Source: Niastella caeni (lineage in GTDB: Bacteria; Bacteroidota; Bacteroidia; Chitinophagales; Chitinophagaceae). Taken from it: a stretch of DNA of 64,000 bases. Made by a program: the position numbers and the translations under genes. Position 1 is the first letter of the stretch. Each line of letters opens with the position of its first letter. Below the pieces are notes generated by a model. That model had not been told where the DNA came from. It was given only the letters and a program-made list of their open reading frames with translations, and made no database searches. This document shows positions 1 to 64,000 of the stretch, piece after piece. Location of the stretch: positions 991,347 to 1,055,346 of the forward strand of contig NZ_STFF01000001.1 in assembly GCF_004834005.1 (NCBI RefSeq), in the 5' to 3' direction.

Positions 1-1907
1 TCGCCATCTGAAAAGGCTGTATTGTCAATGTCGTCTGGTTTAACGGATGCCCAAACACCTTCAATGTTTCTAAAGAAGTAATGAAACCGGAATCGCGGTA
101 ATTTTCTTTCATCAGGAATTTCATCGGCAATAGCTTTAAATTCAGCCTCATCCAACATTGCTCTCGTAATTAATAAGCCACGCAGAGCATTCTGTAAATC
201 TTCCTTGTTATCTATCTCTTCAAAAAGAGTTTCAGCAAAGTATTTTCCCGTAGCATCATCACCATTTGCTTTTATTGAACAAACCGCTTTATAATTATCG
301 CAGGGCGAATACAATCGTTCTTTTAGTTTAAATAAAGGATCTGTAATTAAGGTAAGAAGTTTTGAAATTCCATTGCCAGTTTGTGTCAAACCAAAAGCTG
401 TTGCAAGTTCCGTTGCTGCGATTTCACAAGCCGCAATGAAATCTACATCTGCCATATTCCCCTTTGCTGCTGAAAATTGAATTGCTATTTTTTTGAACGG
501 GCTCACAGGAAGCTTTCCTTCATTCTCTGGAAATGCAGTCACAGGATTGTTTCTTCCCTCAATTAATTTGAACTTTTGGTCAAAATGTGCTTGGCTTACA
601 CCAAAGAAGTCACATACAAAATTTTTACTATCCTCGTCACCCGTTTCAAGAGATGCACTGGATGCAAGTATGCGCAATTGAGTATGATGGGGGTGTAATC
701 CTAACCGGTTGAGCACGAGTTTAAGCAGATAAGCTACCTCTGTTCCTTGTGTGCCTCTATACAAGTGCAACTCGTCAATAATTAAATGGAAAATTCTGTC
801 CTGCTTTTCTACTTCTCTTTGATTTTCTGGCAAATCTTCACAAGCCAACCATTGTCTTGTTTCATCGAAAATTCCTTTGTCGATATCACGCATCAGCATA
901 ATACTTAGCATGGAATAGTTCGTAATCAAGATGTCAGGTGGCGCAACTTGCATATCAAACCGGCTTCTCATTTCTGCTCCGTCCAAGCGTTGGAAAAACG
1001 ATCTCAAGTCTTTCGCCTCACTTCCGGTTTTTCCCGTTGAATGAATGTACTCGGCAACACGGTTTGAATCAATTTCAATCTGCTGCAAATGTTCTTTAAG
1101 TTCGTCTACTTTCTTCGTATTAATTGCAAGAGTTCCATCATCTTTTATTTTTTTCAACTCTCCCGCCACAGGGGAACTACCATTGTATCTGCCGAAGTAG
1201 ATTGCATTTCCATTTGCACTTGAGTTCAACCATTGCCGTGTATCGTCTGAATCAAGTGCTTTTCTCAAACGGCTCATTTGGTCTTCTACCAATGCATTCA
1301 TCGGGTAAAGAATCAATGCTCTTACCCCTGCTTTTCTTTTTTCGTGTTGCCTCTGCCTTACCGCATCGCTCAAAGTGAAGTTTGAAACGTTTACAATTTG
1401 TGTTGTAGTGAGTCCTCCGTCTGCTCTATCCTTCCACCAGGTATTTACTGTTGACGGCTTTGCATGAGGTTGTTGCCAATTTGTAAATTCCTTTGCAAGC
1501 TGTGCAAACAATGGTAATAAAAAGGATTCCGTTTTCCCCGACCCTGTGCCTGATGTGATAATACAGTTATTACCCCTTAATGCTTCCTTCAACATCTCCG
1601 CTTGGTGCAAATACAATTTTCCAGATTCAGGAAATAGCCCAGTCTTCGCAAGCCCCCTAAAAGTTCTTGCTTGGTTTTCGTTTAATGCATTGCCTAAATC
1701 CTCAATTGTTAAATCATCAATCCGCTTGTTGCTTGAAACATAATCAGGCAAAGGTTCAATCCACGGCTTCCGGTAAAGAACCTTGTCGTAATTTAGCAAA
1801 GCATATCGCTCTCTTTCGAGGCCGTTGAATTTTGTCCCGAAAGCCGTCTCAACATACCTGATAAAATTTTCTTTTATCGTTTCAAATGAACCAATTGGAT
1901 CTTTCAT
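1..1907 (-). CDS. Large superfamily 2 DEAD/DEAH-box helicase, C-terminal part beyond the window (possible phage-defence helicase)
   Basis: The frame stays open from an ATG at 1907 to the left window edge, giving about 635 N-terminal residues and no stop. Seen: a Walker A motif SGTGSGKTE at about residues 119-127, preceded by LHQAEML (Q-motif-like); motif Ia-like ALILYPMNALVEDQ; ILITNYSML; a Walker B/motif II IIDELHLYRG near residue 378; motif III-like LASSAS; then FRFHYFFRNIEGVW. This order is typical of the large Lhr/DUF1998-type helicases found in defence systems (DruE of Druantia, DpdJ, DrmA of DISARM). The start overlaps the stop of the upstream gene (ATGA), so the two are translationally coupled. 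The missing C-terminus (helicase motifs IV-VI and any DUF1998 or nuclease domain) prevents a family assignment. Helicase identity is sure; the defence role is inference. Confidence 0.8.
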   Translation of the reverse strand, partial: MKDPIGSFETIKENFIRYVETAFGTKFNGLERERYALLNYDKVLYRKPWIEPLPDYVSSNKRIDDLTIEDLGNALNENQARTFRGLAKTGLFPESGKLYLHQAEMLKEALRGNNCIITSGTGSGKTESFLLPLFAQLAKEFTNWQQPHAKPSTVNTWWKDRADGGLTTTQIVNVSNFTLSDAVRQRQHEKRKAGVRALILYPMNALVEDQMSRLRKALDSDDTRQWLNSSANGNAIYFGRYNGSSPVAGELKKIKDDGTLAINTKKVDELKEHLQQIEIDSNRVAEYIHSTGKTGSEAKDLRSFFQRLDGAEMRSRFDMQVAPPDILITNYSMLSIMLMRDIDKGIFDETRQWLACEDLPENQREVEKQDRIFHLIIDELHLYRGTQGTEVAYLLKLVLNRLGLHPHHTQLRILASSASLETGDEDSKNFVCDFFGVSQAHFDQKFKLIEGRNNPVTAFPENEGKLPVSPFKKIAIQFSAAKGNMADVDFIAACEIAATELATAFGLTQTGNGISKLLTLITDPLFKLKERLYSPCDNYKAVCSIKANGDDATGKYFAETLFEEIDNKEDLQNALRGLLITRAMLDEAEFKAIADEIPDERKLPRFRFHYFFRNIEGVWASVKPDDIDNTAFSDG

Positions 1908-4729
1908 TTTAATTCTGTTTTTATTGGCTGTTGACTTAATTTGCGAAATAAGTTTTCAGTGAATATACCTGGAATATTTTCATATACCCAGTAATACTTC
2001 CCATCAATTTCTCTAAAATCGGGAGCCAACCCACTTAATAGCATAATTGATTCTGATAATAATCTTGGTACTGGAGTTTCCCATGGAATGGCTACCCGGT
2101 TCCGGTCATTGTCAAATAAAATCACATTCTTGTGGATCCGTTTCAATGCAAGATACTTTCCCCAATTCCTGTCTACCTGATAACACCTGCCGTCTTCCCA
2201 AAGCTTATAATAGTAGGTGTATTCGTTCAATTTGTATTCTATCATTGAAAATGATTTGTCCAATGTTGCTAATTCGCTTCTTTCAAAACTCAAATTTTCT
2301 GCATTGAAAACCCTTCTCGCCCAACCATAATCATTCTCATCTGTTAGTTGCTTTGAACTTTCATATTCCGAAATACCGGAAGAAAACTCTTGTAAGGCAA
2401 TCTGCGGAAAGTAGTCGTTTGAGTATTTTATTTGCAATTTTTTGGCAAATTCGGCCAGGTTTCTCTCTCCATAATTTTCAGTTGAATTACCAAACGATCT
2501 AATAGTGATTGCATCTGGCAAAAGCAATTTTTCATTGGAAGAAAATTGCTTTATGACTTCAACCTGAAGATTGTATTTCGGAGCAGTGTTTATGATTTCT
2601 TCAACCAGCGCTGAATCTCGTCCCCCGATTAGTAAAACTTTTCTTCCGTGTGAAGCCGGAATGAAAATGAGTTGTGGTGGATTTACAACAATCTTTTTCA
2701 TTTCATAATCGTAATCCAGGATTCCAGTGTAATCATAAAAATTTAGCGCTGTCTTTTTTGTTCTTGTAAGATTGAAACTTGCGGTTGTTTGTCTCTCCGA
2801 AAATTCTTTAGAGTAGTAGAATTCAAAAGCACTGAAAAATTCTCCTGTGGTTAAAACATTCTTCAAAGTAAGGAACCCGCACAGCATGTTTCCACAATGA
2901 TTGTTGAAGGTTGCTTTTGAAACTTGCGAAGCAATTTCCCAATTAGTTGATGTAAAAAGATGACTATATGGAGAATAAAGCCTCATACTTGATTTATGTG
3001 GATTAACAATGTTGCTTCCTATACAATATTGGTTCGCGTGCCCTTCAATGTACTTCCCAAATGAGTCCCGCTTCGGGAGTTGCATTCCATCGATCCTAAT
3101 CGCTGTCCCATTTGATGAAGTGAGATTGTAGGCAATCTCATTTCCTGAAAAATTTTCATTTTCAACTTTTATGTAGAAGTCAATATTCAGCAAAGTGTCT
3201 GGCGGTAGCAGCCAGCGGCTGATGTAGGATTGTTTTTTAGCAAGGAAGATTTTTTCTTCTGTATTCCTGTATTGCAGATAAACCTTTTCGTTGCCGTCTG
3301 AATTTGATATTTGAACTTCCGGTAAAAAGTCATTGATAAATGTTCTGAAATTTACTTTCAGTCCTCCAGTAAGTTCAATTCTTTTTTGCGTGTAAAGCGT
3401 CAATAGCGGAATGCTGGGGTGGCTCTTTACAGGATTGAGAATTTTAAATAATGAATAGCCGTCTGGCAATCCATCCAAATCTTCGATTCTAAAATTCCCA
3501 CTACTAAATGTTTTTCCCCATTCAATAATTGAATCACGCTTACCGTTCCTACAAAGCAGATACATTGGATCTGTTTTTGAAAGCGATTCAGTTTCTATCC
3601 AATAGCCTGTGCTTAACTGATAAGTTCCTGCACTTAGAAATAATCTCACATCACGATCGGGAAATCTTGCAACCCACTTATTGAAATCATCTTTGAGTTC
3701 AAAAGATTCTTTGAAATCAAAATGCAATGTTTTTGACCAGCCATTTGTCTCATAAATATTTTCATTCGTACCAAAACACAAATCTTCGGGATAATCATTT
3801 GAAGAATATGTCCTGAATGAAAACGAAATGAATCCATCATTATCATTGACACTGAATTGCAAAAATAACGGAGCGACCGTGTAATTTCTGCTTATGCGCT
3901 GGGTAGTTCCTCCTTCTTCACCATCATGTGTTTCACCTGTCCATTTTCTGTATTCACGAATAATAATTTCTATTATTGATTGTCCTAATTCATTTGAATC
4001 ACTTTTTCTGATAAGCTCAAGCACACTTTCTTTAAGTCCAAGGATATTCGTACCATGCCTCAAAAGGATTCTCCTGAATTCTTCCTTTGAGAAAGCGGAA
4101 TTAGGAATCAAGCCGGCCTCAAAAAACAGTTCAGGAAGTTTGTTTATTGTACTTGGCGGTAAAACACACTGTGAAAATGGTTTTCCAACATGGATCCAAT
4201 TTTGATTACCGAATTTCTTGAGTTCAAATATCCCAAGGTCGCAGTTCTTTGTAAGAATTGACCACTCTTCAAGTTCGTTCCAAAGATGGGAGATGTTTTG
4301 AAAATTGCCCGTGCCAATAGATTGTTCTGTATGTTCATTCAGGATTCTATATTTTTTGAAAAACACATTGACCTTGCCGTAATAGTTTGTCGCATTAAAA
4401 TGTTCATCGTATGTTTCTGTAAGAGGAATGATATATAAAATCAGATAAGCAATAAATGGTGGTGTGTCTGTTCCATTCCAATTTGAAAAGAGCTCCAGGG
4501 GTCGCTCTATTGGCGAATAGGGTGTTCCCGAATTGTTTCCACCTTTTTGACCGTATTTGATTGCATAAACAAAATCAGTCCAAATTTCGTCGTCAGATTT
4601 ATCAGCAAAAATAGGCCTTGAATATCTTATTAAATCTTGCTTGGTGAGATAGAAAAGAATATCCCTGCCTGCATTTTCAGGTTTGAAAAAAAATTTTGCT
4701 ATATGGTCATTCCAATCAAGATATTTCAT
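1904..4729 (-). CDS. Uncharacterised 941-aa partner of the helicase (DruH-like candidate)
   Basis: A 941-residue soluble protein with no signal peptide or membrane segment. I do not recognise a catalytic motif. A short Rossmann-like stretch (KVLLIGGRDSALVEEI) lies in the last third, and the C-terminus has an aromatic segment (AIPWETPVPRLLSES, then a YYWVYENIPG stretch). Its TGA overlaps the ATG of the helicase gene by 4 nt, so it is the first gene of a two-gene operon. A roughly 950-1000-aa protein next to a large helicase is the layout of Druantia type III (DruH-DruE); Dpd and DISARM partners are alternatives. That assignment rests on size and order only. The DNA is visibly more AT-rich than the genes from 5.4 kb onward, which fits transfer. 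The start ATG at 4729 follows an AGGAAT-like ribosome-binding site. Confidence 0.7.
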   Translation of the reverse strand: MKYLDWNDHIAKFFFKPENAGRDILFYLTKQDLIRYSRPIFADKSDDEIWTDFVYAIKYGQKGGNNSGTPYSPIERPLELFSNWNGTDTPPFIAYLILYIIPLTETYDEHFNATNYYGKVNVFFKKYRILNEHTEQSIGTGNFQNISHLWNELEEWSILTKNCDLGIFELKKFGNQNWIHVGKPFSQCVLPPSTINKLPELFFEAGLIPNSAFSKEEFRRILLRHGTNILGLKESVLELIRKSDSNELGQSIIEIIIREYRKWTGETHDGEEGGTTQRISRNYTVAPLFLQFSVNDNDGFISFSFRTYSSNDYPEDLCFGTNENIYETNGWSKTLHFDFKESFELKDDFNKWVARFPDRDVRLFLSAGTYQLSTGYWIETESLSKTDPMYLLCRNGKRDSIIEWGKTFSSGNFRIEDLDGLPDGYSLFKILNPVKSHPSIPLLTLYTQKRIELTGGLKVNFRTFINDFLPEVQISNSDGNEKVYLQYRNTEEKIFLAKKQSYISRWLLPPDTLLNIDFYIKVENENFSGNEIAYNLTSSNGTAIRIDGMQLPKRDSFGKYIEGHANQYCIGSNIVNPHKSSMRLYSPYSHLFTSTNWEIASQVSKATFNNHCGNMLCGFLTLKNVLTTGEFFSAFEFYYSKEFSERQTTASFNLTRTKKTALNFYDYTGILDYDYEMKKIVVNPPQLIFIPASHGRKVLLIGGRDSALVEEIINTAPKYNLQVEVIKQFSSNEKLLLPDAITIRSFGNSTENYGERNLAEFAKKLQIKYSNDYFPQIALQEFSSGISEYESSKQLTDENDYGWARRVFNAENLSFERSELATLDKSFSMIEYKLNEYTYYYKLWEDGRCYQVDRNWGKYLALKRIHKNVILFDNDRNRVAIPWETPVPRLLSESIMLLSGLAPDFREIDGKYYWVYENIPGIFTENLFRKLSQQPIKTELK

Positions 4730-5445
4730 AAGGAATAAGACTAGCGCTTAGGAAATAATTTACTTTTAAATCTTGTGTTTCAATAAAGCTTGCGTGGACA
4801 ATTGTGCAATTTGGTTGGGAGTAACTTCTAAAAAAGTTATGAATAGTCGAAAAAGTAAAACATTGAAGCCTTGTATAGTGTATGTTTTTGTTATTAAAAT
4901 AAACTACCTTGACATATGCAATTAATTCTTAATAATTAATACTTGTACCCCTTGAACTTCCGCTCATTAAGTTTAATCAACATGTGATAAATATAAGAAT
5001 TTTTACGGGGTGGCAGTATTTTAATCAATTTTTTGTCAGCAGTTCGCATACCTTAAAGAAGTAAGTAAAACTTAATGCACTTGACAGTATCTAAAGCGAT
5101 TTAATTCTTCTTCTAGCTCTTATAAGTAAAAATATTTCTTTTGGGGGACGGAGATCATGACGTTTTATGTTTACAATCTTACATTCAAAACAACTTCAGA
5201 GATCATAGTCCCGTACAGATTACACTTTTACAAATCATTTCTCCCAGCTTTCTCCCATCTGTGAGAAATCGCTTTTTCGAAGCTTCATATTTGCTTATAA
5301 TATCGGGATAAGAGCGAATTGCATAACGAAAAAAGAAAGCATTATGATTCCAATAACTTAGGAAGTTTATACGATATTTTTAGAGCGTTTTTCGCGACTT
5401 TTATTATTAAGTGTATATGAAAAAATACACATAATGATTTTCTAT
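4730..5445. other. Gene-free AT-rich spacer between defence-like module and mnmE
   Basis: 716 bp without a convincing ORF. It must contain the promoter of the 941-aa gene, but no good TAnnTTTG box is visible. Small inverted repeats are present: ATTAATT/AATTAAT (4921-4940), TAACTT/AAGTTA (4822-4839), TTTCTC/GAGAAA (about 5247-5268). No tRNA, integrase, transposase remnant or flanking direct repeat was recognised. This may be the edge of an acquired segment. Confidence 0.5.
5411..5430 (-). terminator. Weak hairpin downstream of mnmE
   Basis: GTGTAT, 8-nt loop, ATACAC, just beyond the mnmE stop. The stem is only 6 bp and AT-rich, and the run after it on the minus strand is not a clean U-tract. 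It is the only terminator candidate for mnmE. Confidence 0.3.
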
Positions 5446-6831
5446 CTACTTCCCAATACAAAACTTACTAAAAATATAATCCAACTGATCTTCGGTTGTG
5501 ATCTCACCGGTGATCTCGCCCAAATAGTGTAAACACCTTCGTATATCCAACGCTACTAAATCACCGGGAATTTTATTTTCCAATCCTGTACGAATATCAA
5601 CTAATGATTGCAGCACTTCCTGCAGCGCATGGTAATGCCGCGCATTGGTGATGATGGTATCATCAGTTTGCACTTTGCCTTGCAGTACCAGGTCTACCAG
5701 TTTCTCCTTTAAGACTTCGGTATGCTGGTTTGCTTTGGCGGAGATATAAATAATGCCGGGGATATTGCTGAACTTTTCGCGCAGCCCGGCTTCGGGCAAC
5801 ATGTCGGACTTGTTACCCGCCAGAATGTATTTCAGCTTTTTGTTGTTCAGTTCGTTGACGATAGATTGCAACTCCTGTACCGCCACTTCGTTTACGTCAA
5901 ACAGGTAGATCACCACGTCGGCCTGTTGCATTTTGGCCAACGCTTTTTCCATTCCTATGCTTTCTATTACATCGTGGGTATGTTCGCGGATACCGGCCGT
6001 ATCTATTAGCCGGAACAGAATACCATCTATATTCAGCACTTCTTCGATCGTATCGCGAGTAGTACCGGCGATATCACTCACAATAGCGCGGTTTTCATTG
6101 AGCAGGGTATTCAGCAGGGTCGACTTACCGGCATTGGGTTTTCCGATAATGGCTACGCTTACGCCATTCTTGATCACATTGCCCAATTGAAAGCTGGCAG
6201 CCAGTTGTTGCGTGGTTTGTTGTGCTTCGTTCAACAGATCGAACAATTGGGTGCGGTCGGCAAATTCTACGTCTTCCTGTGAAAAATCCAGTTCCAGTTC
6301 TATCAGGGCAGAGAACATGATCAACCGTTCCCGCAAACTTTTCAACCTTTCCGAAAACCCACCGCGGATATTATGCAGGGCTGTTTTTCGCGAAGCTTCG
6401 GTATTGCTGGCAATCAGGTCGGCCACAGCCTCGGCCTGCGCCAGGTCGAGCTTGCCATTTAAAAAGGCGCGTTGGGTAAATTCTCCCGGTTTGGCCAACC
6501 TGGCTCCCTGGTTCACGCAGGACTGTATTATCTGCTGTAAAACATAGGGAGAACCATGACCTGATACTTCTACCACATCCTCGCCCGTGTACGATCTTGG
6601 GCCTTTAAACAGCGATACAACCACTTCATCGAGCACCTTCCCATTTTCTTTTAAATAGCCTACATGCAGTGTATGTGAGGCTTGCTGCGTGAGGTCCTTG
6701 GCAGGGTATAACCGGTTGATAATATCAAATGCCTGGCGGCCGCTTAAGCGTATTACGCCAATGGCGCCTATCCCCTGCGGTGTTGCCAGTGCTACAATAG
6801 TATCTTCCCAGCCGATTGATTTTCCCTGCAT
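5446..6831 (-). CDS. mnmE: tRNA uridine-5-carboxymethylaminomethyl(34) synthesis GTPase MnmE
   Basis: Works with MnmG to place the cmnm5 group on wobble U34 of certain tRNAs. Seen: N-terminal formyl-THF-binding domain beginning WEDTIVALATPQG; an inserted G domain with P-loop GKPNAGKSTLLN, switch DIAGTTRDT, DTAG and NKSD; and the C-terminal hallmark CIGK at the very end. With the start at 6831 (MQGKSIGWEDT) the protein has 461 residues, the usual length. A longer in-frame reading up to 7074 adds 81 residues encoded by intergenic repeat words and lies upstream of the promoter, so it is rejected. Single gene between a defence-like module and the tonB cluster. Confidence 0.97.
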   Translation of the reverse strand: MQGKSIGWEDTIVALATPQGIGAIGVIRLSGRQAFDIINRLYPAKDLTQQASHTLHVGYLKENGKVLDEVVVSLFKGPRSYTGEDVVEVSGHGSPYVLQQIIQSCVNQGARLAKPGEFTQRAFLNGKLDLAQAEAVADLIASNTEASRKTALHNIRGGFSERLKSLRERLIMFSALIELELDFSQEDVEFADRTQLFDLLNEAQQTTQQLAASFQLGNVIKNGVSVAIIGKPNAGKSTLLNTLLNENRAIVSDIAGTTRDTIEEVLNIDGILFRLIDTAGIREHTHDVIESIGMEKALAKMQQADVVIYLFDVNEVAVQELQSIVNELNNKKLKYILAGNKSDMLPEAGLREKFSNIPGIIYISAKANQHTEVLKEKLVDLVLQGKVQTDDTIITNARHYHALQEVLQSLVDIRTGLENKIPGDLVALDIRRCLHYLGEITGEITTEDQLDYIFSKFCIGK

Positions 6832-6856
6832 AACGTTTGTCCTTTTTAAACGAATG

Positions 6857-6886
6857 CAAAAATACGCTACAAGCTGCACGCTGCAA
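6857..6886 (-). promoter_or_regulatory. Bacteroidota-type promoter of mnmE
   Basis: On the minus strand: -33 element TTG (6886-6884), 19 nt, then -7 box TATTTTTG (6864-6857), 25 nt before the mnmE ATG. This matches the TTG-N19-TAnnTTTG consensus. The -33 element lies inside the AAGCTGCAAGC-type repeat words of this spacer. Confidence 0.7.
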
Positions 6887-7036
6887 GCTATAATATAAGC
6901 TGAAGGCAGGGAAAGAAATAAGGAATGAAAAACAGAGGAATTAGGAAGGGAAAAGAAAGTTGACAAGTTAACCGGGAACTGGTACCCGGCAACCGGTAAC
7001 TGGTAACTGGTACCCGGCAACCGGTAACCGGCAACT
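6867..7036. repeat. Intergenic word repeats, AAGCTGCAAGC and CGGTAACTGG families
   Basis: 6867-6905 holds variants of AAGCTGCA(C/A)GC. 6966-7036 is an array of the degenerate words GGTACCCGGCAACC and CGGTAACTGGTAACTGG, which contain self-complementary parts (GGTACC, CCGGTAACCGG). The same words recur at 28909-28966 and 58919-59050. Confidence 0.8.
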
Positions 7037-7081
7037 AAAAAAGGTGCGCCTCCCCTCGCCTGCGGGAAACGCACCTTTTTC
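7037..7081. terminator. Bidirectional intrinsic terminator, end of tonB operon
   Basis: A-run 7037-7042, stem GGTGCG (7043-7048) / CGCACC (7070-7075), T-run 7076-7080. It sits 25 nt beyond the stop of the last tonB gene (minus strand), where the stem is followed by U residues. Confidence 0.8.
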
Positions 7082-7104
7082 CTGTGTGAAATAAACCTAA
7101 CTAC

Positions 7105-7938
7105 CTACTCTTCGGGAAGCTGAAAGCCCAATGGCTGTTTTTTGTACGATTTTACCTGGCGCCCGTTTTGAACGGCGGGTGTCCATTTACCGCTTTTCTT
7201 AATTACCCGAATGGCTTCTGCCCGTAATTCTTCCGGACCGCTCACCGCTTCTACATTACTTACATTGCCATCCTTGTCAACAACGAACTGAACCACTACA
7301 AAACCCTGAACGCCCTGGTCTATCGCAGCCTGTGGATAATGGAGGTTCTTGCGCAGGAACCGCTGCCAGGCTGCTTGCCCGCCGGGGTACTCCGATTCAA
7401 TTTGCACAGAAACAAAGATCCCATCATCGTCCTCTTTTTCTTTTTTAGGCAACTCAACTACATTTCCATTACCATCTCCGGGCGGAGCAATCACTGTTCC
7501 ATCATCACCTACTCCATCCGGGTTGTTCATTGTACCAATCTTTGCATTTTCCAGGTCTGCATTAACAGGTGGTTTGTCTACTTCAGACACTTTATCATCC
7601 GGTACAATGGTGAGTGTAGTGTTCCTGATCGTTTGTACCTGAACGGGCGGTGGCGCCGGGGGCTTCATCGGTGGTGGTGGCGGCTCTACTGGCTTCTCCC
7701 GCGGTTCTACCGAGGCCAATTCAATGTCCTTCGTAAGGAACACAGGGTCCACCTGCTTTTTTTTGCCGGCAAAAACAAACCCGATGAACAACATGAAAAT
7801 TACAGACAACATAACAGTGATGGACAATGTTAAACGCTTTTTGTATGTGCGTCGCAGATCATATGCGCCATACTCTTTATTGCGCCCCTCGAATAAAATG
7901 TCGAGTACATCTGCCGTTAGAATGGTTGAAGTTTCCAT
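7105..7938 (-). CDS. Energy transducer TonB, paralogue 1 of this cluster
   Basis: Couples the inner-membrane ExbB/ExbD motor to TonB-dependent outer-membrane receptors. 277 residues: cytoplasmic N-terminus METSTILTADVLDILFEGR, one membrane anchor at about residues 36-58, a proline-rich periplasmic linker (EPPPPPMKPPAPPP), and a C-terminal TonB domain from about residue 190 (ESEYPGG, then VVVQFVVDKDGNV and KSGKWTPA). Last gene of the exbB-exbD-exbD-tonB-tonB-tonB set, followed by a terminator. The first 64 residues are identical to the next tonB gene (8267-9100), and the DNA of that part differs at only a few positions, whereas the linkers and C-domains differ. This points to recent duplication or gene conversion. 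Confidence 0.93.
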   Translation of the reverse strand: METSTILTADVLDILFEGRNKEYGAYDLRRTYKKRLTLSITVMLSVIFMLFIGFVFAGKKKQVDPVFLTKDIELASVEPREKPVEPPPPPMKPPAPPPVQVQTIRNTTLTIVPDDKVSEVDKPPVNADLENAKIGTMNNPDGVGDDGTVIAPPGDGNGNVVELPKKEKEDDDGIFVSVQIESEYPGGQAAWQRFLRKNLHYPQAAIDQGVQGFVVVQFVVDKDGNVSNVEAVSGPEELRAEAIRVIKKSGKWTPAVQNGRQVKSYKKQPLGFQLPEE

Positions 7939-8012
7939 GGCTATGCTTTATTACTAAGATGCATGCCTTGATGGTTTCCACAACCTTTTTGCTTTTAAGT
8001 TATCTTTTAGTT

Positions 8013-8200
8013 TCTCAAAATACCAATGTGCAAATTAGCAAATTCGAAAATGTACAAATGGAAAACTAAAGTACTCAGTTATTTCATTAATAATGATTAT
8101 CAAGGCATCAACCATCAGTAATTATAGTTTTAATCACTATGCTACGCTTAGCTTCATTTGCACAATTGCTAATTGTCACATTTGCTAATTTGCTTCTAAC
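8013..8200. repeat. Word repeats in inverted arms between tonB paralogues
   Basis: Left arm 8013-8062 repeats CAAATTAGCAAAT-like words; right arm 8155-8200 carries the complement (CATTTGCACAATTGCTAATT and related). Together they form a large imperfect inverted repeat with about 90 nt between the arms. Confidence 0.75.
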
Positions 8201-8214
8201 TACCTCCATGAAAC

Positions 8215-8243
8215 AAAAAATCCCCTCCGTTACCAGAGAGGAT
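8215..8243 (-). terminator. Intrinsic terminator after tonB paralogue 2
   Basis: Minus strand: GAGAGGAT-type stem (8243-8236 with 8227-8220, one mismatch) followed by a U-run encoded by the A-tract 8215-8220. It resembles the terminator after the third tonB gene (9292-9326), so gene and terminator appear to have been duplicated together. Confidence 0.7.
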
Positions 8244-8266
8244 CTAAAATCTTTATTGAGTAATAA

Positions 8267-9100
8267 CTATTCTTCTACAAGACGAAATGCGATCCCTTGA
8301 TTTTTATACGATTTTACCTGATGGCCATTTTGTATCGCCGGTGTCCATTTACCACTTTTCTTAATTACCCGCACTGCTTCTGCGTACAATTCTACCGGCC
8401 CGCTTATGGCCTGCACATCACTCACCATACCATTTTGATCTACAATGAACTTTACCACTACAGTGCCTTGTATCTGGTTATCTATAGCTTCCTGCGAAAA
8501 GCGAAGGTTTTTTGTGAGGTAGCGCTGCCAGGCAGGCGGCCCACCTGGGTATTCGGATTCAATTTCAACCTTCGTAAAAGTTTTTTTCCAGTTTTCTTCT
8601 TCCTCTTTCTTTGGCGCTACTATTACTCCGTTACCACCATCTTCTATTGGTGGGGCTACAATACCTTCATCTTTCAAACCTTCCTGGTTCATGATGCCAA
8701 TTTTGGTATCTTCCAGTTTCGCGGTTTCAGGTGGCTTCTCATCTTCTTTTACCTCTTCATCCTTTACAATTTTGGGTGGTGTGAATTTGGCCATCTCTAC
8801 CTTTGGCGGATCTGGTGGCTTTGGTGGTGGCGGCGGTGGTGGTGGTTCTACCGCACGATCTGGCTTAATATCTGCCAATGTTGCGTCTGGTGGAATAATA
8901 AATTCTTTCGCCAGTTGTGTTTTTTTGCCGGCAAAAACAAACCCGATGAACAACATGAAAATTACAGACAACATAACAGTGATGGACAATGTTAAACGCT
9001 TTTTGTATGTGCGTCGCAGATCATAAGCGCCATACTCTTTGTTGCGCCCCTCGAATAAAATATCGAGTACATCTGCCGTTAGAATGGTTGAAGTTTCCAT
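8267..9100 (-). CDS. Energy transducer TonB, paralogue 2 (mosaic)
   Basis: 277 residues from METSTIL at 9100; an in-frame ATG at 9109 would add three residues. Same plan as its neighbours: short cytoplasmic start, one membrane anchor ending FAGKK, proline-rich linker (EPPPPPPPPKPPDPP), TonB C-terminal domain (ESEYPGGPPAWQRY, VVVKFIVDQNG, KSGKWTPA). The N-terminal 64 residues match paralogue 1 exactly, while the linker (PPDPPKVEMAKFTPPKIVKD) matches paralogue 3, so the gene looks like a recombinant of its two neighbours. In the same run of minus-strand genes as exbB/exbD, but with its own hairpin terminator downstream. Confidence 0.93.
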   Translation of the reverse strand: METSTILTADVLDILFEGRNKEYGAYDLRRTYKKRLTLSITVMLSVIFMLFIGFVFAGKKTQLAKEFIIPPDATLADIKPDRAVEPPPPPPPPKPPDPPKVEMAKFTPPKIVKDEEVKEDEKPPETAKLEDTKIGIMNQEGLKDEGIVAPPIEDGGNGVIVAPKKEEEENWKKTFTKVEIESEYPGGPPAWQRYLTKNLRFSQEAIDNQIQGTVVVKFIVDQNGMVSDVQAISGPVELYAEAVRVIKKSGKWTPAIQNGHQVKSYKNQGIAFRLVEE

Positions 9101-9142
9101 GGCTATCATTTATTACTAAGATGCATAGCCTAACAACTTCCA

Positions 9143-9283
9143 TAATCTATTTGAAAATTTGAAGATGTGCTAATTTGAAAATGAAGAACAGCTACGCTAT
9201 CGCATTCTAATAATAATACAAGTACTACTCAATAAAAGCGATTGCAGTATTAATTCATAAAGCTTCACTTTCAAATCTGCACT
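9143..9283. repeat. Word repeats AATTTGAAAAT between tonB paralogues
   Basis: 9143-9183 carries tandem AATTTGAAAAT/GATGTGCTAATTTG words. A short complementary piece (CACTTTCAAATCTGCAC) lies at 9267-9283. Same word family as 19544-19632 and 31857-31952. Confidence 0.65.
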
Positions 9284-9291
9284 TATAGAAA

Positions 9292-9326
9292 CAAAAAATC
9301 CCCTCCGTTACCGAAGAGGATTTAAA
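9292..9326 (-). terminator. Intrinsic terminator after tonB paralogue 3
   Basis: Minus-strand stem AATCCTC.../...GAGGGGATT (9322-9314 with 9305-9297), then a U-run encoded by the A-tract at about 9292-9297. Paralogous to the hairpin at 8215-8243. Confidence 0.72.
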
Positions 9327-9345
9327 ATTTTTTATTGTGTGATAA

Positions 9346-10182
9346 TTATCCTTCAGATTCAAGACGGAATACGATCGGTTGCTTTTTGTACGATTTTACC
9401 TGGCGTCCGTTTTGTACGGCAGGTGTCCATTTACCACTTTTCTTAATTACACGTACAGCTTCAGGGCGTAATTCCTGTGGTCCGCTGATGGCTTCTACAT
9501 CGCTCACATTTCCTTCCTTGTCTACAATGAACTGTACCACTACAGCACCTTGTACTTCGTTATCGATAGCTTCCTGGGGATAGCGGAGGTTCCTGTTCAG
9601 GTAGCGCTGCCAGGCGGCGGCTCCACCGGGATACTCCGACTCAATTTCCACCTTGGTAAAGGTTTTATCCCAGTCTTCTTCGTCTTTTTTGGGTGCTTCC
9701 ACAACCCCTTTTCCGCCATCGTCAACAGGAGGAGCCACAATTCCTTCATCTTTCTGACCTTCCTGGTTCATTGTACCAATCTTGGTCTCTTCCAGTTTGT
9801 TAACTTCTGGTGGTTTTTCTTCCTCTTTTACCTCTTCATCTTTTACGATTTTAGGAGGTGTGAACTTTGCCATCTCCACTTTGGGTGGATCTGGTGGTTT
9901 TGGTGGGGGCGGCGGTGGCGGCTCTTCTTTCTTCTCCTCTTGTTTTATTTCTTCAAGCTGCACGTCTTGCACCACCACGTTCTTGGCTTCAGCTTTGTCA
10001 TCGAGTAAATTGGATACTACGTACCCAACAAACAACAGAAGACAAAGCGCGCCTACTATAAGAAGCGATGTTACCAGTCGCTTATTATAGCTCTTGCGCA
10101 GTTGATAAGCACCGTAGTCCTTATTCCTGCCCTCAAAGATGATGTCGAGAACATCAGCGCTTAATATTTTATTGACTTCCAT
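9346..10182 (-). CDS. Energy transducer TonB, paralogue 3 (promoter-proximal)
   Basis: 278 residues. Cytoplasmic start MEVNKILSADVLDIIFEGR, one membrane segment (VTSLLIVGALCLLLFVGYVV, about residues 37-56), acidic and proline-rich linker (EEPPPPPPPKPPDPP), TonB C-terminal domain (ESEYPGGAAAWQRYL, VVVQFIVDKEGNV, KSGKWTPAVQNGRQV). Lies directly after exbD with a 53-nt gap, so it is the copy most likely cotranscribed with the motor genes. Its anchor differs from the other two paralogues, but its linker is shared with paralogue 2. Confidence 0.94.
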   Translation of the reverse strand: MEVNKILSADVLDIIFEGRNKDYGAYQLRKSYNKRLVTSLLIVGALCLLLFVGYVVSNLLDDKAEAKNVVVQDVQLEEIKQEEKKEEPPPPPPPKPPDPPKVEMAKFTPPKIVKDEEVKEEEKPPEVNKLEETKIGTMNQEGQKDEGIVAPPVDDGGKGVVEAPKKDEEDWDKTFTKVEIESEYPGGAAAWQRYLNRNLRYPQEAIDNEVQGAVVVQFIVDKEGNVSDVEAISGPQELRPEAVRVIKKSGKWTPAVQNGRQVKSYKKQPIVFRLESEG

Positions 10183-10235
10183 ATTAAAAAATCTTTGTAA
10201 TTAGATGCATTGAATGCAAAATTCCATAAAGCAGC

Positions 10236-10778
10236 TTATTTAATCCCCGCGTTTTGCTCTGTAGCTCTCATCAACTGAATTTCAGTATCAAAGATATCTA
10301 CCATCGCATACCGCTTTACATCATTGATGGTCATTTCATCAAGCATGTCAACGGTGTTTTTGTAGGTTGCCTCAGGGCCAGGTTTAATAACCACTACAAA
10401 ATCTTCCGGCTGGGTCGATTTCTTTTTATTGATGATAACTTCGCGGATATCTTTAAAGTTGCTTGGTTTGAAGTTGGAACCATCTGGTAATAACTCCCCT
10501 TCATAATAATAAACACCATCTTTCTTACCCAACATAATGCTCAAAGCGCCAGACGCTTTTATTTTATTCTGCTCTTCTGGCTTATCCGTGTCTTTCGGCA
10601 GGAAAAGCTTCATAGCAGTGGGTTGGCTCATTGTGGTGGTAAATATGAAGAAGGTTATCAGCAGGAATCCCAAATCCACCATTGGCGTCAGGTCAACGCG
10701 TGTAGAAAGTTTCTTACCTTTCTTAACACCAGGCCCTTTTTTATGTCCCCCGCCCGACGAGGTATCCATTTCTGCCAT
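10236..10778 (-). CDS. ExbD/TolR-family biopolymer transport protein (second copy)
   Basis: 180 residues. Proton-motive-force transducing partner of ExbB. Seen: basic N-terminus, a single membrane segment with the conserved aspartate (VDLTPMVDLGFLLITFFIF, about residues 28-46), then a periplasmic domain. The Asp in the MVDLGFLL segment is the expected proton-carrying residue. 38 nt separate it from the first exbD, and the tonB trio follows. Paired ExbD copies beside one ExbB are common in Bacteroidota and may form heteromeric motors (inference). Confidence 0.93.
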   Translation of the reverse strand: MAEMDTSSGGGHKKGPGVKKGKKLSTRVDLTPMVDLGFLLITFFIFTTTMSQPTAMKLFLPKDTDKPEEQNKIKASGALSIMLGKKDGVYYYEGELLPDGSNFKPSNFKDIREVIINKKKSTQPEDFVVVIKPGPEATYKNTVDMLDEMTINDVKRYAMVDIFDTEIQLMRATEQNAGIK

Positions 10779-10816
10779 ATCGCACTTTTTTTAAAAGTTA
10801 AGAATTTAATTCGCTG

Positions 10817-11476
10817 TTAATCCTCTTTGGCACCTGATTCTCTCTTGGTAGCCAGTGCAGTTCCCTCAGGTACACCCTCTGGGTCGGTGATCATCGAAAA
10901 CTTAAATATTTCGTTTTTCTTGAATGCATCGATCACCCCTTTGAATGTTGGATATTTAGCGTCGTTATCACCTTTTACCAGCAGGGTCATTTTAGAACCC
11001 GTGAAGGCATGGTTAGCAGCGCCCATCCATACAACCAATTCATTATTAGCCGTATCGAGCGGAATGCCTGGAGCAGTGTATTTTTTTAACTGATCTTCAT
11101 TCAGTTGCAGGTACGACTTTAACATTGAAAAAGGAACCCCAACATATGAACCGCTTCGCGTAAATGCAGCTTTTTCCTTGTCGGTTAAGCCCAGCGATTT
11201 CTGCTGGTCTACCGCATCAATGATTTCCTGTTTTTCCTCTGTGGTGTTGTCACCAAGGGAAAAGTAGGCTTTTCCGTTCTTGTCCATAGTGATCATTACC
11301 ACGTTCTTCTCTTCCGCAGGCTTGGTTGAAACCGATTTTGGGGTTACAACTGTCACATCTTCAGCCGCCTTGAACTTGGTAGTGAGGATGAAGAAAGAAA
11401 GCAACAGGAATGCCACATCACACATCGCCGTCATGTCAACAGTGGTACTCTTACGCGGCATTTTTAACTTTGGCAT
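10817..11476 (-). CDS. ExbD/TolR-family biopolymer transport protein (first copy)
   Basis: 219 residues, longer than its neighbour because of a larger periplasmic part. Membrane segment with conserved Asp: VDMTAMCDVAFLLLSFFIL at about residues 13-31. The periplasmic domain ends in a Lys/Glu-rich tail. Lies between exbB and the second exbD in one transcription direction, so it belongs to the same operon. Confidence 0.93.
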   Translation of the reverse strand: MPKLKMPRKSTTVDMTAMCDVAFLLLSFFILTTKFKAAEDVTVVTPKSVSTKPAEEKNVVMITMDKNGKAYFSLGDNTTEEKQEIIDAVDQQKSLGLTDKEKAAFTRSGSYVGVPFSMLKSYLQLNEDQLKKYTAPGIPLDTANNELVVWMGAANHAFTGSKMTLLVKGDNDAKYPTFKGVIDAFKKNEIFKFSMITDPEGVPEGTALATKRESGAKED

Positions 11477-11548
11477 ATCTTAAAAATTTCTGATTCAGGT
11501 ATAAGATTCACTTTCTTCCAATTTCCACATGCATTTCCTGCATTTTTA

Positions 11549-11566
11549 TCCCGATAGCTATCGGGA
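11549..11566. repeat. Perfect 18-bp palindrome in exbB-exbD spacer
   Basis: TCCCGATAGCTATCGGGA is fully self-complementary. It lies in the 122-nt gap between exbB and exbD, has no following U-run, and may form a small mRNA hairpin or serve as a protein-binding site. Confidence 0.7.
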
Positions 11567-11598
11567 AGCATTTATTCCCCAAATTGGGCAATTACCGC

Positions 11599-12465
11599 TT
11601 ATTTGTACAGAGATGCAAAGCTTTGCGTGAGGGTGAAACCAGACTCATCGATACCATAAGTTATTGAGTCGATCTTAGTAGTAAAGATATTATACATGAT
11701 GATCGCGATAGCTGATGTACCGATACCCAATGCGGTATTATACAACGCTTCAGAGATACCTCTTGATAACTCTGCAGCAGCGGCGCCACCACCTTCAGCA
11801 CCCAGGGCCGCAAATGAAGTGATCATACCCAATACGGTTCCTAACAGACCCAACAGGGTTGCCACCGAAGCGATCGTTGAAAGAAACACCAGGTTCTTCT
11901 CCAGCATAGGCAGTTCCAATGCAGTAGCTTCTTCCACTTCTTTTTGAATTGCTAAAACTTTTTGCTCAGTATCCAACTCAGTATTAGAGATCATTTCTTT
12001 GTACTTGCGCAAACCGGCTTTCATTACATTACCAACACTTCCGCGTTGACGATCGCACTCAGAAATAGCCTGGTCAACATTCTTGTTAGCCAGGTGGTAT
12101 TGCACTTTACGAATGAACTCTGCAATGTTACCTGTACCGGTAGCTTTAGAGATCGTTAATAAACGCTCAATAACGAAAGTAATAACGGTTAAAAAGGTAG
12201 CGAGCAACAGCGGTACGATAATACCTCCTTCATACATTCTCACCAAACCGCCTTTAGGTCCTTTATGATGAGGCCAGAAGCCACCGGAAAGATCGGGTTG
12301 AGTAAAGTTGCTGGGGTCCCCAAGCAAAAAACGCCAGATTACATAACCGGCGATGATACAAACAACAGGGGCTACCCATGAAATGGCATTGGATTTCTTT
12401 TTTGGTTGAACGGAAGTACTACTCTTCGCTGCGGTTGCAGTCGCAACGGGTCTTGTTTCAGCCAT
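11599..12465 (-). CDS. exbB: MotA/TolQ/ExbB proton channel family protein
   Basis: 288 residues. Inner-membrane channel subunit that energises TonB. Seen: a low-complexity Ala/Thr/Ser start; membrane segments at about 29-46 (WVAPVVCIIAGYVIW), 81-103 (GIIVPLLLATFLTVITFV), 190-215 (LVFLSTIASVATLLGLLGTV) and 245-262; and the ExbB-typical LLGTVLGMITSFAALG stretch. The first segment is an extra helix compared with minimal ExbB. First gene of the motor/TonB operon; a divergent promoter region with palindromes lies upstream. Confidence 0.94.
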   Translation of the reverse strand: MAETRPVATATAAKSSTSVQPKKKSNAISWVAPVVCIIAGYVIWRFLLGDPSNFTQPDLSGGFWPHHKGPKGGLVRMYEGGIIVPLLLATFLTVITFVIERLLTISKATGTGNIAEFIRKVQYHLANKNVDQAISECDRQRGSVGNVMKAGLRKYKEMISNTELDTEQKVLAIQKEVEEATALELPMLEKNLVFLSTIASVATLLGLLGTVLGMITSFAALGAEGGGAAAAELSRGISEALYNTALGIGTSAIAIIMYNIFTTKIDSITYGIDESGFTLTQSFASLYK

Positions 12466-13005
12466 GATTGTGTTTTTTAGTGTTTTATAAATTTTAAGCT
12501 ATCAGTAGATCCTAAATGGGCTCACAATTCTAAGGAAAAAGTCATTTCCCTCGATCAATTTGATCAAGAAAAATTTTGATAAGGTTCACAAGTTAAGAAA
12601 TTTCTTAACTGATCGCCTAAAAAACAGGCGATTTGATTGAATAGAACGGCAACAATATATGCCATAATTAGAAACAAAACAAGCCTGCCAAATCGATAGG
12701 TAATAAGCAATAATCAATTGATAAATAGATATAGGTATTGGAAGGGCCCTTGACCATTGCGAATTACCCATTGTCCATTATCAATTTCTTAGTCTTCCAA
12801 AGCTCCATACTTTAGTTTTTTGATCAGCGGTAATAAGGGTTGTACAGTTAGAAATTGATTTTCTTACCTTCATCCATTGAATTTTCTACATGGTTTAATC
12901 TTTCAGATGGAAAATCTAATACAACGTTTTCGTAAATAATCCACGGTTATGAAAAATTGGTATAGGTTTTATATCCATCTGGCCCAAAACAATTATTAAA
13001 TACTG
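12466..13005. promoter_or_regulatory. Divergent intergenic region between exbB and the zinc protease gene
   Basis: 540 bp with no gene. It must hold promoters for both directions; no perfect TAnnTTTG box was found. It contains GATCAATTTGATC (12553-12565), an 18-bp perfect palindrome, a 7-bp hairpin (listed separately), and the words CCATTGCGAATTACCCATTG at 12754-12773. Confidence 0.55.
12592..12632. promoter_or_regulatory. Adjacent palindrome and hairpin upstream of exbB
   Basis: GTTAAGAAATTTCTTAAC (12592-12609) is a perfect 18-bp palindrome. Two nt later comes ATCGCCT, 7-nt loop, AGGCGAT (12612-12632). Located about 130-165 nt upstream of the exbB start. Could be an operator, or a leader hairpin if transcription starts farther upstream. 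Confidence 0.5.
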
Positions 13006-15534
13006 ATGAAAAAATGTTTGTCTTTACTGGTGTTAATGGTGTGGTGTAGTGTAATGGTTATCGCTCAACAAAAAAAATCCGTTACCCCATCACCTGCCGA
13101 TACTGCTAAACGCCCTGCCGCTTTAGCCCCCCGACCGCCACAAACCGGCCCTAAACCTTACAAAGAAGTTATAACCGATAAGGCAACAACCCGCAAAGGT
13201 TTGTTTACGGTTCATAAGCTCGAAGACAAATGGTACTTCGAACTGGCCGACTCTTTATTAAACAGGGACGTACTGGTAGTGAACCGCATTTCCAAAGCGC
13301 CCATCAATACCCGGGCCGGCTTCTATGGATATGCCGGCGATGAGATCAATGAAAACGTGATCCGCTTTGAAAAAGGCCCGAATAACAAGATCTGGCTGCG
13401 TAATATTTCCTACTCGGTATATGCCAAGGATTCTTCCAAACCCATGTACAAGTCGGTACTCAACAGTAACATTCAACCTATAGCCGCCGCTTTCGATATT
13501 AAAGCCTTCTCAAAAGACAGCGCCGGTGTAGTGATTGACATAACGGACTTCATTAACAGTGATAATGATATTTTGTTCTTTGCGTCTTATTTTAAATCAT
13601 CGCTTCGTATCGGCGGCGTTCAATCAGATAAATCTTATATAGCCGATATAAGGTCGTACCCCATCAATACCGAAATAAAAACGGTTAAAACTTATAGCAA
13701 AACGCCCGCGCCCGGCTTAATTCCTGGTATGCCGGTAGCGCCTGCCGGTAATGCCACCTTCGAGCTTAACAGCTCCTTGGTACTATTACCGAAAGTGCCT
13801 ATGCGCCCCCGCTTTTACGACGACCGCGTAGCCTATTTCACTACCGAGTACACTGATTTCGATGCCGACCCCCAGGGCGTAAAAGATATTAATATTATTA
13901 CCCGCTGGCGCCTGGAGCCCAAAGAGGAAGACATGGAGAAGTATAAACGGGGGGAACTGGTTGAACCTAAAAAGCCCATCATCTTTTATATTGACCCTAA
14001 CACCCCTGCCAAATGGGTGCCCTACCTGATCCAGGGGGTAAACGACTGGCAGAAGGCTTTTGAAAAGGCCGGCTTTAAAAACGCCATCATGGCCCGCAGA
14101 GCGCCTACCCGTGAGGAAGACAGCACCTGGAGCCTGGAAGACGCCCGCTATTCTGCCGTGGTATATAAACCTTCCGAGATCCCCAATGCCCGCGGTCCGC
14201 ACGTGCACGACCCCCGCAGCGGTGAGATCCTTGAATCGCATATCGACTGGTACCACAACGTAATGTCGCTGCTGCGCAACTGGTACCTGATACAGGCTTC
14301 GCCCAGCGATCCCCGCGCCCGCAAAGCCCATTTCGATGATGAGCTGATGGGCGACCTCATTCGTTTTGTATCCTCACACGAGGTAGGCCATACCCTTGGC
14401 TTACCGCATAATATGGGCGCCTCTTCCGCCACGCCGGTTGAAAAACTGCGCGATAAGGCCTGGGTAGAAGCGAATGGCCATACATCCTCCATCATGGATT
14501 ACGCCCGCTTTAATTATGTGGCGCAACCCGAAGACAAAATAGGACCCGCAGGTTTGTATCCACGTATTGGCGAATACGACCTATGGTCTATTGAATGGGG
14601 ATATAAATTATTGCCTGGCAAAACCGAGGAGGAAGAAAAAGACATTTTAAATGATTGGGTGAAAAGCTGTTTCAGCAATGCGCGGTTGCGCTTTTTGCAT
14701 GCCGATGGCATGGACCCACGGGCGCAGACCGAAAGCCTGGGCGATGATAACATGAAGGCCAATGAATATGGCATCAAGAACCTGAAATGGATTGTGCCGC
14801 AATTACCAAAGTGGCTCAATGAAAAGGGTGAAGACTATAAGAACCTCGACCAGGTATACGATGAAGTGTACACTACCTATAGCCGGTATATGGGCCATGC
14901 GGTAACGTATATTGGCGGAATATATACCGACCTGAAGACGACCGACCAGGATGGCGCCGTGTATACCGTTGTGCCCAAAGCGTTGCAAAAAGAGGCCCTG
15001 GCTTTCCTGCAAAAGAACCTGTTCACTACCCCTACCTGGCTGTTAAATAAAGCTATTATGGAGAAGGTAACCTCTCCGGTAGAAGAAAAGATCAGCAGCC
15101 TGCAGGATACCTGGCTGGGCGCCCTGCTGAACACCTCCCGTTTACAACGGTTGATCTCATCTACCAACCGCGATGCCAATGCGTATCACCTCGATGACTA
15201 TATGAATGACCTGAAAAAAGGCATTTGGAGCGAATTGACCACTCGCGCACCAATTGACAACTACCGCCGTAACCTGCAAAAGGCCTTTGTAGAAAGGTTG
15301 AGCGTACTGGCTTCCAATACTCCGCCTACTGGCGGCGGCGGTGGCGGTATTTCAATTTCGTTTGGCCCATCGGTTGAAGTAAAGAAAACCGACATCATTT
15401 CTGTTGCCCGGGGCACCTTGCGTGCGCTGAAAGCGGAGATTGCAGCAGCCATCCCTGCTTATGCCGACAAAATGAGCCGGTACCATTTACAGGACCTGAA
15501 TGAGCGAATAGACAGAGTGTTGAACCCCAGATAG
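13006..15534 (+). CDS. Secreted zinc-dependent metalloprotease, metzincin-like
   Basis: 842 residues with a signal peptide (MKKCLSLLVLMVWCSVMVIA, then QQKK). The zinc motif HEVGHTLGLPH is at residues 458-468, with zinc ligands His458, His462 and His468 and catalytic Glu459. The Met-turn is likely in TSSIMDYARF about 35 residues later. The N-terminal 300 residues resemble the DUF5117/DUF5118 regions that accompany this family in Bacteroidota. The protein probably acts in the periplasm or outside the cell; substrate unknown. Stand-alone plus-strand gene divergent from exbB, with a strong terminator downstream. Confidence 0.9.
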   Translation: MKKCLSLLVLMVWCSVMVIAQQKKSVTPSPADTAKRPAALAPRPPQTGPKPYKEVITDKATTRKGLFTVHKLEDKWYFELADSLLNRDVLVVNRISKAPINTRAGFYGYAGDEINENVIRFEKGPNNKIWLRNISYSVYAKDSSKPMYKSVLNSNIQPIAAAFDIKAFSKDSAGVVIDITDFINSDNDILFFASYFKSSLRIGGVQSDKSYIADIRSYPINTEIKTVKTYSKTPAPGLIPGMPVAPAGNATFELNSSLVLLPKVPMRPRFYDDRVAYFTTEYTDFDADPQGVKDINIITRWRLEPKEEDMEKYKRGELVEPKKPIIFYIDPNTPAKWVPYLIQGVNDWQKAFEKAGFKNAIMARRAPTREEDSTWSLEDARYSAVVYKPSEIPNARGPHVHDPRSGEILESHIDWYHNVMSLLRNWYLIQASPSDPRARKAHFDDELMGDLIRFVSSHEVGHTLGLPHNMGASSATPVEKLRDKAWVEANGHTSSIMDYARFNYVAQPEDKIGPAGLYPRIGEYDLWSIEWGYKLLPGKTEEEEKDILNDWVKSCFSNARLRFLHADGMDPRAQTESLGDDNMKANEYGIKNLKWIVPQLPKWLNEKGEDYKNLDQVYDEVYTTYSRYMGHAVTYIGGIYTDLKTTDQDGAVYTVVPKALQKEALAFLQKNLFTTPTWLLNKAIMEKVTSPVEEKISSLQDTWLGALLNTSRLQRLISSTNRDANAYHLDDYMNDLKKGIWSELTTRAPIDNYRRNLQKAFVERLSVLASNTPPTGGGGGGISISFGPSVEVKKTDIISVARGTLRALKAEIAAAIPAYADKMSRYHLQDLNERIDRVLNPR

Positions 15535-15806
15535 TTTGTGGTTTGTGGTTTGAGGTTTGAGGTTTGTAGTTTGTAGTTGCTTCGCAGTTTGATCCTTACT
15601 ACCAACCCGGGCTCAAAGATTTTCGCAGAAATAGTTTATACTACAACATAAAGTCCGAAAGAAGGAATGCCGTAACAGGCACCTCTTTCGGACTTTCTTA
15701 TTAGGTTTTGTAAATTGAGAATTGAGCTTGCGATCGGGGGCGAAATTTGAAACCTGGACTTTAGGTTCAACTTGGGGGAACAACCATAAACCACAAACAA
15801 TAAACC
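15535..15806. repeat. Inverted word repeats GTTTGTGGTTT / AAACCACAAAC around a terminator
   Basis: Left arm 15535-15580 tandemly repeats GTTTGTGGTTTGAGGTTT. The right arm near 15783-15805 is its complement, AAACCACAAACAATAAACC. The terminator hairpin at 15650-15696 lies between them. The same 19-mer occurs inside the pseudouridine synthase gene at 51 kb. Confidence 0.8.
15650..15700. terminator. Strong bidirectional terminator between convergent genes
   Basis: Perfect 13-bp stem AAAGTCCGAAAGA (15650-15662) / TCTTTCGGACTTT (15684-15696) with a 21-nt loop. It separates the plus-strand protease gene from the minus-strand permease gene. Confidence 0.85.
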
Positions 15807-17080
15807 TACTCATACCTCAACGCTTCAATCGGGTTTAACCGGGCGGCCTTGATGGCAGGATACAACCCCGCTAATAAACCAACTAACGAGCAAATAAGAA
15901 CACCGGTAAACACCCAATCCCACGGTACCACAAAACTGGTACTTAATAATATACCCACCACGTTCCCTAAAATAATACCCAGCACAATACCGATACCGGC
16001 GCCCAGCAAACTGATGATGATAGATTCATAAAGGAACTGGTACCTCACATTCTTTCTTTTACCCCCGATGGCCTTTACCAGGCCAATCTCTTTGGTACGT
16101 TCGGTAACGGCCACCAGCATAATATTCATCAATCCAATAGCCGCGCCCACCAGGGTAATTACCCCTATCAGCAAGGCCGCCACGGTAATAAAGCTCAGGT
16201 TGCGGATCAGCATTTCGGCAAAACTGTCGCTTTTGTCGACCATGAAATTATCGGTTTCGGTAACGGTTAGTTTACGAATGGTGCGGAAGGTGCCGGTGGC
16301 TTCGCCAATAGCGCCGTCAATGAGTTTTATATCGGGCACCTTAACCTGTATATTAAAGGAGGCATTGGGATTGGAATTTAAAAACCGGCGTACGTTGGAA
16401 TAAGAAGTGATGATGATATTATCCAAACTTCTACCAAAGGTAGACCCCTTTGGCTTTAACGTTCCGATTATGCGGAACGGAATGTTATTAATGCGGATGA
16501 CCTTATCCAACGGTCGTTCGAAGCTTTCGCCAAAAAAGCGGGTAGCTACATCTTTTCCGATCAAACATACATTACGACTTGTTTGAATATCCAATGTATT
16601 CAGATCGCGGCCATATAAAACAGAAAAGCCATTTAAGCTGGTGTAGTTCTCATCGCCACCAATTACATATACGTTGGGATTGGTCTTTTTGTTTTCATAA
16701 GAAACGATCGCATCCCGCGCTCCCATGAGGCTGGTGCTTACGAGCGCCGGAAAATGATAGGTACTTTTAAACGCTTCAGCCTGGGTTTTGGTAATAGGCT
16801 TGCCCATGTTCGACTTTTTCTCTTTCCTGGCGCCCTTCTTTTCTTTCTTCACTTCCTCATTATTGAAATGACGGCGCGGCTCCTGGTAGCGGAGGGTAAA
16901 ACCGGTTGCGCCCATGGTAGAAAAGCTCTCAAGGAATTTTTGCCTGATGGCGGCAATGGCGGTATTAATGCCAATAAGCGCCGTAATACCCAGGGCTATA
17001 ATAGCCACTGTGATACCCGTACGTAACTTATTACTGCGCACCGTACGAAAAGACAGTGAAAGCGTATCGCGAAGTGTCAT
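15806..17080 (-). CDS. MacB/FtsX-type ABC transporter permease
   Basis: 424 residues. N-terminal membrane segment after [20 protein letters not shown], a large periplasmic MacB_PCD-like domain (about 45-290) with a Lys-rich patch ([14 protein letters not shown]), then three C-terminal FtsX-type membrane segments (about 305-330, 350-380, 390-410) ending in [16 protein letters not shown], a signature ending of MacB-family permeases. No ATPase gene is adjacent, so the partner ATPase is elsewhere. Likely acts in lipoprotein handling or export of peptides or drugs (family-level inference). Confidence 0.9.
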
Positions 17081-17293
17081 GATTTATTGGTACAACTAAT
17101 GTAAGAAATATTACGAGCCTGAAACAGGAAAGTTGGATGGGTGGTGAAGGCAAGGGTTAGACTTATAAAAAATTAATGTCATTGGTGCAGTTGTATTGGC
17201 CTTTATTAGTTTTTCATTCACAGAAGTATATGTTAAAGGGATTGTTCACCAATTTCTTTTTGTATTTCTTGCATCATCACTAAAACTTTATTT

Positions 17294-17908
17294 ATGAAAA
17301 TCATTTTTACATTACTGTTAGTTTCCATGATTTGTTCTACCTCCTATTCACAAAAACCTTCCTTTGGAATTAAGGCCGCTGTCACTTCCAACTACCTCAG
17401 CCTTCGTAGTACTATCACCTCCGGTAAAATGGAAGGACAACAGATAGGCTTTTATTTTGGCGGCATTTTAAATATGCAGTTGAGTAAGCATCTCGCTTTT
17501 CAACCGAACCTGTTAATTGCGAAGAAGGGTGCGGTGGTTGAGGAGTTGAAATTTAATACCTGGCATATAGATCTGCCGCTACACCTGCTATATACTCATG
17601 CAGGTTTTTTTGCCGGTGCAGGACCTGTTTTGTCATATGGGATGGATGGAAGAGTAAAATCAAAGCTGATTCCCGATGGGGAAACAGATATTTATGCGCA
17701 GGGAGAAATGAATAATAACGAATTTAAGCGTTTTGAAATAGGCTCCAATGTATTGATGGGATATACACTCCCCGGTGGCGTTTCGCTCAGCGCCAGCTTT
17801 GCACATGGCTTTAATAACATTTGGTCAGGAGAAACCAAGACACTTAAAACCCATTCCAAAACATTTGGTTTTTCAGTTGGGTATATATTTGGTTCCAGGA
17901 AACATTAA
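17294..17908 (+). CDS. PorT-like outer-membrane beta-barrel protein
   Basis: 204 residues with a clear signal peptide (MKIIFTLLLVSMICSTSYS, then QKPS). The mature part alternates short amphipathic strands (FGIKAAVTSNYLSL, IGFYFGGILNMQLSKHLAFQPNLL) and ends with an aromatic-rich strand (FGFSVGYIFGSR), as in small 8-stranded PorT-type barrels. Single gene, probably with its own promoter, and a terminator follows. Function unknown. Confidence 0.82.
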   Translation: MKIIFTLLLVSMICSTSYSQKPSFGIKAAVTSNYLSLRSTITSGKMEGQQIGFYFGGILNMQLSKHLAFQPNLLIAKKGAVVEELKFNTWHIDLPLHLLYTHAGFFAGAGPVLSYGMDGRVKSKLIPDGETDIYAQGEMNNNEFKRFEIGSNVLMGYTLPGGVSLSASFAHGFNNIWSGETKTLKTHSKTFGFSVGYIFGSRKH

Positions 17909-17936
17909 TTCAGCTAATGGTCGGCCATATTATGAC

Positions 17937-17972
17937 ATGGGGCTTTACCTAAAAGGTTAGCCCCATTATTTT
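17937..17972 (+). terminator. Intrinsic terminator after the beta-barrel gene
   Basis: ATGGGGCT (17937-17944) / AGCCCCAT (17959-17966) with an inner ACCT/AGGT pairing, then TATTTTG. Confidence 0.75.
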
Positions 17973-17978
17973 GGGATT

Positions 17979-18085
17979 GTTTGATGGCTGAATTGCTTGA
18001 TGGTTTTGATCGTTGAATAATTAGCTTTATGAATATTCGCAGTAAACCCGAATATCTGCAGGCCTGGCCATCAATCCATCTAACC
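17979..18085. repeat. Word repeats TTGATGG / CCATCAA
   Basis: 17979-18020 carries TGATGGCTGAATTGCTTGATGG-like words; 18066-18085 carries the complement (CCATCAATCCATCTAACCAT). Same family as the array at 62757-62920. Confidence 0.6.
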
Positions 18086-18152
18086 ATGAAAAGAGGCAGG
18101 GACGGACTTTTTAATTAGCCCCACTAATTATGTTAACTGACCAATTATGTCA

Positions 18153-19541
18153 TTACAGATAAAAGAAAGAATACAACTGATTGAGCAACCAGTGCGGGAA
18201 GATACCCAGCAGGATCACCACCGCGGCAATAACGATCAACAAACCTTTGAAGCTGCGGGAAGTTTCTATTTCCTGGGGATCACCGTCTTTAAAATACATG
18301 GCCTGTATAACGCGGAAATAATAATACACGCTGATGGCGGCGCATAACACCCCAACTATAACCAGCCACAATACATTACCATCTTCTACAGCGGCTGATA
18401 ACATATAGAACTTGGCCCAGAAACCGGCCGTGGCGGGAATACCAGCCAATGATAACAGGAATACAGTATTGGTAGCAGCCAGTACCGGTTGGCGTTTGGC
18501 CAGTCCATTGAAACCTTCAAAGGTGTAGTCCTTCATTTTCAACAGTACGGCAAAAATGCCAATGGTAGCCAGGCTATAGGCGGCAGCATAAAAGATCATC
18601 CCCTCTTTGGCCATATTGTTCATGGCCACCAGGGCAAACAACATGAAACCGGCTTGCGCAATACTTGAATACGACAACATTCTTTTTACACTTTGCTGGA
18701 ACACAGCCGTAATGTTGCCGATAAACAAAGTTGCAGCCGTAATAATAGCCGCCAGCAATTGCCATTGTCCTTTTACGTCGCCGAAGCAACCTTCGAACAA
18801 ACGGATAAAGGCAATGAAACCGGCCACCTTCACGATCGTTGCCATGAAAGAAGTGAACACGGTTGGTGCGCCGTCGTATGCATCAGGCGTCCAGAAGTGA
18901 AAAGGCACCGCAGATACTTTGAACGACATGGCAAACAACAGCAGCAATAAACCGGCTGCTATCATCGGCGTTAAATTCAACGTACCCTGGCGGATCACTT
19001 CCATATCAAAACTACCTTTTACGCCATAGATAAGGGTAATACCCATGAGCATAATGCCGGTAGAAAAAGAACCCATTAAAAAGTATTTGAGCGCAGCTTC
19101 ATTGCTTTTGAGATTGCGCTTATCGCTTCCGGTTAAAATATACAGCGGAATAGAAATGATCTCGATACCCAGGAACAGCATCAACAGTGAATTGAATGAC
19201 GACACGATGGCAATTCCGCACAGCACAAAAAATATCAATGCAAAGTATTCAGCCAGGTTCACGCCCACGCGTTCCATATCCCTGCCCGACAGCAGAAAAT
19301 AGATCCAGGTGCTGCCAAAGGCAATGGTATTGAACAGCAAGCCAATTATGTCGAAGGACAACATGCCCCTTACGTTCACCTTTTCAAAAAAATGATATCC
19401 GCCCATGTCCAGCACATTGGATACTACCAAACCCAGCAGGCCAATGATAGCTACCGTGCGTACAGCGGTTTTACTATTCGTGAACACGCCACAGAACATC
19501 ATCACTACACCCAGAACAGCTGAAATTACAATTGCATTCAT
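18153..19541 (-). CDS. nuoN: NADH-quinone oxidoreductase subunit N
   Basis: 462 residues, about 14 membrane segments; one of the three antiporter-like proton-pumping subunits of complex I. Seen: conserved charged residues within helices (e.g. Lys in FAMSFKVSAVPFHFWTPDAY, the hallmark of the family) and VKRMLSYSSIAQAGFML. Last gene of the nuo series. The 102-nt gap from nuoM is filled with word repeats. Confidence 0.97.
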   Translation of the reverse strand: MNAIVISAVLGVVMMFCGVFTNSKTAVRTVAIIGLLGLVVSNVLDMGGYHFFEKVNVRGMLSFDIIGLLFNTIAFGSTWIYFLLSGRDMERVGVNLAEYFALIFFVLCGIAIVSSFNSLLMLFLGIEIISIPLYILTGSDKRNLKSNEAALKYFLMGSFSTGIMLMGITLIYGVKGSFDMEVIRQGTLNLTPMIAAGLLLLLFAMSFKVSAVPFHFWTPDAYDGAPTVFTSFMATIVKVAGFIAFIRLFEGCFGDVKGQWQLLAAIITAATLFIGNITAVFQQSVKRMLSYSSIAQAGFMLFALVAMNNMAKEGMIFYAAAYSLATIGIFAVLLKMKDYTFEGFNGLAKRQPVLAATNTVFLLSLAGIPATAGFWAKFYMLSAAVEDGNVLWLVIVGVLCAAISVYYYFRVIQAMYFKDGDPQEIETSRSFKGLLIVIAAVVILLGIFPHWLLNQLYSFFYL

Positions 19542-19543
19542 AA

Positions 19544-19632
19544 ATCAATTTGAAAATTAGCAAATTAGCAAATGTGCCAATGGAATACAGGATTTTCATT
19601 TTCGCATTTGCACATTTTCACATTTGCATATT
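19544..19632. repeat. Inverted word repeats in the nuoM-nuoN spacer
   Basis: AATTTGAAAATTAGCAAAT and CAAATGTGCC words (19549-19585) are followed by the complement TTTTCGCATTTGCACATTTT (about 19600-19630). They fill nearly the whole spacer, as imperfect inverted arms. Confidence 0.8.
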
Positions 19633-19643
19633 TATACGTTCGC

Positions 19644-21110
19644 TTATGGTAATTTGATAAACATCTTTGAGTAAATGGCATCTACCGCATGCCTGGTTGC
19701 TTCGATCATTGGTTTTGGATAAACACCCATTACCACAATGCCGATCAGCAGCACCGCCAGCACAAATTTTTCATTGAACCGGATGTCGCGGGCATTTGCC
19801 GTTAAACTGCTGGTATTGCCATACAATACTTTCTGGATCATATTTAAAGTATATATAGCCGACAAAATGATGCTGATACCGCCTACTACCGTAAAGATGT
19901 AATGATAGTTAGATGATTTGGAACCAAACACCCCGTTGAACATCATGAACTCACCAATAAAGGCATTGGTAAGCGGCAGCGCCACATTGGCCAGTGATAC
20001 TACCACCAGCATGATCGACAGGGACGGCGCTTTCTGTGCCAGTCCGCCCAGCTCACTCATTTTACGGGTACCAAACTGACGCTCGATCAGTTCTACCACG
20101 ATCCACAGCCCGATGATGTTGATACCGTGATTGAACATTTGCACCATCACGCCTTGTATACCTACCGCAGATGTTACGAATATAGCGAGGCCCATTAAAC
20201 CCATGTGGGCAATAGATGAATACGCGATCAGGCGTTTAAGGTCATCCTGTTGCATGGCCACGAACGATGCATACAGCATGCCTACCACACACAGCGTAGC
20301 GGCCGTGTCGCCCCAGCCCCATAAACCTACTGGTAATACCGGCGCCAGCCAGCGCAGGATCCCAAACACCCCCATCTTTACCATGATGCCGCTCAATACC
20401 ATGGTAACCGCCGTGGGCGATTGTTCGTAGGTATCAGGCTGCCAGGTATGAAATGGGAACAGTGGTATTTTAATGGCAAAAGCCAGGAAGAACAACCAGA
20501 ACAACCAGCCCTGTGTATTACCGGGCAGGTTCACTTTGTAAAAAGAGCTCATGGCAAAGGAGTGATCGGTTGTATGGAAGTAAACCCAGATAATACCGAT
20601 CAACATCAACAGCGAGCCTACAAAAGTGTAGATGAAGAATTTGAAAGTAACAGCGATCCTTCTTTCGCCCCCCCATATGGAGCAAAGGAAATAAGCAGGT
20701 ATCAACGCCAGTTCCCAGAAGAAGTAGAACAACAACGCATCAGATGCTACGAACACACCCATTAAACCCGTTTGCATCAACAGCATCAACGCAAAGAACT
20801 GGTGGGCATTTTTATAACTTGTATTCCAGGTGGCTATGAGTATACCGGGGTAAGCAATACCTGTAAGCAAACACAACAGCTTGCTCATACCGTCCATAGT
20901 CACCGAAAAACTGCTGCCCAGGTTAGGCAACCAGGGTACATTGGTTTGCAGGTATTCAGGTTTGTGTAATACAGCTATGCCCAGTATGGTAACAACCATG
21001 GTAACAAGGGATGTTAATAATGCCCATACTTTCGCACTCTTTTCCTGTTTGATCAGGAAAGCAAGCAAACCACTCACCAACGGAATAACTATCAGCAGAA
21101 CAGGTATCAT
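19644..21110 (-). CDS. nuoM: NADH-quinone oxidoreductase subunit M
   Basis: 488 residues, about 14 membrane segments; antiporter-like proton-pumping subunit. Seen: FFWELALIPAYFL with the conserved membrane Glu, AFAIKIPLFPFHTWQPDTY with the conserved Lys, and LKRLIAYSSIAHMG. Normal length. Between nuoL and nuoN. Confidence 0.97.
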   Translation of the reverse strand: MIPVLLIVIPLVSGLLAFLIKQEKSAKVWALLTSLVTMVVTILGIAVLHKPEYLQTNVPWLPNLGSSFSVTMDGMSKLLCLLTGIAYPGILIATWNTSYKNAHQFFALMLLMQTGLMGVFVASDALLFYFFWELALIPAYFLCSIWGGERRIAVTFKFFIYTFVGSLLMLIGIIWVYFHTTDHSFAMSSFYKVNLPGNTQGWLFWLFFLAFAIKIPLFPFHTWQPDTYEQSPTAVTMVLSGIMVKMGVFGILRWLAPVLPVGLWGWGDTAATLCVVGMLYASFVAMQQDDLKRLIAYSSIAHMGLMGLAIFVTSAVGIQGVMVQMFNHGINIIGLWIVVELIERQFGTRKMSELGGLAQKAPSLSIMLVVVSLANVALPLTNAFIGEFMMFNGVFGSKSSNYHYIFTVVGGISIILSAIYTLNMIQKVLYGNTSSLTANARDIRFNEKFVLAVLLIGIVVMGVYPKPMIEATRHAVDAIYSKMFIKLP

Positions 21111-21125
21111 AATAAGTTATAAAAT

Positions 21126-21242
21126 TCGTGAAACGTGAAACGGATTTCGTGAGTGGTCAGTTGTCAGTGGTGAGTTGGCTCCTAAAATTTCAGATCTCCT
21201 TTTTTCGCGAGCCCTATTCACCCTCACTACTCATCATTCACC
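21126..21242. repeat. Word repeats in the nuoL-nuoM spacer
   Basis: GTGAAACGTGAAACGG and AGTGGTCAGTTGTCAGTGG (21129-21178), then complementary CCTCACTACTCATCATTCACC-like words at 21221-21242. Confidence 0.65.
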
Positions 21243-21245
21243 TTC

Positions 21246-23162
21246 TTATTTCTTCAAAAAAAACTTTACCACAAACAGTGCGAGCATGCTCAGCACCATC
21301 AACAATACATAGTTGCCCACCAGTCCGCTTTGCAACAGGCGAACCTGGCGGCTGGTATAATTCACCGTACGGCCAACGCCATTTATCAACCAATCAATAA
21401 AGTTCTTTTCGATAATATTATTCAGGAACCTGGCGAACCACTGCATGGGCTTTACAATAATGAATTGATACAATTCATCGATGTACCATTTGTCGGCCAG
21501 CACTTTTCCAAAACCGGCGGGTTCATGCACTTCAGGTTTCTTGCTGTAGCGGAACAGGGCAACCAGGATGGCCAGCACTGCCACGCCTACCGAAATGCCC
21601 ATGAGCATATATTCGGTTTCATGATCGAGGTGCGGCACTTCTTTATAACTGGCTGAGGCCTCAAATATCGGGGCCAGAAAATGCTCCAGTTTGTGTTCAC
21701 CCATGTTAAACACCTCCGGCATACCAATAAAACCACCTGCAATGCTCAGAATGGCCAGCACGATCAAAGGAATGGTCATGGCAGCAGGGCTTTCATGCAG
21801 GTGATGTTTTTGTTCTTCGGTACCGCGAAATTTACCCAGGAAGGTAGTAGCGTATAACCGGAACATATAAAAAGCAGTCATCAAAGCACCGGCAACACCC
21901 AGGTAATAATACAGGTGGTCTTTGGCGAAAGCGGCTGCTAATATTTCATCTTTTGAGAAGAAACCACTGAAAGGGGGTATACCGGCAATAGCGATACAAC
22001 CGATCAGGAAGGTCAGGTGGGTGACGGGCAAATGCTTTTTCAATCCACCCATGTTACGAATGTCCTGCTCGTGGTGCATGGCATGAATCACAGAACCTGC
22101 ACCCAGGAACAACAGGGCTTTAAAGAAGGCATGCGTCATAACATGGAACACCGCGCCGGTATAAGCGCCAACGCCCAAACCCAGGAACATATAGCCTAAC
22201 TGGCTTACCGTACTATAAGCCAGTACTTTTTTAATATCGTTTTGTTTGATGGCAATGGTAGCAGCAAACAAGGCGGTAGCCAAACCAATAGCAGCCACCA
22301 CGCTTTGCGTTTCGGGCGCCATGGTATACAGGATGTTGCTACGGGCGATCATATAAATACCGGCCGTAACCATCGTAGCGGCGTGGATCAATGCCGACAC
22401 CGGGGTTGGACCCGCCATCGCATCTGGTAACCAGGTGTACAAAGGTAGCTGCGCACTTTTACCGGTAGCGCCTACAAACAGTAATAAGGTAATACCGATA
22501 TAATCAGTTCTTGTTAATTTATTGAACACGTCGAACACACCGGTGCCTTCTGGTGTAGTATAAGTAACAGTGCCCAGTTTGGCAATGAGCCAGAAAATAG
22601 CGATCAAAAAGCCGAGGTCACCGATCCGGTTCATGATAAAGGCTTTCTTCGCCGCATTGTTGTATTCGGTATTCTTGAACCAGTAACCGATGAGGAGGTA
22701 AGAACACAATCCAACGCCTTCCCAACCAATGAACATGATCACATAGTTGGCGCCCAGCACAAGCAACAACATGGAGAACACGAACAGGTTCAGGTAACAG
22801 AAATAGCGGCCGAAGTGATCATTCCTTTCTTCATGCATGTAGGCGGCAGAGTATACATGTATCAGGAAGCCTACGCCGGTAATGATCAGCAGGAAGAGAG
22901 AAGAAAGCTGATCTATTTGAAAGGCGAAAGGAATAGATAATGAGCCAAAGCTAATAAAGTCAAACAGGTTGGCTACATGGGTGTTCCCGTTCTTTACCTC
23001 GGTAAAAAGCAGCACACTCACAACAAACGAGGCCAATACCATACCGCTGCCAATAATACTGATCAGCGATTTGGAAAGCTGTTTTCTGAACAAACCGTTG
23101 ATCAGAAATCCAACCAGTGGAAAAAAGGGAACCAACCAAACTAATTGTAACACGTTGTTCAT
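21246..23162 (-). CDS. nuoL: NADH-quinone oxidoreductase subunit L
   Basis: 638 residues, the largest antiporter-like subunit, with the long C-terminal lateral helix region expected of NuoL. Seen: FIGWEGVGLCSYLLIGYW, GATGKSAQLPLYTWLPDAM, ALIHAATMVTAGIYM and IKKVLAYSTVSQLGYM. Follows nuoK with a spacer of AACGCTTAACGC words. Confidence 0.97.
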   Translation of the reverse strand: MNNVLQLVWLVPFFPLVGFLINGLFRKQLSKSLISIIGSGMVLASFVVSVLLFTEVKNGNTHVANLFDFISFGSLSIPFAFQIDQLSSLFLLIITGVGFLIHVYSAAYMHEERNDHFGRYFCYLNLFVFSMLLLVLGANYVIMFIGWEGVGLCSYLLIGYWFKNTEYNNAAKKAFIMNRIGDLGFLIAIFWLIAKLGTVTYTTPEGTGVFDVFNKLTRTDYIGITLLLFVGATGKSAQLPLYTWLPDAMAGPTPVSALIHAATMVTAGIYMIARSNILYTMAPETQSVVAAIGLATALFAATIAIKQNDIKKVLAYSTVSQLGYMFLGLGVGAYTGAVFHVMTHAFFKALLFLGAGSVIHAMHHEQDIRNMGGLKKHLPVTHLTFLIGCIAIAGIPPFSGFFSKDEILAAAFAKDHLYYYLGVAGALMTAFYMFRLYATTFLGKFRGTEEQKHHLHESPAAMTIPLIVLAILSIAGGFIGMPEVFNMGEHKLEHFLAPIFEASASYKEVPHLDHETEYMLMGISVGVAVLAILVALFRYSKKPEVHEPAGFGKVLADKWYIDELYQFIIVKPMQWFARFLNNIIEKNFIDWLINGVGRTVNYTSRQVRLLQSGLVGNYVLLMVLSMLALFVVKFFLKK

Positions 23163-23163
23163 A

Positions 23164-23293
23164 CAGTTTAAGCTTAACGCTTAACGCGTAATGCTGAACG
23201 CTGCTCTCCGAATTTCGGACCTCCCGCAAAGAAACCAGACATCTTGAAATGCGGGCGGGGGCGTTGAGCGTTCGGCGTTTAGCGCTCCGCGTT
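23164..23293. repeat. Inverted word repeats AACGCTTAACGC in the nuoK-nuoL spacer
   Basis: Left arm 23169-23204 (GCTTAACGCTTAACGCG and AATGCTGAACGC); right arm 23258-23293 is complementary (GCGTTGAGCGTTCGGCGTTT). Between them lie the palindrome TCCGAATTTCGGA (23208-23220) and a CCCGCA...TGCGGG hairpin. The spacer is longer than usual for nuo genes. Confidence 0.8.
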
Positions 23294-23623
23294 TTAGTGT
23301 TTTAACCTGTTTAAAAAATTTACATCTACCGAATGCGTATTGCGGTACATCATCACAATAATGGCCAGGCCCACACTCACTTCCGCAGCAGCCACCACCA
23401 TGATAAAGAATACGAATAATTGTCCATCGATACCGGCCGAAGCACTTTTGGCAACGCCTGCCACGTGATGCATTTTTGAAAATGCTACCAGCAACAAATT
23501 CACGGCATTCAACATCAGCTCAATGCACATGAAGATGATGATGGCATTCCGGCGTGCCAGCACTCCTACAATGCCGATACAAAAAAGGGCAATAGCCAGG
23601 TAGATATATCTTTCAATTAACAT
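23294..23623 (-). CDS. nuoK: NADH-quinone oxidoreductase subunit K
   Basis: 109 residues with three membrane segments (about 7-24, 28-48, 65-87). The conserved membrane Glu residues are in [12 protein letters not shown] and [12 protein letters not shown], key for proton transfer in complex I. Normal length. Between nuoJ and nuoL. Confidence 0.96.
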
Positions 23624-23637
23624 AACTCTTTATAATA

Positions 23638-23722
23638 TGCTGAACGCCTAACGCAAAACGCTTAACGCAAAACCAAATCTGTATTTGCTTGCAGCGTGAA
23701 GCGTGTAGCTTGCAGCCGTTTT
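23638..23722. repeat. Word repeats in the nuoJ-nuoK spacer
   Basis: GAACGCCTAACGCAAAACGC words (23642-23672) and GCTTGCAGCGTGAAGCGTG words (23690-23717). These are the AACGC and AAGCTGCAAGC families also seen at 23164-23293 and 6867-6905. Confidence 0.7.
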
Positions 23723-24220
23723 TTATTTCTTACCGATAACAACCGCACCAACCATGGCGCTTAAGAACAAAATACTGCTTATTTCAAAAGGCACTACGAA
23801 ATCGGTGAACAGGGCATTACCCAGGTTCTTTATCAAACCAATATCACCGGTTCCCAGCTCCGCCACTTTTCCTTTTACTTCTGCCTGTTTTAATGCAGCT
23901 ACCAGAACCAGCAGCAGGCAGCCACCTGCTACCACACCGGCCAGCTTCAGCCATTTATTCTTTTGTGGTTCGGTTTCGGCATTCAGGTTCATTAACATGA
24001 TCACGAACAGGAACAATACCATGATGGCGCCTGCATACACGATCAGGTTCACAATACCCAGGAACTGGGCATTCAATAAAATATAATGTCCTGAAATGGC
24101 AAAGAATGTAATGATGAGCCACAATACACTGTGTACCGGGTTACGACTGATCACGACCATAATGGCGCTGCCCAGTGCCATTGCACTTAAAGCATAAAAT
24201 AATACTTGTGATATATCCAT
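23723..24220 (-). CDS. nuoJ: NADH-quinone oxidoreductase subunit J
   Basis: 165 residues with five membrane segments. Seen: the start FYALSAMALGSAIMVVISRNPVHSVLWL and VYAGAIMVLFLFVIMLMNL, the conserved NuoJ pi-bulge helix. 18 nt after nuoI, with no repeat words in that gap. Confidence 0.96.
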   Translation of the reverse strand: MDISQVLFYALSAMALGSAIMVVISRNPVHSVLWLIITFFAISGHYILLNAQFLGIVNLIVYAGAIMVLFLFVIMLMNLNAETEPQKNKWLKLAGVVAGGCLLLVLVAALKQAEVKGKVAELGTGDIGLIKNLGNALFTDFVVPFEISSILFLSAMVGAVVIGKK

Positions 24221-24238
24221 TGCAGCTTGTTGGTTCTG

Positions 24239-24796
24239 TTAATTGCTCTGTTCTTTATTTGCTTTCCGGTTGCCCACAGCTTTCCAGTATTCGCCGGGGT
24301 TTTCTTTCGGGTTCGGGATCAAGAGATCCTCTTTTCCATATATAAACCCTTTACGCTGATAATTTGAAGGCGCAAAGGTTTCACTTAAATACACAGCGTC
24401 TTTCGGACAAGCCTCTTCGCACAATCCGCAGAAAATACACCGCAGCATATTGATCTCGTATTTAGCGGCATACTTCTCTTCACGATACTGGTTTTCTTCT
24501 CCCGGCAAACGCTCGGCTGCTTCCATAGTAATGGCTTCGGCCGGACAAGCCAACGCACACAAGCCACACGCAGTGCAACGCTCGCGTCCTTCTTCGTCGC
24601 GATTCAGGATATGCAAACCACGGAACACCGGGCTAAACGGACGTTTTTGCTCGGGATAGCTGATGGTCGCTTTCTTTTTAAATAGATGCCGTAAGGTAAT
24701 CATCATGCCCTTCGCGATATTCCACATGTAGAGTTTCTCCACAAGGGTCATGGGCTTACGACTTACCGGTTTGGCTCTGTTTGTTAATGCTTGCAT
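24239..24796 (-). CDS. nuoI: NADH-quinone oxidoreductase subunit I (two 4Fe-4S clusters)
   Basis: 185 residues. Peripheral-arm subunit that carries electrons toward quinone. Two ferredoxin motifs: CTACGLCALACP and CIFCGLCEEACP, each supplying Cys ligands for N6a/N6b-type clusters. Amphipathic N-terminus for membrane contact. Normal length; 106 nt after nuoH. Confidence 0.97.
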   Translation of the reverse strand: MQALTNRAKPVSRKPMTLVEKLYMWNIAKGMMITLRHLFKKKATISYPEQKRPFSPVFRGLHILNRDEEGRERCTACGLCALACPAEAITMEAAERLPGEENQYREEKYAAKYEINMLRCIFCGLCEEACPKDAVYLSETFAPSNYQRKGFIYGKEDLLIPNPKENPGEYWKAVGNRKANKEQSN

Positions 24797-24902
24797 TATA
24801 ATAAGTTAACTTAATCTGCTTAAACAATCTTCACTACTAAAACCGCAAATGTATTTTTCTCCTTTCAATACGCCAACTTAAATCTCCCGCGGTGTGGCGG
24901 GA

Positions 24903-25970
24903 TTAAAATTTCCAGCCATTGCTTTTCAACAATACGATGGCGGCGGTTACGATCATATTGATAAGGCTCAGGGGAATTAACCCTTTCCAGCCCAGGTTCA
25001 TCAACTGGTCGTAGCGGAAGCGCGGGATGGTCCAGCGCACCCACATGAACAAAAATATAAATATAGCCACCTTAATGAACAATGCCAGTCCCTGTAAAGC
25101 CGCCAGCCAGTTACCCCAACCGGCGAGGCTGGCATCATTCACGAACGGAATATCATATCCACCCCAGAATAAAGTAGCCATCACCACGCTGCTGATGAAC
25201 ATGTTGATGTACTCAGCAAACAGGTAAAAACCCAGTTTCATAGAGGAGTATTCCTGGTGGTAACCAAAGTTCAATTCATTTTCTGCTTCGGGCAAATCGA
25301 ATGGCGTACGGTTACACTCGGCAAACGCACACACCAGGAAAATAAAGAATCCCAGCGGCTGGTATAATACATTGTACCAGCTATCGATCTGCTGGCCTAC
25401 GATCTCACTCATTTTTAAAGAGCCGGTGAGCATCAGCAGGGCAATCAGCGAAAGGCCCATAGGCAATTCATAACTGATAACCTGGGAAGCGCCGCGCAGG
25501 GCAGCCATCAACGAGAATTTGTTGTTAGAAGCCCAGCCGCCGATCATGATACCATATACACCCATGCTCACCACGCCAAATACGTATAAAATGCCAATAT
25601 TAATGTCAGCGATCTGCAGGTTCATTTCCCTGCCAAACACATTGATCTTGCCACCCCAGGGAATTACCGCCGATGTCATCATGGCCGCCAGCATTGCCAG
25701 GCAGGGCCCCAGGATGAACAGGAAACGGTTTGAGGTATTGGGAATGATCTCCTCTTTCATGAACAGCTTTAACCCGTCGGCCAGTGGTTGTAAGATACCA
25801 AACGGTCCGGCGCGGTTTGGACCCCGGCGATCCTGGATCCAAGCAGCTATTTTACGTTCAAAATAGGTTTCATACATGGCTATGCCCAACGATATGGATA
25901 CAATGGCTATAATGAGGACCAGTTTCTCGATCACAAAAAACACGTCAATAGCTAATAAAGCAGAATGCAT
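24903..25970 (-). CDS. nuoH: NADH-quinone oxidoreductase subunit H
   Basis: 355 residues, about eight membrane segments; forms the quinone-binding chamber with NuoB/D. Seen: ERKIAAWIQDRRGPNRAGP, FAECNRTPFDLPEAENEL (conserved acidic loop) and MWVRWTIPRFRYDQLMNLGW. Follows nuoG after 9 nt. Confidence 0.97.
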   Translation of the reverse strand: MHSALLAIDVFFVIEKLVLIIAIVSISLGIAMYETYFERKIAAWIQDRRGPNRAGPFGILQPLADGLKLFMKEEIIPNTSNRFLFILGPCLAMLAAMMTSAVIPWGGKINVFGREMNLQIADINIGILYVFGVVSMGVYGIMIGGWASNNKFSLMAALRGASQVISYELPMGLSLIALLMLTGSLKMSEIVGQQIDSWYNVLYQPLGFFIFLVCAFAECNRTPFDLPEAENELNFGYHQEYSSMKLGFYLFAEYINMFISSVVMATLFWGGYDIPFVNDASLAGWGNWLAALQGLALFIKVAIFIFLFMWVRWTIPRFRYDQLMNLGWKGLIPLSLINMIVTAAIVLLKSNGWKF

Positions 25971-25979
25971 TTTATTCTT

Positions 25980-27068
25980 TTAGTTAGATTCTTTAAAGTC
26001 GTTCGAGTGCGCCGGGCCCTGGATCTTCGACAGGTCCACATTCGGTTTGTTCACTTTACTTATCGAATGAATGTCCATCAACAGGCGGGGCTGGCGTCCA
26101 CCCATTACTTCGGGTAAGGCTTCATGTGGCTTTTTCACATCCACATAATGGTTGGCGCTGATCACCGAATGACGGCTTACTTTGGTTGGGCCATCAATTA
26201 CCCAATCGCTTGTTTTCTTTTTCTCGAAACGGCATTCGTTACAGATCCAGTCTTTTACTTCACCCCACTCGTCTTTACGGCCTGTAACGCGGAACACTTC
26301 ATCACCACGATGCCACAATGTTACTTTGCCGGAACATTTGGAACAATTGCAATGCGCATCTACCGGTTTCAGGAACCATACACGGTTTTTAAACCGGAAG
26401 GTTTTATCGGTTAGGGCGCCTACCGGACAAACGTCAATAACGTTTCCGATAAAATCATTATCCAGCGATTTCTCTATGTATGTAGCTATTTCAGCGTGAT
26501 CACCACGGTCTAATACGCCGTGCACGCGTTTATTGGTAAGCTGGTCGGCAGTGAATACACAACGGTAGCACAGGATGCAACGCGTCATGTGCAGTTGTAT
26601 ATAGGGGCCGAGGTCATGCTTTGCGAATGAACGACGGGGAAATTCGTACCGGGTCCCTTCTCCTCCATGTTCGTAGCTCAGGTCCTGCAGGTGACATTCA
26701 CCGGCCTGGTCGCAGATAGGACAATCGAGCGGGTGGTTGATGAGTAACAACTCTACCACACCCTTTCTGGCATCCATTACGCGTTCGCTGGTAATATTCT
26801 TTACCACCATGCCATCCATCACGTTGGTACGGCAACTGGCCACCAGTTTAGGCATCGGCCGCGGATCGGCCGTAGAGCCTGCCGATACTTCTACCAGACA
26901 GGTACGGCATTTACCACCGCTGCCTTTCAGTTTGCTGTAATAACACATCGCCGGCGGCGCTACTTCTCCCCCAATCATACGCGCCGCATTCAGGATACTG
27001 GTTCCCGCTTCCACCTCAATGGTGATGTTGTCGATGGTTACTTTAAATAATTTAGGTTGATCAGCCAT
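25980..27068 (-). CDS. nuoG: Short NADH-quinone oxidoreductase subunit G (iron-sulfur part only)
   Basis: 362 residues from ATG 27068 (a GTG at 27074 is possible). Seen: N-terminal 2Fe-2S ferredoxin domain (CYYSKLKGSGGKCRTC), the HxxxCxxCxxxxxC-type 4Fe-4S motif (CPICDQAGECHLQD), a further cluster region (CILCYRC ... CPVGALTDK), and a Cys-rich start of the molybdopterin-type domain (CNCSKCSG ... WICNECRF). The large molybdopterin-oxidoreductase domain of the roughly 900-aa enterobacterial form is missing. Short NuoG is, to my knowledge, usual in this phylum, so it is probably functional. 9 nt before nuoH. Confidence 0.93.
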   Translation of the reverse strand: MADQPKLFKVTIDNITIEVEAGTSILNAARMIGGEVAPPAMCYYSKLKGSGGKCRTCLVEVSAGSTADPRPMPKLVASCRTNVMDGMVVKNITSERVMDARKGVVELLLINHPLDCPICDQAGECHLQDLSYEHGGEGTRYEFPRRSFAKHDLGPYIQLHMTRCILCYRCVFTADQLTNKRVHGVLDRGDHAEIATYIEKSLDNDFIGNVIDVCPVGALTDKTFRFKNRVWFLKPVDAHCNCSKCSGKVTLWHRGDEVFRVTGRKDEWGEVKDWICNECRFEKKKTSDWVIDGPTKVSRHSVISANHYVDVKKPHEALPEVMGGRQPRLLMDIHSISKVNKPNVDLSKIQGPAHSNDFKESN

Positions 27069-27100
27069 ATTCACCCCAAACCCCTAAAGGGGCTTTATGA
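27069..27100. repeat. CCCCTAAAGGGG palindrome after DUF559 gene remnant
   Basis: CCCCTAAAGGGG (about 27079-27091, within AAACCCCTAAAGGGGCTTT) between the nuoG start and the DUF559 remnant. Related palindromes lie at 27514-27538, 32457-32480 and 32518-32541. Confidence 0.65.
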
Positions 27101-27108
27101 ACCTTCCG

Positions 27109-27479
27109 TTAAGAAAGCTCGTTGATTAATAAATTTATCTTTTCTATTACTCTTTCCTTCGTCTTCAATATTTCTTCGTTTGTAAAACGAACAATCTTTA
27201 AACCATCCAATTCTAATTGTCGCTGCCTCTCCACATCAACATCTTTTACTGCCTGCAGATTGTGTATACTCCCGTCCACTTCAATTACCAATTTCAATTT
27301 GTGGCAGTAAAAATCCACTATATAAATCCCTAAGGGATGTTGCCGTCTGAATTTGAACCCAACGGATGTTGTCTCAAATACTCCCAAAGAACTAATTCTG
27401 CTTGAGTCATGTTTTCACGAAGCGCTTTTGCCCTGTCAAAAAGCAAATTAGATGCTCCGTAAAACATTTTCTTTTTCAT
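27109..27479 (-). pseudogene. DUF559 (very-short-patch-repair-like endonuclease domain) gene broken by a 1-nt frameshift
   Basis: Reading from ATG 27479 gives MKKKMFYGASNLLFDRAKALRENMTQAELVLWEYLRQHPLG, the normal start of DUF559 proteins (quoted here in parts: LLFDRAKALRENMTQAELV, LWEYLRQHPLG), then a stop soon after. The second frame, from about 27357, continues with FKFRRQHPLGIYIVDFYC, IEVDGSIH (catalytic-like Asp/Glu) and LELDGLKIVRF to 27109. The two frames join at a GGG run near 27353-27360; one extra G would restore a full 123-residue protein. So this is a recent frameshift or a sequencing error. DUF559 proteins are Vsr/restriction-endonuclease-fold nucleases, often found as mobile cargo. 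Located inside the nuo operon between nuoF and nuoG. Confidence 0.8.
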
Positions 27480-27513
27480 ATGCACCCTTTTAACTTCACC
27501 TGCTCCCGTTTTG

Positions 27514-27538
27514 CTCCCCCTTTAGGGGGGACAGGGGG
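27514..27538. repeat. CCCCCTTTAGGGGGG palindrome after nuoF
   Basis: CCCCCTTTAGGGGGG followed by ACAGGGGGTT, directly beyond the nuoF stop. Near-identical to the element after nuoB (32518-32541), so the DUF559 remnant is bracketed by copies of one palindrome family. Confidence 0.65.
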
Positions 27539-28903
27539 TTAGGCCACTCCTTTTGAAGCTGCAGGCAACGGATCGGCATAATGCGCCAAACCATAATTCC
27601 TGTTCTGTGCCGCATTCGGATATTGCACATGCCATTCAAATTCATCTCTGAAATGACGAATGGCCGCAGCTACCGGCCAGGCAGCAGCGTCGCCTAACGG
27701 ACAAATAGTATTTCCTTCTATCTTCCGTTGAATATCCCACAACAGATCAATATCGCTCTTCTTGCCTTTCCCGTATTCAATGTTCTTCAGGATCTTCTCC
27801 ATCCAACCGGTCCCTTCGCGGCAGGGCGAGCATTGTCCGCAACTTTCATGGCGGTAAAAACGCGCCAGCGTTAAGGTATGCCGCACCACGCACTGGTCTT
27901 CATCCAACACAATAAAACCGCCCGACCCCATCATGGTACCAGTGGCAAAACCGCCATCAGACAAACTTTCATAGTTCATTATCCTGTTCTCGCCTTTGGC
28001 TGTTTTCAATAACAGGTTCGCCGGCAAAATAGGAACTGATGAACCACCCGGGATACAGGCCTTGAGGCGTTTGCCATTGGCAATACCACCACAATACTCG
28101 TCGCTGTAAATAAACTCTTCCACCGAAATGGTCATGTCTATTTCATACACGCCGGGTTTATTAATATTACCGCAAGCCGAAATGAGCTTGGTACCGGTAG
28201 ATTTTCCAACACCTATTTTAGCGTATTCATCACCGCCAATATTAAGGATAGGCACTACAGCGGCAATCGTTTCTACGTTGTTCACCACTGTTGGGCAATC
28301 CCACAAACCTTTTACCGCGGGGAACGGAGGTTTTATTCTCGGGTTACCTCTCTTCCCTTCCAGCGATTCTATCAGGGCAGTTTCTTCACCGCAGATATAA
28401 GCGCCGGCGCCACGTTGTACATATATTTCACAATCGAAGCCGCTGCCCAGGATATTCTTACCCAGCCAGCCATTGTTCTTTGCTTCTGCAATGGCCTGCT
28501 CCAGTATATCAACGATCCACGCGTATTCACCACGGATATAAATAAATGTTCTGTTCGAACCTAACGCAAAAGAGGCAACGATCAGTCCTTCTACCAGCAA
28601 ATGCGGAATAAATTCCATCAGGTAACGATCCTTGAAGGTACCGGGCTCCGATTCGTCGGCATTGCATACTAAGTAACGGGGAACGCCTTCAGGCTTGGCC
28701 AGAAAGCTCCATTTCATACCGGCAGGGAAACCCGCGCCACCACGACCCCGCAAACCACTTTTCTTTACTTCTTCAGTTACCTGGTCGGGACTCATGGTCT
28801 TGAGCGCCTTTTCTACGCTGCGGTAGCCGCCTTCACGACGGTATACATCGTAATTACGGATTCCCGGAACATGCGCTTTTTCTAATAATAATTTTCTTCC
28901 CAT
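27539..28903 (-). CDS. nuoF: NADH-quinone oxidoreductase subunit F (NADH/FMN site)
   Basis: 454 residues. Oxidises NADH with FMN. Seen: GLRGRGGAGFPAGMKW (nucleotide binding), NADESEPGTFKDR (FMN site), YICGEETALIESLEG, and the 4Fe-4S ligands ESCGQCSPCREGTGW plus NTICPLGDAA. Normal length. 63 nt after nuoE; the spacer has CGGTAACTGG words. Confidence 0.97.
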   Translation of the reverse strand: MGRKLLLEKAHVPGIRNYDVYRREGGYRSVEKALKTMSPDQVTEEVKKSGLRGRGGAGFPAGMKWSFLAKPEGVPRYLVCNADESEPGTFKDRYLMEFIPHLLVEGLIVASFALGSNRTFIYIRGEYAWIVDILEQAIAEAKNNGWLGKNILGSGFDCEIYVQRGAGAYICGEETALIESLEGKRGNPRIKPPFPAVKGLWDCPTVVNNVETIAAVVPILNIGGDEYAKIGVGKSTGTKLISACGNINKPGVYEIDMTISVEEFIYSDEYCGGIANGKRLKACIPGGSSVPILPANLLLKTAKGENRIMNYESLSDGGFATGTMMGSGGFIVLDEDQCVVRHTLTLARFYRHESCGQCSPCREGTGWMEKILKNIEYGKGKKSDIDLLWDIQRKIEGNTICPLGDAAAWPVAAAIRHFRDEFEWHVQYPNAAQNRNYGLAHYADPLPAASKGVA

Positions 28904-28908
28904 ATTAA

Positions 28909-28966
28909 TATGTTACCGGTTACCGGTTGCCAGTTCCCGGTATCCGGTAACTGGCAACTGGTAACA
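28909..28966. repeat. Inverted word repeats in the nuoE-nuoF spacer
   Basis: TTACCGGTTACCGGTTGCCAG (about 28914-28933) followed by its near complement CGGTAACTGGCAACTGGTAA (about 28945-28964). Same words as 6966-7036. Confidence 0.75.
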
Positions 28967-29467
28967 CTAATTATTCGTCACTGCATTTCTTTCACACTCT
29001 TCGATGATCGCATCGATCTTTTCTTTCGTCAGGTGTTCGCGGTAATGTTTGCCCAATTGCATCATGGGAGCATAACCGCAAGCGCCCAGGCACTCTACTG
29101 TTTTCAGGGTGAACAACCCATCGGCAGTTGTTTCCCCTACTTTAATGCCCAGCTTGTTCTTTATATAATCAATAATGTCGTCGCTGCCGTTTATCATACA
29201 CGGACCGGTTTGGCACACTTCAAAAACATACTTACCTACCGGCTTCAGGTTGTACATTGAATAAAAAGTGGCTACTTCATACACCTCAATAGGTTCTATT
29301 TTGAGTATAGAAGCCACATAATCCATGGTTTCTGCACTCAACCAGCCACCAAATTCTTCCTGTGCAATATGCAATACGGGTATCAGGGCACTTTTTTGCT
29401 TTCCTGCCGGATAGCGTGCAATGATCTCGTTTACCTTATTTAATTTCTCTGCAGAAAATTGAGCCAC
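28967..29467 (-). CDS. nuoE: NADH-quinone oxidoreductase subunit E (2Fe-2S)
   Basis: 166 residues with a thioredoxin-like fold carrying the N1a-type 2Fe-2S cluster. Ligands seen: CQTGPC and, about 40 residues later, CLGAC. Typical start of AEKLNKVNEIIARYP. 28 nt after the WG-repeat gene that separates it from nuoD. Confidence 0.96.
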   Translation of the reverse strand: MAQFSAEKLNKVNEIIARYPAGKQKSALIPVLHIAQEEFGGWLSAETMDYVASILKIEPIEVYEVATFYSMYNLKPVGKYVFEVCQTGPCMINGSDDIIDYIKNKLGIKVGETTADGLFTLKTVECLGACGYAPMMQLGKHYREHLTKEKIDAIIEECERNAVTNN

Positions 29468-29494
29468 TTTCTTTATTATAATTTATGTTTATAA

Positions 29495-30511
29495 TCAGTC
29501 TTCGAAATATTCGGTGCCTTTTGCATCAATCAATCCTCTTTTGCCTTTATACTTTACCCAGCACAAAGTTATTTTCCTTATAAAATAATCACATTCATCG
29601 TACTTACAGGGAATAACCAGTTTTCCATCTCTGTTTATAAAACCCCATTTGCCATTTTTTTGTGCCGGTGAAAGTGTAAACCAGTAAAAAGCATCGATTC
29701 TTAATCTTTCATATGGTTCAGTAGTCAGCTTTTTACCATCTATATCATAAAGTGTATTTCCAATTTTATCACTCATGCATATCAGGCTGGTATTACGACT
29801 GTATGGCAAAAAAACGTCGGTATAAATGGTAGGGATGATCAGGTTATTATTAACAATTACACCCACCTTCCCTTTATTACTCACTTTATATGCGTTGCAT
29901 TCAACTCCGTTCTTTTGTACTTCAAACAACCGTTCAATTTCGTCAAAGGAAGGTTCTACTTTCCATTTTTCCGGTTTCACATCTAAAATGCCCCATTTAC
30001 CATTCAGTTTCGCCCGCACTTCATACAATTCGTTATGCCTATCCCAGTATATATAATCGAAGCGCGCCGTCAATACGGTATCCCGGCCATAGATCAATCC
30101 GAATTTTTTCGAAGCCGGATCTCTAAATATTTCTCTTGTTTTATCGTCTGCAGGCAGCGACATTCCCATCGGAGGCAATTCTCCCATCGATTCCTTTTTG
30201 GGTAATTCAACCTCTTCAATTGACCTCAGTTTCCCTGCTCTGTTTATCAAATAATCCTTCGTTCCTTTTTTCACCCAGGCCAGGGTATCGGGTACTTTAA
30301 TTTTAAGATGAACGGGCGTTTCTCCAAACGTTCGAACATCATCAAAGCTCACGGGAATTATGATCTTTTTATTCCTATCACAAAATCCCCATTTATTTCC
30401 CTTACGATATGGAATCCTGTCGGGCAATGAACCTACCTTTTGACCATATATTGACGATTCGCATACAACCAACAACAAAAAACAAAGAGCTTTACCAAAT
30501 ACCTTTTTCAT
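29495..30511 (-). CDS. Secreted WG-repeat protein inside the nuo operon
   Basis: 338 residues from ATG 30511 (a TTG at 30517 is possible). Signal peptide MKKVFGKALCFLLLVVCESS. Several WG-type repeats with the pattern K-W-G-(F/I)-(I/C)-x(3-5)-(K/E)-x-(I/V)-(I/V)-P: YRKGNKWGFCDRNKKIIIP, LNGKWGILD, NGKWGFINRDGKLVIPCKYD, and a final GKRGLIDAKGTEYF. The fold is probably a beta-propeller-like repeat; function unknown. It sits between nuoD and nuoE in the same direction, 28 nt from nuoE, so it may be cotranscribed with complex I genes. A second WG protein is at 43855-45564. Confidence 0.82.
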   Translation of the reverse strand: MKKVFGKALCFLLLVVCESSIYGQKVGSLPDRIPYRKGNKWGFCDRNKKIIIPVSFDDVRTFGETPVHLKIKVPDTLAWVKKGTKDYLINRAGKLRSIEEVELPKKESMGELPPMGMSLPADDKTREIFRDPASKKFGLIYGRDTVLTARFDYIYWDRHNELYEVRAKLNGKWGILDVKPEKWKVEPSFDEIERLFEVQKNGVECNAYKVSNKGKVGVIVNNNLIIPTIYTDVFLPYSRNTSLICMSDKIGNTLYDIDGKKLTTEPYERLRIDAFYWFTLSPAQKNGKWGFINRDGKLVIPCKYDECDYFIRKITLCWVKYKGKRGLIDAKGTEYFED

Positions 30512-30591
30512 TACCAAATACCTATTTAAATGTGAAGTAAACGAACAAATTATTGCCGATTACTTTTCCCCTTAGCTTTTCCTTTATCATC

Positions 30592-30618
30592 ACCCGTCTT
30601 AGCCAAGGCTACGGACGG
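30592..30618. repeat. Hairpin in the spacer between nuoD and the WG gene
   Basis: CCCGTC (30592-30597), TAGCC/GGCTA inner stem, GACGGG (30613-30618), a two-segment hairpin 13 nt beyond the nuoD stop. No U-run, so more likely a mobile or structural palindrome than a terminator. Confidence 0.55.
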
Positions 30619-30630
30619 GCAAGCATTAAC

Positions 30631-31854
30631 CTAAGCATCCATCTCCCCTGCAATCAAATTCAGGCTACTCATGGTAATGATGGCATCACTCAGCATGGCG
30701 CCTTTCGTCAACTCTTCATATGCCTGGTAATATATAAAGCACGGACGACGGAAATGCAACCGGTAAGGCGTACGGCCGCCATCAGTGATCAAATAAAATC
30801 CTAACTCACCATTGGCGCCTTCTACCGATTGGTACACTTCACCAGCCGGAATATCTATTTCGCCCATGATGATCTTGAAGTGCCAGATCAGCGCTTCCAT
30901 CTTCGTATATACATCCTTTTTCTCGGGCAGGTAATACTCCGGAATATCGGCATGGAATACTTCGGCTTCTTTTCCTTTAAACTCTTTCACCTTGCGAAGC
31001 GCCTGTTCAATGATGCGCAGCGATTGCCACATTTCCCCGTTACGAACAAGGTAACGATCGTAACAGTCGCCGGTGCTGCCCACCGGTATTTCAAATTCAA
31101 AATCTTCGTAGCTGCTGTAAGGCGTATGCACCCGTACATCGTAATCAACGCCGGCTGCCCGCAGGTTCGGACCGGTAAAACCATAATTCAACGCACGCTC
31201 GGCACTGATAGGCCCGCACCCAATGGTACGTTCCATGAAAATGCGGTTACGGGTGAACAGGTTCTCAAACTCCTTCAACACCTTAGGGTATTCTTTCAGG
31301 AATTTCTCGAGCTTTTCAAAAGCTGTATTGTTGAAGTTCCTTTCAAAACCACCGATACGTCCAATATTGGTAGTAAGGCGGGAACCACATATTTCCTCAT
31401 ATATTTCGTAAATCAGTTCACGGTATTGCATCACATACAGGAAGCCTGTATAGGCGCCGGTATCAACCCCAACAATAGAGTTACAGATAAGGTGATCGGC
31501 TATGCGCGCCAGTTCCATTACAATCACGCGCAGATAATCTACCCGTTTGGGGATCTTCACGCCCAGCAACTTTTCGCAGGTCAAATGCCAGCCCATGTTG
31601 TTAATGGGAGCTGAACAATAATTCAACCTGTCGGTAAGCGGGGTGATCTGGTACAAAGGCCTGCGCTCGGCAATTTTTTCAAACGCACGGTGAATATAAC
31701 CTACGGTTTGTTCGGCAGAGATAATCCGTTCCCCATCCAGTTCCAGGATATTTTGAAATACACCATGGGTAGCCGGGTGGGTAGGCCCTAAATTGAGGGT
31801 TGTGGTCTGTTTCTCAATAGAACCCTCGGGTAATTTTATATGCTGATCACTCAT
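30631..31854 (-). CDS. nuoD: NADH-quinone oxidoreductase subunit D
   Basis: 407 residues from ATG 31854 (MSDQHIKLPEG). An in-frame start at 31917 would add residues encoded by AATTTGAAAAT repeat words and is rejected. Quinone-site subunit, hydrogenase-like. Seen: LNLGPTHPATHG near the start (conserved His), IGYIHRAFEKIAE, RIADHL, and the ending SLNLIAGEMDA, usual for NuoD. NuoC and NuoD are separate here. Confidence 0.97.
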   Translation of the reverse strand: MSDQHIKLPEGSIEKQTTTLNLGPTHPATHGVFQNILELDGERIISAEQTVGYIHRAFEKIAERRPLYQITPLTDRLNYCSAPINNMGWHLTCEKLLGVKIPKRVDYLRVIVMELARIADHLICNSIVGVDTGAYTGFLYVMQYRELIYEIYEEICGSRLTTNIGRIGGFERNFNNTAFEKLEKFLKEYPKVLKEFENLFTRNRIFMERTIGCGPISAERALNYGFTGPNLRAAGVDYDVRVHTPYSSYEDFEFEIPVGSTGDCYDRYLVRNGEMWQSLRIIEQALRKVKEFKGKEAEVFHADIPEYYLPEKKDVYTKMEALIWHFKIIMGEIDIPAGEVYQSVEGANGELGFYLITDGGRTPYRLHFRRPCFIYYQAYEELTKGAMLSDAIITMSSLNLIAGEMDA

Positions 31855-31856
31855 AA

Positions 31857-31952
31857 AGTCAATTTGAAAATAAATCAATTTGAAAATTTGAAAATAAATG
31901 CCCAAGGCCTGTGCCAACCATTTTCAAATTAGCACATCTTCAAATTTTCAAA
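31857..31952. repeat. Inverted word repeats AATTTGAAAAT in the nuoC-nuoD spacer
   Basis: AATTTGAAAATAAATCAATTT (about 31861-31880) and a second copy, then the complement ATTTTCAAATTAGCAC and CTTCAAATTTTCAAATT at about 31918-31952, fill the spacer completely. Confidence 0.8.
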
Positions 31953-32456
31953 TTATCTACCAAACATATCATCGTCCTTGTCAACACGGGTTTGCTCTTC
32001 CAGCGGAAATTCTTTGCGCATCGGGAAGTAATCCATCTCATCCACATTCAGGATCCGCTTCAGGTTAGGGTGACCGATAAAGTTCACGCCGTAAAAATCA
32101 TAGGTCTCCCGTTCCATCCAGTTAGCGCCGGAAAATAAAGCAGTAGCACTGTAAACATCCGGTGTTAAAATATCGGTAAACACTTTAAACCGGATCCTCA
32201 CATTGGCACTGAGGCTATGCAGGTGATACACTACCGCCAGTTCACGTCCTTTATTATCGGGATAATGAACGGCCTGCAGATCGGTCAGGAACCGGAATGC
32301 CAGCTCATCTTCATCGAATAAGTACTGAAGCACTTTCAGATTAAGTTCTTTAGGCGCTTCAAACGTGAGCATGCCATAGGGCTCCAGAAATCCCTGAACC
32401 TGGTCGCCAAACTTTTCAGTTAACCGCTGTTTGATATATTCGTTCGTTAAAGCCAT
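31953..32456 (-). CDS. nuoC: NADH-quinone oxidoreductase subunit C
   Basis: 167 residues. 30-kDa-type subunit of the peripheral arm. Seen: the family signature WMERETYDFYGVNFIGHPNL with the following RILNVDEMDYFPMRKEFPL. Normal bacterial length. 85 nt after nuoB; the spacer holds CCCTAAAGGG palindromes. Confidence 0.96.
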   Translation of the reverse strand: MALTNEYIKQRLTEKFGDQVQGFLEPYGMLTFEAPKELNLKVLQYLFDEDELAFRFLTDLQAVHYPDNKGRELAVVYHLHSLSANVRIRFKVFTDILTPDVYSATALFSGANWMERETYDFYGVNFIGHPNLKRILNVDEMDYFPMRKEFPLEEQTRVDKDDDMFGR

Positions 32457-32541
32457 ACCCCATCCCTAAAGGGAGAAATTTATTTTAGTTAAAAAGACAC
32501 CATTAACAACCGCCCTACTCCCCCTTTAGGGGGCTGGGGGG
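32457..32541. repeat. CCCTAAAGGG palindrome pair in the nuoB-nuoC spacer
   Basis: CCCTAAAGGG (32463-32472) next to nuoC and CCCCCTTTAGGGGG followed by CTGGGGGG (32520-32541) next to nuoB, in opposite orientation at the two ends of the spacer. Confidence 0.65.
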
Positions 32542-33120
32542 TTATTGTATTCCGTAACTCTCCATTAATTGCTTATACTTATCGCTGTTCCTTCTGCGCA
32601 AGCTCTCTTTCCCTATCAGGTCCTGAATTTTGATAATGCCATCGATTACTGCTTCAGGCCGGGGAGGACAACCAGGTACATATACATCTACGGGAATGAT
32701 CTGGTCTATACCCTGCAAAACGCTGTAGGTATCAAAGATGCCGCCACTGCTGGCGCAAGCACCCATAGCCAGCACCCAACGGGGTTCGGCCATCTGTAAA
32801 TATACCTGTTTTACAACGGGCGCCATTTTTTTGGCAATGGTGCCCATCACCATCAACAGGTCGCACTGACGGGGAGAAAAACCCACCCGCTCAGACCCAA
32901 ACCGGGCCAGGTCGTAGTGTGCGCCCATAGTAGCCATAAATTCAATTCCACAACAGGAAGTAGCAAAAGGCAGTGGCCAGATGGAATTCTTACGGGCCAG
33001 CCCAACTACTTTATCGAGGCTGGTTGAAAAGAAACCTTCGCCCATATAACCTTCAGGACCTTCCTTAACCAGTTTCACATCGGTTTGACCGTATATATTG
33101 TATTGAACGGGACGTGCCAT
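32542..33120 (-). CDS. nuoB: NADH-quinone oxidoreductase subunit B (4Fe-4S N2)
   Basis: 192 residues. Carries cluster N2 next to the quinone site. Ligands seen: the adjacent CysCys of ATSCCGIEFM, the Cys of MGACASSGG, and VDVYVPGCPPRPEA. Normal length. 145 nt after nuoA with word repeats between them. Confidence 0.97.
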   Translation of the reverse strand: MARPVQYNIYGQTDVKLVKEGPEGYMGEGFFSTSLDKVVGLARKNSIWPLPFATSCCGIEFMATMGAHYDLARFGSERVGFSPRQCDLLMVMGTIAKKMAPVVKQVYLQMAEPRWVLAMGACASSGGIFDTYSVLQGIDQIIPVDVYVPGCPPRPEAVIDGIIKIQDLIGKESLRRRNSDKYKQLMESYGIQ

Positions 33121-33122
33121 AA

Positions 33123-33262
33123 ATTAAATTTGAAATTTAGCCAATTAGCAAATGTGCAAATGATATTTTATATAACAACCCACTTATAATTAGGTTGCTT
33201 TTTCCCTAAATGAATGCAGCAAAGGCATTTTCACATTTGCTAATTTTTACATTTGCACATTG
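33123..33262. repeat. Inverted word repeats in the nuoA-nuoB spacer
   Basis: AATTTGAAATTTAGCCAATT and CAAATGTGCAAATG (33126-33163), then TTTTCACATTTGCTAATTT and ACATTTGCACATT (about 33226-33261), complementary arms about 60 nt apart. Confidence 0.8.
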
Positions 33263-33265
33263 ATT

Positions 33266-33676
33266 TTAGTCTTCCCACTTTAACGCTCCTTTCTTAATAA
33301 TGTATATAAAGCCTGCCAGAAAAAATGCAATGAACATCAACACCGCAAAAAAGCCATTCCACCCCAGTTCTTTAAAGTTGACGGCATAGGGGTAGAAAAA
33401 GATCACCTCCACATCGAAAAGCACAAATAAGATCGCTACCAGGAAGTATTTAATGGCCATAGGCTGACGGGCGTCGCCATGGCTTTTAATACCGCTGGCA
33501 AAGGTTTCCAGTTTGTCGGCTGTATTACGTTTAGGCCCCAGCCAGTGGGTAACACCCATCATAACAGCTACAAAAATTACAGCGAAAATTAATTGAATAG
33601 CAATAGGGAGATACCAGTAGGAACTATCGGGATCGTGGGCAACGGTATTGGAGACTTGTAACAGGTACATATTCAT
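33266..33676 (-). CDS. nuoA: NADH-quinone oxidoreductase subunit A, first gene of the nuo operon
   Basis: 136 residues (ATGs at 33676 and 33670). Three membrane segments, with the conserved loop between the first and second (YLPIAIQLIFAVIFVAVMMG ... SGIKSHGDARQPMAIKYFL) and the acidic membrane motif LFDVEVIFFYPYAVNF. A clear promoter lies just upstream, making this the operon head. Confidence 0.96.
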   Translation of the reverse strand: MNMYLLQVSNTVAHDPDSSYWYLPIAIQLIFAVIFVAVMMGVTHWLGPKRNTADKLETFASGIKSHGDARQPMAIKYFLVAILFVLFDVEVIFFYPYAVNFKELGWNGFFAVLMFIAFFLAGFIYIIKKGALKWED

Positions 33677-33696
33677 AACCCGTTTTGGTTTAGTGG

Positions 33697-33726
33697 CAAA
33701 AATAAGACAGGGTTTTAAATTTTCAA
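33697..33726 (-). promoter_or_regulatory. nuo operon promoter
   Basis: Minus strand: TTG (33726-33724), exactly 19 nt, TATTTTTG (33704-33697), then 20 nt to the nuoA ATG. A near-perfect match to the Bacteroidota consensus. The terminator of the upstream TPR gene ends 24 nt before it. Confidence 0.78.
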
Positions 33727-33749
33727 CTTTAAAATCAATTAAATAAAAA

Positions 33750-33789
33750 TCCTCCCGACCCTATTTTTAAAAAAAACGGGTCGGGAGGA
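33750..33789 (-). terminator. Terminator of the TPR gene
   Basis: Perfect 12-bp GC-rich stem TCCTCCCGACCC (33750-33761) / GGGTCGGGAGGA (33778-33789). On the minus strand it is followed by ATTTTTATTT. It isolates the PstS/TPR unit from the nuo promoter. Confidence 0.88.
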
Positions 33790-33833
33790 CTGAATATGAT
33801 ACGATTAATTGTTAGTTTACCATTTGTTAACCG

Positions 33834-35534
33834 TTATTTCTTCGCAGCGCCGCCTGGTTTGCTGGTGGTACTGCTGCTTCCACCTGTTCTTTTGGGTTGC
33901 GGAGCCGGTTGAGCCGGTCTGCTGTTAAGCTGTTTCTGCAATACAGGTTTGGCCGCGTTGGCAAACTGATTGGTAGGATCTATTGCCAAAATTTTATCAA
34001 CATACGTCAACGCTGTTTTGCTGTCTTTTTTAGCATCATTATAATAAGTGGTGAGGTAAGTGAATGCACTCACTATTTGCGCCTTGAATTTTGTTGAATC
34101 GAGCTTGGCAGCCATTTCTGCCAGCTTTTCATACGGTGCTACGGCAATTCCCTGGGTCATAGCAGTATCCATAGCCTGTTTTGCGCGGGCGCACCACAGG
34201 TAACCATAGATCTGATCAGGGAATTTAGATTGATAAATACCGCAGAAAATGCTGTCGGCAGTGGTGTAGTTAGCTGCCTGGTAATGGGCATAGCCCCAGT
34301 TATACAGATCACTTTGTGTGGGCTCTTTCTTCAATTTATACGCTTCACCCAGCCAGTTGGCTTCCTGTTTGCGATCGCCCATTTTTTTAGCGAGGGCGGC
34401 CGCTTTGGTGATGTATTTTACCTTGTTTTCCGGAATCGTATCCAGGTCAACTGCTTTTTGCAGGTTGACAAAAGCCTGGGTTTCGCTGCCTGGTGTTTTT
34501 GTGTTCAGGTTGGCCAGTTCTTCGTAGTCAGCGGGCAATACATCATCCGGGTTCTGCTTGGCAAAATAATCGGCTATGTATTTATTGGCGCAGTTGATAT
34601 CCTTCAGGGTATCGCAGGCATACGCCACCATTTTATACATACGGGGCGCTACTTTATCACCAAACTGGCTGATCAGGCTCAAAGCTTTGTCCTTCGCTTC
34701 TCCAAATTTGCCAGAGGCATATAAGAAGTCGGTTTTCAGGTATTCCACATCGGGGCCCTGATCGGCATTGGCGGTATAGCTGGCCAGGTAAGGAGCGGCT
34801 TTATTTACATCTTTAAAATACCAGTAATAGAACAATTCAAAATAAGTAGGCGCATAAGCCGGATCTATCTTTATAGCTTCCTCGAAAAGTGGTAAAAACA
34901 TTTCAGGGTTCCGCTGGGTAAGATATACTTTAGCGCTCTTATGCTTGGCGGCCGCATATTTAGGATCGAGCGTAAACGCTTTGTTGTAAGAAGTAATGGC
35001 ATTGCCACCATCAATTAATTTACGGTAAGCATCGCCTATGAGAATGTAGGTCTCAGGATCTTTAAACCCTTTAACCTGTGTAGCCAGGTTCAGCTTTTCG
35101 ATGGCATAAGTAGCATCGCCGTTTTTGGCATCTACATTAGCGCGGCCAATAGCGTTGAACACTTCTACATCTTTTCCTTTTGTTAAGGAGATGGCAGTTT
35201 CAAAACGCTGGCGGGCATCATTGGTTTTACCTTCGCGCAGTTCTATTTCGCCCATGCCTACTAAGATCAGCGGGGCATTGCCATTTTGTTGCAGCGCTTT
35301 CTGATACAGATTTTTAGCGCCAACAGAATCTTTTTGTTCCAGCAAGGTTTGGCCAAGCCAATATGTAGCATCGATATTATTCGGATTCGCTGCCAGCACT
35401 TTTTCAAAATTCTCCCTGGCACTTTTGTATCGTTCGTAATAGAAAAACTTCCTTCCCTGCTCCACACTCTGGGCAAATAGCACATTGCTACCCAGTACAA
35501 CCATGGTTACAAAACTGATGAATCGCTTGCTCAT
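33834..35534 (-). CDS. Secreted tetratricopeptide-repeat protein
   Basis: 566 residues with a signal peptide (MSKRFISFVTMVVLGSNVLFA, then QSVEQ). TPR units run through most of the length, e.g. ARENFEKVLAANPNNIDATYWLGQTL, AITSYNKAFTLDPKYAAAKH and LPLFEEAIKIDPAYAPTYFELF (given as short motifs: A-NPNNIDATY, DPKYAAAK, DPAYAPTY). Pro/Gly/Ser-rich tail. Probably a periplasmic scaffold. Downstream of the PstS-like gene; in related bacteria such TPR and PstS genes often follow exbB/exbD/tonB, which here lie 21 kb away. Confidence 0.88.
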   Translation of the reverse strand: MSKRFISFVTMVVLGSNVLFAQSVEQGRKFFYYERYKSARENFEKVLAANPNNIDATYWLGQTLLEQKDSVGAKNLYQKALQQNGNAPLILVGMGEIELREGKTNDARQRFETAISLTKGKDVEVFNAIGRANVDAKNGDATYAIEKLNLATQVKGFKDPETYILIGDAYRKLIDGGNAITSYNKAFTLDPKYAAAKHKSAKVYLTQRNPEMFLPLFEEAIKIDPAYAPTYFELFYYWYFKDVNKAAPYLASYTANADQGPDVEYLKTDFLYASGKFGEAKDKALSLISQFGDKVAPRMYKMVAYACDTLKDINCANKYIADYFAKQNPDDVLPADYEELANLNTKTPGSETQAFVNLQKAVDLDTIPENKVKYITKAAALAKKMGDRKQEANWLGEAYKLKKEPTQSDLYNWGYAHYQAANYTTADSIFCGIYQSKFPDQIYGYLWCARAKQAMDTAMTQGIAVAPYEKLAEMAAKLDSTKFKAQIVSAFTYLTTYYNDAKKDSKTALTYVDKILAIDPTNQFANAAKPVLQKQLNSRPAQPAPQPKRTGGSSSTTSKPGGAAKK

Positions 35535-35596
35535 TGTAAGTTGCTATTTTTTTAAAAGTTTTATAATGTATTAGGAATCCGTAGTTTAAAGTTTAA

Positions 35597-36529
35597 TTAC
35601 TGGATCTGCATCTTTCGTTCTCCGAAGCTCATTCTGGCCGGCAATAAGTATGCCCGATAGAATATTTTTTGTCCCTTTTCGTAGATAAGAAAATTTGCAA
35701 AACCGTTGCCAAGCCCGTCATAATTTTCCTTTAAAATATAATATAGCGGTCTGAGCATGGGGTATCGGCCATACGCGATATTATATTGTACCGGATCAAC
35801 ATATGTGCCATTACACCCCCGGCACTCGATTTGTGCAATTTTAACCTTTTTTAGGAAACTAAGCTGGGTGGTATCATCTTTATTACCGATCCAGCTTACC
35901 CCTAGCAAACCTATAGCGTCCTGATTATTAGAAATATAGTCTATTACACCTTCGGTATTTTGAGCCGCCACTATATTAGGGCTCAATGATTGTCCCTGCA
36001 ATAATGAGTCCACTACAAACCGTACCGTGCTGGTAGCCGTTTTCCCATCCAGCAACATTTTGTATTTATAGCCGCTGGTGCCCTTGGCAATGGAACGGAT
36101 GTCCTGCATGGTGAACAAAGTGTCTTTTACCTGGTTGTTCACGATCACCGCAATAGCATCATAGGCAATGGGGCCAAACACCGGCTTGAATGATAATTTA
36201 TTGGTAAGTGTAGTTTCCTCCGTTTCACTCAGGCCCCTGGTTACAATTACCATGCGAATACTGTCAACATTCAGGTCGCGCAAGCATTCCGCCTCTGGCT
36301 TATACTGTACCACAATATGTGCGTCGGGATGTTGAGATTCAAATACCTTGATCTGTGAGTCGATTACCGGTTTAAAGCTTTCATCCACACTGATGTGAAT
36401 GGTACCGCTGGTAGTAGTTTCCTGGGGCTTATTTGTTGGAGCTGAACTACATGCAGTTACAAACAAATTGATTCCACCGATCACTACCAAAACCCGGAAT
36501 ACCGATTGAGCTAACCCTATCCATTTCAT
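35597..36529 (-). CDS. PstS-like substrate-binding lipoprotein
   Basis: 310 residues from ATG 36529 (MKWIGLAQ); the 10-residue longer reading is rejected because the lipoprotein signal fits this start. Lipobox LFVTAC, lipidated Cys at residue 27. The domain is of the phosphate-binding PstS type: TIHISVDESFKPVIDSQIKVF, the hinge segment, and NQDAIGLLGVSWIG. No PstA/B/C genes are adjacent, so it may serve TonB-linked uptake instead of an ABC importer (inference). Confidence 0.85.
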   Translation of the reverse strand: MKWIGLAQSVFRVLVVIGGINLFVTACSSAPTNKPQETTTSGTIHISVDESFKPVIDSQIKVFESQHPDAHIVVQYKPEAECLRDLNVDSIRMVIVTRGLSETEETTLTNKLSFKPVFGPIAYDAIAVIVNNQVKDTLFTMQDIRSIAKGTSGYKYKMLLDGKTATSTVRFVVDSLLQGQSLSPNIVAAQNTEGVIDYISNNQDAIGLLGVSWIGNKDDTTQLSFLKKVKIAQIECRGCNGTYVDPVQYNIAYGRYPMLRPLYYILKENYDGLGNGFANFLIYEKGQKIFYRAYLLPARMSFGERKMQIQ

Positions 36530-36672
36530 CTTAGTATCTTCTTTTTTCTGGAAAACCACGTATTAAAACTGTCTGGTTTAATCATAATTTAATACTGGTT
36601 CAGTCCAGTAAGTTTATCAATTTCAATTACTGCTGCAGCCTGGTGTTTAATGACTGCGTTTAGTGAACTGCT

Positions 36673-36906
36673 TTATCGATAATAATTTTTCCTAATGCCG
36701 CGGTAGATCCTAAACCCGCCATACAACAGACACAGACCGCCGAAGATGTAATTAAAAGGCTCAGAGAACACGCTGTCTAACCCAACCTTGCTGGCAAAAA
36801 ACATCAATATAGCCATACCGGTATAAATGATTCCCATGCCAAGGTCCATGATAGCTCGCCTGTTGATATAAGCCCTTTGTTTTTTATCATCAAATTCCGA
36901 TGCCAT
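36673..36906 (-). CDS. Small two-helix membrane protein
   Basis: 77 residues from ATG 36906 (MASEFDDKKQRAY); the longer reading to 37095 crosses a palindrome and is rejected. Two membrane segments: about residues 18-37 (MDLGMGIIYTGMAILMFFAS) and about 47-64 (FNYIFGGLCLLYGGFRIY), with a basic tail. Conserved-looking companion of the PstS-like and TPR genes in the same direction. Function unknown. Confidence 0.72.
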   Translation of the reverse strand: MASEFDDKKQRAYINRRAIMDLGMGIIYTGMAILMFFASKVGLDSVFSEPFNYIFGGLCLLYGGFRIYRGIRKNYYR

Positions 36907-37076
36907 GTGTACGTTTTTAGGGTCCGGGCAAGATAAGAAATAAACACCGAATGAAAATCTTGCATTTAATGACTTTATACAAAAAATAAGATGCAAAATG
37001 AGCAGGTTTCCATAAACGGGATGAATTGGACGTTTTACTATGTATTTGAAGTACACCTCAAACACATTTTCTATAC

Positions 37077-37109
37077 CCCGCCCCGAACATACCATTCGGT
37101 ACGGGCGGG
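37077..37109. repeat. CCCGCCC...GGGCGGG palindrome
   Basis: CCCGCCC (37077-37083) / GGGCGGG (37103-37109) with inner TACC/GGTA. It lies in the divergent space between the small membrane protein and the phosphatase, next to AAACCACAAAC words at 37111-37140. Confidence 0.6.
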
Positions 37110-37143
37110 CTTAAACCTTAAACCACAAACCAGAAACTAAAAC

Positions 37144-37151
37144 TATCTTTG
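37144..37151 (+). promoter_or_regulatory. -7 box of the phosphatase gene, leaderless-type spacing
   Basis: TATCTTTG matches TAnnTTTG and ends 6 nt before the ATG at 37158. A transcript starting 5-7 nt after it would have almost no 5' leader. No clear -33 TTG; the area is filled with AAACCACAAAC words. Confidence 0.6.
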
Positions 37152-37157
37152 CCGACT

Positions 37158-37643
37158 ATGAAAATTTTAATGGTTTGCCTCGGCAATATTTGCAGGAGCC
37201 CGCTGGCCGAAGGCATTTTGCAACATAAAGCCCAACAGGAGGGATTGTCATGGACCGTTGATAGCGCCGGCACCAACGGTTATCATGTAGGGGAAGCACC
37301 GCACCGGCTATCACAGAAAGTAGCCCTGTTGAACGGCATAGATATCAGTCACCAACGTGCGCGCCGCTTTACGGCCGTCGATTTTAAACAGTACGATAAG
37401 ATCTATGCCATGGCGGAAGATGTGATCGATGAAATGCAGCGCATAGCCCGGAAAGATTTTGACGCTGCCAGGGTTGATCTGCTGATGAATGAACTATACC
37501 CCGGCAAAAACATGGACGTGCCCGACCCCTGGTATGGCACCGAACCCGGCTATCATGAAGTATACGAGATGATCGATAAAGCATGCGATAAAATCATAGA
37601 TAAATATCGAATACTGAATGAAGAACGCCGAATGTCGAAGTAA
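37158..37643 (+). CDS. Low-molecular-weight protein-tyrosine phosphatase
   Basis: 161 residues from ATG 37158; a TTG three codons earlier lies inside the -7 box and is unlikely. Catalytic P-loop VCLGNICRSPLAEG near the start (nucleophilic Cys and Arg of CxxxxxR) and the general-acid loop DVPDPWYG near residue 119. Normal length. Dephosphorylates Tyr residues, arginine-phosphate in some relatives. Probably monocistronic with hisS following about 100 nt later. Confidence 0.93.
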   Translation: MKILMVCLGNICRSPLAEGILQHKAQQEGLSWTVDSAGTNGYHVGEAPHRLSQKVALLNGIDISHQRARRFTAVDFKQYDKIYAMAEDVIDEMQRIARKDFDAARVDLLMNELYPGKNMDVPDPWYGTEPGYHEVYEMIDKACDKIIDKYRILNEERRMSK

Positions 37644-37712
37644 AGGCAAAGCTAATCCGGTATTCACTTCAACATTCAACATTCGATATTCGACATTCAA
37701 TATTTAACAATC
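37603..37712. repeat. Inverted word repeats GAATGTCGAA / TTCGACATTC after the phosphatase
   Basis: The left arm GAATACTGAATGAAGAACGCC / GAATGTCGAAG overlaps the last codons of the phosphatase; the right arm (37672-37710) repeats TTCAACATTCAACATTCGAT and TTCGACATTCAATATTT. AACGCCGAATGTCGAAGTAAAGGC-like text here is shared with 49908-49935. Confidence 0.8.
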
Positions 37713-37740
37713 AGGATACTATAAAATTCAGCAATAATAA

Positions 37741-39117
37741 ATGTCAAAACCGTCATTACCACAGGGAACAAGAGACTTCGGACCAGAGGTGGTTCGCAAA
37801 CGACAATATATTTTCAATACCATTCGTAGTGTTTTTGAATTGTATGGATTTCAGCCGCTTGAAACGCCCGCCATGGAAAACCTGGAAACGCTTATGGGCA
37901 AGTATGGCGAAGAAGGCGATAAGCTGATCTTTAGAATATTGAACAACGGCCTCGAAAATCCCGACAAACATCAACAGGCCCGGGCCGATTTTGAAAAAGT
38001 GCTGGAAGGAAAGAATGTAAAAGGCCTTACCGAACGCGCCCTCAAATACGATCTTACCATTCCGTTTGCCCGCTATGTGGCCATGAACCATGGGCAGCTC
38101 ACCTTCCCGTTCAAACGCTACCAGATACAACCGGTATGGCGGGCAGACAGGCCTCAAAAAGGACGCTACCGCGAGTTTTATCAATGCGATGCAGACATTG
38201 TAGGCAGCAATGCTTTATTAAACGAAGTGGAACTAACGAATATTTATAATGAAGTATTCACACAATTAGGAATAGCCGATTACGAACTGCGCATCAATAG
38301 CCGCAAAATACTCACCGCACTGGCAGAGTTCTGCGGTGGCGCCGATAAAATGATCGATATTACCATTGCCATCGACAAACTCGATAAAATTGGTCTTGAT
38401 AAAGTAAAAGCAGAACTGGCGCAACGCGGCCTGAACGACGAACAGATCGCCACTATTGAAAAATACCTGAACATTTCCGGAACGAATGAAGAGAAACTGC
38501 AATTGATCAAATCATTGATCGGCCATCTCGAAACCGGAAAGAAAGGTATTGAAGAGCTTGAATTCGTGAATCGGTCCCGCTCGGAAGCGGGAGCAATCGG
38601 CAATTTAATTATTGATTTCACGCTTGCCCGCGGCCTTAACTACTATACTGGTATCATCTTTGAAGCCAAAGCTCCTGCCACCGTTAAGATCGGCAGCATC
38701 GGCGGCGGCGGCCGGTACGACGACCTTACAGGTCTGTTCGGCGTTCCCAATATTCCCGGCGTTGGCATCAGCTTCGGGGTCGACAGGATCTATGATGTAA
38801 TGGAAGAACTGAAATTGTTCCCCGAGGGCGTGTACACCGGCACCCAGGTATTATTCTTTAATATGGGCGCCTCAGAAAGCACCACCGCATTTTCCGCCAT
38901 GCAATCGTTAAGAAAACAGGGCGTACGCTGCGAGCTGTTTCACGAACCTGCCAAAATGGATAAGCAGTTTAAATATGCCGAAAAGAAAAATATCGGTTTT
39001 ATTGTAATTATTGGCAGCCAGGAAGTACAAAATAATACGGGCGTTATTAAAAATTTAAAAACTGGCACGCAGGAAACCGTATCGCTTGCCAACCTTACCA
39101 ATAAATTGTTTATTTGA
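37741..39117 (+). CDS. hisS: Histidine--tRNA ligase
   Basis: 458 residues. Class II synthetase. Seen: LPQGTRDFGPE at the start, motif 2 WRADRPQKGRYREFYQCDAD, histidine-binding region ARGLNYYTG, motif 3 GGGGRYDDLTGLFG and GVGISFGVDRIYD, and a C-terminal anticodon-binding domain. Normal length. Its stop is 23 nt before the start of the DUF4836 lipoprotein gene, so the two are probably cotranscribed. Confidence 0.97.
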   Translation: MSKPSLPQGTRDFGPEVVRKRQYIFNTIRSVFELYGFQPLETPAMENLETLMGKYGEEGDKLIFRILNNGLENPDKHQQARADFEKVLEGKNVKGLTERALKYDLTIPFARYVAMNHGQLTFPFKRYQIQPVWRADRPQKGRYREFYQCDADIVGSNALLNEVELTNIYNEVFTQLGIADYELRINSRKILTALAEFCGGADKMIDITIAIDKLDKIGLDKVKAELAQRGLNDEQIATIEKYLNISGTNEEKLQLIKSLIGHLETGKKGIEELEFVNRSRSEAGAIGNLIIDFTLARGLNYYTGIIFEAKAPATVKIGSIGGGGRYDDLTGLFGVPNIPGVGISFGVDRIYDVMEELKLFPEGVYTGTQVLFFNMGASESTTAFSAMQSLRKQGVRCELFHEPAKMDKQFKYAEKKNIGFIVIIGSQEVQNNTGVIKNLKTGTQETVSLANLTNKLFI

Positions 39118-39139
39118 TCTCTTTTTTAAACAAGATGAT

Positions 39140-40831
39140 ATGCAACGCAACCTTTTATCCCTGGTACTGCTTTCAATAGTAATTTCCGGGCTCGTATCCT
39201 GTAGCCGTACGAAACCGGGTATTGCTGTGCCTAAAGACGCCTCCCTGGCTGTGCACATCAATATCAATTCCCTTACCTCTAAAGTAAGCTGGCAGGAAAT
39301 TCAGCAAAACGATTGGTTCAAGGAATTATACGCCGATGAAACCGATTCGCTGAGCAAAAAAATACTCGACAATCCTGCCAATTCAGGGATTGATATAAAA
39401 GCTGACCTGGCCTTTTTTGTAAAGAAAGAAGGACAAGGCGGTTACATGGCCTTTGAAGGCGGTGTAAAGGACGCGTCGGCATTTGAAGCGTTTGCTACAA
39501 AAGCGAACAAAGGCGGTAAAGTGGTAAAAGAGGGAGATGTAAATGTGCTTGCAACCAGTCTTAAAAGCCTGGTTGCCTGGACGGACAGCCGATTTATATA
39601 CATCGCAGATGCATCGATGCCTTCGGTTTCAGGTCGTTTGAACAGCAGCAGCTTCGATTCAAGGGAGCCGTTCTCTTTTCGTACCGATAGCTTACAAAAA
39701 TTCGCAATGCAGTTATTCGATCTGCCCGGCAAAAACAACCTGATGAGCGACGACCGCTTTGCTTCTTTGTTAAAAGATCCCGGCGATATACATTATTGGG
39801 TAAATGCCGAACAATACTATAACAGCCTGGGCGGCTTTTTGTCATTGCTGAAGCTGAACGTTTTGTTCGAAGGCAATGCATATGGCGCTACGCTGAATTT
39901 CGAGAATGGAAAGATCGCTTTTAAATCAAGAGCATACTACAATAAGGAATTAAACGATTTAATGAAGAAATATGCCGGCAGCAAAGTAGACGCTGCAACC
40001 ATAAATCGAATTCCTTCTAAAAATGTGGTGGCCGTTTTTGCATTAAAATATCCGCCGCAAGGATTGAAAGACCTCATTAAACTGATTGGGGTAGACGGTT
40101 TTGTAAACAGCTTTTTTAGCGGCGTTGGCTATAGTACCGATGAGTTTGTAAAAGCCAACAAAGGCGATCTGCTGTTATCAGTAACCGACGTTGAAATGAA
40201 AACGCACTCAATAACAGCTGAAGGCCCCGATGGCGCACCTTATCCGCAGATGGAAATACCCGACCCCGGCGCAAAGGTCTTATTTGCTACTTCTGTTAAT
40301 GACAAACCTTCATTCGACAAACTGTTCGGCATTCTGCAAACAAAAGCACAGGAGTTTGTGCCTGATTTCTATAGCAAAATTCATTTTCAGTTGAACAACG
40401 ACTGGTTTGCAGCCAGCAATTCGCCCGAACAGGTGAATGCCTTTTTAAGCGGTGGCAATAACCAGTTCCCCTTTGCCAACCGCATCAGCGGCAAAGCATT
40501 TGGCGGTTATATTAATGTACAGCAATTGCTGAGATCAGTTAGTCCTGCCTTTGCTACCGACAGCAGCGCCAAATTAGCCATGGATGCTTCTATCAATATG
40601 TGGCAGGATATAGTAATAACAGGCGGTGACCGGGAAGGCGATGCCTTTATTGCAGAAGCGGAAGTGAACCTGGTTGATAAGAGCACCAATAGTTTGAAAC
40701 AACTGAATAAATATTTGGATACGATTTCCAAATTAAAGCATCCCAGGCACAGGCGGTACGATGTGCAGGTTAACTACAGCGATCCGGCGGCATTAAGCCT
40801 GGCAGCGCTTAAACCTGTTTTGCATCCATAA
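39140..40831 (+). CDS. DUF4836-family lipoprotein
   Basis: 563 residues from ATG 39140 (MQRNLLSLV); the longer reading from 39086 overlaps hisS and is rejected. Lipoprotein signal with lipobox SGLVSC, lipidated Cys at residue 21. The rest is a long soluble region (VPKDASLAVHININSLTSK, KADLAFFVK, ending SDPAALSLAALKPVL) matching the DUF4836 proteins common in Bacteroidota; function unknown. Terminator follows. Confidence 0.85.
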   Translation: MQRNLLSLVLLSIVISGLVSCSRTKPGIAVPKDASLAVHININSLTSKVSWQEIQQNDWFKELYADETDSLSKKILDNPANSGIDIKADLAFFVKKEGQGGYMAFEGGVKDASAFEAFATKANKGGKVVKEGDVNVLATSLKSLVAWTDSRFIYIADASMPSVSGRLNSSSFDSREPFSFRTDSLQKFAMQLFDLPGKNNLMSDDRFASLLKDPGDIHYWVNAEQYYNSLGGFLSLLKLNVLFEGNAYGATLNFENGKIAFKSRAYYNKELNDLMKKYAGSKVDAATINRIPSKNVVAVFALKYPPQGLKDLIKLIGVDGFVNSFFSGVGYSTDEFVKANKGDLLLSVTDVEMKTHSITAEGPDGAPYPQMEIPDPGAKVLFATSVNDKPSFDKLFGILQTKAQEFVPDFYSKIHFQLNNDWFAASNSPEQVNAFLSGGNNQFPFANRISGKAFGGYINVQQLLRSVSPAFATDSSAKLAMDASINMWQDIVITGGDREGDAFIAEAEVNLVDKSTNSLKQLNKYLDTISKLKHPRHRRYDVQVNYSDPAALSLAALKPVLHP

Positions 40832-40853
40832 ATAATTAAGATATAAAATTAAG

Positions 40854-40900
40854 AACAAGCCTGCTCACCGGAACAATACCATCGGGCAGGCTTGTTGCAT
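40854..40900 (+). terminator. Hairpin terminator after the DUF4836 gene
   Basis: AACAAGCCTGC (40854-40864) / GCAGGCTTGTT (40886-40896), an 11-bp perfect stem. Confidence 0.75.
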
Positions 40901-40923
40901 AATCAGTAACCATTAGGCAATAC

Positions 40924-41565
40924 ATGCAACTTCAATTACAGCAACTCTTACCTGTTTACTTCGACGAAAGTCAGCGCAACGCATCTGAGGTGTGGCGCAG
41001 GGACCTGATTTTTTCAAAAGGTGAGTATGTAAAGATCGTAGCGCCTTCGGGCAGCGGCAAATCGTCGCTCATGCATTTTTTGTATGGCCTGCGTAATGAG
41101 TACAGCGGTAATATTGTTTACAATAACCAGGATATCAGAAACTATTCAGCCGAAGATTTTGCCAGCTTCCGCAAAGATCATGTGAGTATCGTATTCCAGG
41201 ACCTGCGACTGTTTCCCGAACAAACCGTATTTGAGAACATTGAATTGAAACGGCAACTGAATCCTTTTCATGCTGCAGAAAAGATAAGAGAAATGGCAGA
41301 ACGGTTAGGCATTGGTAACAAACTATCGTCAAAAAGCCGCATCTGTTCGTATGGCGAACAACAGCGCGTGGCCATCATTCGCGCCCTTATGCAGCCATAT
41401 GATTTCCTGTTGCTGGATGAACCGTTCAGTCACCTCGATGATGTGAACTCGCAAAACGCCATGCAACTGATGCTGGAAGAAAGCAAATTGCGCAATGCCG
41501 CCATCATTTTTGCCGACCTGGAGCGCATTGATTATTTTCCTTACACCCGATTGTTTCATTTGTAA
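40924..41565 (+). CDS. ABC transporter ATP-binding protein
   Basis: 213 residues. Walker A APSGSGKSSLMHFLYG, Q-loop in VFQDLRLF, Walker B FLLLDEPFSHLDD, and an H-loop replaced by a less typical IIFADLER ending. The ABC signature reads CSYGEQQRVAI, not LSGGQ. Size and order with the next gene resemble LolD/FtsE-type exporters. The permease gene begins 9 nt later. Confidence 0.9.
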   Translation: MQLQLQQLLPVYFDESQRNASEVWRRDLIFSKGEYVKIVAPSGSGKSSLMHFLYGLRNEYSGNIVYNNQDIRNYSAEDFASFRKDHVSIVFQDLRLFPEQTVFENIELKRQLNPFHAAEKIREMAERLGIGNKLSSKSRICSYGEQQRVAIIRALMQPYDFLLLDEPFSHLDDVNSQNAMQLMLEESKLRNAAIIFADLERIDYFPYTRLFHL

Positions 41566-41574
41566 TCATAATCC

Positions 41575-42771
41575 GTGGCAGTATCTTTTACACCCATCCG
41601 CTCATTATTGCAAACAGGCACCAATACCAGTTCCCGCTGGTTCTCGTATCTTGGTTTAGGTATTGGCGTATTGCTGTTGTTGTGTTCTATTCAAATGTTC
41701 ATCAACATTCAGCAATTGTTGGGCGGGGAAAGTCCGCGCAAAGAAGGGTACGACTTCATCTCCATCTCCAAAACCATTACCAACGAAACCATGGGGCAGC
41801 GGGAGAAGAACCTGTTCAATGAAAATGACATTAAAGAGATAGCTGCCCAGCCATTCATCCAGGGTGTTTCTCCGTTAGTAGCTACCCGCTTCCGGGTAGA
41901 GCTAAGCGCCGGTGACATTATCCCATTCAGCACCAATATGTTCCTGGAATCGCTGGATAATAATTTTATCGACACGGTTCCACCCAACTTTAACTGGCAG
42001 GAAGGCCAGGACTATATTCCCATCGTTTTCTCTTCCGACTTCCTGGAAATATATAATGTATTCGCCCCCGGTTATGGCCTGCCGCAATTGTCTGAAGCAA
42101 CCGCTTCCCAGGTAATGGTGTATATTACCTGTTACGGAGAGAATCACGTTCAGCAAACCTTTCGCGGTTCCATTGTAGCCCTGAGCGACCGGGTAAACTC
42201 CATCATTGTTCCCAAGAACTTCATCGACTGGGCCAATAAAAAATTTGGTAGCACCTCCGATGTAAAAGCATCCCGCTTATACATTAAGACCAAAGACGCC
42301 AACAATCCCGATTTCCTCAGCTATCTGCAACAAAAGAATTATAAAGTAAATAAGGATAAAACAAAATTCGGTCGCGTAAAGCAGGTACTGCAGGGCATAT
42401 TCAGCGGACTGGGCATCTTTGGCCTGCTGGTGGTTATTCTGGCGCTGATGCTGTTTTCATTTTACCTGCAATTAATGATCGCGCGTAGTAAAGACAACCT
42501 GCAATTATTACTAATGCTCGGTTATTCACCCAACTGGCTCAGCAAAAATGTGTCGAAGCAATTTATTCCTGTATATATACTGGTGGTGGTGATAGCACTG
42601 GGGCTTACCGAAGGCATGCAATGGGCCTTTCATCATTTCGCCATGTTCAACCGGCCCGAATTGTCTTCGTGGTTGCATTGGAGCGTACTGGCAACTTCTC
42701 TTTTATTGATCGGTTTATCGCTCATCACCAATTATCGAATGGTGAAGAAGTTGCTGTATAAGCTGGTGTAG
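41575..42771 (+). CDS. FtsX-like ABC transporter permease
   Basis: 398 residues from a GTG at 41575. N-terminal membrane segment (about 22-45, GLGIGVLLLLCSIQMFIN), periplasmic domain to about 275, then three C-terminal segments (about 280-305, 328-345, 365-385) as in FtsX/LolC. Partner of the preceding ATPase. Substrate unknown. It converges with the minus-strand gene ending 12 nt later; no terminator is visible between them. Confidence 0.87.
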   Translation: MAVSFTPIRSLLQTGTNTSSRWFSYLGLGIGVLLLLCSIQMFINIQQLLGGESPRKEGYDFISISKTITNETMGQREKNLFNENDIKEIAAQPFIQGVSPLVATRFRVELSAGDIIPFSTNMFLESLDNNFIDTVPPNFNWQEGQDYIPIVFSSDFLEIYNVFAPGYGLPQLSEATASQVMVYITCYGENHVQQTFRGSIVALSDRVNSIIVPKNFIDWANKKFGSTSDVKASRLYIKTKDANNPDFLSYLQQKNYKVNKDKTKFGRVKQVLQGIFSGLGIFGLLVVILALMLFSFYLQLMIARSKDNLQLLLMLGYSPNWLSKNVSKQFIPVYILVVVIALGLTEGMQWAFHHFAMFNRPELSSWLHWSVLATSLLLIGLSLITNYRMVKKLLYKLV

Positions 42772-42783
42772 CGGACCTGAAAA

Positions 42784-43359
42784 TCAATAACCGTATTTAT
42801 TCTTAAATGCAGCCAGTTCCTTATCATCAAATCGCTGTAACAGGTATGTTTGAATACCGTCGCGATCAATCTCAATAAAAGGAATTCTTTTATAATAAAA
42901 TTCCTGAAACAGCTTACAAAGCGTTAAAGTGTGAGTAGGTCCATCCAGGTAAAAACGGCAATTTATTTTCTTTTCATCAACAGTAAAAGAAACATAATTA
43001 TTCATACCATCTGATGTTTTAAGGCCATCAGCCATATAATCGAGACCTGCATAGGAGTGTATCCTGAATTGCAGGTCTTTTATTTTTCCCATTTCATATA
43101 CATCCCCGGCAATTTGTACAGATGAAGTTGATATTAATAATTGGCTTTTGGATAATCCATGACTTTGTATGTTGCCCTTTTTAACGAAGGCAAAAATTAT
43201 TCCTCCAACTGCCATTATTAAGAATAAGTATGCAGCAATTGTTGCAAACCCTGTTAAACAGGCAATGAATACACCAGCTATCAAACCAGCCACAATTTTT
43301 GCAGCAACGTCAACTGATTTGTCGGGATTTCCTTCAATTATGTAGGTAACAAATTGCAT
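42784..43359 (-). CDS. Membrane-anchored protein, PH-like tail (paralogue A)
   Basis: 191 residues. Two membrane segments at about 20-40 and 42-60 (VAAKIVAGLIAGVFIACLTG, LFLIMAVGGIIFAFV), then a soluble part with a PH-like strand pattern (LLISTSSVQIAGDVYEMG). It resembles the protein at 45661-46248 in layout and in several motifs, so the two are likely paralogues. Its ATG overlaps the TAG of the DinB-like gene upstream, showing coupling. Function unknown. Confidence 0.7.
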   Translation of the reverse strand: MQFVTYIIEGNPDKSVDVAAKIVAGLIAGVFIACLTGFATIAAYLFLIMAVGGIIFAFVKKGNIQSHGLSKSQLLISTSSVQIAGDVYEMGKIKDLQFRIHSYAGLDYMADGLKTSDGMNNYVSFTVDEKKINCRFYLDGPTHTLTLCKLFQEFYYKRIPFIEIDRDGIQTYLLQRFDDKELAAFKNKYGY

Positions 43360-43805
43360 TACTCTATTTGTTTCAAATGATGCTCCATGTGCTCAACATA
43401 ATCAATGATAACCCATTCGAGTGTTTTAGATTCACCGGAAGGAATGATAACGGTATAAGATAGTTTATCGGCAGGAATAGTGCTGATAATATTCAGTATT
43501 TGTTGGTTTAACACGATCCACAACTGCAACAAGTGCGCAAGCGGCAATTGCTGATAGCGATTAATAGCTACCAGTTCATCCTGGTTATAACGAATTATCG
43601 TATAAGGCTGTGGGAAATATTGGGCATCGGTAAAACGCTTCAGGTTATTGATGGCCGAATCTATAAGGTGGCCGAGGATTTCCTGTTTCGACCATTTATT
43701 GGGAGCCGGTTTTTGCAGAAGAATATCAAACGGCGTTTGTTTATAACGTTCAGGAACTTCCCGGATATGATTCTCTAAGCGAAGTAAAGAAGTTTGCAGG
43801 TTCAT
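43359..43805 (-). CDS. DinB-like (YfiT/DUF664-type) four-helix metal-binding protein
   Basis: 148 residues, helical throughout. Likely metal-ligand His residues in KQEILGHLIDSAINN and in DYVEHMEHHLKQ near the C-terminus. Members of this fold include thiol-transferases such as YfiT/BshB2-type enzymes, and damage-inducible proteins; substrate unknown. Overlaps the next gene by 1 nt. A second member lies at 59220-59783. Confidence 0.82.
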   Translation of the reverse strand: MNLQTSLLRLENHIREVPERYKQTPFDILLQKPAPNKWSKQEILGHLIDSAINNLKRFTDAQYFPQPYTIIRYNQDELVAINRYQQLPLAHLLQLWIVLNQQILNIISTIPADKLSYTVIIPSGESKTLEWVIIDYVEHMEHHLKQIE

Positions 43806-43854
43806 TCTGGTATTTATTGAACCTGCAAACTAGCGAATTTAAATTGGAAACGGG

Positions 43855-45564
43855 CTAATTACCCACTTTTGTAATCTTGTTACTGCTAACCCTGAATTTT
43901 TCATAACTGTCTTTATAAGCGATAATTGTACCGCTCTTGTGACTTACAAACTGGTATTCAAAAGGTAATACAACATTGTTATTATTATAAATATCAACAA
44001 CACCGTATTTGCCATTTTTGCCGGCAATTACCAGGAAAGAGTTCAGGTATTGCAGATCGTCATATACAAAAGGCAGTGCTACCTCGCCATTCATTTCAAT
44101 AACGCCATATTTGTTGTTCTTCACCGCAATAATGGAATTATTGAAAGACTCGGTTGAACTATAGCTGTTTCTGCGGGTTCCTATCAGATCGTCATAAATA
44201 AATTCAATTCGGGCTTTGCCGGTTACACCATCCACCATTCCTTTTTTACCGTTTTTGGCGCCCACTAAATAAGGAGAATTGTAACTGTCTGCAATAGATA
44301 TCCGGTTCAGCGCATCATACTCAACCGGTAAAATAGTATTTCCATCCCGGGCTATAACACCGTATTTATTATTTTTCTTTACCAGGAAATACTTGTCGCC
44401 ATCAGTTAGATCATCATACTCTACGGGTATCACCACCTTGCCATCGATCATGAGTATGCCTTTTTTATTATTCTTTGAAACACAGATCATATCATTGCTA
44501 ATAGAAGAGATCATGTCATACTGTAATGGCAGCGCCACCTTTCCATCTGCACCCAGCAAACCATATTTGCCCCCTTTTGCAGCAATAAATAATGAGCGGG
44601 AAGCATAACCGCTACGCATCCTGTTCAAAACATCATATTCCAATGGAATGATCTTTCTATCATCCATACCGATCAACCCTTTCTTTCCATACAATTCAGC
44701 AATGGCCAGCTCATTGTCGTTAATTACATCCAGCTGGGTGTACCAATTGGAAAGCGCCTTTTCGCCGGTCAGGTTGAATAAAGTATTCAGGTTACCTTTT
44801 CTCACCATTACCAGGTTGGCCGATTGAACATGAATACGATCGTACATAACAGGTATAACCTCTTTGCGGGAAACAAAATTCATCAGCCCCGACTTTCCGC
44901 TTTTGGTCACCTCTAAATATACATTGGCATTATATTGTTTTGAGATATTGTCGTATTCAAAAGGAATTATTGATTCATTCTGAGCATTGATAACACCAAA
45001 CCGGCCATTCTTGCTAACGATATAATACATGATACCATCAACAGTTATGGTATTCATATCGTCATAAATGCAGGGAACAATTATTTGGCCCTTTGTATTC
45101 ATAAGGCCATTCTTTCCATTCAGCCTCACTATGGAAAGATCACTTTCATAAAAACCTGAGATGCTTTCGAAGACAAAAGGAGTAAGCTTTTTCTTGGAGT
45201 AATATTCAAGCAAACCGAAACGCCTGTTACTGTAACTATTGTCATTGCCCATGTAAGCAATGGTGATGTTCTTTTCGCTATTGCTCGAATAAATATAAAA
45301 GGGCTCCCCATCAACTACATTGGGGGTGTTTTCTGGCCGTCTGGCAGGCTCTTCCGCTACCATTATTTTAGTTTCCTCTATACGTTCTTCTTTGGGAGCC
45401 TCAAAAATTACCTCTTCCTCTATTGGTATTGCAACATCCTCTACCGGTGCGGCCTTTACAGCTTTTTCTGCTTTTACATTTTTCTTTTTAGGAGTGACTT
45501 TTTTTGTCTGGGCATTTACAAACAGGGTACTTAACAAACCAAGAACAAGTAAACATTTTCTCAT
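43855..45564 (-). CDS. Secreted WG-repeat protein
   Basis: 569 residues. Signal peptide MRKCLLVLGLLSTLFVNA, then QTKK; a Lys/Glu/Pro-rich linker (about 25-85); then more than ten WG-type repeats of about 40-45 residues (KNGKKGMVDGVTGKARIEF, NKYGVIARDGNTILPVEYD, GKYGLLGADGKVALPLQYD). Expected to be periplasmic or surface-exposed. Second WG protein of the window; unlike the one at 29.5 kb it is outside any recognised operon. Confidence 0.88.
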   Translation of the reverse strand: MRKCLLVLGLLSTLFVNAQTKKVTPKKKNVKAEKAVKAAPVEDVAIPIEEEVIFEAPKEERIEETKIMVAEEPARRPENTPNVVDGEPFYIYSSNSEKNITIAYMGNDNSYSNRRFGLLEYYSKKKLTPFVFESISGFYESDLSIVRLNGKNGLMNTKGQIIVPCIYDDMNTITVDGIMYYIVSKNGRFGVINAQNESIIPFEYDNISKQYNANVYLEVTKSGKSGLMNFVSRKEVIPVMYDRIHVQSANLVMVRKGNLNTLFNLTGEKALSNWYTQLDVINDNELAIAELYGKKGLIGMDDRKIIPLEYDVLNRMRSGYASRSLFIAAKGGKYGLLGADGKVALPLQYDMISSISNDMICVSKNNKKGILMIDGKVVIPVEYDDLTDGDKYFLVKKNNKYGVIARDGNTILPVEYDALNRISIADSYNSPYLVGAKNGKKGMVDGVTGKARIEFIYDDLIGTRRNSYSSTESFNNSIIAVKNNKYGVIEMNGEVALPFVYDDLQYLNSFLVIAGKNGKYGVVDIYNNNNVVLPFEYQFVSHKSGTIIAYKDSYEKFRVSSNKITKVGN

Positions 45565-45660
45565 AGCGGTATATTAATTGAATGGTAAAAGTAAAAATTC
45601 GATATCCCCTTGCAAGTTATCGTGTGTTAAATAAATGTAGAAGTTACCATTTAAAATGTG

Positions 45661-46248
45661 CTACTTTTTCTTTTTACGGCTCTTTCTAACATATTGCTTA
45701 TCTACAAACTCCCGGGTAAATGCTTCTTTTACAATTACCGGTACGCCGGCAGCCCGCCATTCATCAACCAGTTGGCATAATGTTATATAACTGTTATAAT
45801 CGCGCAAATGAAATTCATTATCGTAGGAGACGCCATTGAATTTAAACAGCAATACATTATTATCGCCATACGTGATCTGCGGCTTTAACAAGCCTTCGCT
45901 TCTGATGCTATAAATAAAACCGTCGTAGGCAGTAATATGTAACTCAACAGCAACATCCCTGATAGCATATCGCTGGTTGCCTACCTTAATATACGTTGAT
46001 GATAAAGTAAGCAGCCGGCTATCCAGCGCCCTGAAATTGAAGATCGATTTTTTAGAAATTGCGCCATACACCAATGGCAGTGCCCAGATACACAACATAA
46101 GCCATATAATGTACGTGGGAATATGATCGCAGGTAAACAGGCAAAACAAAAAAATGCTTACTATATACAATACGACGAAAAAACGCGCATACGGATTGTA
46201 TTTATAAATAAGCGTGGTGAGTACAGTTTCCTGCATAAAATATTTCAC
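45661..46248 (-). CDS. Membrane-anchored protein, PH-like tail (paralogue B)
   Basis: 195 residues. Two membrane segments (about 20-38 ARFFVVLYIVSIFLFCLF, 45-62 IIWLMLCIWALPLVYGAI), then SRLLTLSSTYIKVGNQRYA, aligning by eye with LLISTSSVQIAGDVYEMG of the gene at 42784, and a Lys/Arg-rich tail. Function unknown. Confidence 0.68.
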   Translation of the reverse strand: MKYFMQETVLTTLIYKYNPYARFFVVLYIVSIFLFCLFTCDHIPTYIIWLMLCIWALPLVYGAISKKSIFNFRALDSRLLTLSSTYIKVGNQRYAIRDVAVELHITAYDGFIYSIRSEGLLKPQITYGDNNVLLFKFNGVSYDNEFHLRDYNSYITLCQLVDEWRAAGVPVIVKEAFTREFVDKQYVRKSRKKKK

Positions 46249-46284
46249 TGGGTATGATCATAAAAATAATAAAATATTAGTAAG

Positions 46285-46378
46285 AATTTAGAGATCCCGG
46301 GATTTAGAGATTTTGAGGTTTGTTCAAAGGTTCGCACCAGGGAAATCCCTAAATCCCTAAACCTGCCTGCCGGCAGGA
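46285..46378. repeat. Inverted word repeats GGGATTTAGAG / AAATCCCTAAATCCC and CCTGCCGGCAGG palindrome
   Basis: Left arm 46287-46322 (TTAGAGATCCCGGGATTTAG and related); right arm 46342-46361 (GAAATCCCTAAATCCCTAAA). CCTGCCGGCAGG (46366-46377) follows. The short ORF seen across this stretch is therefore not a gene. Confidence 0.7.
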
Positions 46379-46448
46379 AGGTCCCAAAAACAGAAATTAA
46401 AGACTTTTTACTTCGGAAATTTTTATGAAAAGAAGCCGCTTGGGACAT

Positions 46449-47648
46449 TCACGATACCCCTTCATATACAATGGCGCCCCCCTGCCCTACGCCCACACAC
46501 ATGGTGGCCAGTCCATATTTGGCCCCCTGCTTTTTCATTTCGTGCACTAAAGTAGCAGAAATGCGTACGCCGCTGCAGCCCAACGGATGACCTATGGCAA
46601 TAGAACCACCGTTCACGTTTATTTTTTTAATATTCAACTGTAGATCCTGGATGCAGGCAATGGATTGGGCGGCAAACGCTTCATTCAATTCAATGAGATC
46701 GAGGTCATTGGCGGTAATGCCTGCCCGTTGCAGGGCTTTCCGGCTGGCCGGTACCGGTCCAATACCCATAATGGCCGGATCAACACCCGCAACCGCCATC
46801 GACACAATGCGCGCTATGGGTTGCAGGTTATATTTTTGTACGGCTTCTTCACTGGCCAGCAGCATAGCGGCAGCGCCATCATTAATGCCTGAAGAATTAC
46901 CGGCGGTAACCGTTCCATCTTTTATAAAAGCGGGCCGCAGTGTACTCAGCTTTTCGAGGGAAGTGATGCGTGGCGGTTCGTCTTTTTCCAGGAAGATCTT
47001 TTCATCGCGGCCGCCAAAAATTTCAACTCCGCTTATCTCTTCTTTCCATTTGCCTTTTTCCAAAGCAGCAAAGTATTTCTCCTGGCTTTGTAAAGCGAAT
47101 TCGTCCTGGGCCTCCCGGCTTATTTTCCATTGGCGGGCAACATTCTCTGCTGTTTCGCCCATGGAATACGGATAATATGCATCGGTAAGTTTTTTATTGG
47201 GAAAGCGCCAGCCAATGGTTGAATCAACCACTTCGGGAGTACGGTTCCAGGCGCCGGATGATTTCAACTGCACAAAGGGCGCCCTGGTCATGCTTTCAAC
47301 CCCACCGGCAATTAACAGGTCGCCGTCACCGCACATAATGGCGCGAGAGGCATCCATAATAGCCTGTAACCCCGATGCACACAACCGGTTCACGGTATTA
47401 CCGGGCACGGTTACCGGCAGTCCGGCCAGCAGGGCTGCCATGCGGGCCACATTCCGATTATCTTCCCCCGCCTGGTTGGCATCGCCGGCAATTACATCCT
47501 CAATGGCATTCACATCTATGGAGGCGTTGCGTTGTAACAATGATTTAATCACATGAGCGAGCAGATCGTCTGGACGAATGGTACTTAATGCGCCACCGTA
47601 TTTTCCAATAGGTGTTCTAACCGCATCGATGACATATACTTTCTTCAT
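46449..47648 (-). CDS. Acetyl-CoA C-acyltransferase / 3-oxoadipyl-CoA thiolase-type thiolase
   Basis: 399 residues. Acyl-accepting Cys90 in VNRLCASGLQA, the catalytic His in AIGHPLGCSG and the second Cys in CVGVGQGGA, so it is an active thiolase. The start VYVIDAVRTPIGKYGGAL and the PIARIVS segment resemble PcaF/PaaJ-like enzymes, but degradative beta-oxidation use is equally possible. No pathway partner is adjacent. Confidence 0.92.
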   Translation of the reverse strand: MKKVYVIDAVRTPIGKYGGALSTIRPDDLLAHVIKSLLQRNASIDVNAIEDVIAGDANQAGEDNRNVARMAALLAGLPVTVPGNTVNRLCASGLQAIMDASRAIMCGDGDLLIAGGVESMTRAPFVQLKSSGAWNRTPEVVDSTIGWRFPNKKLTDAYYPYSMGETAENVARQWKISREAQDEFALQSQEKYFAALEKGKWKEEISGVEIFGGRDEKIFLEKDEPPRITSLEKLSTLRPAFIKDGTVTAGNSSGINDGAAAMLLASEEAVQKYNLQPIARIVSMAVAGVDPAIMGIGPVPASRKALQRAGITANDLDLIELNEAFAAQSIACIQDLQLNIKKINVNGGSIAIGHPLGCSGVRISATLVHEMKKQGAKYGLATMCVGVGQGGAIVYEGVS

Positions 47649-47688
47649 ATAGTTTTTTTTCCGCTAACTGGCGGATCGTTGAGCAATA

Positions 47689-47714
47689 CCGGCAAGCCGC
47701 CGGATTTTTTATTT
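47689..47714 (+). terminator. Hairpin with U-run, no obvious upstream plus-strand gene
   Basis: CCGGC, 5-nt loop, GCCGG (47689-47703), then ATTTTTTATTT on the plus strand. It lies in the divergent spacer between thiolase and DUF6438 genes; it may stop antisense transcription or act in a leader. Confidence 0.5.
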
Positions 47715-47866
47715 GCCGCAAAGTAATTGTAAAGTATTTAATTTGAAGGCCTTCAATAAAAACTTTAATAATTAAAACAATTCCAACTACTTAATAAACT
47801 AAATTTCATCCTACTATTTATGAATTCACACAGTTCAGGCATCTAATAATAAACCCATTCCCATAC

Positions 47867-48733
47867 ATGTTGAAACCTATTGCCTTATCATCATTCATCT
47901 GTTTTCTATTTGCGTGTCGTCCACAAGAAGACAAAAACAACTTTACTATGCTTATTAAGGGTGACTGGATCGGCCAACAGCAAAGCAAGGAATACACGGA
48001 AAATGAAACAATATATGGATGCTTTGCTGATTCTACCTACCAGAACTCTTTAATGCAGGACACTTTCAAATATGAAATCAGAAAAGATTCATTATATATA
48101 GAAAATGTTGACTTTGAAGGAAATAAGACATTAAATAGTTTCCCGATCGTAAAGCTGACTACGGATTCACTCATTTTATTAGATGGGGTAAAACAGGAGT
48201 ATACACTTAGGTTTTCAAAAGTTCATGCAAAAAATAAGCTCACACCGACTGCCATTTATTTTGCCAGTTCGGGATGTTATGGCAAATGCCCCATAATGTA
48301 CCTTGAAATCGACTCCTCGCGAAATATTCGTTTTTATGGAGAAAGGTATACTTCAGCAACAGGAGGCTTCAAGGGAAGAATTAGTGAAAATGAATACAAT
48401 TCGATCATCGATAAAATCAGAAACCTTCCAGTTGATTCATTACGCGAATTCTACGAAACGTCGATGACAGATCAAGAAACATTGGGAATCTCTATTATTC
48501 ATGGAAACACGGTGACCCGTTCATCGGCCTATGGCCATGACCAGGAGCCAATGGAATTACATATTTTGTTTGGAAAGCTGATAAACTTATACAAGCACAT
48601 AAGCATGAAACCTGATTCATCGGTGAACTCAAGCTATTTTTTATCTAATCCGAACGTAATGTCATTAAAAGAGGTGACGGTGCCTTCGCCAAGTGAAATA
48701 CGAAAATTTACCCGTCCTAAGATAGTAGAATAA
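47867..48733 (+). CDS. DUF6438-type lipoprotein
   Basis: 288 residues. Lipoprotein signal with lipidated Cys at residue 17 (ICFLFAC). From about residue 120 it has the DUF6438 pattern IYFASSGCYGKCPIMYLEID, RFYGERYTSATGGFKGRIS and the conserved Cys pair CYGKC, perhaps a disulfide. Function unknown. rlmN follows in the same direction with its own promoter. Confidence 0.8.
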   Translation: MLKPIALSSFICFLFACRPQEDKNNFTMLIKGDWIGQQQSKEYTENETIYGCFADSTYQNSLMQDTFKYEIRKDSLYIENVDFEGNKTLNSFPIVKLTTDSLILLDGVKQEYTLRFSKVHAKNKLTPTAIYFASSGCYGKCPIMYLEIDSSRNIRFYGERYTSATGGFKGRISENEYNSIIDKIRNLPVDSLREFYETSMTDQETLGISIIHGNTVTRSSAYGHDQEPMELHILFGKLINLYKHISMKPDSSVNSSYFLSNPNVMSLKEVTVPSPSEIRKFTRPKIVE

Positions 48734-48832
48734 CTATTCCCCGTTAAACCTTTATAAGCCTGACTTTCAATATAATATCCCTTATCCGGAATGCCAGGGC
48801 ATGCCCCATTAGCTAATCCGCCCAACCCGTTG

Positions 48833-48840
48833 TACCTTTG
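48833..48840 (+). promoter_or_regulatory. -7 box of rlmN, leaderless-type spacing
   Basis: TACCTTTG matches TAnnTTTG and ends 4 nt before the rlmN ATG at 48845. It also decides the start: the upstream in-frame codons from 48791 lie before the promoter. Confidence 0.62.
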
Positions 48841-48844
48841 CGGC

Positions 48845-49897
48845 ATGTTAAAAACGGCGAATAAGAATATCAGGCAGTTGAGCCTTAGTGAGCTGGAACA
48901 ATACTTTGAAACCCTGGGCGAAAAGAAATTTCGCGCCAAACAGGTGTATGAATGGCTTTGGCTTAAACAAGCCCATTCTTTTGAAGCCATGACCAACCTG
49001 AGCAAGGAATTACGCACCAAACTGACTGAAAACTTTTCTTTGCCCGCTTTAACCATAGATGCCACGCAATACTCTGCCGATGGCACTATTAAATCTCGCT
49101 TCCGTACGGTTGATAAACACCTGGTAGAAGGTGTGCTTATTCCTACCGACGACCGCAAAACCGCCTGTGTTTCTTCACAGATCGGCTGTTCGCTGAGCTG
49201 CAAATTCTGCGCTACCGGCTATATGGACCGCAAACGCAACCTCGAATTTGATGAGATCTACGACGAAGTGGTGTTGATCAACCAGCAATGCGAACGCGTG
49301 TACAATAAAAAGCTCAGCAATATTGTATTTATGGGCATGGGCGAACCCCTGCTTAATTATAAGAATGTACTGCACGCCATAGAACGCATTACCTCACCCG
49401 ACGGATTGGGCATGAGCGCCCGCCGGATCACGGTTTCTACGGCCGGTGTTGCCAAAATGATCAAGCAACTGGGCGATGACAAGGTGCGGTTCAAACTGGC
49501 GTTATCGCTGCACGCCGCCAACGATAACAAGCGCAATGAGATCATGCCTATCAATGAAACCAACAACCTCAAAGCGCTGATAGAAGCCCTGAATTATTTC
49601 TACAAGAAAACAGAGAACGAGATCACCTTCGAATACATCCTGTTCAAGAACTTTAACGACAGCTTAAAGGATGCCGATGAACTAATAAAAATTTACCGGC
49701 AGGTACCCGCCGACCTGGTGAATATCATCGAATATAATCCCATCGATGCCGCCCGCTTTGAAAAGCCCGAAGAGGCTACGGTAAACCAGTTTATGGCATA
49801 CCTTGAACGGAACCGGGTAAACGCCCGCCTGCGCCGCAGCCGCGGTAAAGACATTGATGCCGCGTGCGGACAGTTGGCGAATAAGGATCAGCTATAA
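48845..49897 (+). CDS. rlmN: 23S rRNA (adenine(2503)-C2)/tRNA methyltransferase RlmN
   Basis: 350 residues. Radical-SAM enzyme that methylates A2503 of 23S rRNA and A37 of some tRNAs. Seen: radical-SAM Cys115, Cys119, Cys122 in CSLSCKFCATGY; the methyl-carrier Cys is expected near the C-terminus in DIDAACGQL; SAM-binding GMGEPLLNY; SLHAAND. Length normal. Confidence 0.97.
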   Translation: MLKTANKNIRQLSLSELEQYFETLGEKKFRAKQVYEWLWLKQAHSFEAMTNLSKELRTKLTENFSLPALTIDATQYSADGTIKSRFRTVDKHLVEGVLIPTDDRKTACVSSQIGCSLSCKFCATGYMDRKRNLEFDEIYDEVVLINQQCERVYNKKLSNIVFMGMGEPLLNYKNVLHAIERITSPDGLGMSARRITVSTAGVAKMIKQLGDDKVRFKLALSLHAANDNKRNEIMPINETNNLKALIEALNYFYKKTENEITFEYILFKNFNDSLKDADELIKIYRQVPADLVNIIEYNPIDAARFEKPEEATVNQFMAYLERNRVNARLRRSRGKDIDAACGQLANKDQL

Positions 49898-50216
49898 ATA
49901 TAGAATGTTCAACGCCGAAGGTTGAAGTAAAGGCAGGATTATGTACCCGGCTTTAGGGTATCTATTGAGCTGTTGTTGCGTCGCACACTTGTACGTTCGG
50001 TTCGCTGTTCACCATGCCCCCAGAACTTAATAACATATAAACTCAATAACTTACTAACTTTCTCCAACCTTGTCAACCTCCATCTACGAATAATTTCTTA
50101 CATCCGTTAAACCTGCCGGCCTAACCGCCGTCTATGTTACTGTTTAAGCAATTTTTTAACAAACACTGCCGGAGGTTAACCCCTTCAATGGCATCTAAAC
50201 AGTAAAATAAATAAAT
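49898..50216. other. Gene-free spacer with word repeats, upstream of the Spy-like gene
   Basis: 319 bp. It holds AACGCCGAAGGTTGAAGTAA-type text (49908-49930, shared with 37623-37645), TTAATAACATATAAACTCAA and TAACTTACTAAC words (50027-50060), and ends with TAACAAACACTGCCGGAGG. No clear TAnnTTTG box was found; the Spy-like gene may use an alternative sigma factor. Confidence 0.55.
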
Positions 50217-50846
50217 ATGAAAAAAGCGTTTTTAGGAATGGCGTTCGCTGCATTAATAGCAACAGGCGCCTGTGCCCAGGATCAGTCGACAGGTTTAACC
50301 GAGCGCCCGAAAGGTCATTACCGCATCGATAAAATGGAACAGCTTAACTTAACCGATGACCAAAAAAGTCAGTTAAAGACCATTAATGACGATTTTAAGC
50401 AGCAAATGACCGATCTGAAAAATAGTGAAGACAAGATAACCGTGAAGGAATGGAAAAGCAAGATGACCACCCTTCGCAAAGAGCATGTGGTAAAAGTGCA
50501 AAACATATTGACCGACGAGCAAAAGGCCAGTCTCGGAAAAATGAAACAGGAACGCAGGTTCGATAGAAAACATCATGGCGCCCGCCGGTTAGAACACATG
50601 AAAAAAGAATTGAACTTAACAGACGACCAGGTTACAGCTTTGAAAAAGAACCATGAAACCATTAAACAGCAATTTAAAGCAGTGCGTGAAGACAAAAACC
50701 TGACAGAAGACCAGAAAAAAGTAGAAATAAAGAAGTTTAAGGAACAACAACACCAGAACCTGAAATCAATTCTTACCGAAGAACAGTTGCAAAAGCTGGA
50801 ACAAAAGAAGAAACATCAGGCCGATAAGGTCGGCCTTCAATCATAA
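50217..50846 (+). CDS. Spy/CpxP-like LTxxQ-motif periplasmic protein
   Basis: 209 residues. Signal peptide MKKAFLGMAFAALIATGACA, then QDQS. Helical and Lys/Glu-rich with repeated LTxxQ motifs: LNLTDDQKSQLKTI, LTDEQKASLGK, LNLTDDQVTALKK, LTEDQKKVEIKK and LTEEQLQKLEQ. Spy/CpxP proteins are envelope-stress chaperones; here that role is by family only. Confidence 0.85.
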   Translation: MKKAFLGMAFAALIATGACAQDQSTGLTERPKGHYRIDKMEQLNLTDDQKSQLKTINDDFKQQMTDLKNSEDKITVKEWKSKMTTLRKEHVVKVQNILTDEQKASLGKMKQERRFDRKHHGARRLEHMKKELNLTDDQVTALKKNHETIKQQFKAVREDKNLTEDQKKVEIKKFKEQQHQNLKSILTEEQLQKLEQKKKHQADKVGLQS

Positions 50847-50869
50847 AGCAGCACTGTTAACAAATGAGG

Positions 50870-50900
50870 CTCTTCCGGTCAAAAACCGGGAGAGTTTTTT
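50870..50900 (+). terminator. Intrinsic terminator after the Spy-like gene
   Basis: CTCTTCCGGT (50870-50879) / ACCGGGAGAG (50885-50894), one wobble, then six T. Confidence 0.85.
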
Positions 50901-50951
50901 ATTTCGTACCTTCGCCGCTCACTACTGTTGAAAAACAGCAAACTACTACAC

Positions 50952-52277
50952 ATGGCACAAGGATTTAAGAAATTCATGGATAAGGGCGATAGCGGCTCCA
51001 AAAAGAAAGAACGCATCCGCCAGGAAAAGAAAAAAGTTCGTCAGGAAACCAAGGAATACTTCGAAAAGAAAAAGCAGGAAGCCCGGGAAGCCAGGGCGCA
51101 AGGGCAGGCTGGTTATAAGAAAGCTGCAAGCTTCAAGCCTAAAGCGGAAAGCAGAGGCAACGAGGCAACAAGGCATAAAGGCATAGAGAAAGCTGCAAGC
51201 TTCAAGCCACAAGCTGCAAACAATACAGGGAAAGCCCAAAAAGCGGGAGCCCAACCACAAACCACAAACAATAAACCACAAACTACAAAAGCGGGCGCCC
51301 AACCAGAAACCACAAACAATAAACCACAAACTGCAAAAGCGGGCGCCCAACCACAAACCACAAACAATAAACTACAAACTACAAAAGCGGGAGCCCAACC
51401 ACAAACCACAAACAATAAACCACAAACTGCAAAAGCGGGAGCCCAACCACAAACTTCAAACCACAAACCACAAACCACAAACTACAAACCACAAACCACA
51501 AACAATAAACCAGAAACTGCCGTTTCCGGCTCCATGCCTCTAAACAAATTCATTGCCCATGCAGGTATCTGCTCACGCCGCGATGCAGCCGAAATGGTAA
51601 AGGCAGGCAAAGTAATTGTGAATGGCGAAAAGATCACCGAACCCGGTCATAAAGTAACCGACAAAGACGACATTAAAGTAAATGGCAAGAAGCTGCACAT
51701 TCGCAAGAACCTCGTCTATATTCTGCTCAACAAACCAAAAGATTATATCACCACTACCGAAGATCCGCAAGGCAGAAAAACGGTATTGGACATTATACGC
51801 AACGCAACTCCGGAACGTGTATACCCCATCGGTCGTTTAGACAGAAATACCACCGGCGTATTGTTACTCACCAACGATGGAGAGCTGGCCCAAAAGCTTT
51901 CGCACCCCAGCTATGAAATAAAAAAGATCTACGAAGTAAAACTCGATAAACCACTGGTAAAAAAAGATTTCGATAACCTCCTGAACGGCGTTACCCTCGA
52001 AGATGGGTTCGTTGCACCTGACGGCCTGGCCTATGCCGACCCCAAGGACAAAAGCGTTATCGGTATCGAAATTCACAGTGGCCGCAACCGCATCGTTCGC
52101 CGCATATTCGAACACCTGGGTTATGATGTTCGCAATCTCGACCGGGTTATGTATGCCAACCTCACCAAGAAAAATGTAGACAGAGGCAAATGGCGCTTCC
52201 TCACCGAAAAGGAAGTACGCCTGCTGAAATACCTGAACGCCTCTTATACAAAAAACAAAACAGTTGCACGTGGTTAA
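50952..52277 (+). CDS. RsuA/RluB-type pseudouridine synthase with a repeat-encoded N-terminal linker
   Basis: 441 residues from ATG 50952 (MAQGFKKFMDK); a TTG at 50928 is possible. N-terminal 190 residues are Lys/Ala/Gln-rich and unfolded in appearance. S4 RNA-binding domain from about 197 (LNKFIAHAGICSRRDAAEM), then the catalytic domain with GRLDRNTTGVLLLTNDGEL (catalytic Asp) and the SGRNRIVRRIFEHLGYDV ending. Modifies 23S or 16S rRNA uridine. The linker is built of DNA words that also fill the intergenic spaces. The next synthase gene overlaps its end. A TACCTTCG box at 50907-50914 may be the promoter. Confidence 0.93.
   Translation: MAQGFKKFMDKGDSGSKKKERIRQEKKKVRQETKEYFEKKKQEAREARAQGQAGYKKAASFKPKAESRGNEATRHKGIEKAASFKPQAANNTGKAQKAGAQPQTTNNKPQTTKAGAQPETTNNKPQTAKAGAQPQTTNNKLQTTKAGAQPQTTNNKPQTAKAGAQPQTSNHKPQTTNYKPQTTNNKPETAVSGSMPLNKFIAHAGICSRRDAAEMVKAGKVIVNGEKITEPGHKVTDKDDIKVNGKKLHIRKNLVYILLNKPKDYITTTEDPQGRKTVLDIIRNATPERVYPIGRLDRNTTGVLLLTNDGELAQKLSHPSYEIKKIYEVKLDKPLVKKDFDNLLNGVTLEDGFVAPDGLAYADPKDKSVIGIEIHSGRNRIVRRIFEHLGYDVRNLDRVMYANLTKKNVDRGKWRFLTEKEVRLLKYLNASYTKNKTVARG
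51120..51235 (+). repeat. AAGCTGCAAGCTTCAAGC words inside the pseudouridine synthase gene
   Basis: Two copies of GCTGCAAGCTTCAAGCC, encoding KAASFKPKA and KAASFKPQA, with GGCAACGAGGCAACAAGGC-like text between them. The same AAGCTGCAAGC words occur in intergenic DNA at 6867-6905 and 23690-23717. Confidence 0.75.
51240..51521 (+). repeat. 48-nt tandem repeats encoding KAGAQPQTTNNKPQTT
   Basis: Four 48-nt units (51240, 51288, 51336, 51384) and a longer fifth (51432-51521) encode variants of KAGAQPQTTNNKPQTT. The DNA is made of ACCACAAACCACAAACAA-like words, including AAACCACAAACAATAAACC, exactly as in the spacer near 15787-15805. Confidence 0.95.
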
Positions 52278-52989
52278 AGTATCACCGGAGATCATTTTCG
52301 AGAACGATCATTTTATTGTAATCAATAAACCGCCAGGCTTATTAAGCATCCCCGACCGGGAAGGAAAGGAAATTTCGCTGAAGCAAATGCTACAGCAGAA
52401 ATACGGCGAAATATATACCGTTCACCGCCTCGACCGCGAAACCAGCGGTATCATCGTATTTGCCAAGGACTCCGAAACGCATAAGTTCTTATCGCAGGCA
52501 TTTGAAGATAGAACGGTGGAGAAATATTATGTAGGCATTGTGAGCGGCACCTTACCCGAAAAACAAAAGACCATCGAAGCGTCTATCAGGGAGAGCACCG
52601 TTAAAAGAGGGCTCATGCTCATTCATAAAAACGGAAAGCCCGCCATTACCGATTATGAAGTGGTAGAAGAGTTTGGCAAGTTTTCGTTTTTGCAGTTCCG
52701 TATTCATACCGGCCGTACCCACCAGATCAGGGTACACATGCAATACGTTGGTCACCCGTTGGTATGTGATGAATTGTATGGCGATGGCATCCCGGTAAAG
52801 ATCTCTTCTTTTAAACGCAACTATAAATTGTCGAAATACGAGGAAGAAGAAAAGCCTATTCTGGCAAGAACAGGTTTGCACGCGCAACGGTTACGTTTTA
52901 CCGATATGTTGGGTAAGGAATACGACCTGCAGGCCGAAATGCCGAAAGATATGCGGGCGTTATTACAGCAGTTACGAAAAAATAGTTAA
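52270..52989 (+). CDS. RluA/RluD-family pseudouridine synthase
   Basis: 239 residues from GTG 52270 (TTG 52264 also in frame). Both starts lie inside the end of the previous gene, so the two synthases are translationally coupled. Seen: VINKPPGLLSIPD, catalytic YTVHRLDRETSGIIVFAKD, the RVHMQYVGHPLVCDELYG segment, and RTGLHAQRLRF. No S4 domain. Site specificity cannot be read from sequence. Confidence 0.92.
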   Translation: MVKVSPEIIFENDHFIVINKPPGLLSIPDREGKEISLKQMLQQKYGEIYTVHRLDRETSGIIVFAKDSETHKFLSQAFEDRTVEKYYVGIVSGTLPEKQKTIEASIRESTVKRGLMLIHKNGKPAITDYEVVEEFGKFSFLQFRIHTGRTHQIRVHMQYVGHPLVCDELYGDGIPVKISSFKRNYKLSKYEEEEKPILARTGLHAQRLRFTDMLGKEYDLQAEMPKDMRALLQQLRKNS

Positions 52990-53060
52990 TTGGTTATTGA
53001 GTTATTGAGTTCGTGATTTAAATTATGAACTTAATAACTCAACAACTTACGAACTTCGAA
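52987..53060. repeat. Inverted word repeats between convergent genes
   Basis: TTGGTTATTGAGTTATTGAG (52991-53010) followed by TTAATAACTCAACAACTTAC (53030-53049) and GAACTTCGAAC. Complementary arms of a hairpin in the 70-nt gap between the pseudouridine synthase and the amidohydrolase, so it may serve as terminator. Confidence 0.75.
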
Positions 53061-54332
53061 CTACTTATAAATAACTCCCTCCTTCATCACAAAAGTTACT
53101 TTCCCCATCGACTGAATATCTTTAACAGGATCACCCTCAACGGCGATAATATCAGCTAATTTACCTTTTTCAATACTGCCGATCTTATCATACACACCAA
53201 TGAGGTCGGCTGCCGACACCGTAGCTGATTGAATGGCTTCCATCGCCGGCATGCCCGCTTCGTTCATATAAACAAACTCCAGCCAGTTTTTCCCATGCGC
53301 ATATACGCCGGCATCTGTACCAAAGGCAATTTTCACGCCCGCTTTGTATGCTTTGGCAAATGTGTTATGAATTTTCGGCCCAATGGCCAACGCTTTAGGC
53401 GTTACCAGTGCGGGGTAATATCCGGGTTTCTTTGCAGAGTCACCTACGGCTTTACCCGCAGTGATAGTAGGAACATAATACGTACCATATTGTTTCATTA
53501 GCTGCATCACTTCATCATCCATAAGCGTACCGTGCTCAATACTGTTCACGCCTGCCTTCACAGCTCTTTTCATGGCTTCTGCGCCATGGCAATGCGCCGC
53601 TACCTTATAACCATTATCCCGCGCTGTTTCTACAATCGCTTTAATTTCCTCTTCCGTAAATTGAGGGTTCTCCCCGCTTTTCGCTACACTTAGCACTCCA
53701 CCCGAAGCAGTGATCTTTATCAGGTCACTCCCCTCTTTATATCGCTGCCGAACTGCCTTCCGGCATTCATCGGCGCCATTGGCTACTCCGGCCGCCGGGC
53801 CTGGATCATCCATCAGGTCTTTTCTATAACCATTCGTAGGATCGGCATGGCCACCTGTGGTAGCAATAGATTTACCGGCAGTGAATATGCGCGGCCCTTT
53901 AATAAGCTTTTTATTAATAGCATTCCGCAAGGAAATGTTTACCCCGGTACCACCCAGGTCGCGCACCGTTGTAAACCCCGTCATCAACGTACGTTCTGCA
54001 TATACAACCGATTGAAAAGCATAGTCGGCGGGGTTATTGGTAAATACTTCCAGGTACCGGTTCGGGCTGGTTTCATGCTCCATATGTACATGGCAATCTA
54101 TCAGTCCGGGAAGAACGGTCTTGTTTTTAAGATCGATCACTTTATCGGTGGCCGAAGGTTTTGCATACCCTGCCAGCACATCTATGATCTTATCTCCTTC
54201 AACAATAATAGAATATTCATTAACAACCTGCCCTTTGGCAACATCTATCAGTTTACCACAATGCAGTATAATTCGTTGCGAGAACAGGAATAAGGGATTG
54301 CAGATCAACAGCAAAAGCAGTAATCTCTTCAT
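53061..54332 (-). CDS. Secreted amidohydrolase (imidazolonepropionase/prolidase-like, M38)
   Basis: 423 residues from ATG 54332 (MKRLLLLLLICNPLFLFS, signal peptide, then QRIILHCGKL). Metal-site motifs in order: LIDCHVHME, a central region VAAHCHGAEAM, SIEHGTLM, and FGTDAGVYAHGKNWLEF with the catalytic Asp. C-terminal ends VEGDPVKDIQSMGKVTFVMK, typical of the family. Probable dipeptidase or related hydrolase. Signal peptide suggests the periplasm or cell surface. Converges with the plus-strand synthase genes. Confidence 0.9.
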   Translation of the reverse strand: MKRLLLLLLICNPLFLFSQRIILHCGKLIDVAKGQVVNEYSIIVEGDKIIDVLAGYAKPSATDKVIDLKNKTVLPGLIDCHVHMEHETSPNRYLEVFTNNPADYAFQSVVYAERTLMTGFTTVRDLGGTGVNISLRNAINKKLIKGPRIFTAGKSIATTGGHADPTNGYRKDLMDDPGPAAGVANGADECRKAVRQRYKEGSDLIKITASGGVLSVAKSGENPQFTEEEIKAIVETARDNGYKVAAHCHGAEAMKRAVKAGVNSIEHGTLMDDEVMQLMKQYGTYYVPTITAGKAVGDSAKKPGYYPALVTPKALAIGPKIHNTFAKAYKAGVKIAFGTDAGVYAHGKNWLEFVYMNEAGMPAMEAIQSATVSAADLIGVYDKIGSIEKGKLADIIAVEGDPVKDIQSMGKVTFVMKEGVIYK

Positions 54333-54517
54333 GCGACGGAAATTTACCGGAAGATAAAGCATTTAGGCCTTTCTCTTTTACCCGGCCCTGAATACCTAAC
54401 AATAAATGTATTTACCATATCAAATTAAGGATTACGGTTTATGAGCCGGAACCAGTGGCCGGTTAATAAATTTTTTTTTATAGTTACGCGTTACTTAAAA
54501 AAAATATCAAATATCAA

Positions 54518-55114
54518 ATGCGCAAGGTTGCAGTGATAACCTGGCTACTGGTTTTGCTGACAACCATCGTAGCACTGTTCTGGCACAATGAATGGGTATA
54601 CCGTTTACCCACTCCTGTTCCAAACAACTACCGGCGTGTTGAACCTGGCACTGCTATTAATGAAAACAATAAGCTGCCTTTTACTACCAACAAGCCTGTT
54701 TTCCTGCACTTTTTCAATCCCGACTGTCCCTGCTCCCGGTTTAATATACCACATTTTAAATCGCTGGTAAAAACATATAGTCATCAAATAACCTTTGCCA
54801 TTGTTCCGGTTACCCGCAAACGGATAACGGCTAATGAGATCCTTAAAAAGTTTGGCTTTGCCATTCCTGTGTTGTTCGATTCCACACTGGCCGCTACATG
54901 TGGCGTGTATTCAACACCGCAGGCAGTAGTCCTTGATACCAACCGGCAATTATACTTCAGGGGAAACTATAACAGAAGCCGGTACTGTACCGATAAAAAA
55001 ACCGAATATGCCCGTATGGCGATTGATAAATTATTACATAATAACGCAGCTATCATTTTCGACCAGTTTGCATTAAAAGCATATGGTTGTCAACTCCCCA
55101 AATGTTCCAAATGA
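54518..55114 (+). CDS. Thioredoxin-fold membrane-anchored protein with CxC motif
   Basis: 198 residues. N-terminal membrane anchor (VAVITWLLVLLTTIVALFW). Thioredoxin-like: KPVFLHFFNPDCPCSRFN with Cys-x-Cys at the usual active-site position, VPVTRKRI, VLFDSTLAATCGVYSTPQAVV with a cis-Pro region, and two Cys near the end (YGCQLPKCSK). It resembles DUF6436/redoxin-type periplasmic proteins. The TGA overlaps the ATG of the hybrid kinase by 4 nt (ATGA), so both are made together. Possibly a redox input for the kinase (inference). Confidence 0.8.
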   Translation: MRKVAVITWLLVLLTTIVALFWHNEWVYRLPTPVPNNYRRVEPGTAINENNKLPFTTNKPVFLHFFNPDCPCSRFNIPHFKSLVKTYSHQITFAIVPVTRKRITANEILKKFGFAIPVLFDSTLAATCGVYSTPQAVVLDTNRQLYFRGNYNRSRYCTDKKTEYARMAIDKLLHNNAAIIFDQFALKAYGCQLPKCSK

Positions 55115-56880
55115 AAAAAAGCACTACCATCCAGCATCAAACGGCCCTGGAGCAGCAAAATGCTGTTCAAAGGCTGGACGTAAAAAAAAGAGCTGATAAG
55201 CTAATGAACTATTTCCTTATCGGGTTCTTTGCAGGCGGTATAGGCCTGGCGTTCTTTTTTGATACCTGGCTCATTGCTTTCGGAATAGGCGGAACGTTAT
55301 TAGCGGCCTATTATACTACCAAAATTACTTTACCCAATTCCAACTTATATCAATATGTGCTGAGCGTTGTATTAGCTCTCTTTATGGCGCAATTCATTTA
55401 CCAGATGCACGGCATGTTCGAAATGCATTTCTTTGCCTTTATTGGCAGCGCCATATTGATCGCCTATCAAAACTGGAAACTGCAGGTGCCCATATTAGTG
55501 GTTGTTGTGCTACACCATGCCATACTCGGTTACTTACAGGACATTGGTCATACGCAAGTGTATTTTACAAGACTTGATTATTTTGACGTTATTACATTTA
55601 CCATACATATTATTCTGGCCGGTATCATATTCTTTATTTGCGGATTGTGGGCTTACCTGTTAAAAAAGTATAACGTTCATTTAAGGAAAATAAATGCAGA
55701 ACTGGATAAGGCCCGCATCGAGGCCGAAACCGCCTGCAATGCGAAAAGTATTTTCCTCGCCACCATGAGCCACGAAATACGAACTCCTATGAATGGCGTT
55801 ATCAACATGTCGTCTATGTTAGCTGAAACACCCCTTACCGAAAAGCAAAGAGAATATACCAATATCATTAGCACCTGCGGCGAAAGTTTGTTGAATGTGA
55901 TCAACGACATACTCGACTTTTCAAAAATTGAGTCGGGCAAAATGGACCTTGAAAAAGAAGATTTTCTATTACGTAACTGCATAGAAGATGTGCTGCATAT
56001 TTTTAGCGCTAAATCAGCCGAGACAGGCCTGGACCTTTCATACCGGATTGAAGGCACTGTACCCGATCAGATCTTAGGCGATGAATTGCGGTTACGGCAG
56101 ATATTAACTAACCTGATTGGGAATGCTATCAAGTTCACCAATGAAGGAGAAGTATTTGTAGGTGTTCGCACCATTTCAAAGGCTAACGATCAATATGAAT
56201 TGCAGTTTGAAATACGCGATACAGGTATTGGCATTCCTGCCGATAAAATGCAGCGACTGTTCAAAGCATTTTCGCAGGTTGATTCTTCAACCAACCGAAA
56301 ATATGGTGGCACGGGGCTGGGATTGGCCATTGCTCAGAAACTGGTAGAACTGATGGGCGGCCGCATATGGGTAAAAAGCGAACCGGGCAAAGGGTCCAGC
56401 TTTTTCTTTACTATACAAACCAAAGGCAAAAGCAGCATACCTGATGTTACCAACCAGCGGAATAGCAAACATGAAAAACTTCCGGGCTTTTTTTCAGAAA
56501 TATATCCGCTGCACATTCTTATAGCAGAAGATAACTTATTCAACCAGCAGGTGATTGTTCATATCCTGAATAAAATGGGGTATCAGCCCAAAGTGGTAGA
56601 AAATGGCGCACTGGCCGTTGCCGCATCACAAGCCGAAAATTTTGACGTGATATTTATGGATATGCAAATGCCCGAAATGGATGGCCTGGAAGCAACGCGG
56701 GCCATTCGCAAAGCCCTGCAAATTCAACCGGTGATCATTGCCCTAACGGCCAACACTATGACCGGCGACCGCGAAAAATGTATTGATGCCGGCATGAACG
56801 ATTATATTGGCAAACCGATAGATCTCGAAGACGTAGTATTGAAACTGGAAAAATGGGCTTTGCATAAAATGACCGGCTAG
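55111..56880 (+). CDS. Hybrid sensor histidine kinase/response regulator
   Basis: 589 residues from ATG 55111; upstream in-frame TTG and ATG codons overlap the previous gene. Five to six N-terminal membrane segments (about 30-190), coiled linker, HisKA with phosphorylated His221 (LATMSHEIRTPMNG), HATPase with DTGIGIPADKMQRLF and GGTGLGLAIAQKL, then a receiver domain from about 460 with Asp517 (DVIFMDMQMPEMDGLEA) and Lys in YIGKPIDLED. No separate output regulator is adjacent. Confidence 0.94.
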   Translation: MKKSTTIQHQTALEQQNAVQRLDVKKRADKLMNYFLIGFFAGGIGLAFFFDTWLIAFGIGGTLLAAYYTTKITLPNSNLYQYVLSVVLALFMAQFIYQMHGMFEMHFFAFIGSAILIAYQNWKLQVPILVVVVLHHAILGYLQDIGHTQVYFTRLDYFDVITFTIHIILAGIIFFICGLWAYLLKKYNVHLRKINAELDKARIEAETACNAKSIFLATMSHEIRTPMNGVINMSSMLAETPLTEKQREYTNIISTCGESLLNVINDILDFSKIESGKMDLEKEDFLLRNCIEDVLHIFSAKSAETGLDLSYRIEGTVPDQILGDELRLRQILTNLIGNAIKFTNEGEVFVGVRTISKANDQYELQFEIRDTGIGIPADKMQRLFKAFSQVDSSTNRKYGGTGLGLAIAQKLVELMGGRIWVKSEPGKGSSFFFTIQTKGKSSIPDVTNQRNSKHEKLPGFFSEIYPLHILIAEDNLFNQQVIVHILNKMGYQPKVVENGALAVAASQAENFDVIFMDMQMPEMDGLEATRAIRKALQIQPVIIALTANTMTGDREKCIDAGMNDYIGKPIDLEDVVLKLEKWALHKMTG

Positions 56881-56905
56881 TAAACCGATAGTCTATAATG
56901 CAAAA

Positions 56906-56925
56906 ATCCCGCTGTTAAACGGGAT
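56906..56925. terminator. Hairpin between convergent kinase and peroxiredoxin genes
   Basis: ATCCCG, 8-nt loop, CGGGAT, preceded by an A-run (56902-56906): the minus strand reads a stem followed by U residues, so it ends the peroxiredoxin transcript and may act for both. Confidence 0.7.
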
Positions 56926-56952
56926 CTTGCTATTATAAAAAATGTATTCAGT

Positions 56953-57588
56953 TTATATATTCGGCTGAGGCGTATAACGCAGGTAAGGTTTTACCACTTT
57001 TACACCTTTAGGGAATTTCTTGATAGCATCATCAGTAGACACGGCAGGAACCACGATCACATCTTCACCATGTTTCCAATCTGCTGGTGTAGCTACGCTG
57101 TAATTAGCGGTCAGTTGCAGTGAATCAACCACGCGCAATACTTCGTAAAAGTTTCTTCCGGTAGAAGCAGGATAAGTGATCATCAGCTTAACCTTTTTAT
57201 CGGGGCCTATCACAAACAGTGAGCGTACTGTAAATGTTTCAGAAGCATTGGGGTGGATCATATCATACAAAGTGGCCACATTCCTGTCTTCATCAGCAAT
57301 GATCGGGAATCCAACGCTGCAATTTTGGGTTTCGTTAATATCACTTACCCAACCCAGGTGTTTGTCGAGCGGATCAACACTAACAGCCAGCACCTTAACA
57401 TTGCGTTTAGCAAATTCTTCCTGTAATAAAGCGGTTTTACCTAATTCAGTAGTACAAACAGGTGTATAATCAGCAGGATGAGAAAACAATATTCCCCAGC
57501 CATTTCCAAGGTATTCATAGAAGTCAATATCGCCGGCTGTTGTTTTAGCCTGGAAGTTAGGAGCGATGTCGCCTAATCTTAAACTCAT
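56953..57588 (-). CDS. 1-Cys peroxiredoxin (Prx6-type)
   Basis: 211 residues. Reduces peroxides. Peroxidatic Cys45 in HPADYTPVCTTELG and the supporting Arg expected in the conserved region; the long C-terminal arm (VVPAVSTDDAIKKFPKGVK, KPYLRYTPQ) is that of Prx6. A possible promoter (minus strand, TATCTTCG at 57648-57641) lies about 53 nt upstream. Confidence 0.94.
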   Translation of the reverse strand: MSLRLGDIAPNFQAKTTAGDIDFYEYLGNGWGILFSHPADYTPVCTTELGKTALLQEEFAKRNVKVLAVSVDPLDKHLGWVSDINETQNCSVGFPIIADEDRNVATLYDMIHPNASETFTVRSLFVIGPDKKVKLMITYPASTGRNFYEVLRVVDSLQLTANYSVATPADWKHGEDVIVVPAVSTDDAIKKFPKGVKVVKPYLRYTPQPNI

Positions 57589-57759
57589 ATACTTAAGTAT
57601 TTAAGGTTGAAAAAATAATTGTTATCCTCTTTTGGGGGTACGAAGATACAAATCCCTACTCATAAAGTAGACTGCTGCCTTATTTTTTGTTTTCCGGGTC
57701 AAAAATGCCTAGTCAGGACGCGATCGTAGCTATCTGGGAGCTGGCTGTTTCATAAGATA

Positions 57760-58905
57760 TCACAATCCGGTGGCTTTTGTTAAAGAATTTCCGCCGAACC
57801 GGTTTTTAACGTCATCGATAGCCTTATAAAGCTCGGTCTTTTTTTCAACATTGCTGAACAAATTCGTCTGCACCGCTTCATCAGTAAGTTCACTCAAACG
57901 TACTCCCAGCAATCGCACTGCCTGGCCTTTGCGGTACAGCTTGTTAAACAGGTCTTTAGCCTTGGGAATAAGTTCGTCGTCATAAAAAGTGTAGGCAATG
58001 GCGCTTTGGCGGGAAGTAGTTTCGAAATCGGGATAGCGTATTTTTACCGCAATGCATCCGGCCATTTTATTTTCCTGCCTGAGCTCATAGGCCACCCTTT
58101 CCGTCATGCCCACCAGTTCGTTCAGCAAACGCTCCGTATCAAGAATATTTTCCTCAAATGTACTTTCTGTGGAAATAGATTTTGCTTCATGATATGGCAC
58201 TACCTCGCCATGATGAATGCCATGTGCTTTGTTCCAAAGATCACCGCCATACTTGCCAAAGCGGTTTTCGAGCAGTGCAATGGGTTGCAACGCCAGGTGT
58301 TCAATGGTTTCTATGCCCAGGTCGCGCAGGGCCTGGTACATGTGCTCGCCCACCCCGGGGATCTTATTCACCTTTAAAGGCGCCAGGAATTCTTTTTCAC
58401 GCCCGAAAGCAATATGCAGGTAGCCATTCGGTTTGGCCTCGTCGGTAGCGATCTTGGCCACCATTTTATTACCCGCCAGGCCAAATGAAATTGGCAACCC
58501 GGTTTTATCAATGATCTCCTGTCGAAGGTCGATGGTCCATTGATAAGGATTGAAATATTTGTCCATCCCTGTTAGATCAAGATAGAACTCGTCGATGGAA
58601 GCTTTTTCGAATAACGGTGCTTTGGCAGCAATGATCTCTGTAACCCAGCGCGAATACCGGCTGTACTCGCCCCTGCTGCCACCTACTACGGTCACATGCG
58701 GACATAAACGCAAGGCGGTTTTCATGGGCATGGCGGAATGAATGCCGTATTTCCGCGCTTCGTAACTACAAGCGGCTACCACGCCCCGTTCGCGTCCGCC
58801 AACAATCAGCGGCTTTCCTTTCAATGCAGGATTGTTCAGGCATTCAACAGAAACGAAGAATGCATCCAGGTCGAAGTGGGCGATTATTTTCTGGGGACTG
58901 TTCAT
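57760..58905 (-). CDS. dinB: DNA polymerase IV (Y family)
   Basis: 381 residues. Translesion polymerase. Seen: IAHFDLDAFFVSVE (catalytic Asp), CSYEARKYGIHSAMPM, and SIDEFYLDLTG with the acidic pair; helix-hairpin-helix KIPGVGEHMYQALRDLGIE; little-finger domain; no recognisable beta-clamp motif at the very end (ends NRFGGNSLTKATGL). Normal length. Standalone gene. Confidence 0.95.
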   Translation of the reverse strand: MNSPQKIIAHFDLDAFFVSVECLNNPALKGKPLIVGGRERGVVAACSYEARKYGIHSAMPMKTALRLCPHVTVVGGSRGEYSRYSRWVTEIIAAKAPLFEKASIDEFYLDLTGMDKYFNPYQWTIDLRQEIIDKTGLPISFGLAGNKMVAKIATDEAKPNGYLHIAFGREKEFLAPLKVNKIPGVGEHMYQALRDLGIETIEHLALQPIALLENRFGKYGGDLWNKAHGIHHGEVVPYHEAKSISTESTFEENILDTERLLNELVGMTERVAYELRQENKMAGCIAVKIRYPDFETTSRQSAIAYTFYDDELIPKAKDLFNKLYRKGQAVRLLGVRLSELTDEAVQTNLFSNVEKKTELYKAIDDVKNRFGGNSLTKATGL

Positions 58906-59210
58906 TCAATACACAAGTTAGTGAAATTGGTGAATGGTGAGTTGTGTCGTTGCCGGTTACCAGGCTCTAAATTTCAGCATTGCTGCCAATAATCAAGCTG
59001 TTCTTGTTTTCAGCCCTGGAAACCGGTAAATGGTAACCGGGAACTCATTGTTTAAGATTATTTTAATTTTATTGAAAATGAATCTCTATTGGAAGAAGGA
59101 CTTGAACATTTGAAAAAGCATGTTTTCTCAATTAAATCTTGGCCCCCGCCAAGATTTTTGAATTAACCGGCTGGTAGCTTTGTACCTGTAATAAACATAC
59201 AGCTCTAAAC
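58906..59210. other. Divergent spacer between DNA polymerase IV and DinB-like gene, with words
   Basis: 305 bp. Words: GGTGAATGGTGAGTTG (58931-58946), GCCGGTTACCAGG (58952-58964) and GGAAACCGGTAAATGGTAAC (59017-59036), the latter of the CGGTAACTGG family. A TAGCTTTG box (59173-59180) suits the plus-strand gene at 59211-59220. No gene. Confidence 0.6.
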
Positions 59211-59219
59211 ATGTGTTTC

Positions 59220-59783
59220 ATGAAAAAGATCCAGGCATCCGCGTTTCTTGAATCGTTACAAACAGACACCCGCCAAATAATGCTGAGGGTAGCCCGGTTG
59301 AAGCAGCTACCGGCCAGCCGGCTGGTACAGCAACCCGGTGAAGGCCGATGGAGTGTTGCTCAGGTTGTTGAACACCTGAACACTTATGGCCGTTATTACT
59401 TACCAAAGCTGCAGGAAAGCATCAGCAACGCCAACAGTAAGCCTACGGAATGGTTTGTGCCGGGTTGGCTGGGCGGTTATTTTACCAACAGCATGAAGCC
59501 AAAGCCCGATGGAACAATTGGCAATAAAATGAAGGCCTTTAAAGGGCATATTCCACACCCGGAAATAGACCCCATAAAAGTTTTAGATGAATTTGAGCAG
59601 CAGGAGGTGCTCTTGCTTCAATTGCTCGATAAAGCGCAGCACGTTAATATCAATCGCATACGTATTCCCGTATCCATCGCCTCGTTCATTAAACTAAAAT
59701 TGGGCGATACCTTTGGTTTCATTATTGCCCATCATCAAAGACACTTTGTGCAGATAGAAAACATAATCACATTAGCACATTAA
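59220..59783 (+). CDS. DinB-superfamily metal-binding four-helix protein
   Basis: 187 residues from ATG 59220 (MKKIQASAFLES); ATG at 59211 would add MCF. His residues in AQVVEHLNTYGRYY and in IAHHQRHFVQIE suit the DinB metal site. Helical throughout. Its stop overlaps the stop of rimM on the other strand by about 3 nt, so the two genes converge with no spacer. Function unknown; it is not the DNA polymerase. Confidence 0.83.
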   Translation: MKKIQASAFLESLQTDTRQIMLRVARLKQLPASRLVQQPGEGRWSVAQVVEHLNTYGRYYLPKLQESISNANSKPTEWFVPGWLGGYFTNSMKPKPDGTIGNKMKAFKGHIPHPEIDPIKVLDEFEQQEVLLLQLLDKAQHVNINRIRIPVSIASFIKLKLGDTFGFIIAHHQRHFVQIENIITLAH

Positions 59784-60295
59784 CTATATATATCCAGCAA
59801 CCCCTCCGGCAGCTCCACATGCACCTGCTTTTTCTTTTTATCAATTTTCAGCAGGAAGTCTTCATGCACAGGGATCAATGCTTCCTTGCCTTTGTAATCG
59901 ATGCGGCAAAGGAGCTGGTGCGGCTGTTCAATCACTTCCAGGATTTCGCCCAGGTTGGCGCCCTCATTGATGATATGATAGCCCAGCAGCGCAATAGGAG
60001 CCGATTTGGCGGCATATTTTTCAAATTCTTCCTGTGGCAGCCAAACACGCTTTTGCATCAGCCGGTGAGCCGCTTCCCTGGTGTCGATGCCTTCGAATTT
60101 CAGGAATAATTCCTCCTCATTTTTGATGCGGGTGCCTTCCACGAAGAACGGCAGCATCTCATCTTTCTTTTCCTCTATAAAAATGGTTTCGAGGCCTTTA
60201 AGCGAGGTTTTCTTCCCTAATTGGTGGTGCAACACTATTTCTCCTTTCACCCCGAAAGTGGCCACTATTTTTCCAATGCTGTGATAATTAGTCAT
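59780..60295 (-). CDS. rimM: Ribosome maturation factor RimM
   Basis: 171 residues from ATG 60295 (MTNYHSIGKI); an upstream start at 60346 lies beyond the promoter. Assists 30S head assembly. Seen: IGKIVATFGVKGEIVLHHQL, the RimM start, KFEGIDTREAAHRL, and the PRC-barrel region ending in VHEDFLLKID and VELPEGLLDIY. Second gene of the rpsP-rimM pair but with its own promoter; trmD and rplS are not next to it. Confidence 0.94.
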   Translation of the reverse strand: MTNYHSIGKIVATFGVKGEIVLHHQLGKKTSLKGLETIFIEEKKDEMLPFFVEGTRIKNEEELFLKFEGIDTREAAHRLMQKRVWLPQEEFEKYAAKSAPIALLGYHIINEGANLGEILEVIEQPHQLLCRIDYKGKEALIPVHEDFLLKIDKKKKQVHVELPEGLLDIYS

Positions 60296-60303
60296 AAGCC
60301 CGG

Positions 60304-60335
60304 CAAAGGTAGAGGAATCGATAGACAATAGGCAA
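60304..60335 (-). promoter_or_regulatory. rimM promoter, leaderless-type spacing
   Basis: Minus strand: TACCTTTG (60311-60304) ends 8 nt before the rimM ATG; TTG-like -33 element at 60335-60333, spacing 21 nt. Confidence 0.55.
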
Positions 60336-60340
60336 TGGTG

Positions 60341-60375
60341 TAACAAGTTGACAAGTTGACGAGTTAGGAAGCAAG
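60341..60375. repeat. ACAAGTTGACAAGTTGACG words
   Basis: TAACAAGTTGACAAGTTGAC at 60341-60360, and AACAAGTTGACAGC again at 60670-60683. Confidence 0.6.
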
Positions 60376-60437
60376 GGGTTCAATTGGAAATAACCAATTG
60401 GTAACCATGATATAACGTCTCATGCTAGGGTCATGCC

Positions 60438-60506
60438 AAGGTTATCCTAGGGTCATCCTTGGGTTTAAACCTTAGGATGACCCTAGGATAATACTAAGAT
60501 AACCTT
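60438..60506. repeat. Nearly perfect 48-nt palindrome between rimM and rpsP
   Basis: TATCCTAGGGTCATCCT (60443-60459) and its exact complement AGGATGACCCTAGGATA (60474-60490), a perfect 17-bp stem, with the palindrome GGTTTAAACC in the centre (60462-60471). A further pair AAGGTTAT / ATAACCTT lies outside (60438-60445 and 60499-60506). The words AGGGTCAT and AGGTTATCC repeat inside it. Confidence 0.9.
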
Positions 60507-60572
60507 AAGTTGAACCTGGGATACAGGCTTCATGTAGCCTTGAGAACTATTTAAGATGAGGGCATTGCCAAA

Positions 60573-60608
60573 AAAAGGCGGCCACCCCCTGAAGGATGAC
60601 CGCCTTTT
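60573..60608. terminator. Bidirectional hairpin between rimM and rpsP
   Basis: AAAAGGCGG (60573-60581) / CCGCCTTTT (60600-60608), 9-bp stem with A and T flanks. Confidence 0.7.
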
Positions 60609-60638
60609 GCGGGTTCATGACCGCTTTCTAAAAGAAAA

Positions 60639-60669
60639 AAATCCCGCCGGGTAAACCGAAACGGGATTT
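60639..60669 (-). terminator. rpsP terminator
   Basis: AAATCCCG (60669-60662) stem with CGGGATTT (60646-60639) on the minus strand, followed by a U-run (60638-60634). 32 nt after the rpsP stop. Confidence 0.8.
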
Positions 60670-60701
60670 AACAAGTTGACAGCTAGCTATACTGCGTAGG
60701 A

Positions 60702-61133
60702 TTATTCTCCTCTGCCTTTTCTTACGGGTGGACCACCCACACCGCCTCTACGGGGTCTTCTATCCCGTGCATTTGTCTCCTGGCGCTTTTTAACCTGAAC
60801 CTCGTGCTCAGCATGCCACTTCTGGAATTTCTCCATAGCGGTAGCTTCGTCGAATAGACCCAGTTTTACACCACGCAACAAATGTTTCAGGTACAGTACA
60901 CCTTTGTAAGACAGGATTCTGCGCACAGTATCAGTAGGTTGAGCGCCTTTGTGCAGCCAATCTAAGGCTTTCTGGCGATCTAACTGAATTGTTGCAGGAA
61001 CTGTAAGAGGGTTGTAAGTACCTAATTTTTGGATAAACTTACCATCACGCGGAGAGCGTGCATCGGCCACTACGATGAAATAAAAAGGTCTCTTTTTAGA
61101 CCCATGGCGTTGCAGTCTGATTTTAACTGGCAT
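60702..61133 (-). CDS. rpsP: 30S ribosomal protein S16
   Basis: 143 residues. The S16 core [33 protein letters not shown] and GTYNPL is in residues 2-45. The C-terminal extension from about 85 is long and basic ([20 protein letters not shown] and a [11 protein letters not shown] tail), longer than the roughly 80-residue enterobacterial form; extended S16 is common in Bacteroidota. Confidence 0.97.
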
Positions 61134-61184
61134 CTTAAATAGAAATTTAAATGCGTGAACAAATAGGGTTACTTTCCATTATAA

Positions 61185-61221
61185 CGATTGCAAAAATAGC
61201 AATCGAACTGATTTTTCCAAA
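61185..61221 (-). promoter_or_regulatory. rpsP promoter with the -7 box in a perfect inverted repeat
   Basis: Minus strand: TTTG (61221-61218), exactly 19 nt, TATTTTTG (61198-61191). CGATTGC (61185-61191) and GCAATCG (61199-61205) form a perfect 7-bp inverted repeat surrounding the -7 box. The rpsP ATG lies 57 nt downstream. Confidence 0.75.
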
Positions 61222-61408
61222 TTTATAATTCAGATCAATTATCAACAGCTTTATTAGTCTATAATTCCGAATAAAACACATGAAATTAATCCTGAAAATA
61301 TTGCTAAAAAAACCCTTCAGCGCACAAGGTAACGAATTGGCAGGGTAACCCAATCCAATATGACCTGATTTACTTTTTCAACCTGAAAATTTAATTGTTT
61401 CTACTTAC

Positions 61409-62725
61409 TTAGCGCTTCATCCCCATACGCCCCATCGGCATTTTATTCATCATTTTCATCATCTGTTTCATCTGCTCAAACTGCTTCAAAAAGGCGTTCA
61501 CTTCGTTGAGGTCTTTACCTGAACCTTTGGCAATGCGTTGTTTGCGGCTCATATTTATCAGATCGGGGTCGGTGCGTTCTGCCTGGGTCATAGAGTTGAT
61601 CATCGCTTCAATTCCCTTAAACGCATCGTCGCTGATATCAATATCCTTGATGGCCTTTCCCACACCCGGTATCATACCCAACAGGTCTTTGATATTACCC
61701 ATCTTCTTTATTTGTTCCAACTGCTGTTTAAAGTCCTCGAAGTTGAACTGGTTTTTGCGGATCTTCTTTTCCAGCTTGCGGGCTTCCTCTTCATCAAATT
61801 GCTGTTGCGCTTTTTCTACCAGGGTGGTAATATCACCCATACCCAAAATACGCTGGGCCATACGTTCGGGGTAGAACACATCGAGCGTATCGAGCTTTTC
61901 GCCACTGCTTACAAATTTAATGGGCTTTTGAACTGTGTATTTGATAGAAAGGGCAGCACCACCGCGGGTATCACCATCGAGCTTGGTGAGCACCACACCG
62001 GTGAAGTTAAGCCGATCGTTAAACGCTTTTGCCGTGTTCACTGCATCCTGACCGGTCATGGAATCCACAACAAACAGGATCTCCTGCGGATTAACGGCTG
62101 ATTTAACGTTGGCAACTTCGGTCATCATAGCCTCATCGATGGCCAAACGGCCGGCAGTATCGATGATCACTACGTTTTTATTTTTACTGCGGGCTTCCCT
62201 GATGGCATTGGTAGCAATCTGCACCGCATTCTTATTCTCGGGTTCGCTGTATACATCTACCTGGATCTGTTCGCCCAGCACTTTTAACTGGTCAATGGCC
62301 GCAGGGCGATAAATATCGGCCGCTACGAGCATAGGCGAAAGCCGGCTTCTTGTTTTGAGGAAATTGGCCAGTTTGGCGCTGAAGGTGGTTTTACCAGACC
62401 CCTGGAGGCCGGCAATTAAAATAACGGCGGGATTGCCTTTGGCGTTGAAATCGCTTTCACTGCCGCCCATCAGTTCGGCCAGTTCGTCTTTCACGATCTT
62501 CACCATTAACTGGCCGGGACTTACAGCAGTTAACACTTTATTTCCCAGCGCCTTATCCTTTACTTTATCGGTAAATTCCTTGGCTATTTTATAGTTCACG
62601 TCGGCATCTACGAGGGCGCGACGGATATCTTTTACTGTGGCAGCAATATTGAGTTCGGTAATACGGCCTTCACCCTTTATCTGTTTAAAGGCTGACTCGA
62701 GCCGGTCGGTAAGATTTTCAAACAT
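61409..62725 (-). CDS. ffh: Signal recognition particle protein (SRP54)
   Basis: 438 residues. N and G domains: GLQGSGKTTFSAKLAN (G1), DTAGRLAIDE (G3), LTKLDGDTRGGAA (G4). Then the M domain with LIGMIPGVGK and RKQRIAKGSG; the end QMKQMMKMMNKMPMGRMGMK is the methionine-rich signal-binding part. Normal length. Directs nascent membrane proteins to FtsY. 275 nt from rpsP, which has its own promoter. Confidence 0.98.
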   Translation of the reverse strand: MFENLTDRLESAFKQIKGEGRITELNIAATVKDIRRALVDADVNYKIAKEFTDKVKDKALGNKVLTAVSPGQLMVKIVKDELAELMGGSESDFNAKGNPAVILIAGLQGSGKTTFSAKLANFLKTRSRLSPMLVAADIYRPAAIDQLKVLGEQIQVDVYSEPENKNAVQIATNAIREARSKNKNVVIIDTAGRLAIDEAMMTEVANVKSAVNPQEILFVVDSMTGQDAVNTAKAFNDRLNFTGVVLTKLDGDTRGGAALSIKYTVQKPIKFVSSGEKLDTLDVFYPERMAQRILGMGDITTLVEKAQQQFDEEEARKLEKKIRKNQFNFEDFKQQLEQIKKMGNIKDLLGMIPGVGKAIKDIDISDDAFKGIEAMINSMTQAERTDPDLINMSRKQRIAKGSGKDLNEVNAFLKQFEQMKQMMKMMNKMPMGRMGMKR

Positions 62726-63033
62726 TGGTTCCTGTTTTATCTACAGTCCTTAAATTCTGATGGTTTGATGATTTTATTGCTTGATGGTTATGGTTTCCGC
62801 TATTCGTTCAGGTTGCCAATTATCAGAGCGCCAGCCAGTTCAACAACCAAACCATCGAACCATTAAGCCATCTAACAATCAATCGCTCGAACAATCAAGC
62901 CATTCAGCCATCAATTTGATAAAAACAAAAAAGTGAATATATCATAAGTTATATTCACTTTATGGACTGCAAATTTACAGGAAGTAAATTTTGTTTGTGT
63001 AAAGTTTCTTTTGCCGGCTATAAAATTTTAAAG
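62726..63033. repeat. Gene-free spacer with inverted word repeats TTGATGG / CCATCAA
   Basis: 308 bp. Left arm 62757-62792: GATGGTTTGATGATTTTATT and GCTTGATGGTTATGG. Right arm 62842-62920: CAAACCATCGAACCATTAAG, CATCTAACAATCAATCG and CAATCAAGCCATTCAGCCAT. Same words as 17979-18085. The rpoD terminator follows (62931-62960). Confidence 0.8.
62931..62960 (-). terminator. rpoD terminator
   Basis: Perfect 11-bp stem AAGTGAATATA (62931-62941) / TATATTCACTT (62950-62960), 8-nt loop; the minus strand continues with TTTTTTGTTTTTATC. Confidence 0.85.
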
Positions 63034-63903
63034 TTAAACGCCCAAAAATCCCCGCAGGGCCTTTGAACGCGAATTGGTGCGCAGTTTGGTTATTGCCTTG
63101 TCTTTGATCTGGCGAACCCGTTCGCGGGTGAGATTAAATTTTTCTCCGATATCCTCCAGGCTCATGGGATGATCGACACCTAAACCAAAGAAATAGCATA
63201 TCACTTCTTTTTGACGCTCGGTGAGCATTTTCATAGAGCGCTCAATTTCCTGCTTAAGCGACTCTTTGTGCTCGATGTTTGTTTCTGCCCGTTCAGCATT
63301 GTGATTTTCCAACACATCTATCAGGGTATTGTCTTCCCCTTCAGACAGTGGCGTGTCCATGCTAACGTGCCGGGCTGCAATGCCCAGGGTAGCTGATACC
63401 TCATCGGTTTCCAGCTCCAGCAGTTCGGCCAGTTCTTCGGGCGAGGGTTCACGTTCAAACTCCTGTTCCAGTTGCGAAAATGCTTTCTGGATCTTGTTTG
63501 TTAACCCTACTTTGTTCAATGGAAGCCTAACAATACGCGATTGTTCGGCTAATGCCTGAAGAATGCTTTGGCGGATCCACCACACGGCGTAAGAAATGAA
63601 TTTAAAACCACGGGTTTCATCAAAACGCTGCGCTGCTTTAATGAGACCCAAATTACCCTCATTGATGAGGTCTGGTAAAGAAAGGCCTTGATTCTGATAC
63701 TGCTTGGCTACGGATACGACGAACCTTAAATTCGCTTTCGTTAGTTTGTCAAGGGCTGCCTGGTTTCCTTGCTTGATCAAACCCGCGAGTTTCACTTCTT
63801 CTTCGGGACTGATCAATTCAACTTTTCCGATCTCCTGCAAGTATTTTTCAAGGCTCTGAGATTCACGATTCGTAATTGATTTCGTGATCTTGAGCTGCCG
63901 CAT
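63034..63903 (-). CDS. rpoD: RNA polymerase primary sigma factor (sigma-70/RpoD, short Bacteroidota form)
   Basis: 289 residues from ATG 63903 (MRQLKITKS, the usual start in the phylum; ATG 63909 would add two). No region 1.1. Region 1.2 [20 protein letters not shown]; 2.1-2.4 [55 protein letters not shown]; region 3; region 4 with REKEV-like [15 protein letters not shown] and the helix-turn-helix [19 protein letters not shown]. It recognises the TTG-N19-TAnnTTTG promoters seen in this window. Confidence 0.96.
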
Positions 63904-63909
63904 ACTCAT

Positions 63910-64000
63910 AGGTAGGTCATTTTAAAGGGTTTTTTAGGTTTTTAAGTGGTCAATGGTCTAGAAAAAACGAAATACCTGTCCTATTTGTTATATGAACAAG
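63910..64000. other. Upstream region of rpoD
   Basis: 91 nt to the window edge. Holds words TTTAAGTGGTCAATGGTCTA (63938-63957) and a weak TATTTCG box (minus strand, about 63975). The promoter may lie beyond the window. Confidence 0.4.

What the first reader, a model, noticed from the sequence alone, without database searches (positions are those of the whole stretch)
6867..62920. Some twenty spacers carry locus-specific word arrays built as large inverted repeats
Seen directly: many intergenic spaces hold a 10-20-nt word repeated in tandem with variation, and often its complement as a second arm, separated by 10-230 nt. The word changes from locus to locus (AAACCACAAAC, AATTTGAAAATTAGCAAAT, AACGCTTAACGC, GGTAACTGG, TTGATGGTTTG, GGGATTTAGAG, AATAACTCAA, TTCGACATTC), but the architecture is constant. 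Loci: 6867-7036, 8013-8200, 9143-9283, 15535-15806, 17979-18085, 19544-19632, 21126-21242, 23164-23293, 23638-23722, 28909-28966, 31857-31952, 33123-33262, 37603-37712, 46285-46361, 52987-53060, 58919-59050, 62757-62920. They resemble neither REP/BOX nor classic IS ends. They could be products of template-switching replication, of an unknown enzyme that copies local words in both orientations, or bidirectional RNA-structure elements.
Basis: partly seen in the sequence, partly recalled or inferred. Interest (0 to 1): 0.75.

Follow-up and report, generated by a model that had tools for sequence, protein, structure and literature searches.

The report
Mirror-image word arrays between genes
The spaces between genes in this bacterium (likely a Niastella) hold many stretches, often in mirror-image pairs, built from a shared set of loosely spelled 7-, 8- and 11-letter DNA words; they were likely written onto DNA ends one word at a time rather than copied from neighbouring sequence, though no enzyme for this was found.

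Summary
The pattern is real but not locus-specific. Of the 17 listed loci, 16 have inverted arms and 13 a tandem array beyond dinucleotide shuffles (p<0.05). In 864 kb, array periods are almost only 7 (128), 8 (54) and 11 (17) of 219; shuffles give 1-3, 2-4 and 1-3. Words come from a genome-wide vocabulary: 97 of 128 seven-mer arrays have the identical consensus word elsewhere (26 expected). Unit order is random, and next-door units are little or no more alike than units of unrelated loci, though units 2-4 steps apart are in three of five families. The two arms of a locus share the word, nearly always in one orientation (86 of 92), yet are no more complementary than arms of different loci. That argues against template switching, local copying and single-unit slippage. 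Arrays of many words end in one junction motif, RAATACAG (28 of 38 within 0-3 nt). Slots turn over between species. Closest known kind: Xanthomonas/Nostoc heptamer arrays (PMC4692102). Best reading (inferred, 0.33): stepwise addition of words to 3' ends, then joining. Rivals: selected binding-site arrays, mobile palindromes, slippage.

The parts
6867..7036 (.). AAGCTGC 7-mer stub (6866-6889) and AACYGGY 7-mer array (6969-7035)
   Evidence: tandem p=0.005; inverted arms p=0.075, not significant
8013..8200 (.). AATNNGMW 8-mer arrays as inverted arms 8030-8071 / 8152-8193; loop found once in this genome
   Evidence: in G006 and G007 the same slot carries the GATAAT form of the word in both arms
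9143..9283 (.). AATNNGMW-type 8-mer arms
   Evidence: arms p=0.01, tandem p=0.09
15535..15806 (.). GTTTGTG / CACAAAC (AAACNAY) 7-mer arms between convergent genes, with a terminator-like hairpin inside the loop
17979..18085 (.). TTGATGG / CCATCAA arms, best period 8, weak
   Evidence: arms p=0.035, tandem p=0.09
19544..19632 (.). AATNNGMW 8-mer arms between two Proton_antipo_M (nuo-type) genes; empty 21-22 bp spacer in six of eight same-genus relatives and in G011
19584..19590 (+). junction motif AATACAG at the inner end of the left array
21126..21242 (.). CGTGAAA array and AGTGGTC-type 7-mer arms
23164..23293 (.). AACGCNN 7-mer arms with a loop
   Evidence: loop found once in this genome; homologues in G007 (85%) and at another place in G005 (75%)
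23638..23722 (.). AACGCNN array facing an AAGCTNY-type array
   Evidence: slot empty (17 bp) in G001, G003, G009 and filled with other words in G002/G007 and G004/G005
23679..23685 (-). junction motif AATACAG (CTGTATT on +) at the inner end of the right array
28909..28966 (.). GTTACCGG / CCGGTAAC 7-mer hairpin with a 3-nt loop
31857..31952 (.). AATNNGMW-type 8-mer arms
33123..33262 (.). AATNNGMW 8-mer arms around a core; arrays with other unit spellings in all eight same-genus relatives, inverted arms scoring >=36 in seven of them
37603..37712 (.). GAATNNY 7-mer arms
46285..46361 (.). GATTTNGN / AAATCNCN 8-mer arms
52987..53060 (.). AGTTATTG / AACTCAAT 8-mer arms between convergent stop codons
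   Evidence: inverted arms scoring >=36 at this slot in all nine relatives: AGTTATTN-like words in G001 and G006, AGTTAACN-like in G002, G004, G007, G009, other palindromes in G003, G005, G011 (by eye)
58919..59050 (.). GGTTACC / GGTAACC-type arms, weak tandem signal
   Evidence: arms p=0.01, tandem p=0.11
62757..62920 (.). TTGATGG / CCATCAA arms, best period 8
   Evidence: arms p=0.005, tandem p=0.16; other hairpins between the same flanks in several relatives
60417..60522 (.). 11-nt-period palindromic array (CCTAGGGTCAT)
   Evidence: 11-nt arrays in the same slot in G002, G004, G009
51077..51520 (+). arrays of three words (AAGCNNN, AGGCAACG, AAACNAY) lying in frame in the linker of an S4/pseudouridine-synthase gene, with AATACAG at 51222-51228

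Best explanation
These are single arrays, and facing pairs of arrays, of degenerate 7-, 8- or 11-nt words drawn from a genome-wide vocabulary, and each array was likely written by stepwise addition of words to a DNA 3' end, so that a break healed in this way would carry the same word, facing inward, on both sides of a new loop. Shown: period quantisation; shared vocabulary; random unit order; next-door units little or no more alike than units of unrelated loci; same word in both arms with a word-specific orientation; arms that are not copies of each other; a junction motif at array ends that is common to different words; empty and refilled slots among relatives; low occupancy of divergent (promoter) spacers. 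Inferred: that the writing happens at breaks or other free 3' ends in tolerated spacers; that a reverse-transcriptase-like or other repeat-adding activity with a short, loosely read template does it; that the junction motif is where addition stops; that the loop is filler from joining. Any effect on expression would be secondary. The enzyme is not identified.
For: Orientation: in 92 two-arm loci of eight word families (orthologous loci included), 86 have the majority orientation of their word; own genome alone 48 of 50. In 130 array palindromes of this genome and relatives the left arm is richer in G than C in 105, poorer in 19, equal in 6; own genome alone 48, 12 and 2 of 62, against 37, 48 and 9 of 94 non-array palindromes. 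Arms are independent draws: within-locus minus cross-locus complementarity 0.02 +/- 0.05, n=92. Order: locus pairs sharing runs of 2-3 units lie within the range of the pooled shuffle in five word families. P(adjacent units identical) against units of other arrays is 0.203/0.152, 0.071/0.050, 0.069/0.163, 0.143/0.130, 0.121/0.060 in this genome and 0.042/0.106 in G331. Junction: AATACA lies 0-3 nt from an array end in 28 of 38 cases, control word 1 of 4; it faces the spacer interior in 25 of 32; RATAATGRAATACA has 9-79 places in seven same-genus genomes with 0-2 backward controls. G331, of another genus, uses the AAGCTNY word with another end motif, GGGNTTCTAA-like, in at least eight of 20 loci read by eye. 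Two window loops tested occur once in this genome. Empty sites. Precedent: DRT10, a bacterial telomerase-like repeat-adding reverse transcriptase (PMC12632851, abstract and passages).
Against: No enzyme or template was found. Two reverse-transcriptase domains were scored in this genome: one is best matched by the retron type XIII model, the other matches only the general RVT_1 model over cut-off. Well over ten words would need many templates. DRT10 makes free, protein-primed cDNA with a 9-nt unit, and 9 is nearly absent here. Units 2-4 steps apart are identical about twice as often or more than between arrays in AAACNNN (0.287-0.346 vs 0.152), AAGCNNN (0.143-0.179 vs 0.050) and AATNNGNN (0.15-0.286 at lags 2-3 vs 0.060), and some arrays have 14-, 21- or 48-nt higher-order repeats: multi-unit slippage or recombination takes part. 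Besides 50 facing pairs, the eight families have 23 direct pairs within 250 nt in 864 kb. Two of 39 loops clearly resemble sequence at another locus (82% over 71 nt; 83% over 35 nt), which looks like copying. AAGCTNY is not G-rich, so 'G-first' is not universal. The GATAAT-word junction is absent from G003 and G009 (1 and 0 places, controls 1 and 1). Fixed positions change far less than synonymous sites between G006 and G007, which suits the binding-site rival. AATACAG also precedes some arrays.
Confidence: 0.33

Rival explanations
1. Selected arrays of recognition sites. Each word would be a degenerate binding motif (fixed core, free spacer positions) for a protein or RNA, set in facing arrays at gene 3' ends. 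Free positions drift neutrally, so units, arms and loci look like independent draws.
For: In gap-free anchored arrays fixed phases differ little between G006 and G007 (11 of 253 and 5 of 179, by reference genome) against 24 of 71 and 39 of 164 at variable phases and 7626 of 19957 four-fold sites. Word-specific orientation, shared vocabulary and the junction motif fit. In tandem spacers arrays lie nearer the stop codon in 62 of 96 and nearer the start in 34.
Against: Slots empty and refill with different words among relatives, and more than ten words would need as many binders. Fixed phases change about as fast as the rest of the same spacers (0.053 vs 0.082 in six well-aligned spacers; 0.218 vs 0.243 over all aligned spacers), so special constraint is not proven. 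Nine other species comparisons gave only 0-5 usable arrays each, with mixed results.
Confidence: 0.25
2. Mobile palindromic elements of the REP/MITE type whose arms are word arrays; the junction motif would be part of the element's ends.
For: Presence/absence at a site (19542-19643, 23624-23722); recurrent families with word-specific orientation; a few shared loops; a Y1-type transposase domain in each of nine same-genus genomes searched.
Against: The two window loops tested occur once in the genome; unit order is not shared between loci; arms are not copies of each other; 117 of 199 arrays are in no inverted arm. No clear target-site duplication was seen at the empty sites read (by eye).
Confidence: 0.18
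3. Neutral simple-sequence growth: polymerase slippage in 7- and 8-nt steps (or multiples) plus template switching between arms.
For: Heptamers are the commonest long repeat unit in many prokaryotes and 7 nt was proposed as a polymerase footprint (passages in PMC4679880, and PMC4692102). Units 2-4 steps apart are more alike than units of other arrays in three of five families, and higher-order 14/21/48-nt repeats exist. Direct pairs occur (23 within 250 nt). Template switching can make hairpins (PMC8794818, abstract).
Against: Next-door units are little or no more alike than units from unrelated loci; arms are no more complementary within a locus than across loci; words are shared genome-wide; orientation is word-specific; a common junction motif exists.
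Confidence: 0.17

Closest known systems
GGGAATC / GGGGA(C/T)T heptamer arrays of Xanthomonas and Nostoc (Rehm et al. 2015, PMC4692102; sections 10 and 16 and passages read)
   Same: Degenerate 7-nt units with fixed and free positions (GGGANTN), 186 and 183 sites in two Xanthomonas genomes, mostly intergenic, near the upstream gene's end, rare between divergent genes, 70 and 75 cases as facing (convergent) pairs, lengths and sequence variable between sister species.
   Different: One G-tract word that can form G-quadruplexes. Here there are many words at once, periods 7, 8 and 11, no G-tract requirement, and a junction motif at array ends.
TAACTGA heptamer direct repeats (MacGregor 2015, PMC4679880; abstract, passages and the Bacteroidetes section read)
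   Same: Intergenic heptamer arrays, also in some Bacteroidetes, where other heptamers occur alongside and relatives may lack the array.
   Different: Essentially one word, direct rather than inverted, often just upstream of start codons; one indirect repeat reported in the main genome.
Long simple sequence repeats (Mrazek 2007; known here only through PMC4679880 and PMC4692102)
   Same: Excess of 7-nt units.
   Different: As described there, repeats beyond those expected in a genome; here units differ at set positions and 8 and 11 are also allowed.
REP/BIME palindromes and RAYT transposases (recalled; RepRanger paper PMC12306157 seen only as a passage)
   Same: Short intergenic palindromes, variable between species.
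   Different: REP copies share a conserved palindrome; here copies share a word grammar, not a sequence.
DRT10 tandem-repeat synthesis (PMC12632851, preprint; abstract and passages read)
   Same: A bacterial activity that adds short words repeatedly.
   Different: Free, protein-primed cDNA with a 9-nt unit; no genomic arrays mentioned in what was read.

Membership tests
Xanthomonas/Nostoc-type heptamer arrays | tandem 7-nt units with fixed and free positions | tested here: met
Xanthomonas/Nostoc-type heptamer arrays | facing (inverted) pairs | tested here: met
   (direct pairs also occur)
Xanthomonas/Nostoc-type heptamer arrays | near the 3' end of the upstream gene, rare between divergent genes | tested here: met
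   stop side nearer in 62 of 96 tandem spacers; occupancy of 100-350 bp spacers 18/29 convergent, 63/167 tandem, 11/52 divergent
Xanthomonas/Nostoc-type heptamer arrays | single G-tract word able to form G-quadruplexes | tested here: not met
   110 distinct consensus words over periods 7, 8 and 11, most without GGG; quadruplex formation itself not tested
REP/BIME | copies share one conserved palindromic sequence | tested here: not met
REP/BIME | Y1 (RAYT-like) transposase in the genome | tested here: met
   1-3 Y1_Tnp matches in each of nine same-genus genomes searched; not shown to act on these arrays
MITE / IS-derived element | conserved interior shared between copies | tested here: not met
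   (exceptions: two loop pairs and one AACGC loop in G005)
MITE / IS-derived element | target-site duplication | tested here: inconclusive
   empty sites read by eye; array edges too repetitive to place
Intrinsic terminators | the array hairpin is the conserved terminator of the slot | tested here: not met
   by eye: separate terminator-like hairpins in slots 7939, 15535, 60347 and 62726; slot 52990 may be an exception
Known structured RNA (Rfam) | match to any Rfam family | tested here: not met
   0 matches at gathering score in the window

The most novel reading that the evidence does not exclude
A bacterial telomerase-like or terminal word-adding activity heals breaks in spacers: each 3' end is extended with degenerate words from a fixed vocabulary up to a stop motif (RAATACAG in Niastella, a GGGNTTCTAA-like motif in G331), and the two ends are then joined, leaving head-to-head 'telomere fusions' scattered by the hundred through circular bacterial genomes.
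Probability: 0.15. Interest if true: 0.95.

Novelty: new variant of a known kind. Interest (0 to 1): 0.66.

Why it matters
Short-unit arrays in bacteria are usually explained by slippage. Here units are nearly independent draws from a degenerate word, the arms are not copies of each other, the orientation is word-specific and a junction motif is shared by different words. Together these point to a writing or recognition activity for which I found no description in the papers searched. The genus offers many natural before/after pairs, so the question is testable by strain resequencing and break-repair assays. If the end-addition reading is right, it would give bacteria a chromosomal counterpart of telomere addition.

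Tried and rejected
Local copying of words from flanking genes: at most a slight effect. Copying of arrays between loci as blocks: no sign in five word families. Arm-to-arm correction: no sign. RNA-pairing selection by the wobble test: no signal. Shared loop motif by k-mer enrichment in loops: weak; the signal is at array ends. Rfam: nothing. Reverse transcriptases as writers: one retron type XIII-like enzyme and a second RT domain, neither linked to arrays. A loop homologue next to that enzyme in G005 was looked at and judged a neighbouring spacer element, not a template. Constraint test in nine other species comparisons: 0-5 usable arrays each. Literature: nine paper searches listed no description of multi-word facing arrays in Bacteroidota; only open-licence PMC text was searched and lists were capped. 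Early notes call the 18153-19541 protein 'gldN-like'; that was recall and wrong, Pfam gives Proton_antipo_M.

Full report
OBSERVATION. The window is G000:C1:991347-1055346 of an 8.10 Mb genome. One same-genus relative, G004, has a contig of 9,033,684 bases, the stated length of Niastella koreensis GR20-10 in PMC3751351 (passages), so the genus is taken to be Niastella (inference). In 464 kb of the same contig, intergenic inverted arms scoring >=42 number 48 against 1, 2 and 0 in three shuffles, coding 13 against 6, 3 and 7. Period 7, 8 and 11 segments in spacers number 39, 14 and 6, with their multiples also high; other periods from 4 to 13 give 0-4; shuffles average at most 0.33; coding sequence has 14, 6 and 2 at 7, 8 and 11. 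In 864 kb the non-overlapping array counts for periods 5 to 13 are 4, 4, 128, 54, 5, 4, 17, 1 and 2; three shuffles give 1-3 at 7, 2-4 at 8, 1-3 at 11 and 0-4 elsewhere. That is about 230 arrays per Mb for periods 7, 8 and 11.

WORDS. The words are not private to a locus. Of 128 seven-mer arrays 97, and of 54 eight-mer arrays 32, have an identical consensus word (any rotation or strand) more than 2 kb away; shuffled words give 26.4 and 2.6. For 17 eleven-mer arrays no exact recurrence was found. Words have fixed and free positions, for example AAACNAY, AAGCTNY, AACYGGY, GAATNNY, AATNNGMW, AAATCNCN. The same degenerate words occur in other genera: AAACNAY three times in a row has 323 places in G000 (backward control 12), 121 in G007 (0), and 1 to 8 in eight other genomes (10 of 70 family genomes; in one of these, G350, the control is 7 against 8). 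The AAGCTNY pattern has 203 in G000 (control 4), 63 in G331 of another genus (0), and 1 to 6 in seven others (9 of 70). The AACYGGY pattern occurs in 6 of 296 phylum genomes, G000 included. In 220 kb of G013, of the same family, 18 of 19 arrays have period 7 or 8; 220 kb of G040, of the same class, shows 11 at period 7 against 1 in a shuffle, with other periods near their shuffle values or slightly above.

WHAT THE UNITS SAY. The order of units is random: the number of locus pairs that share a run of two or three units lies within the range of a pooled shuffle in five families. Next-door units are little or no more alike than units from unrelated arrays (adjacent against between: 0.203/0.152, 0.071/0.050, 0.069/0.163, 0.143/0.130, 0.121/0.060; G331 0.042/0.106). 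Against this, units two to four steps apart are identical about twice as often or more than between arrays in AAACNNN (0.287-0.346), AAGCNNN (0.143-0.179) and AATNNGNN (0.15-0.286 at lags 2-3), but not in GGNAACN, GAATNNN or G331. So multi-unit slippage or recombination takes part in some arrays, while single-unit slippage, which would make neighbours identical, does not explain them.

WHAT THE ARMS SAY. Among same-period pairs in one spacer 24 are inverted, 5 direct, 2 ties and 21 unrelated, while random pairs from different loci are 11.5% inverted and 12.1% direct. In 92 two-arm loci of eight families, in this genome and its relatives (orthologous loci included), 86 share the orientation of their family; in this genome alone 48 of 50, beside 23 direct pairs within 250 nt. 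In 130 array palindromes the left arm is richer in G than C in 105, poorer in 19, equal in 6; in this genome alone 48, 12 and 2, against 37, 48 and 9 for non-array palindromes. With the same word, left and right arms of one locus are no more complementary than arms of different loci (difference 0.02 +/- 0.05, n=92; two of eight families higher within, six lower). In slots where species use different words the two arms of a locus do go together (slot 52990: mean score 51 within, 31 across, 9 of 9); where species share the word the difference is small (slot 33121: 54 and 49; slot 23163: 46 and 47). So the two arms receive the same word but are not copies of each other.

JUNCTION MOTIF. AATACA is among the enriched 6-mers in 35-nt windows at the ends of 354 arrays from this genome and eight relatives (37 against 13.1 expected); 28 of 38 occurrences lie 0-3 nt from the array end, control ACATAA 1 of 4. 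It follows arrays of at least seven different words (by eye), and faces the spacer interior in 25 of 32. Of 42 intergenic AATACAG in 864 kb, 19 have an array-like upstream 38 nt (score >=7); for AATACAA 8 of 57; four scrambled controls give 3 of 45. Genome-wide, RATAATGRAATACA occurs 14 times in G000, 31 in G006, 37 in G004, 46 in G007, 79 in G005, 41 in G002, 9 in G001, 1 in G003, 0 in G009 and 0 in the incomplete G008, with 0-2 backward controls; in G004 four pairs face each other 65-67 nt apart. Some AAGC arrays have AATACAG on both sides. In G331, 20 AAGCTNY loci were read; at least eight arrays end instead in a GGGNTTCTAA-like motif (by eye). A second enriched end word, CGTCCT (13 against 1.2), was not followed up.

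TURNOVER. Syntenic stretches from eight same-genus genomes and G011 were compared. Slot 19542-19643 is 21-22 bp in six of eight same-genus relatives and in G011, but filled in this genome and G007, and partly in G005. Slot 23624-23722 is 17 bp in G001, G003 and G009, and holds AACGC (here), AAATCTC (G002, G007) or GAATGTC (G004, G005) words. Slot 52990-53060 holds inverted arms in all ten genomes, with at least two word types and other palindromes. Slot 17909-18152 had no syntenic match. The tree of 16 proteins makes the filled genomes of slot 19542 non-monophyletic, so there were losses, parallel gains or exchange. Between G006 and G007, 159 orthologous spacers were found: arrays in both 33, in one only 29, in neither 97. 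Substitution rates over the aligned spacers: variable phases 0.442, fixed phases 0.218, other sequence 0.243. In six spacers chosen for low divergence outside arrays they are 0.336, 0.053 and 0.082. In gap-free anchored arrays, fixed 11/253 and 5/179, variable 24/71 and 39/164, four-fold sites 0.382. The free positions change fast; whether the fixed ones are specially constrained depends on the comparison. Nine other comparisons gave 0-5 usable arrays each, with mixed values: G005/G002 fixed 0.158 and 0.069, variable 0.455 and 0.471; W/G007 fixed 0.279, variable 0.256.

PLACEMENT. Occupancy of 100-350 bp spacers is 18/29 convergent, 63/167 tandem, 11/52 divergent; in tandem spacers the array is nearer the stop in 62 and nearer the start in 34. 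Seven of the 17 listed loci lie in the nuo-type gene cluster between 18153 and 33676. Separate terminator-like hairpins exist in slots 7939, 15535, 60347 and 62726 (by eye). Arrays of three words with AATACAG also lie in frame in the linker of a pseudouridine-synthase gene, and the eight same-genus relatives have diverged linkers there, several with similar translated words.

MECHANISM. Template switching, local copying and single-unit slippage are each poorly supported by a direct test. Three readings lead: stepwise addition of words to 3' ends followed by joining (preferred, 0.33), selected recognition-site arrays (0.25) and mobile palindromes (0.18). Addition explains together the word-specific inward orientation, the same word in both arms without copying, near-independent units, unpaired arrays, mostly unique loops, empty sites and a common inner end motif. 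Its weak points are the missing enzyme, the size of the vocabulary, a few shared loops, multi-unit repeats in some arrays, direct pairs, and the low change at fixed positions. Two reverse transcriptase domains were scored in this genome; one is best matched by the retron type XIII model, the other only by RVT_1 over cut-off, and neither is linked to arrays.

KNOWN KIND. The nearest described elements are the degenerate heptamer arrays of Xanthomonas and Nostoc (PMC4692102; sections 10 and 16 and passages read): same kind of degenerate unit, placement and facing pairs, but one G-tract word. This is therefore filed as a new variant of a known kind, with many words, three allowed periods and an end motif.

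Noticed in passing
51077-51520: Arrays of three words, with the AATACAG end motif, lie in frame in the N-terminal linker of an S4/pseudouridine-synthase gene; relatives carry diverged linkers, several with similar translated words.
   Followed up: partly
L296:2455-3960 (G000:C13) and L298-L305: A reverse transcriptase frame of about 500-520 aa is found in G000 and eight same-genus relatives; the two proteins scanned (G000, G004) are best matched by the PADLOC retron type XIII model. A frame of 553 aa lies beside it in five of the nine loci.
   Followed up: partly
G000:C10:200734-201069 and same-genus genomes: A Y1_Tnp (RAYT-like) open frame of 146-171 aa is found in each of nine same-genus genomes searched.
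   Followed up: no
slots 52990-53060 (G005) and 62726-63033 (G001, G006, G007): A different palindrome type, GTGTGCCACG...CGTGGCACAC-like, takes the place of the word arrays in some relatives.
   Followed up: no
array ends in 864 kb plus relatives: A second word, ACGTCC/CGTCCT, is enriched about 9 nt beyond array ends (13 against 1.2 for CGTCCT).
   Followed up: no
60417-60522 and the same slot in G002, G004, G009: 11-nt-period arrays (CAGGGACCTNA-like in the relatives) form palindromes beside a terminator-like hairpin.
   Followed up: partly
L177, L182, L186, L189, L191, L195 (G331): Another genus uses the AAGCTNY word with a different end motif, GGGNTTCTAA-like; AGGTAAN arrays lie alongside in some loci.
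   Followed up: partly
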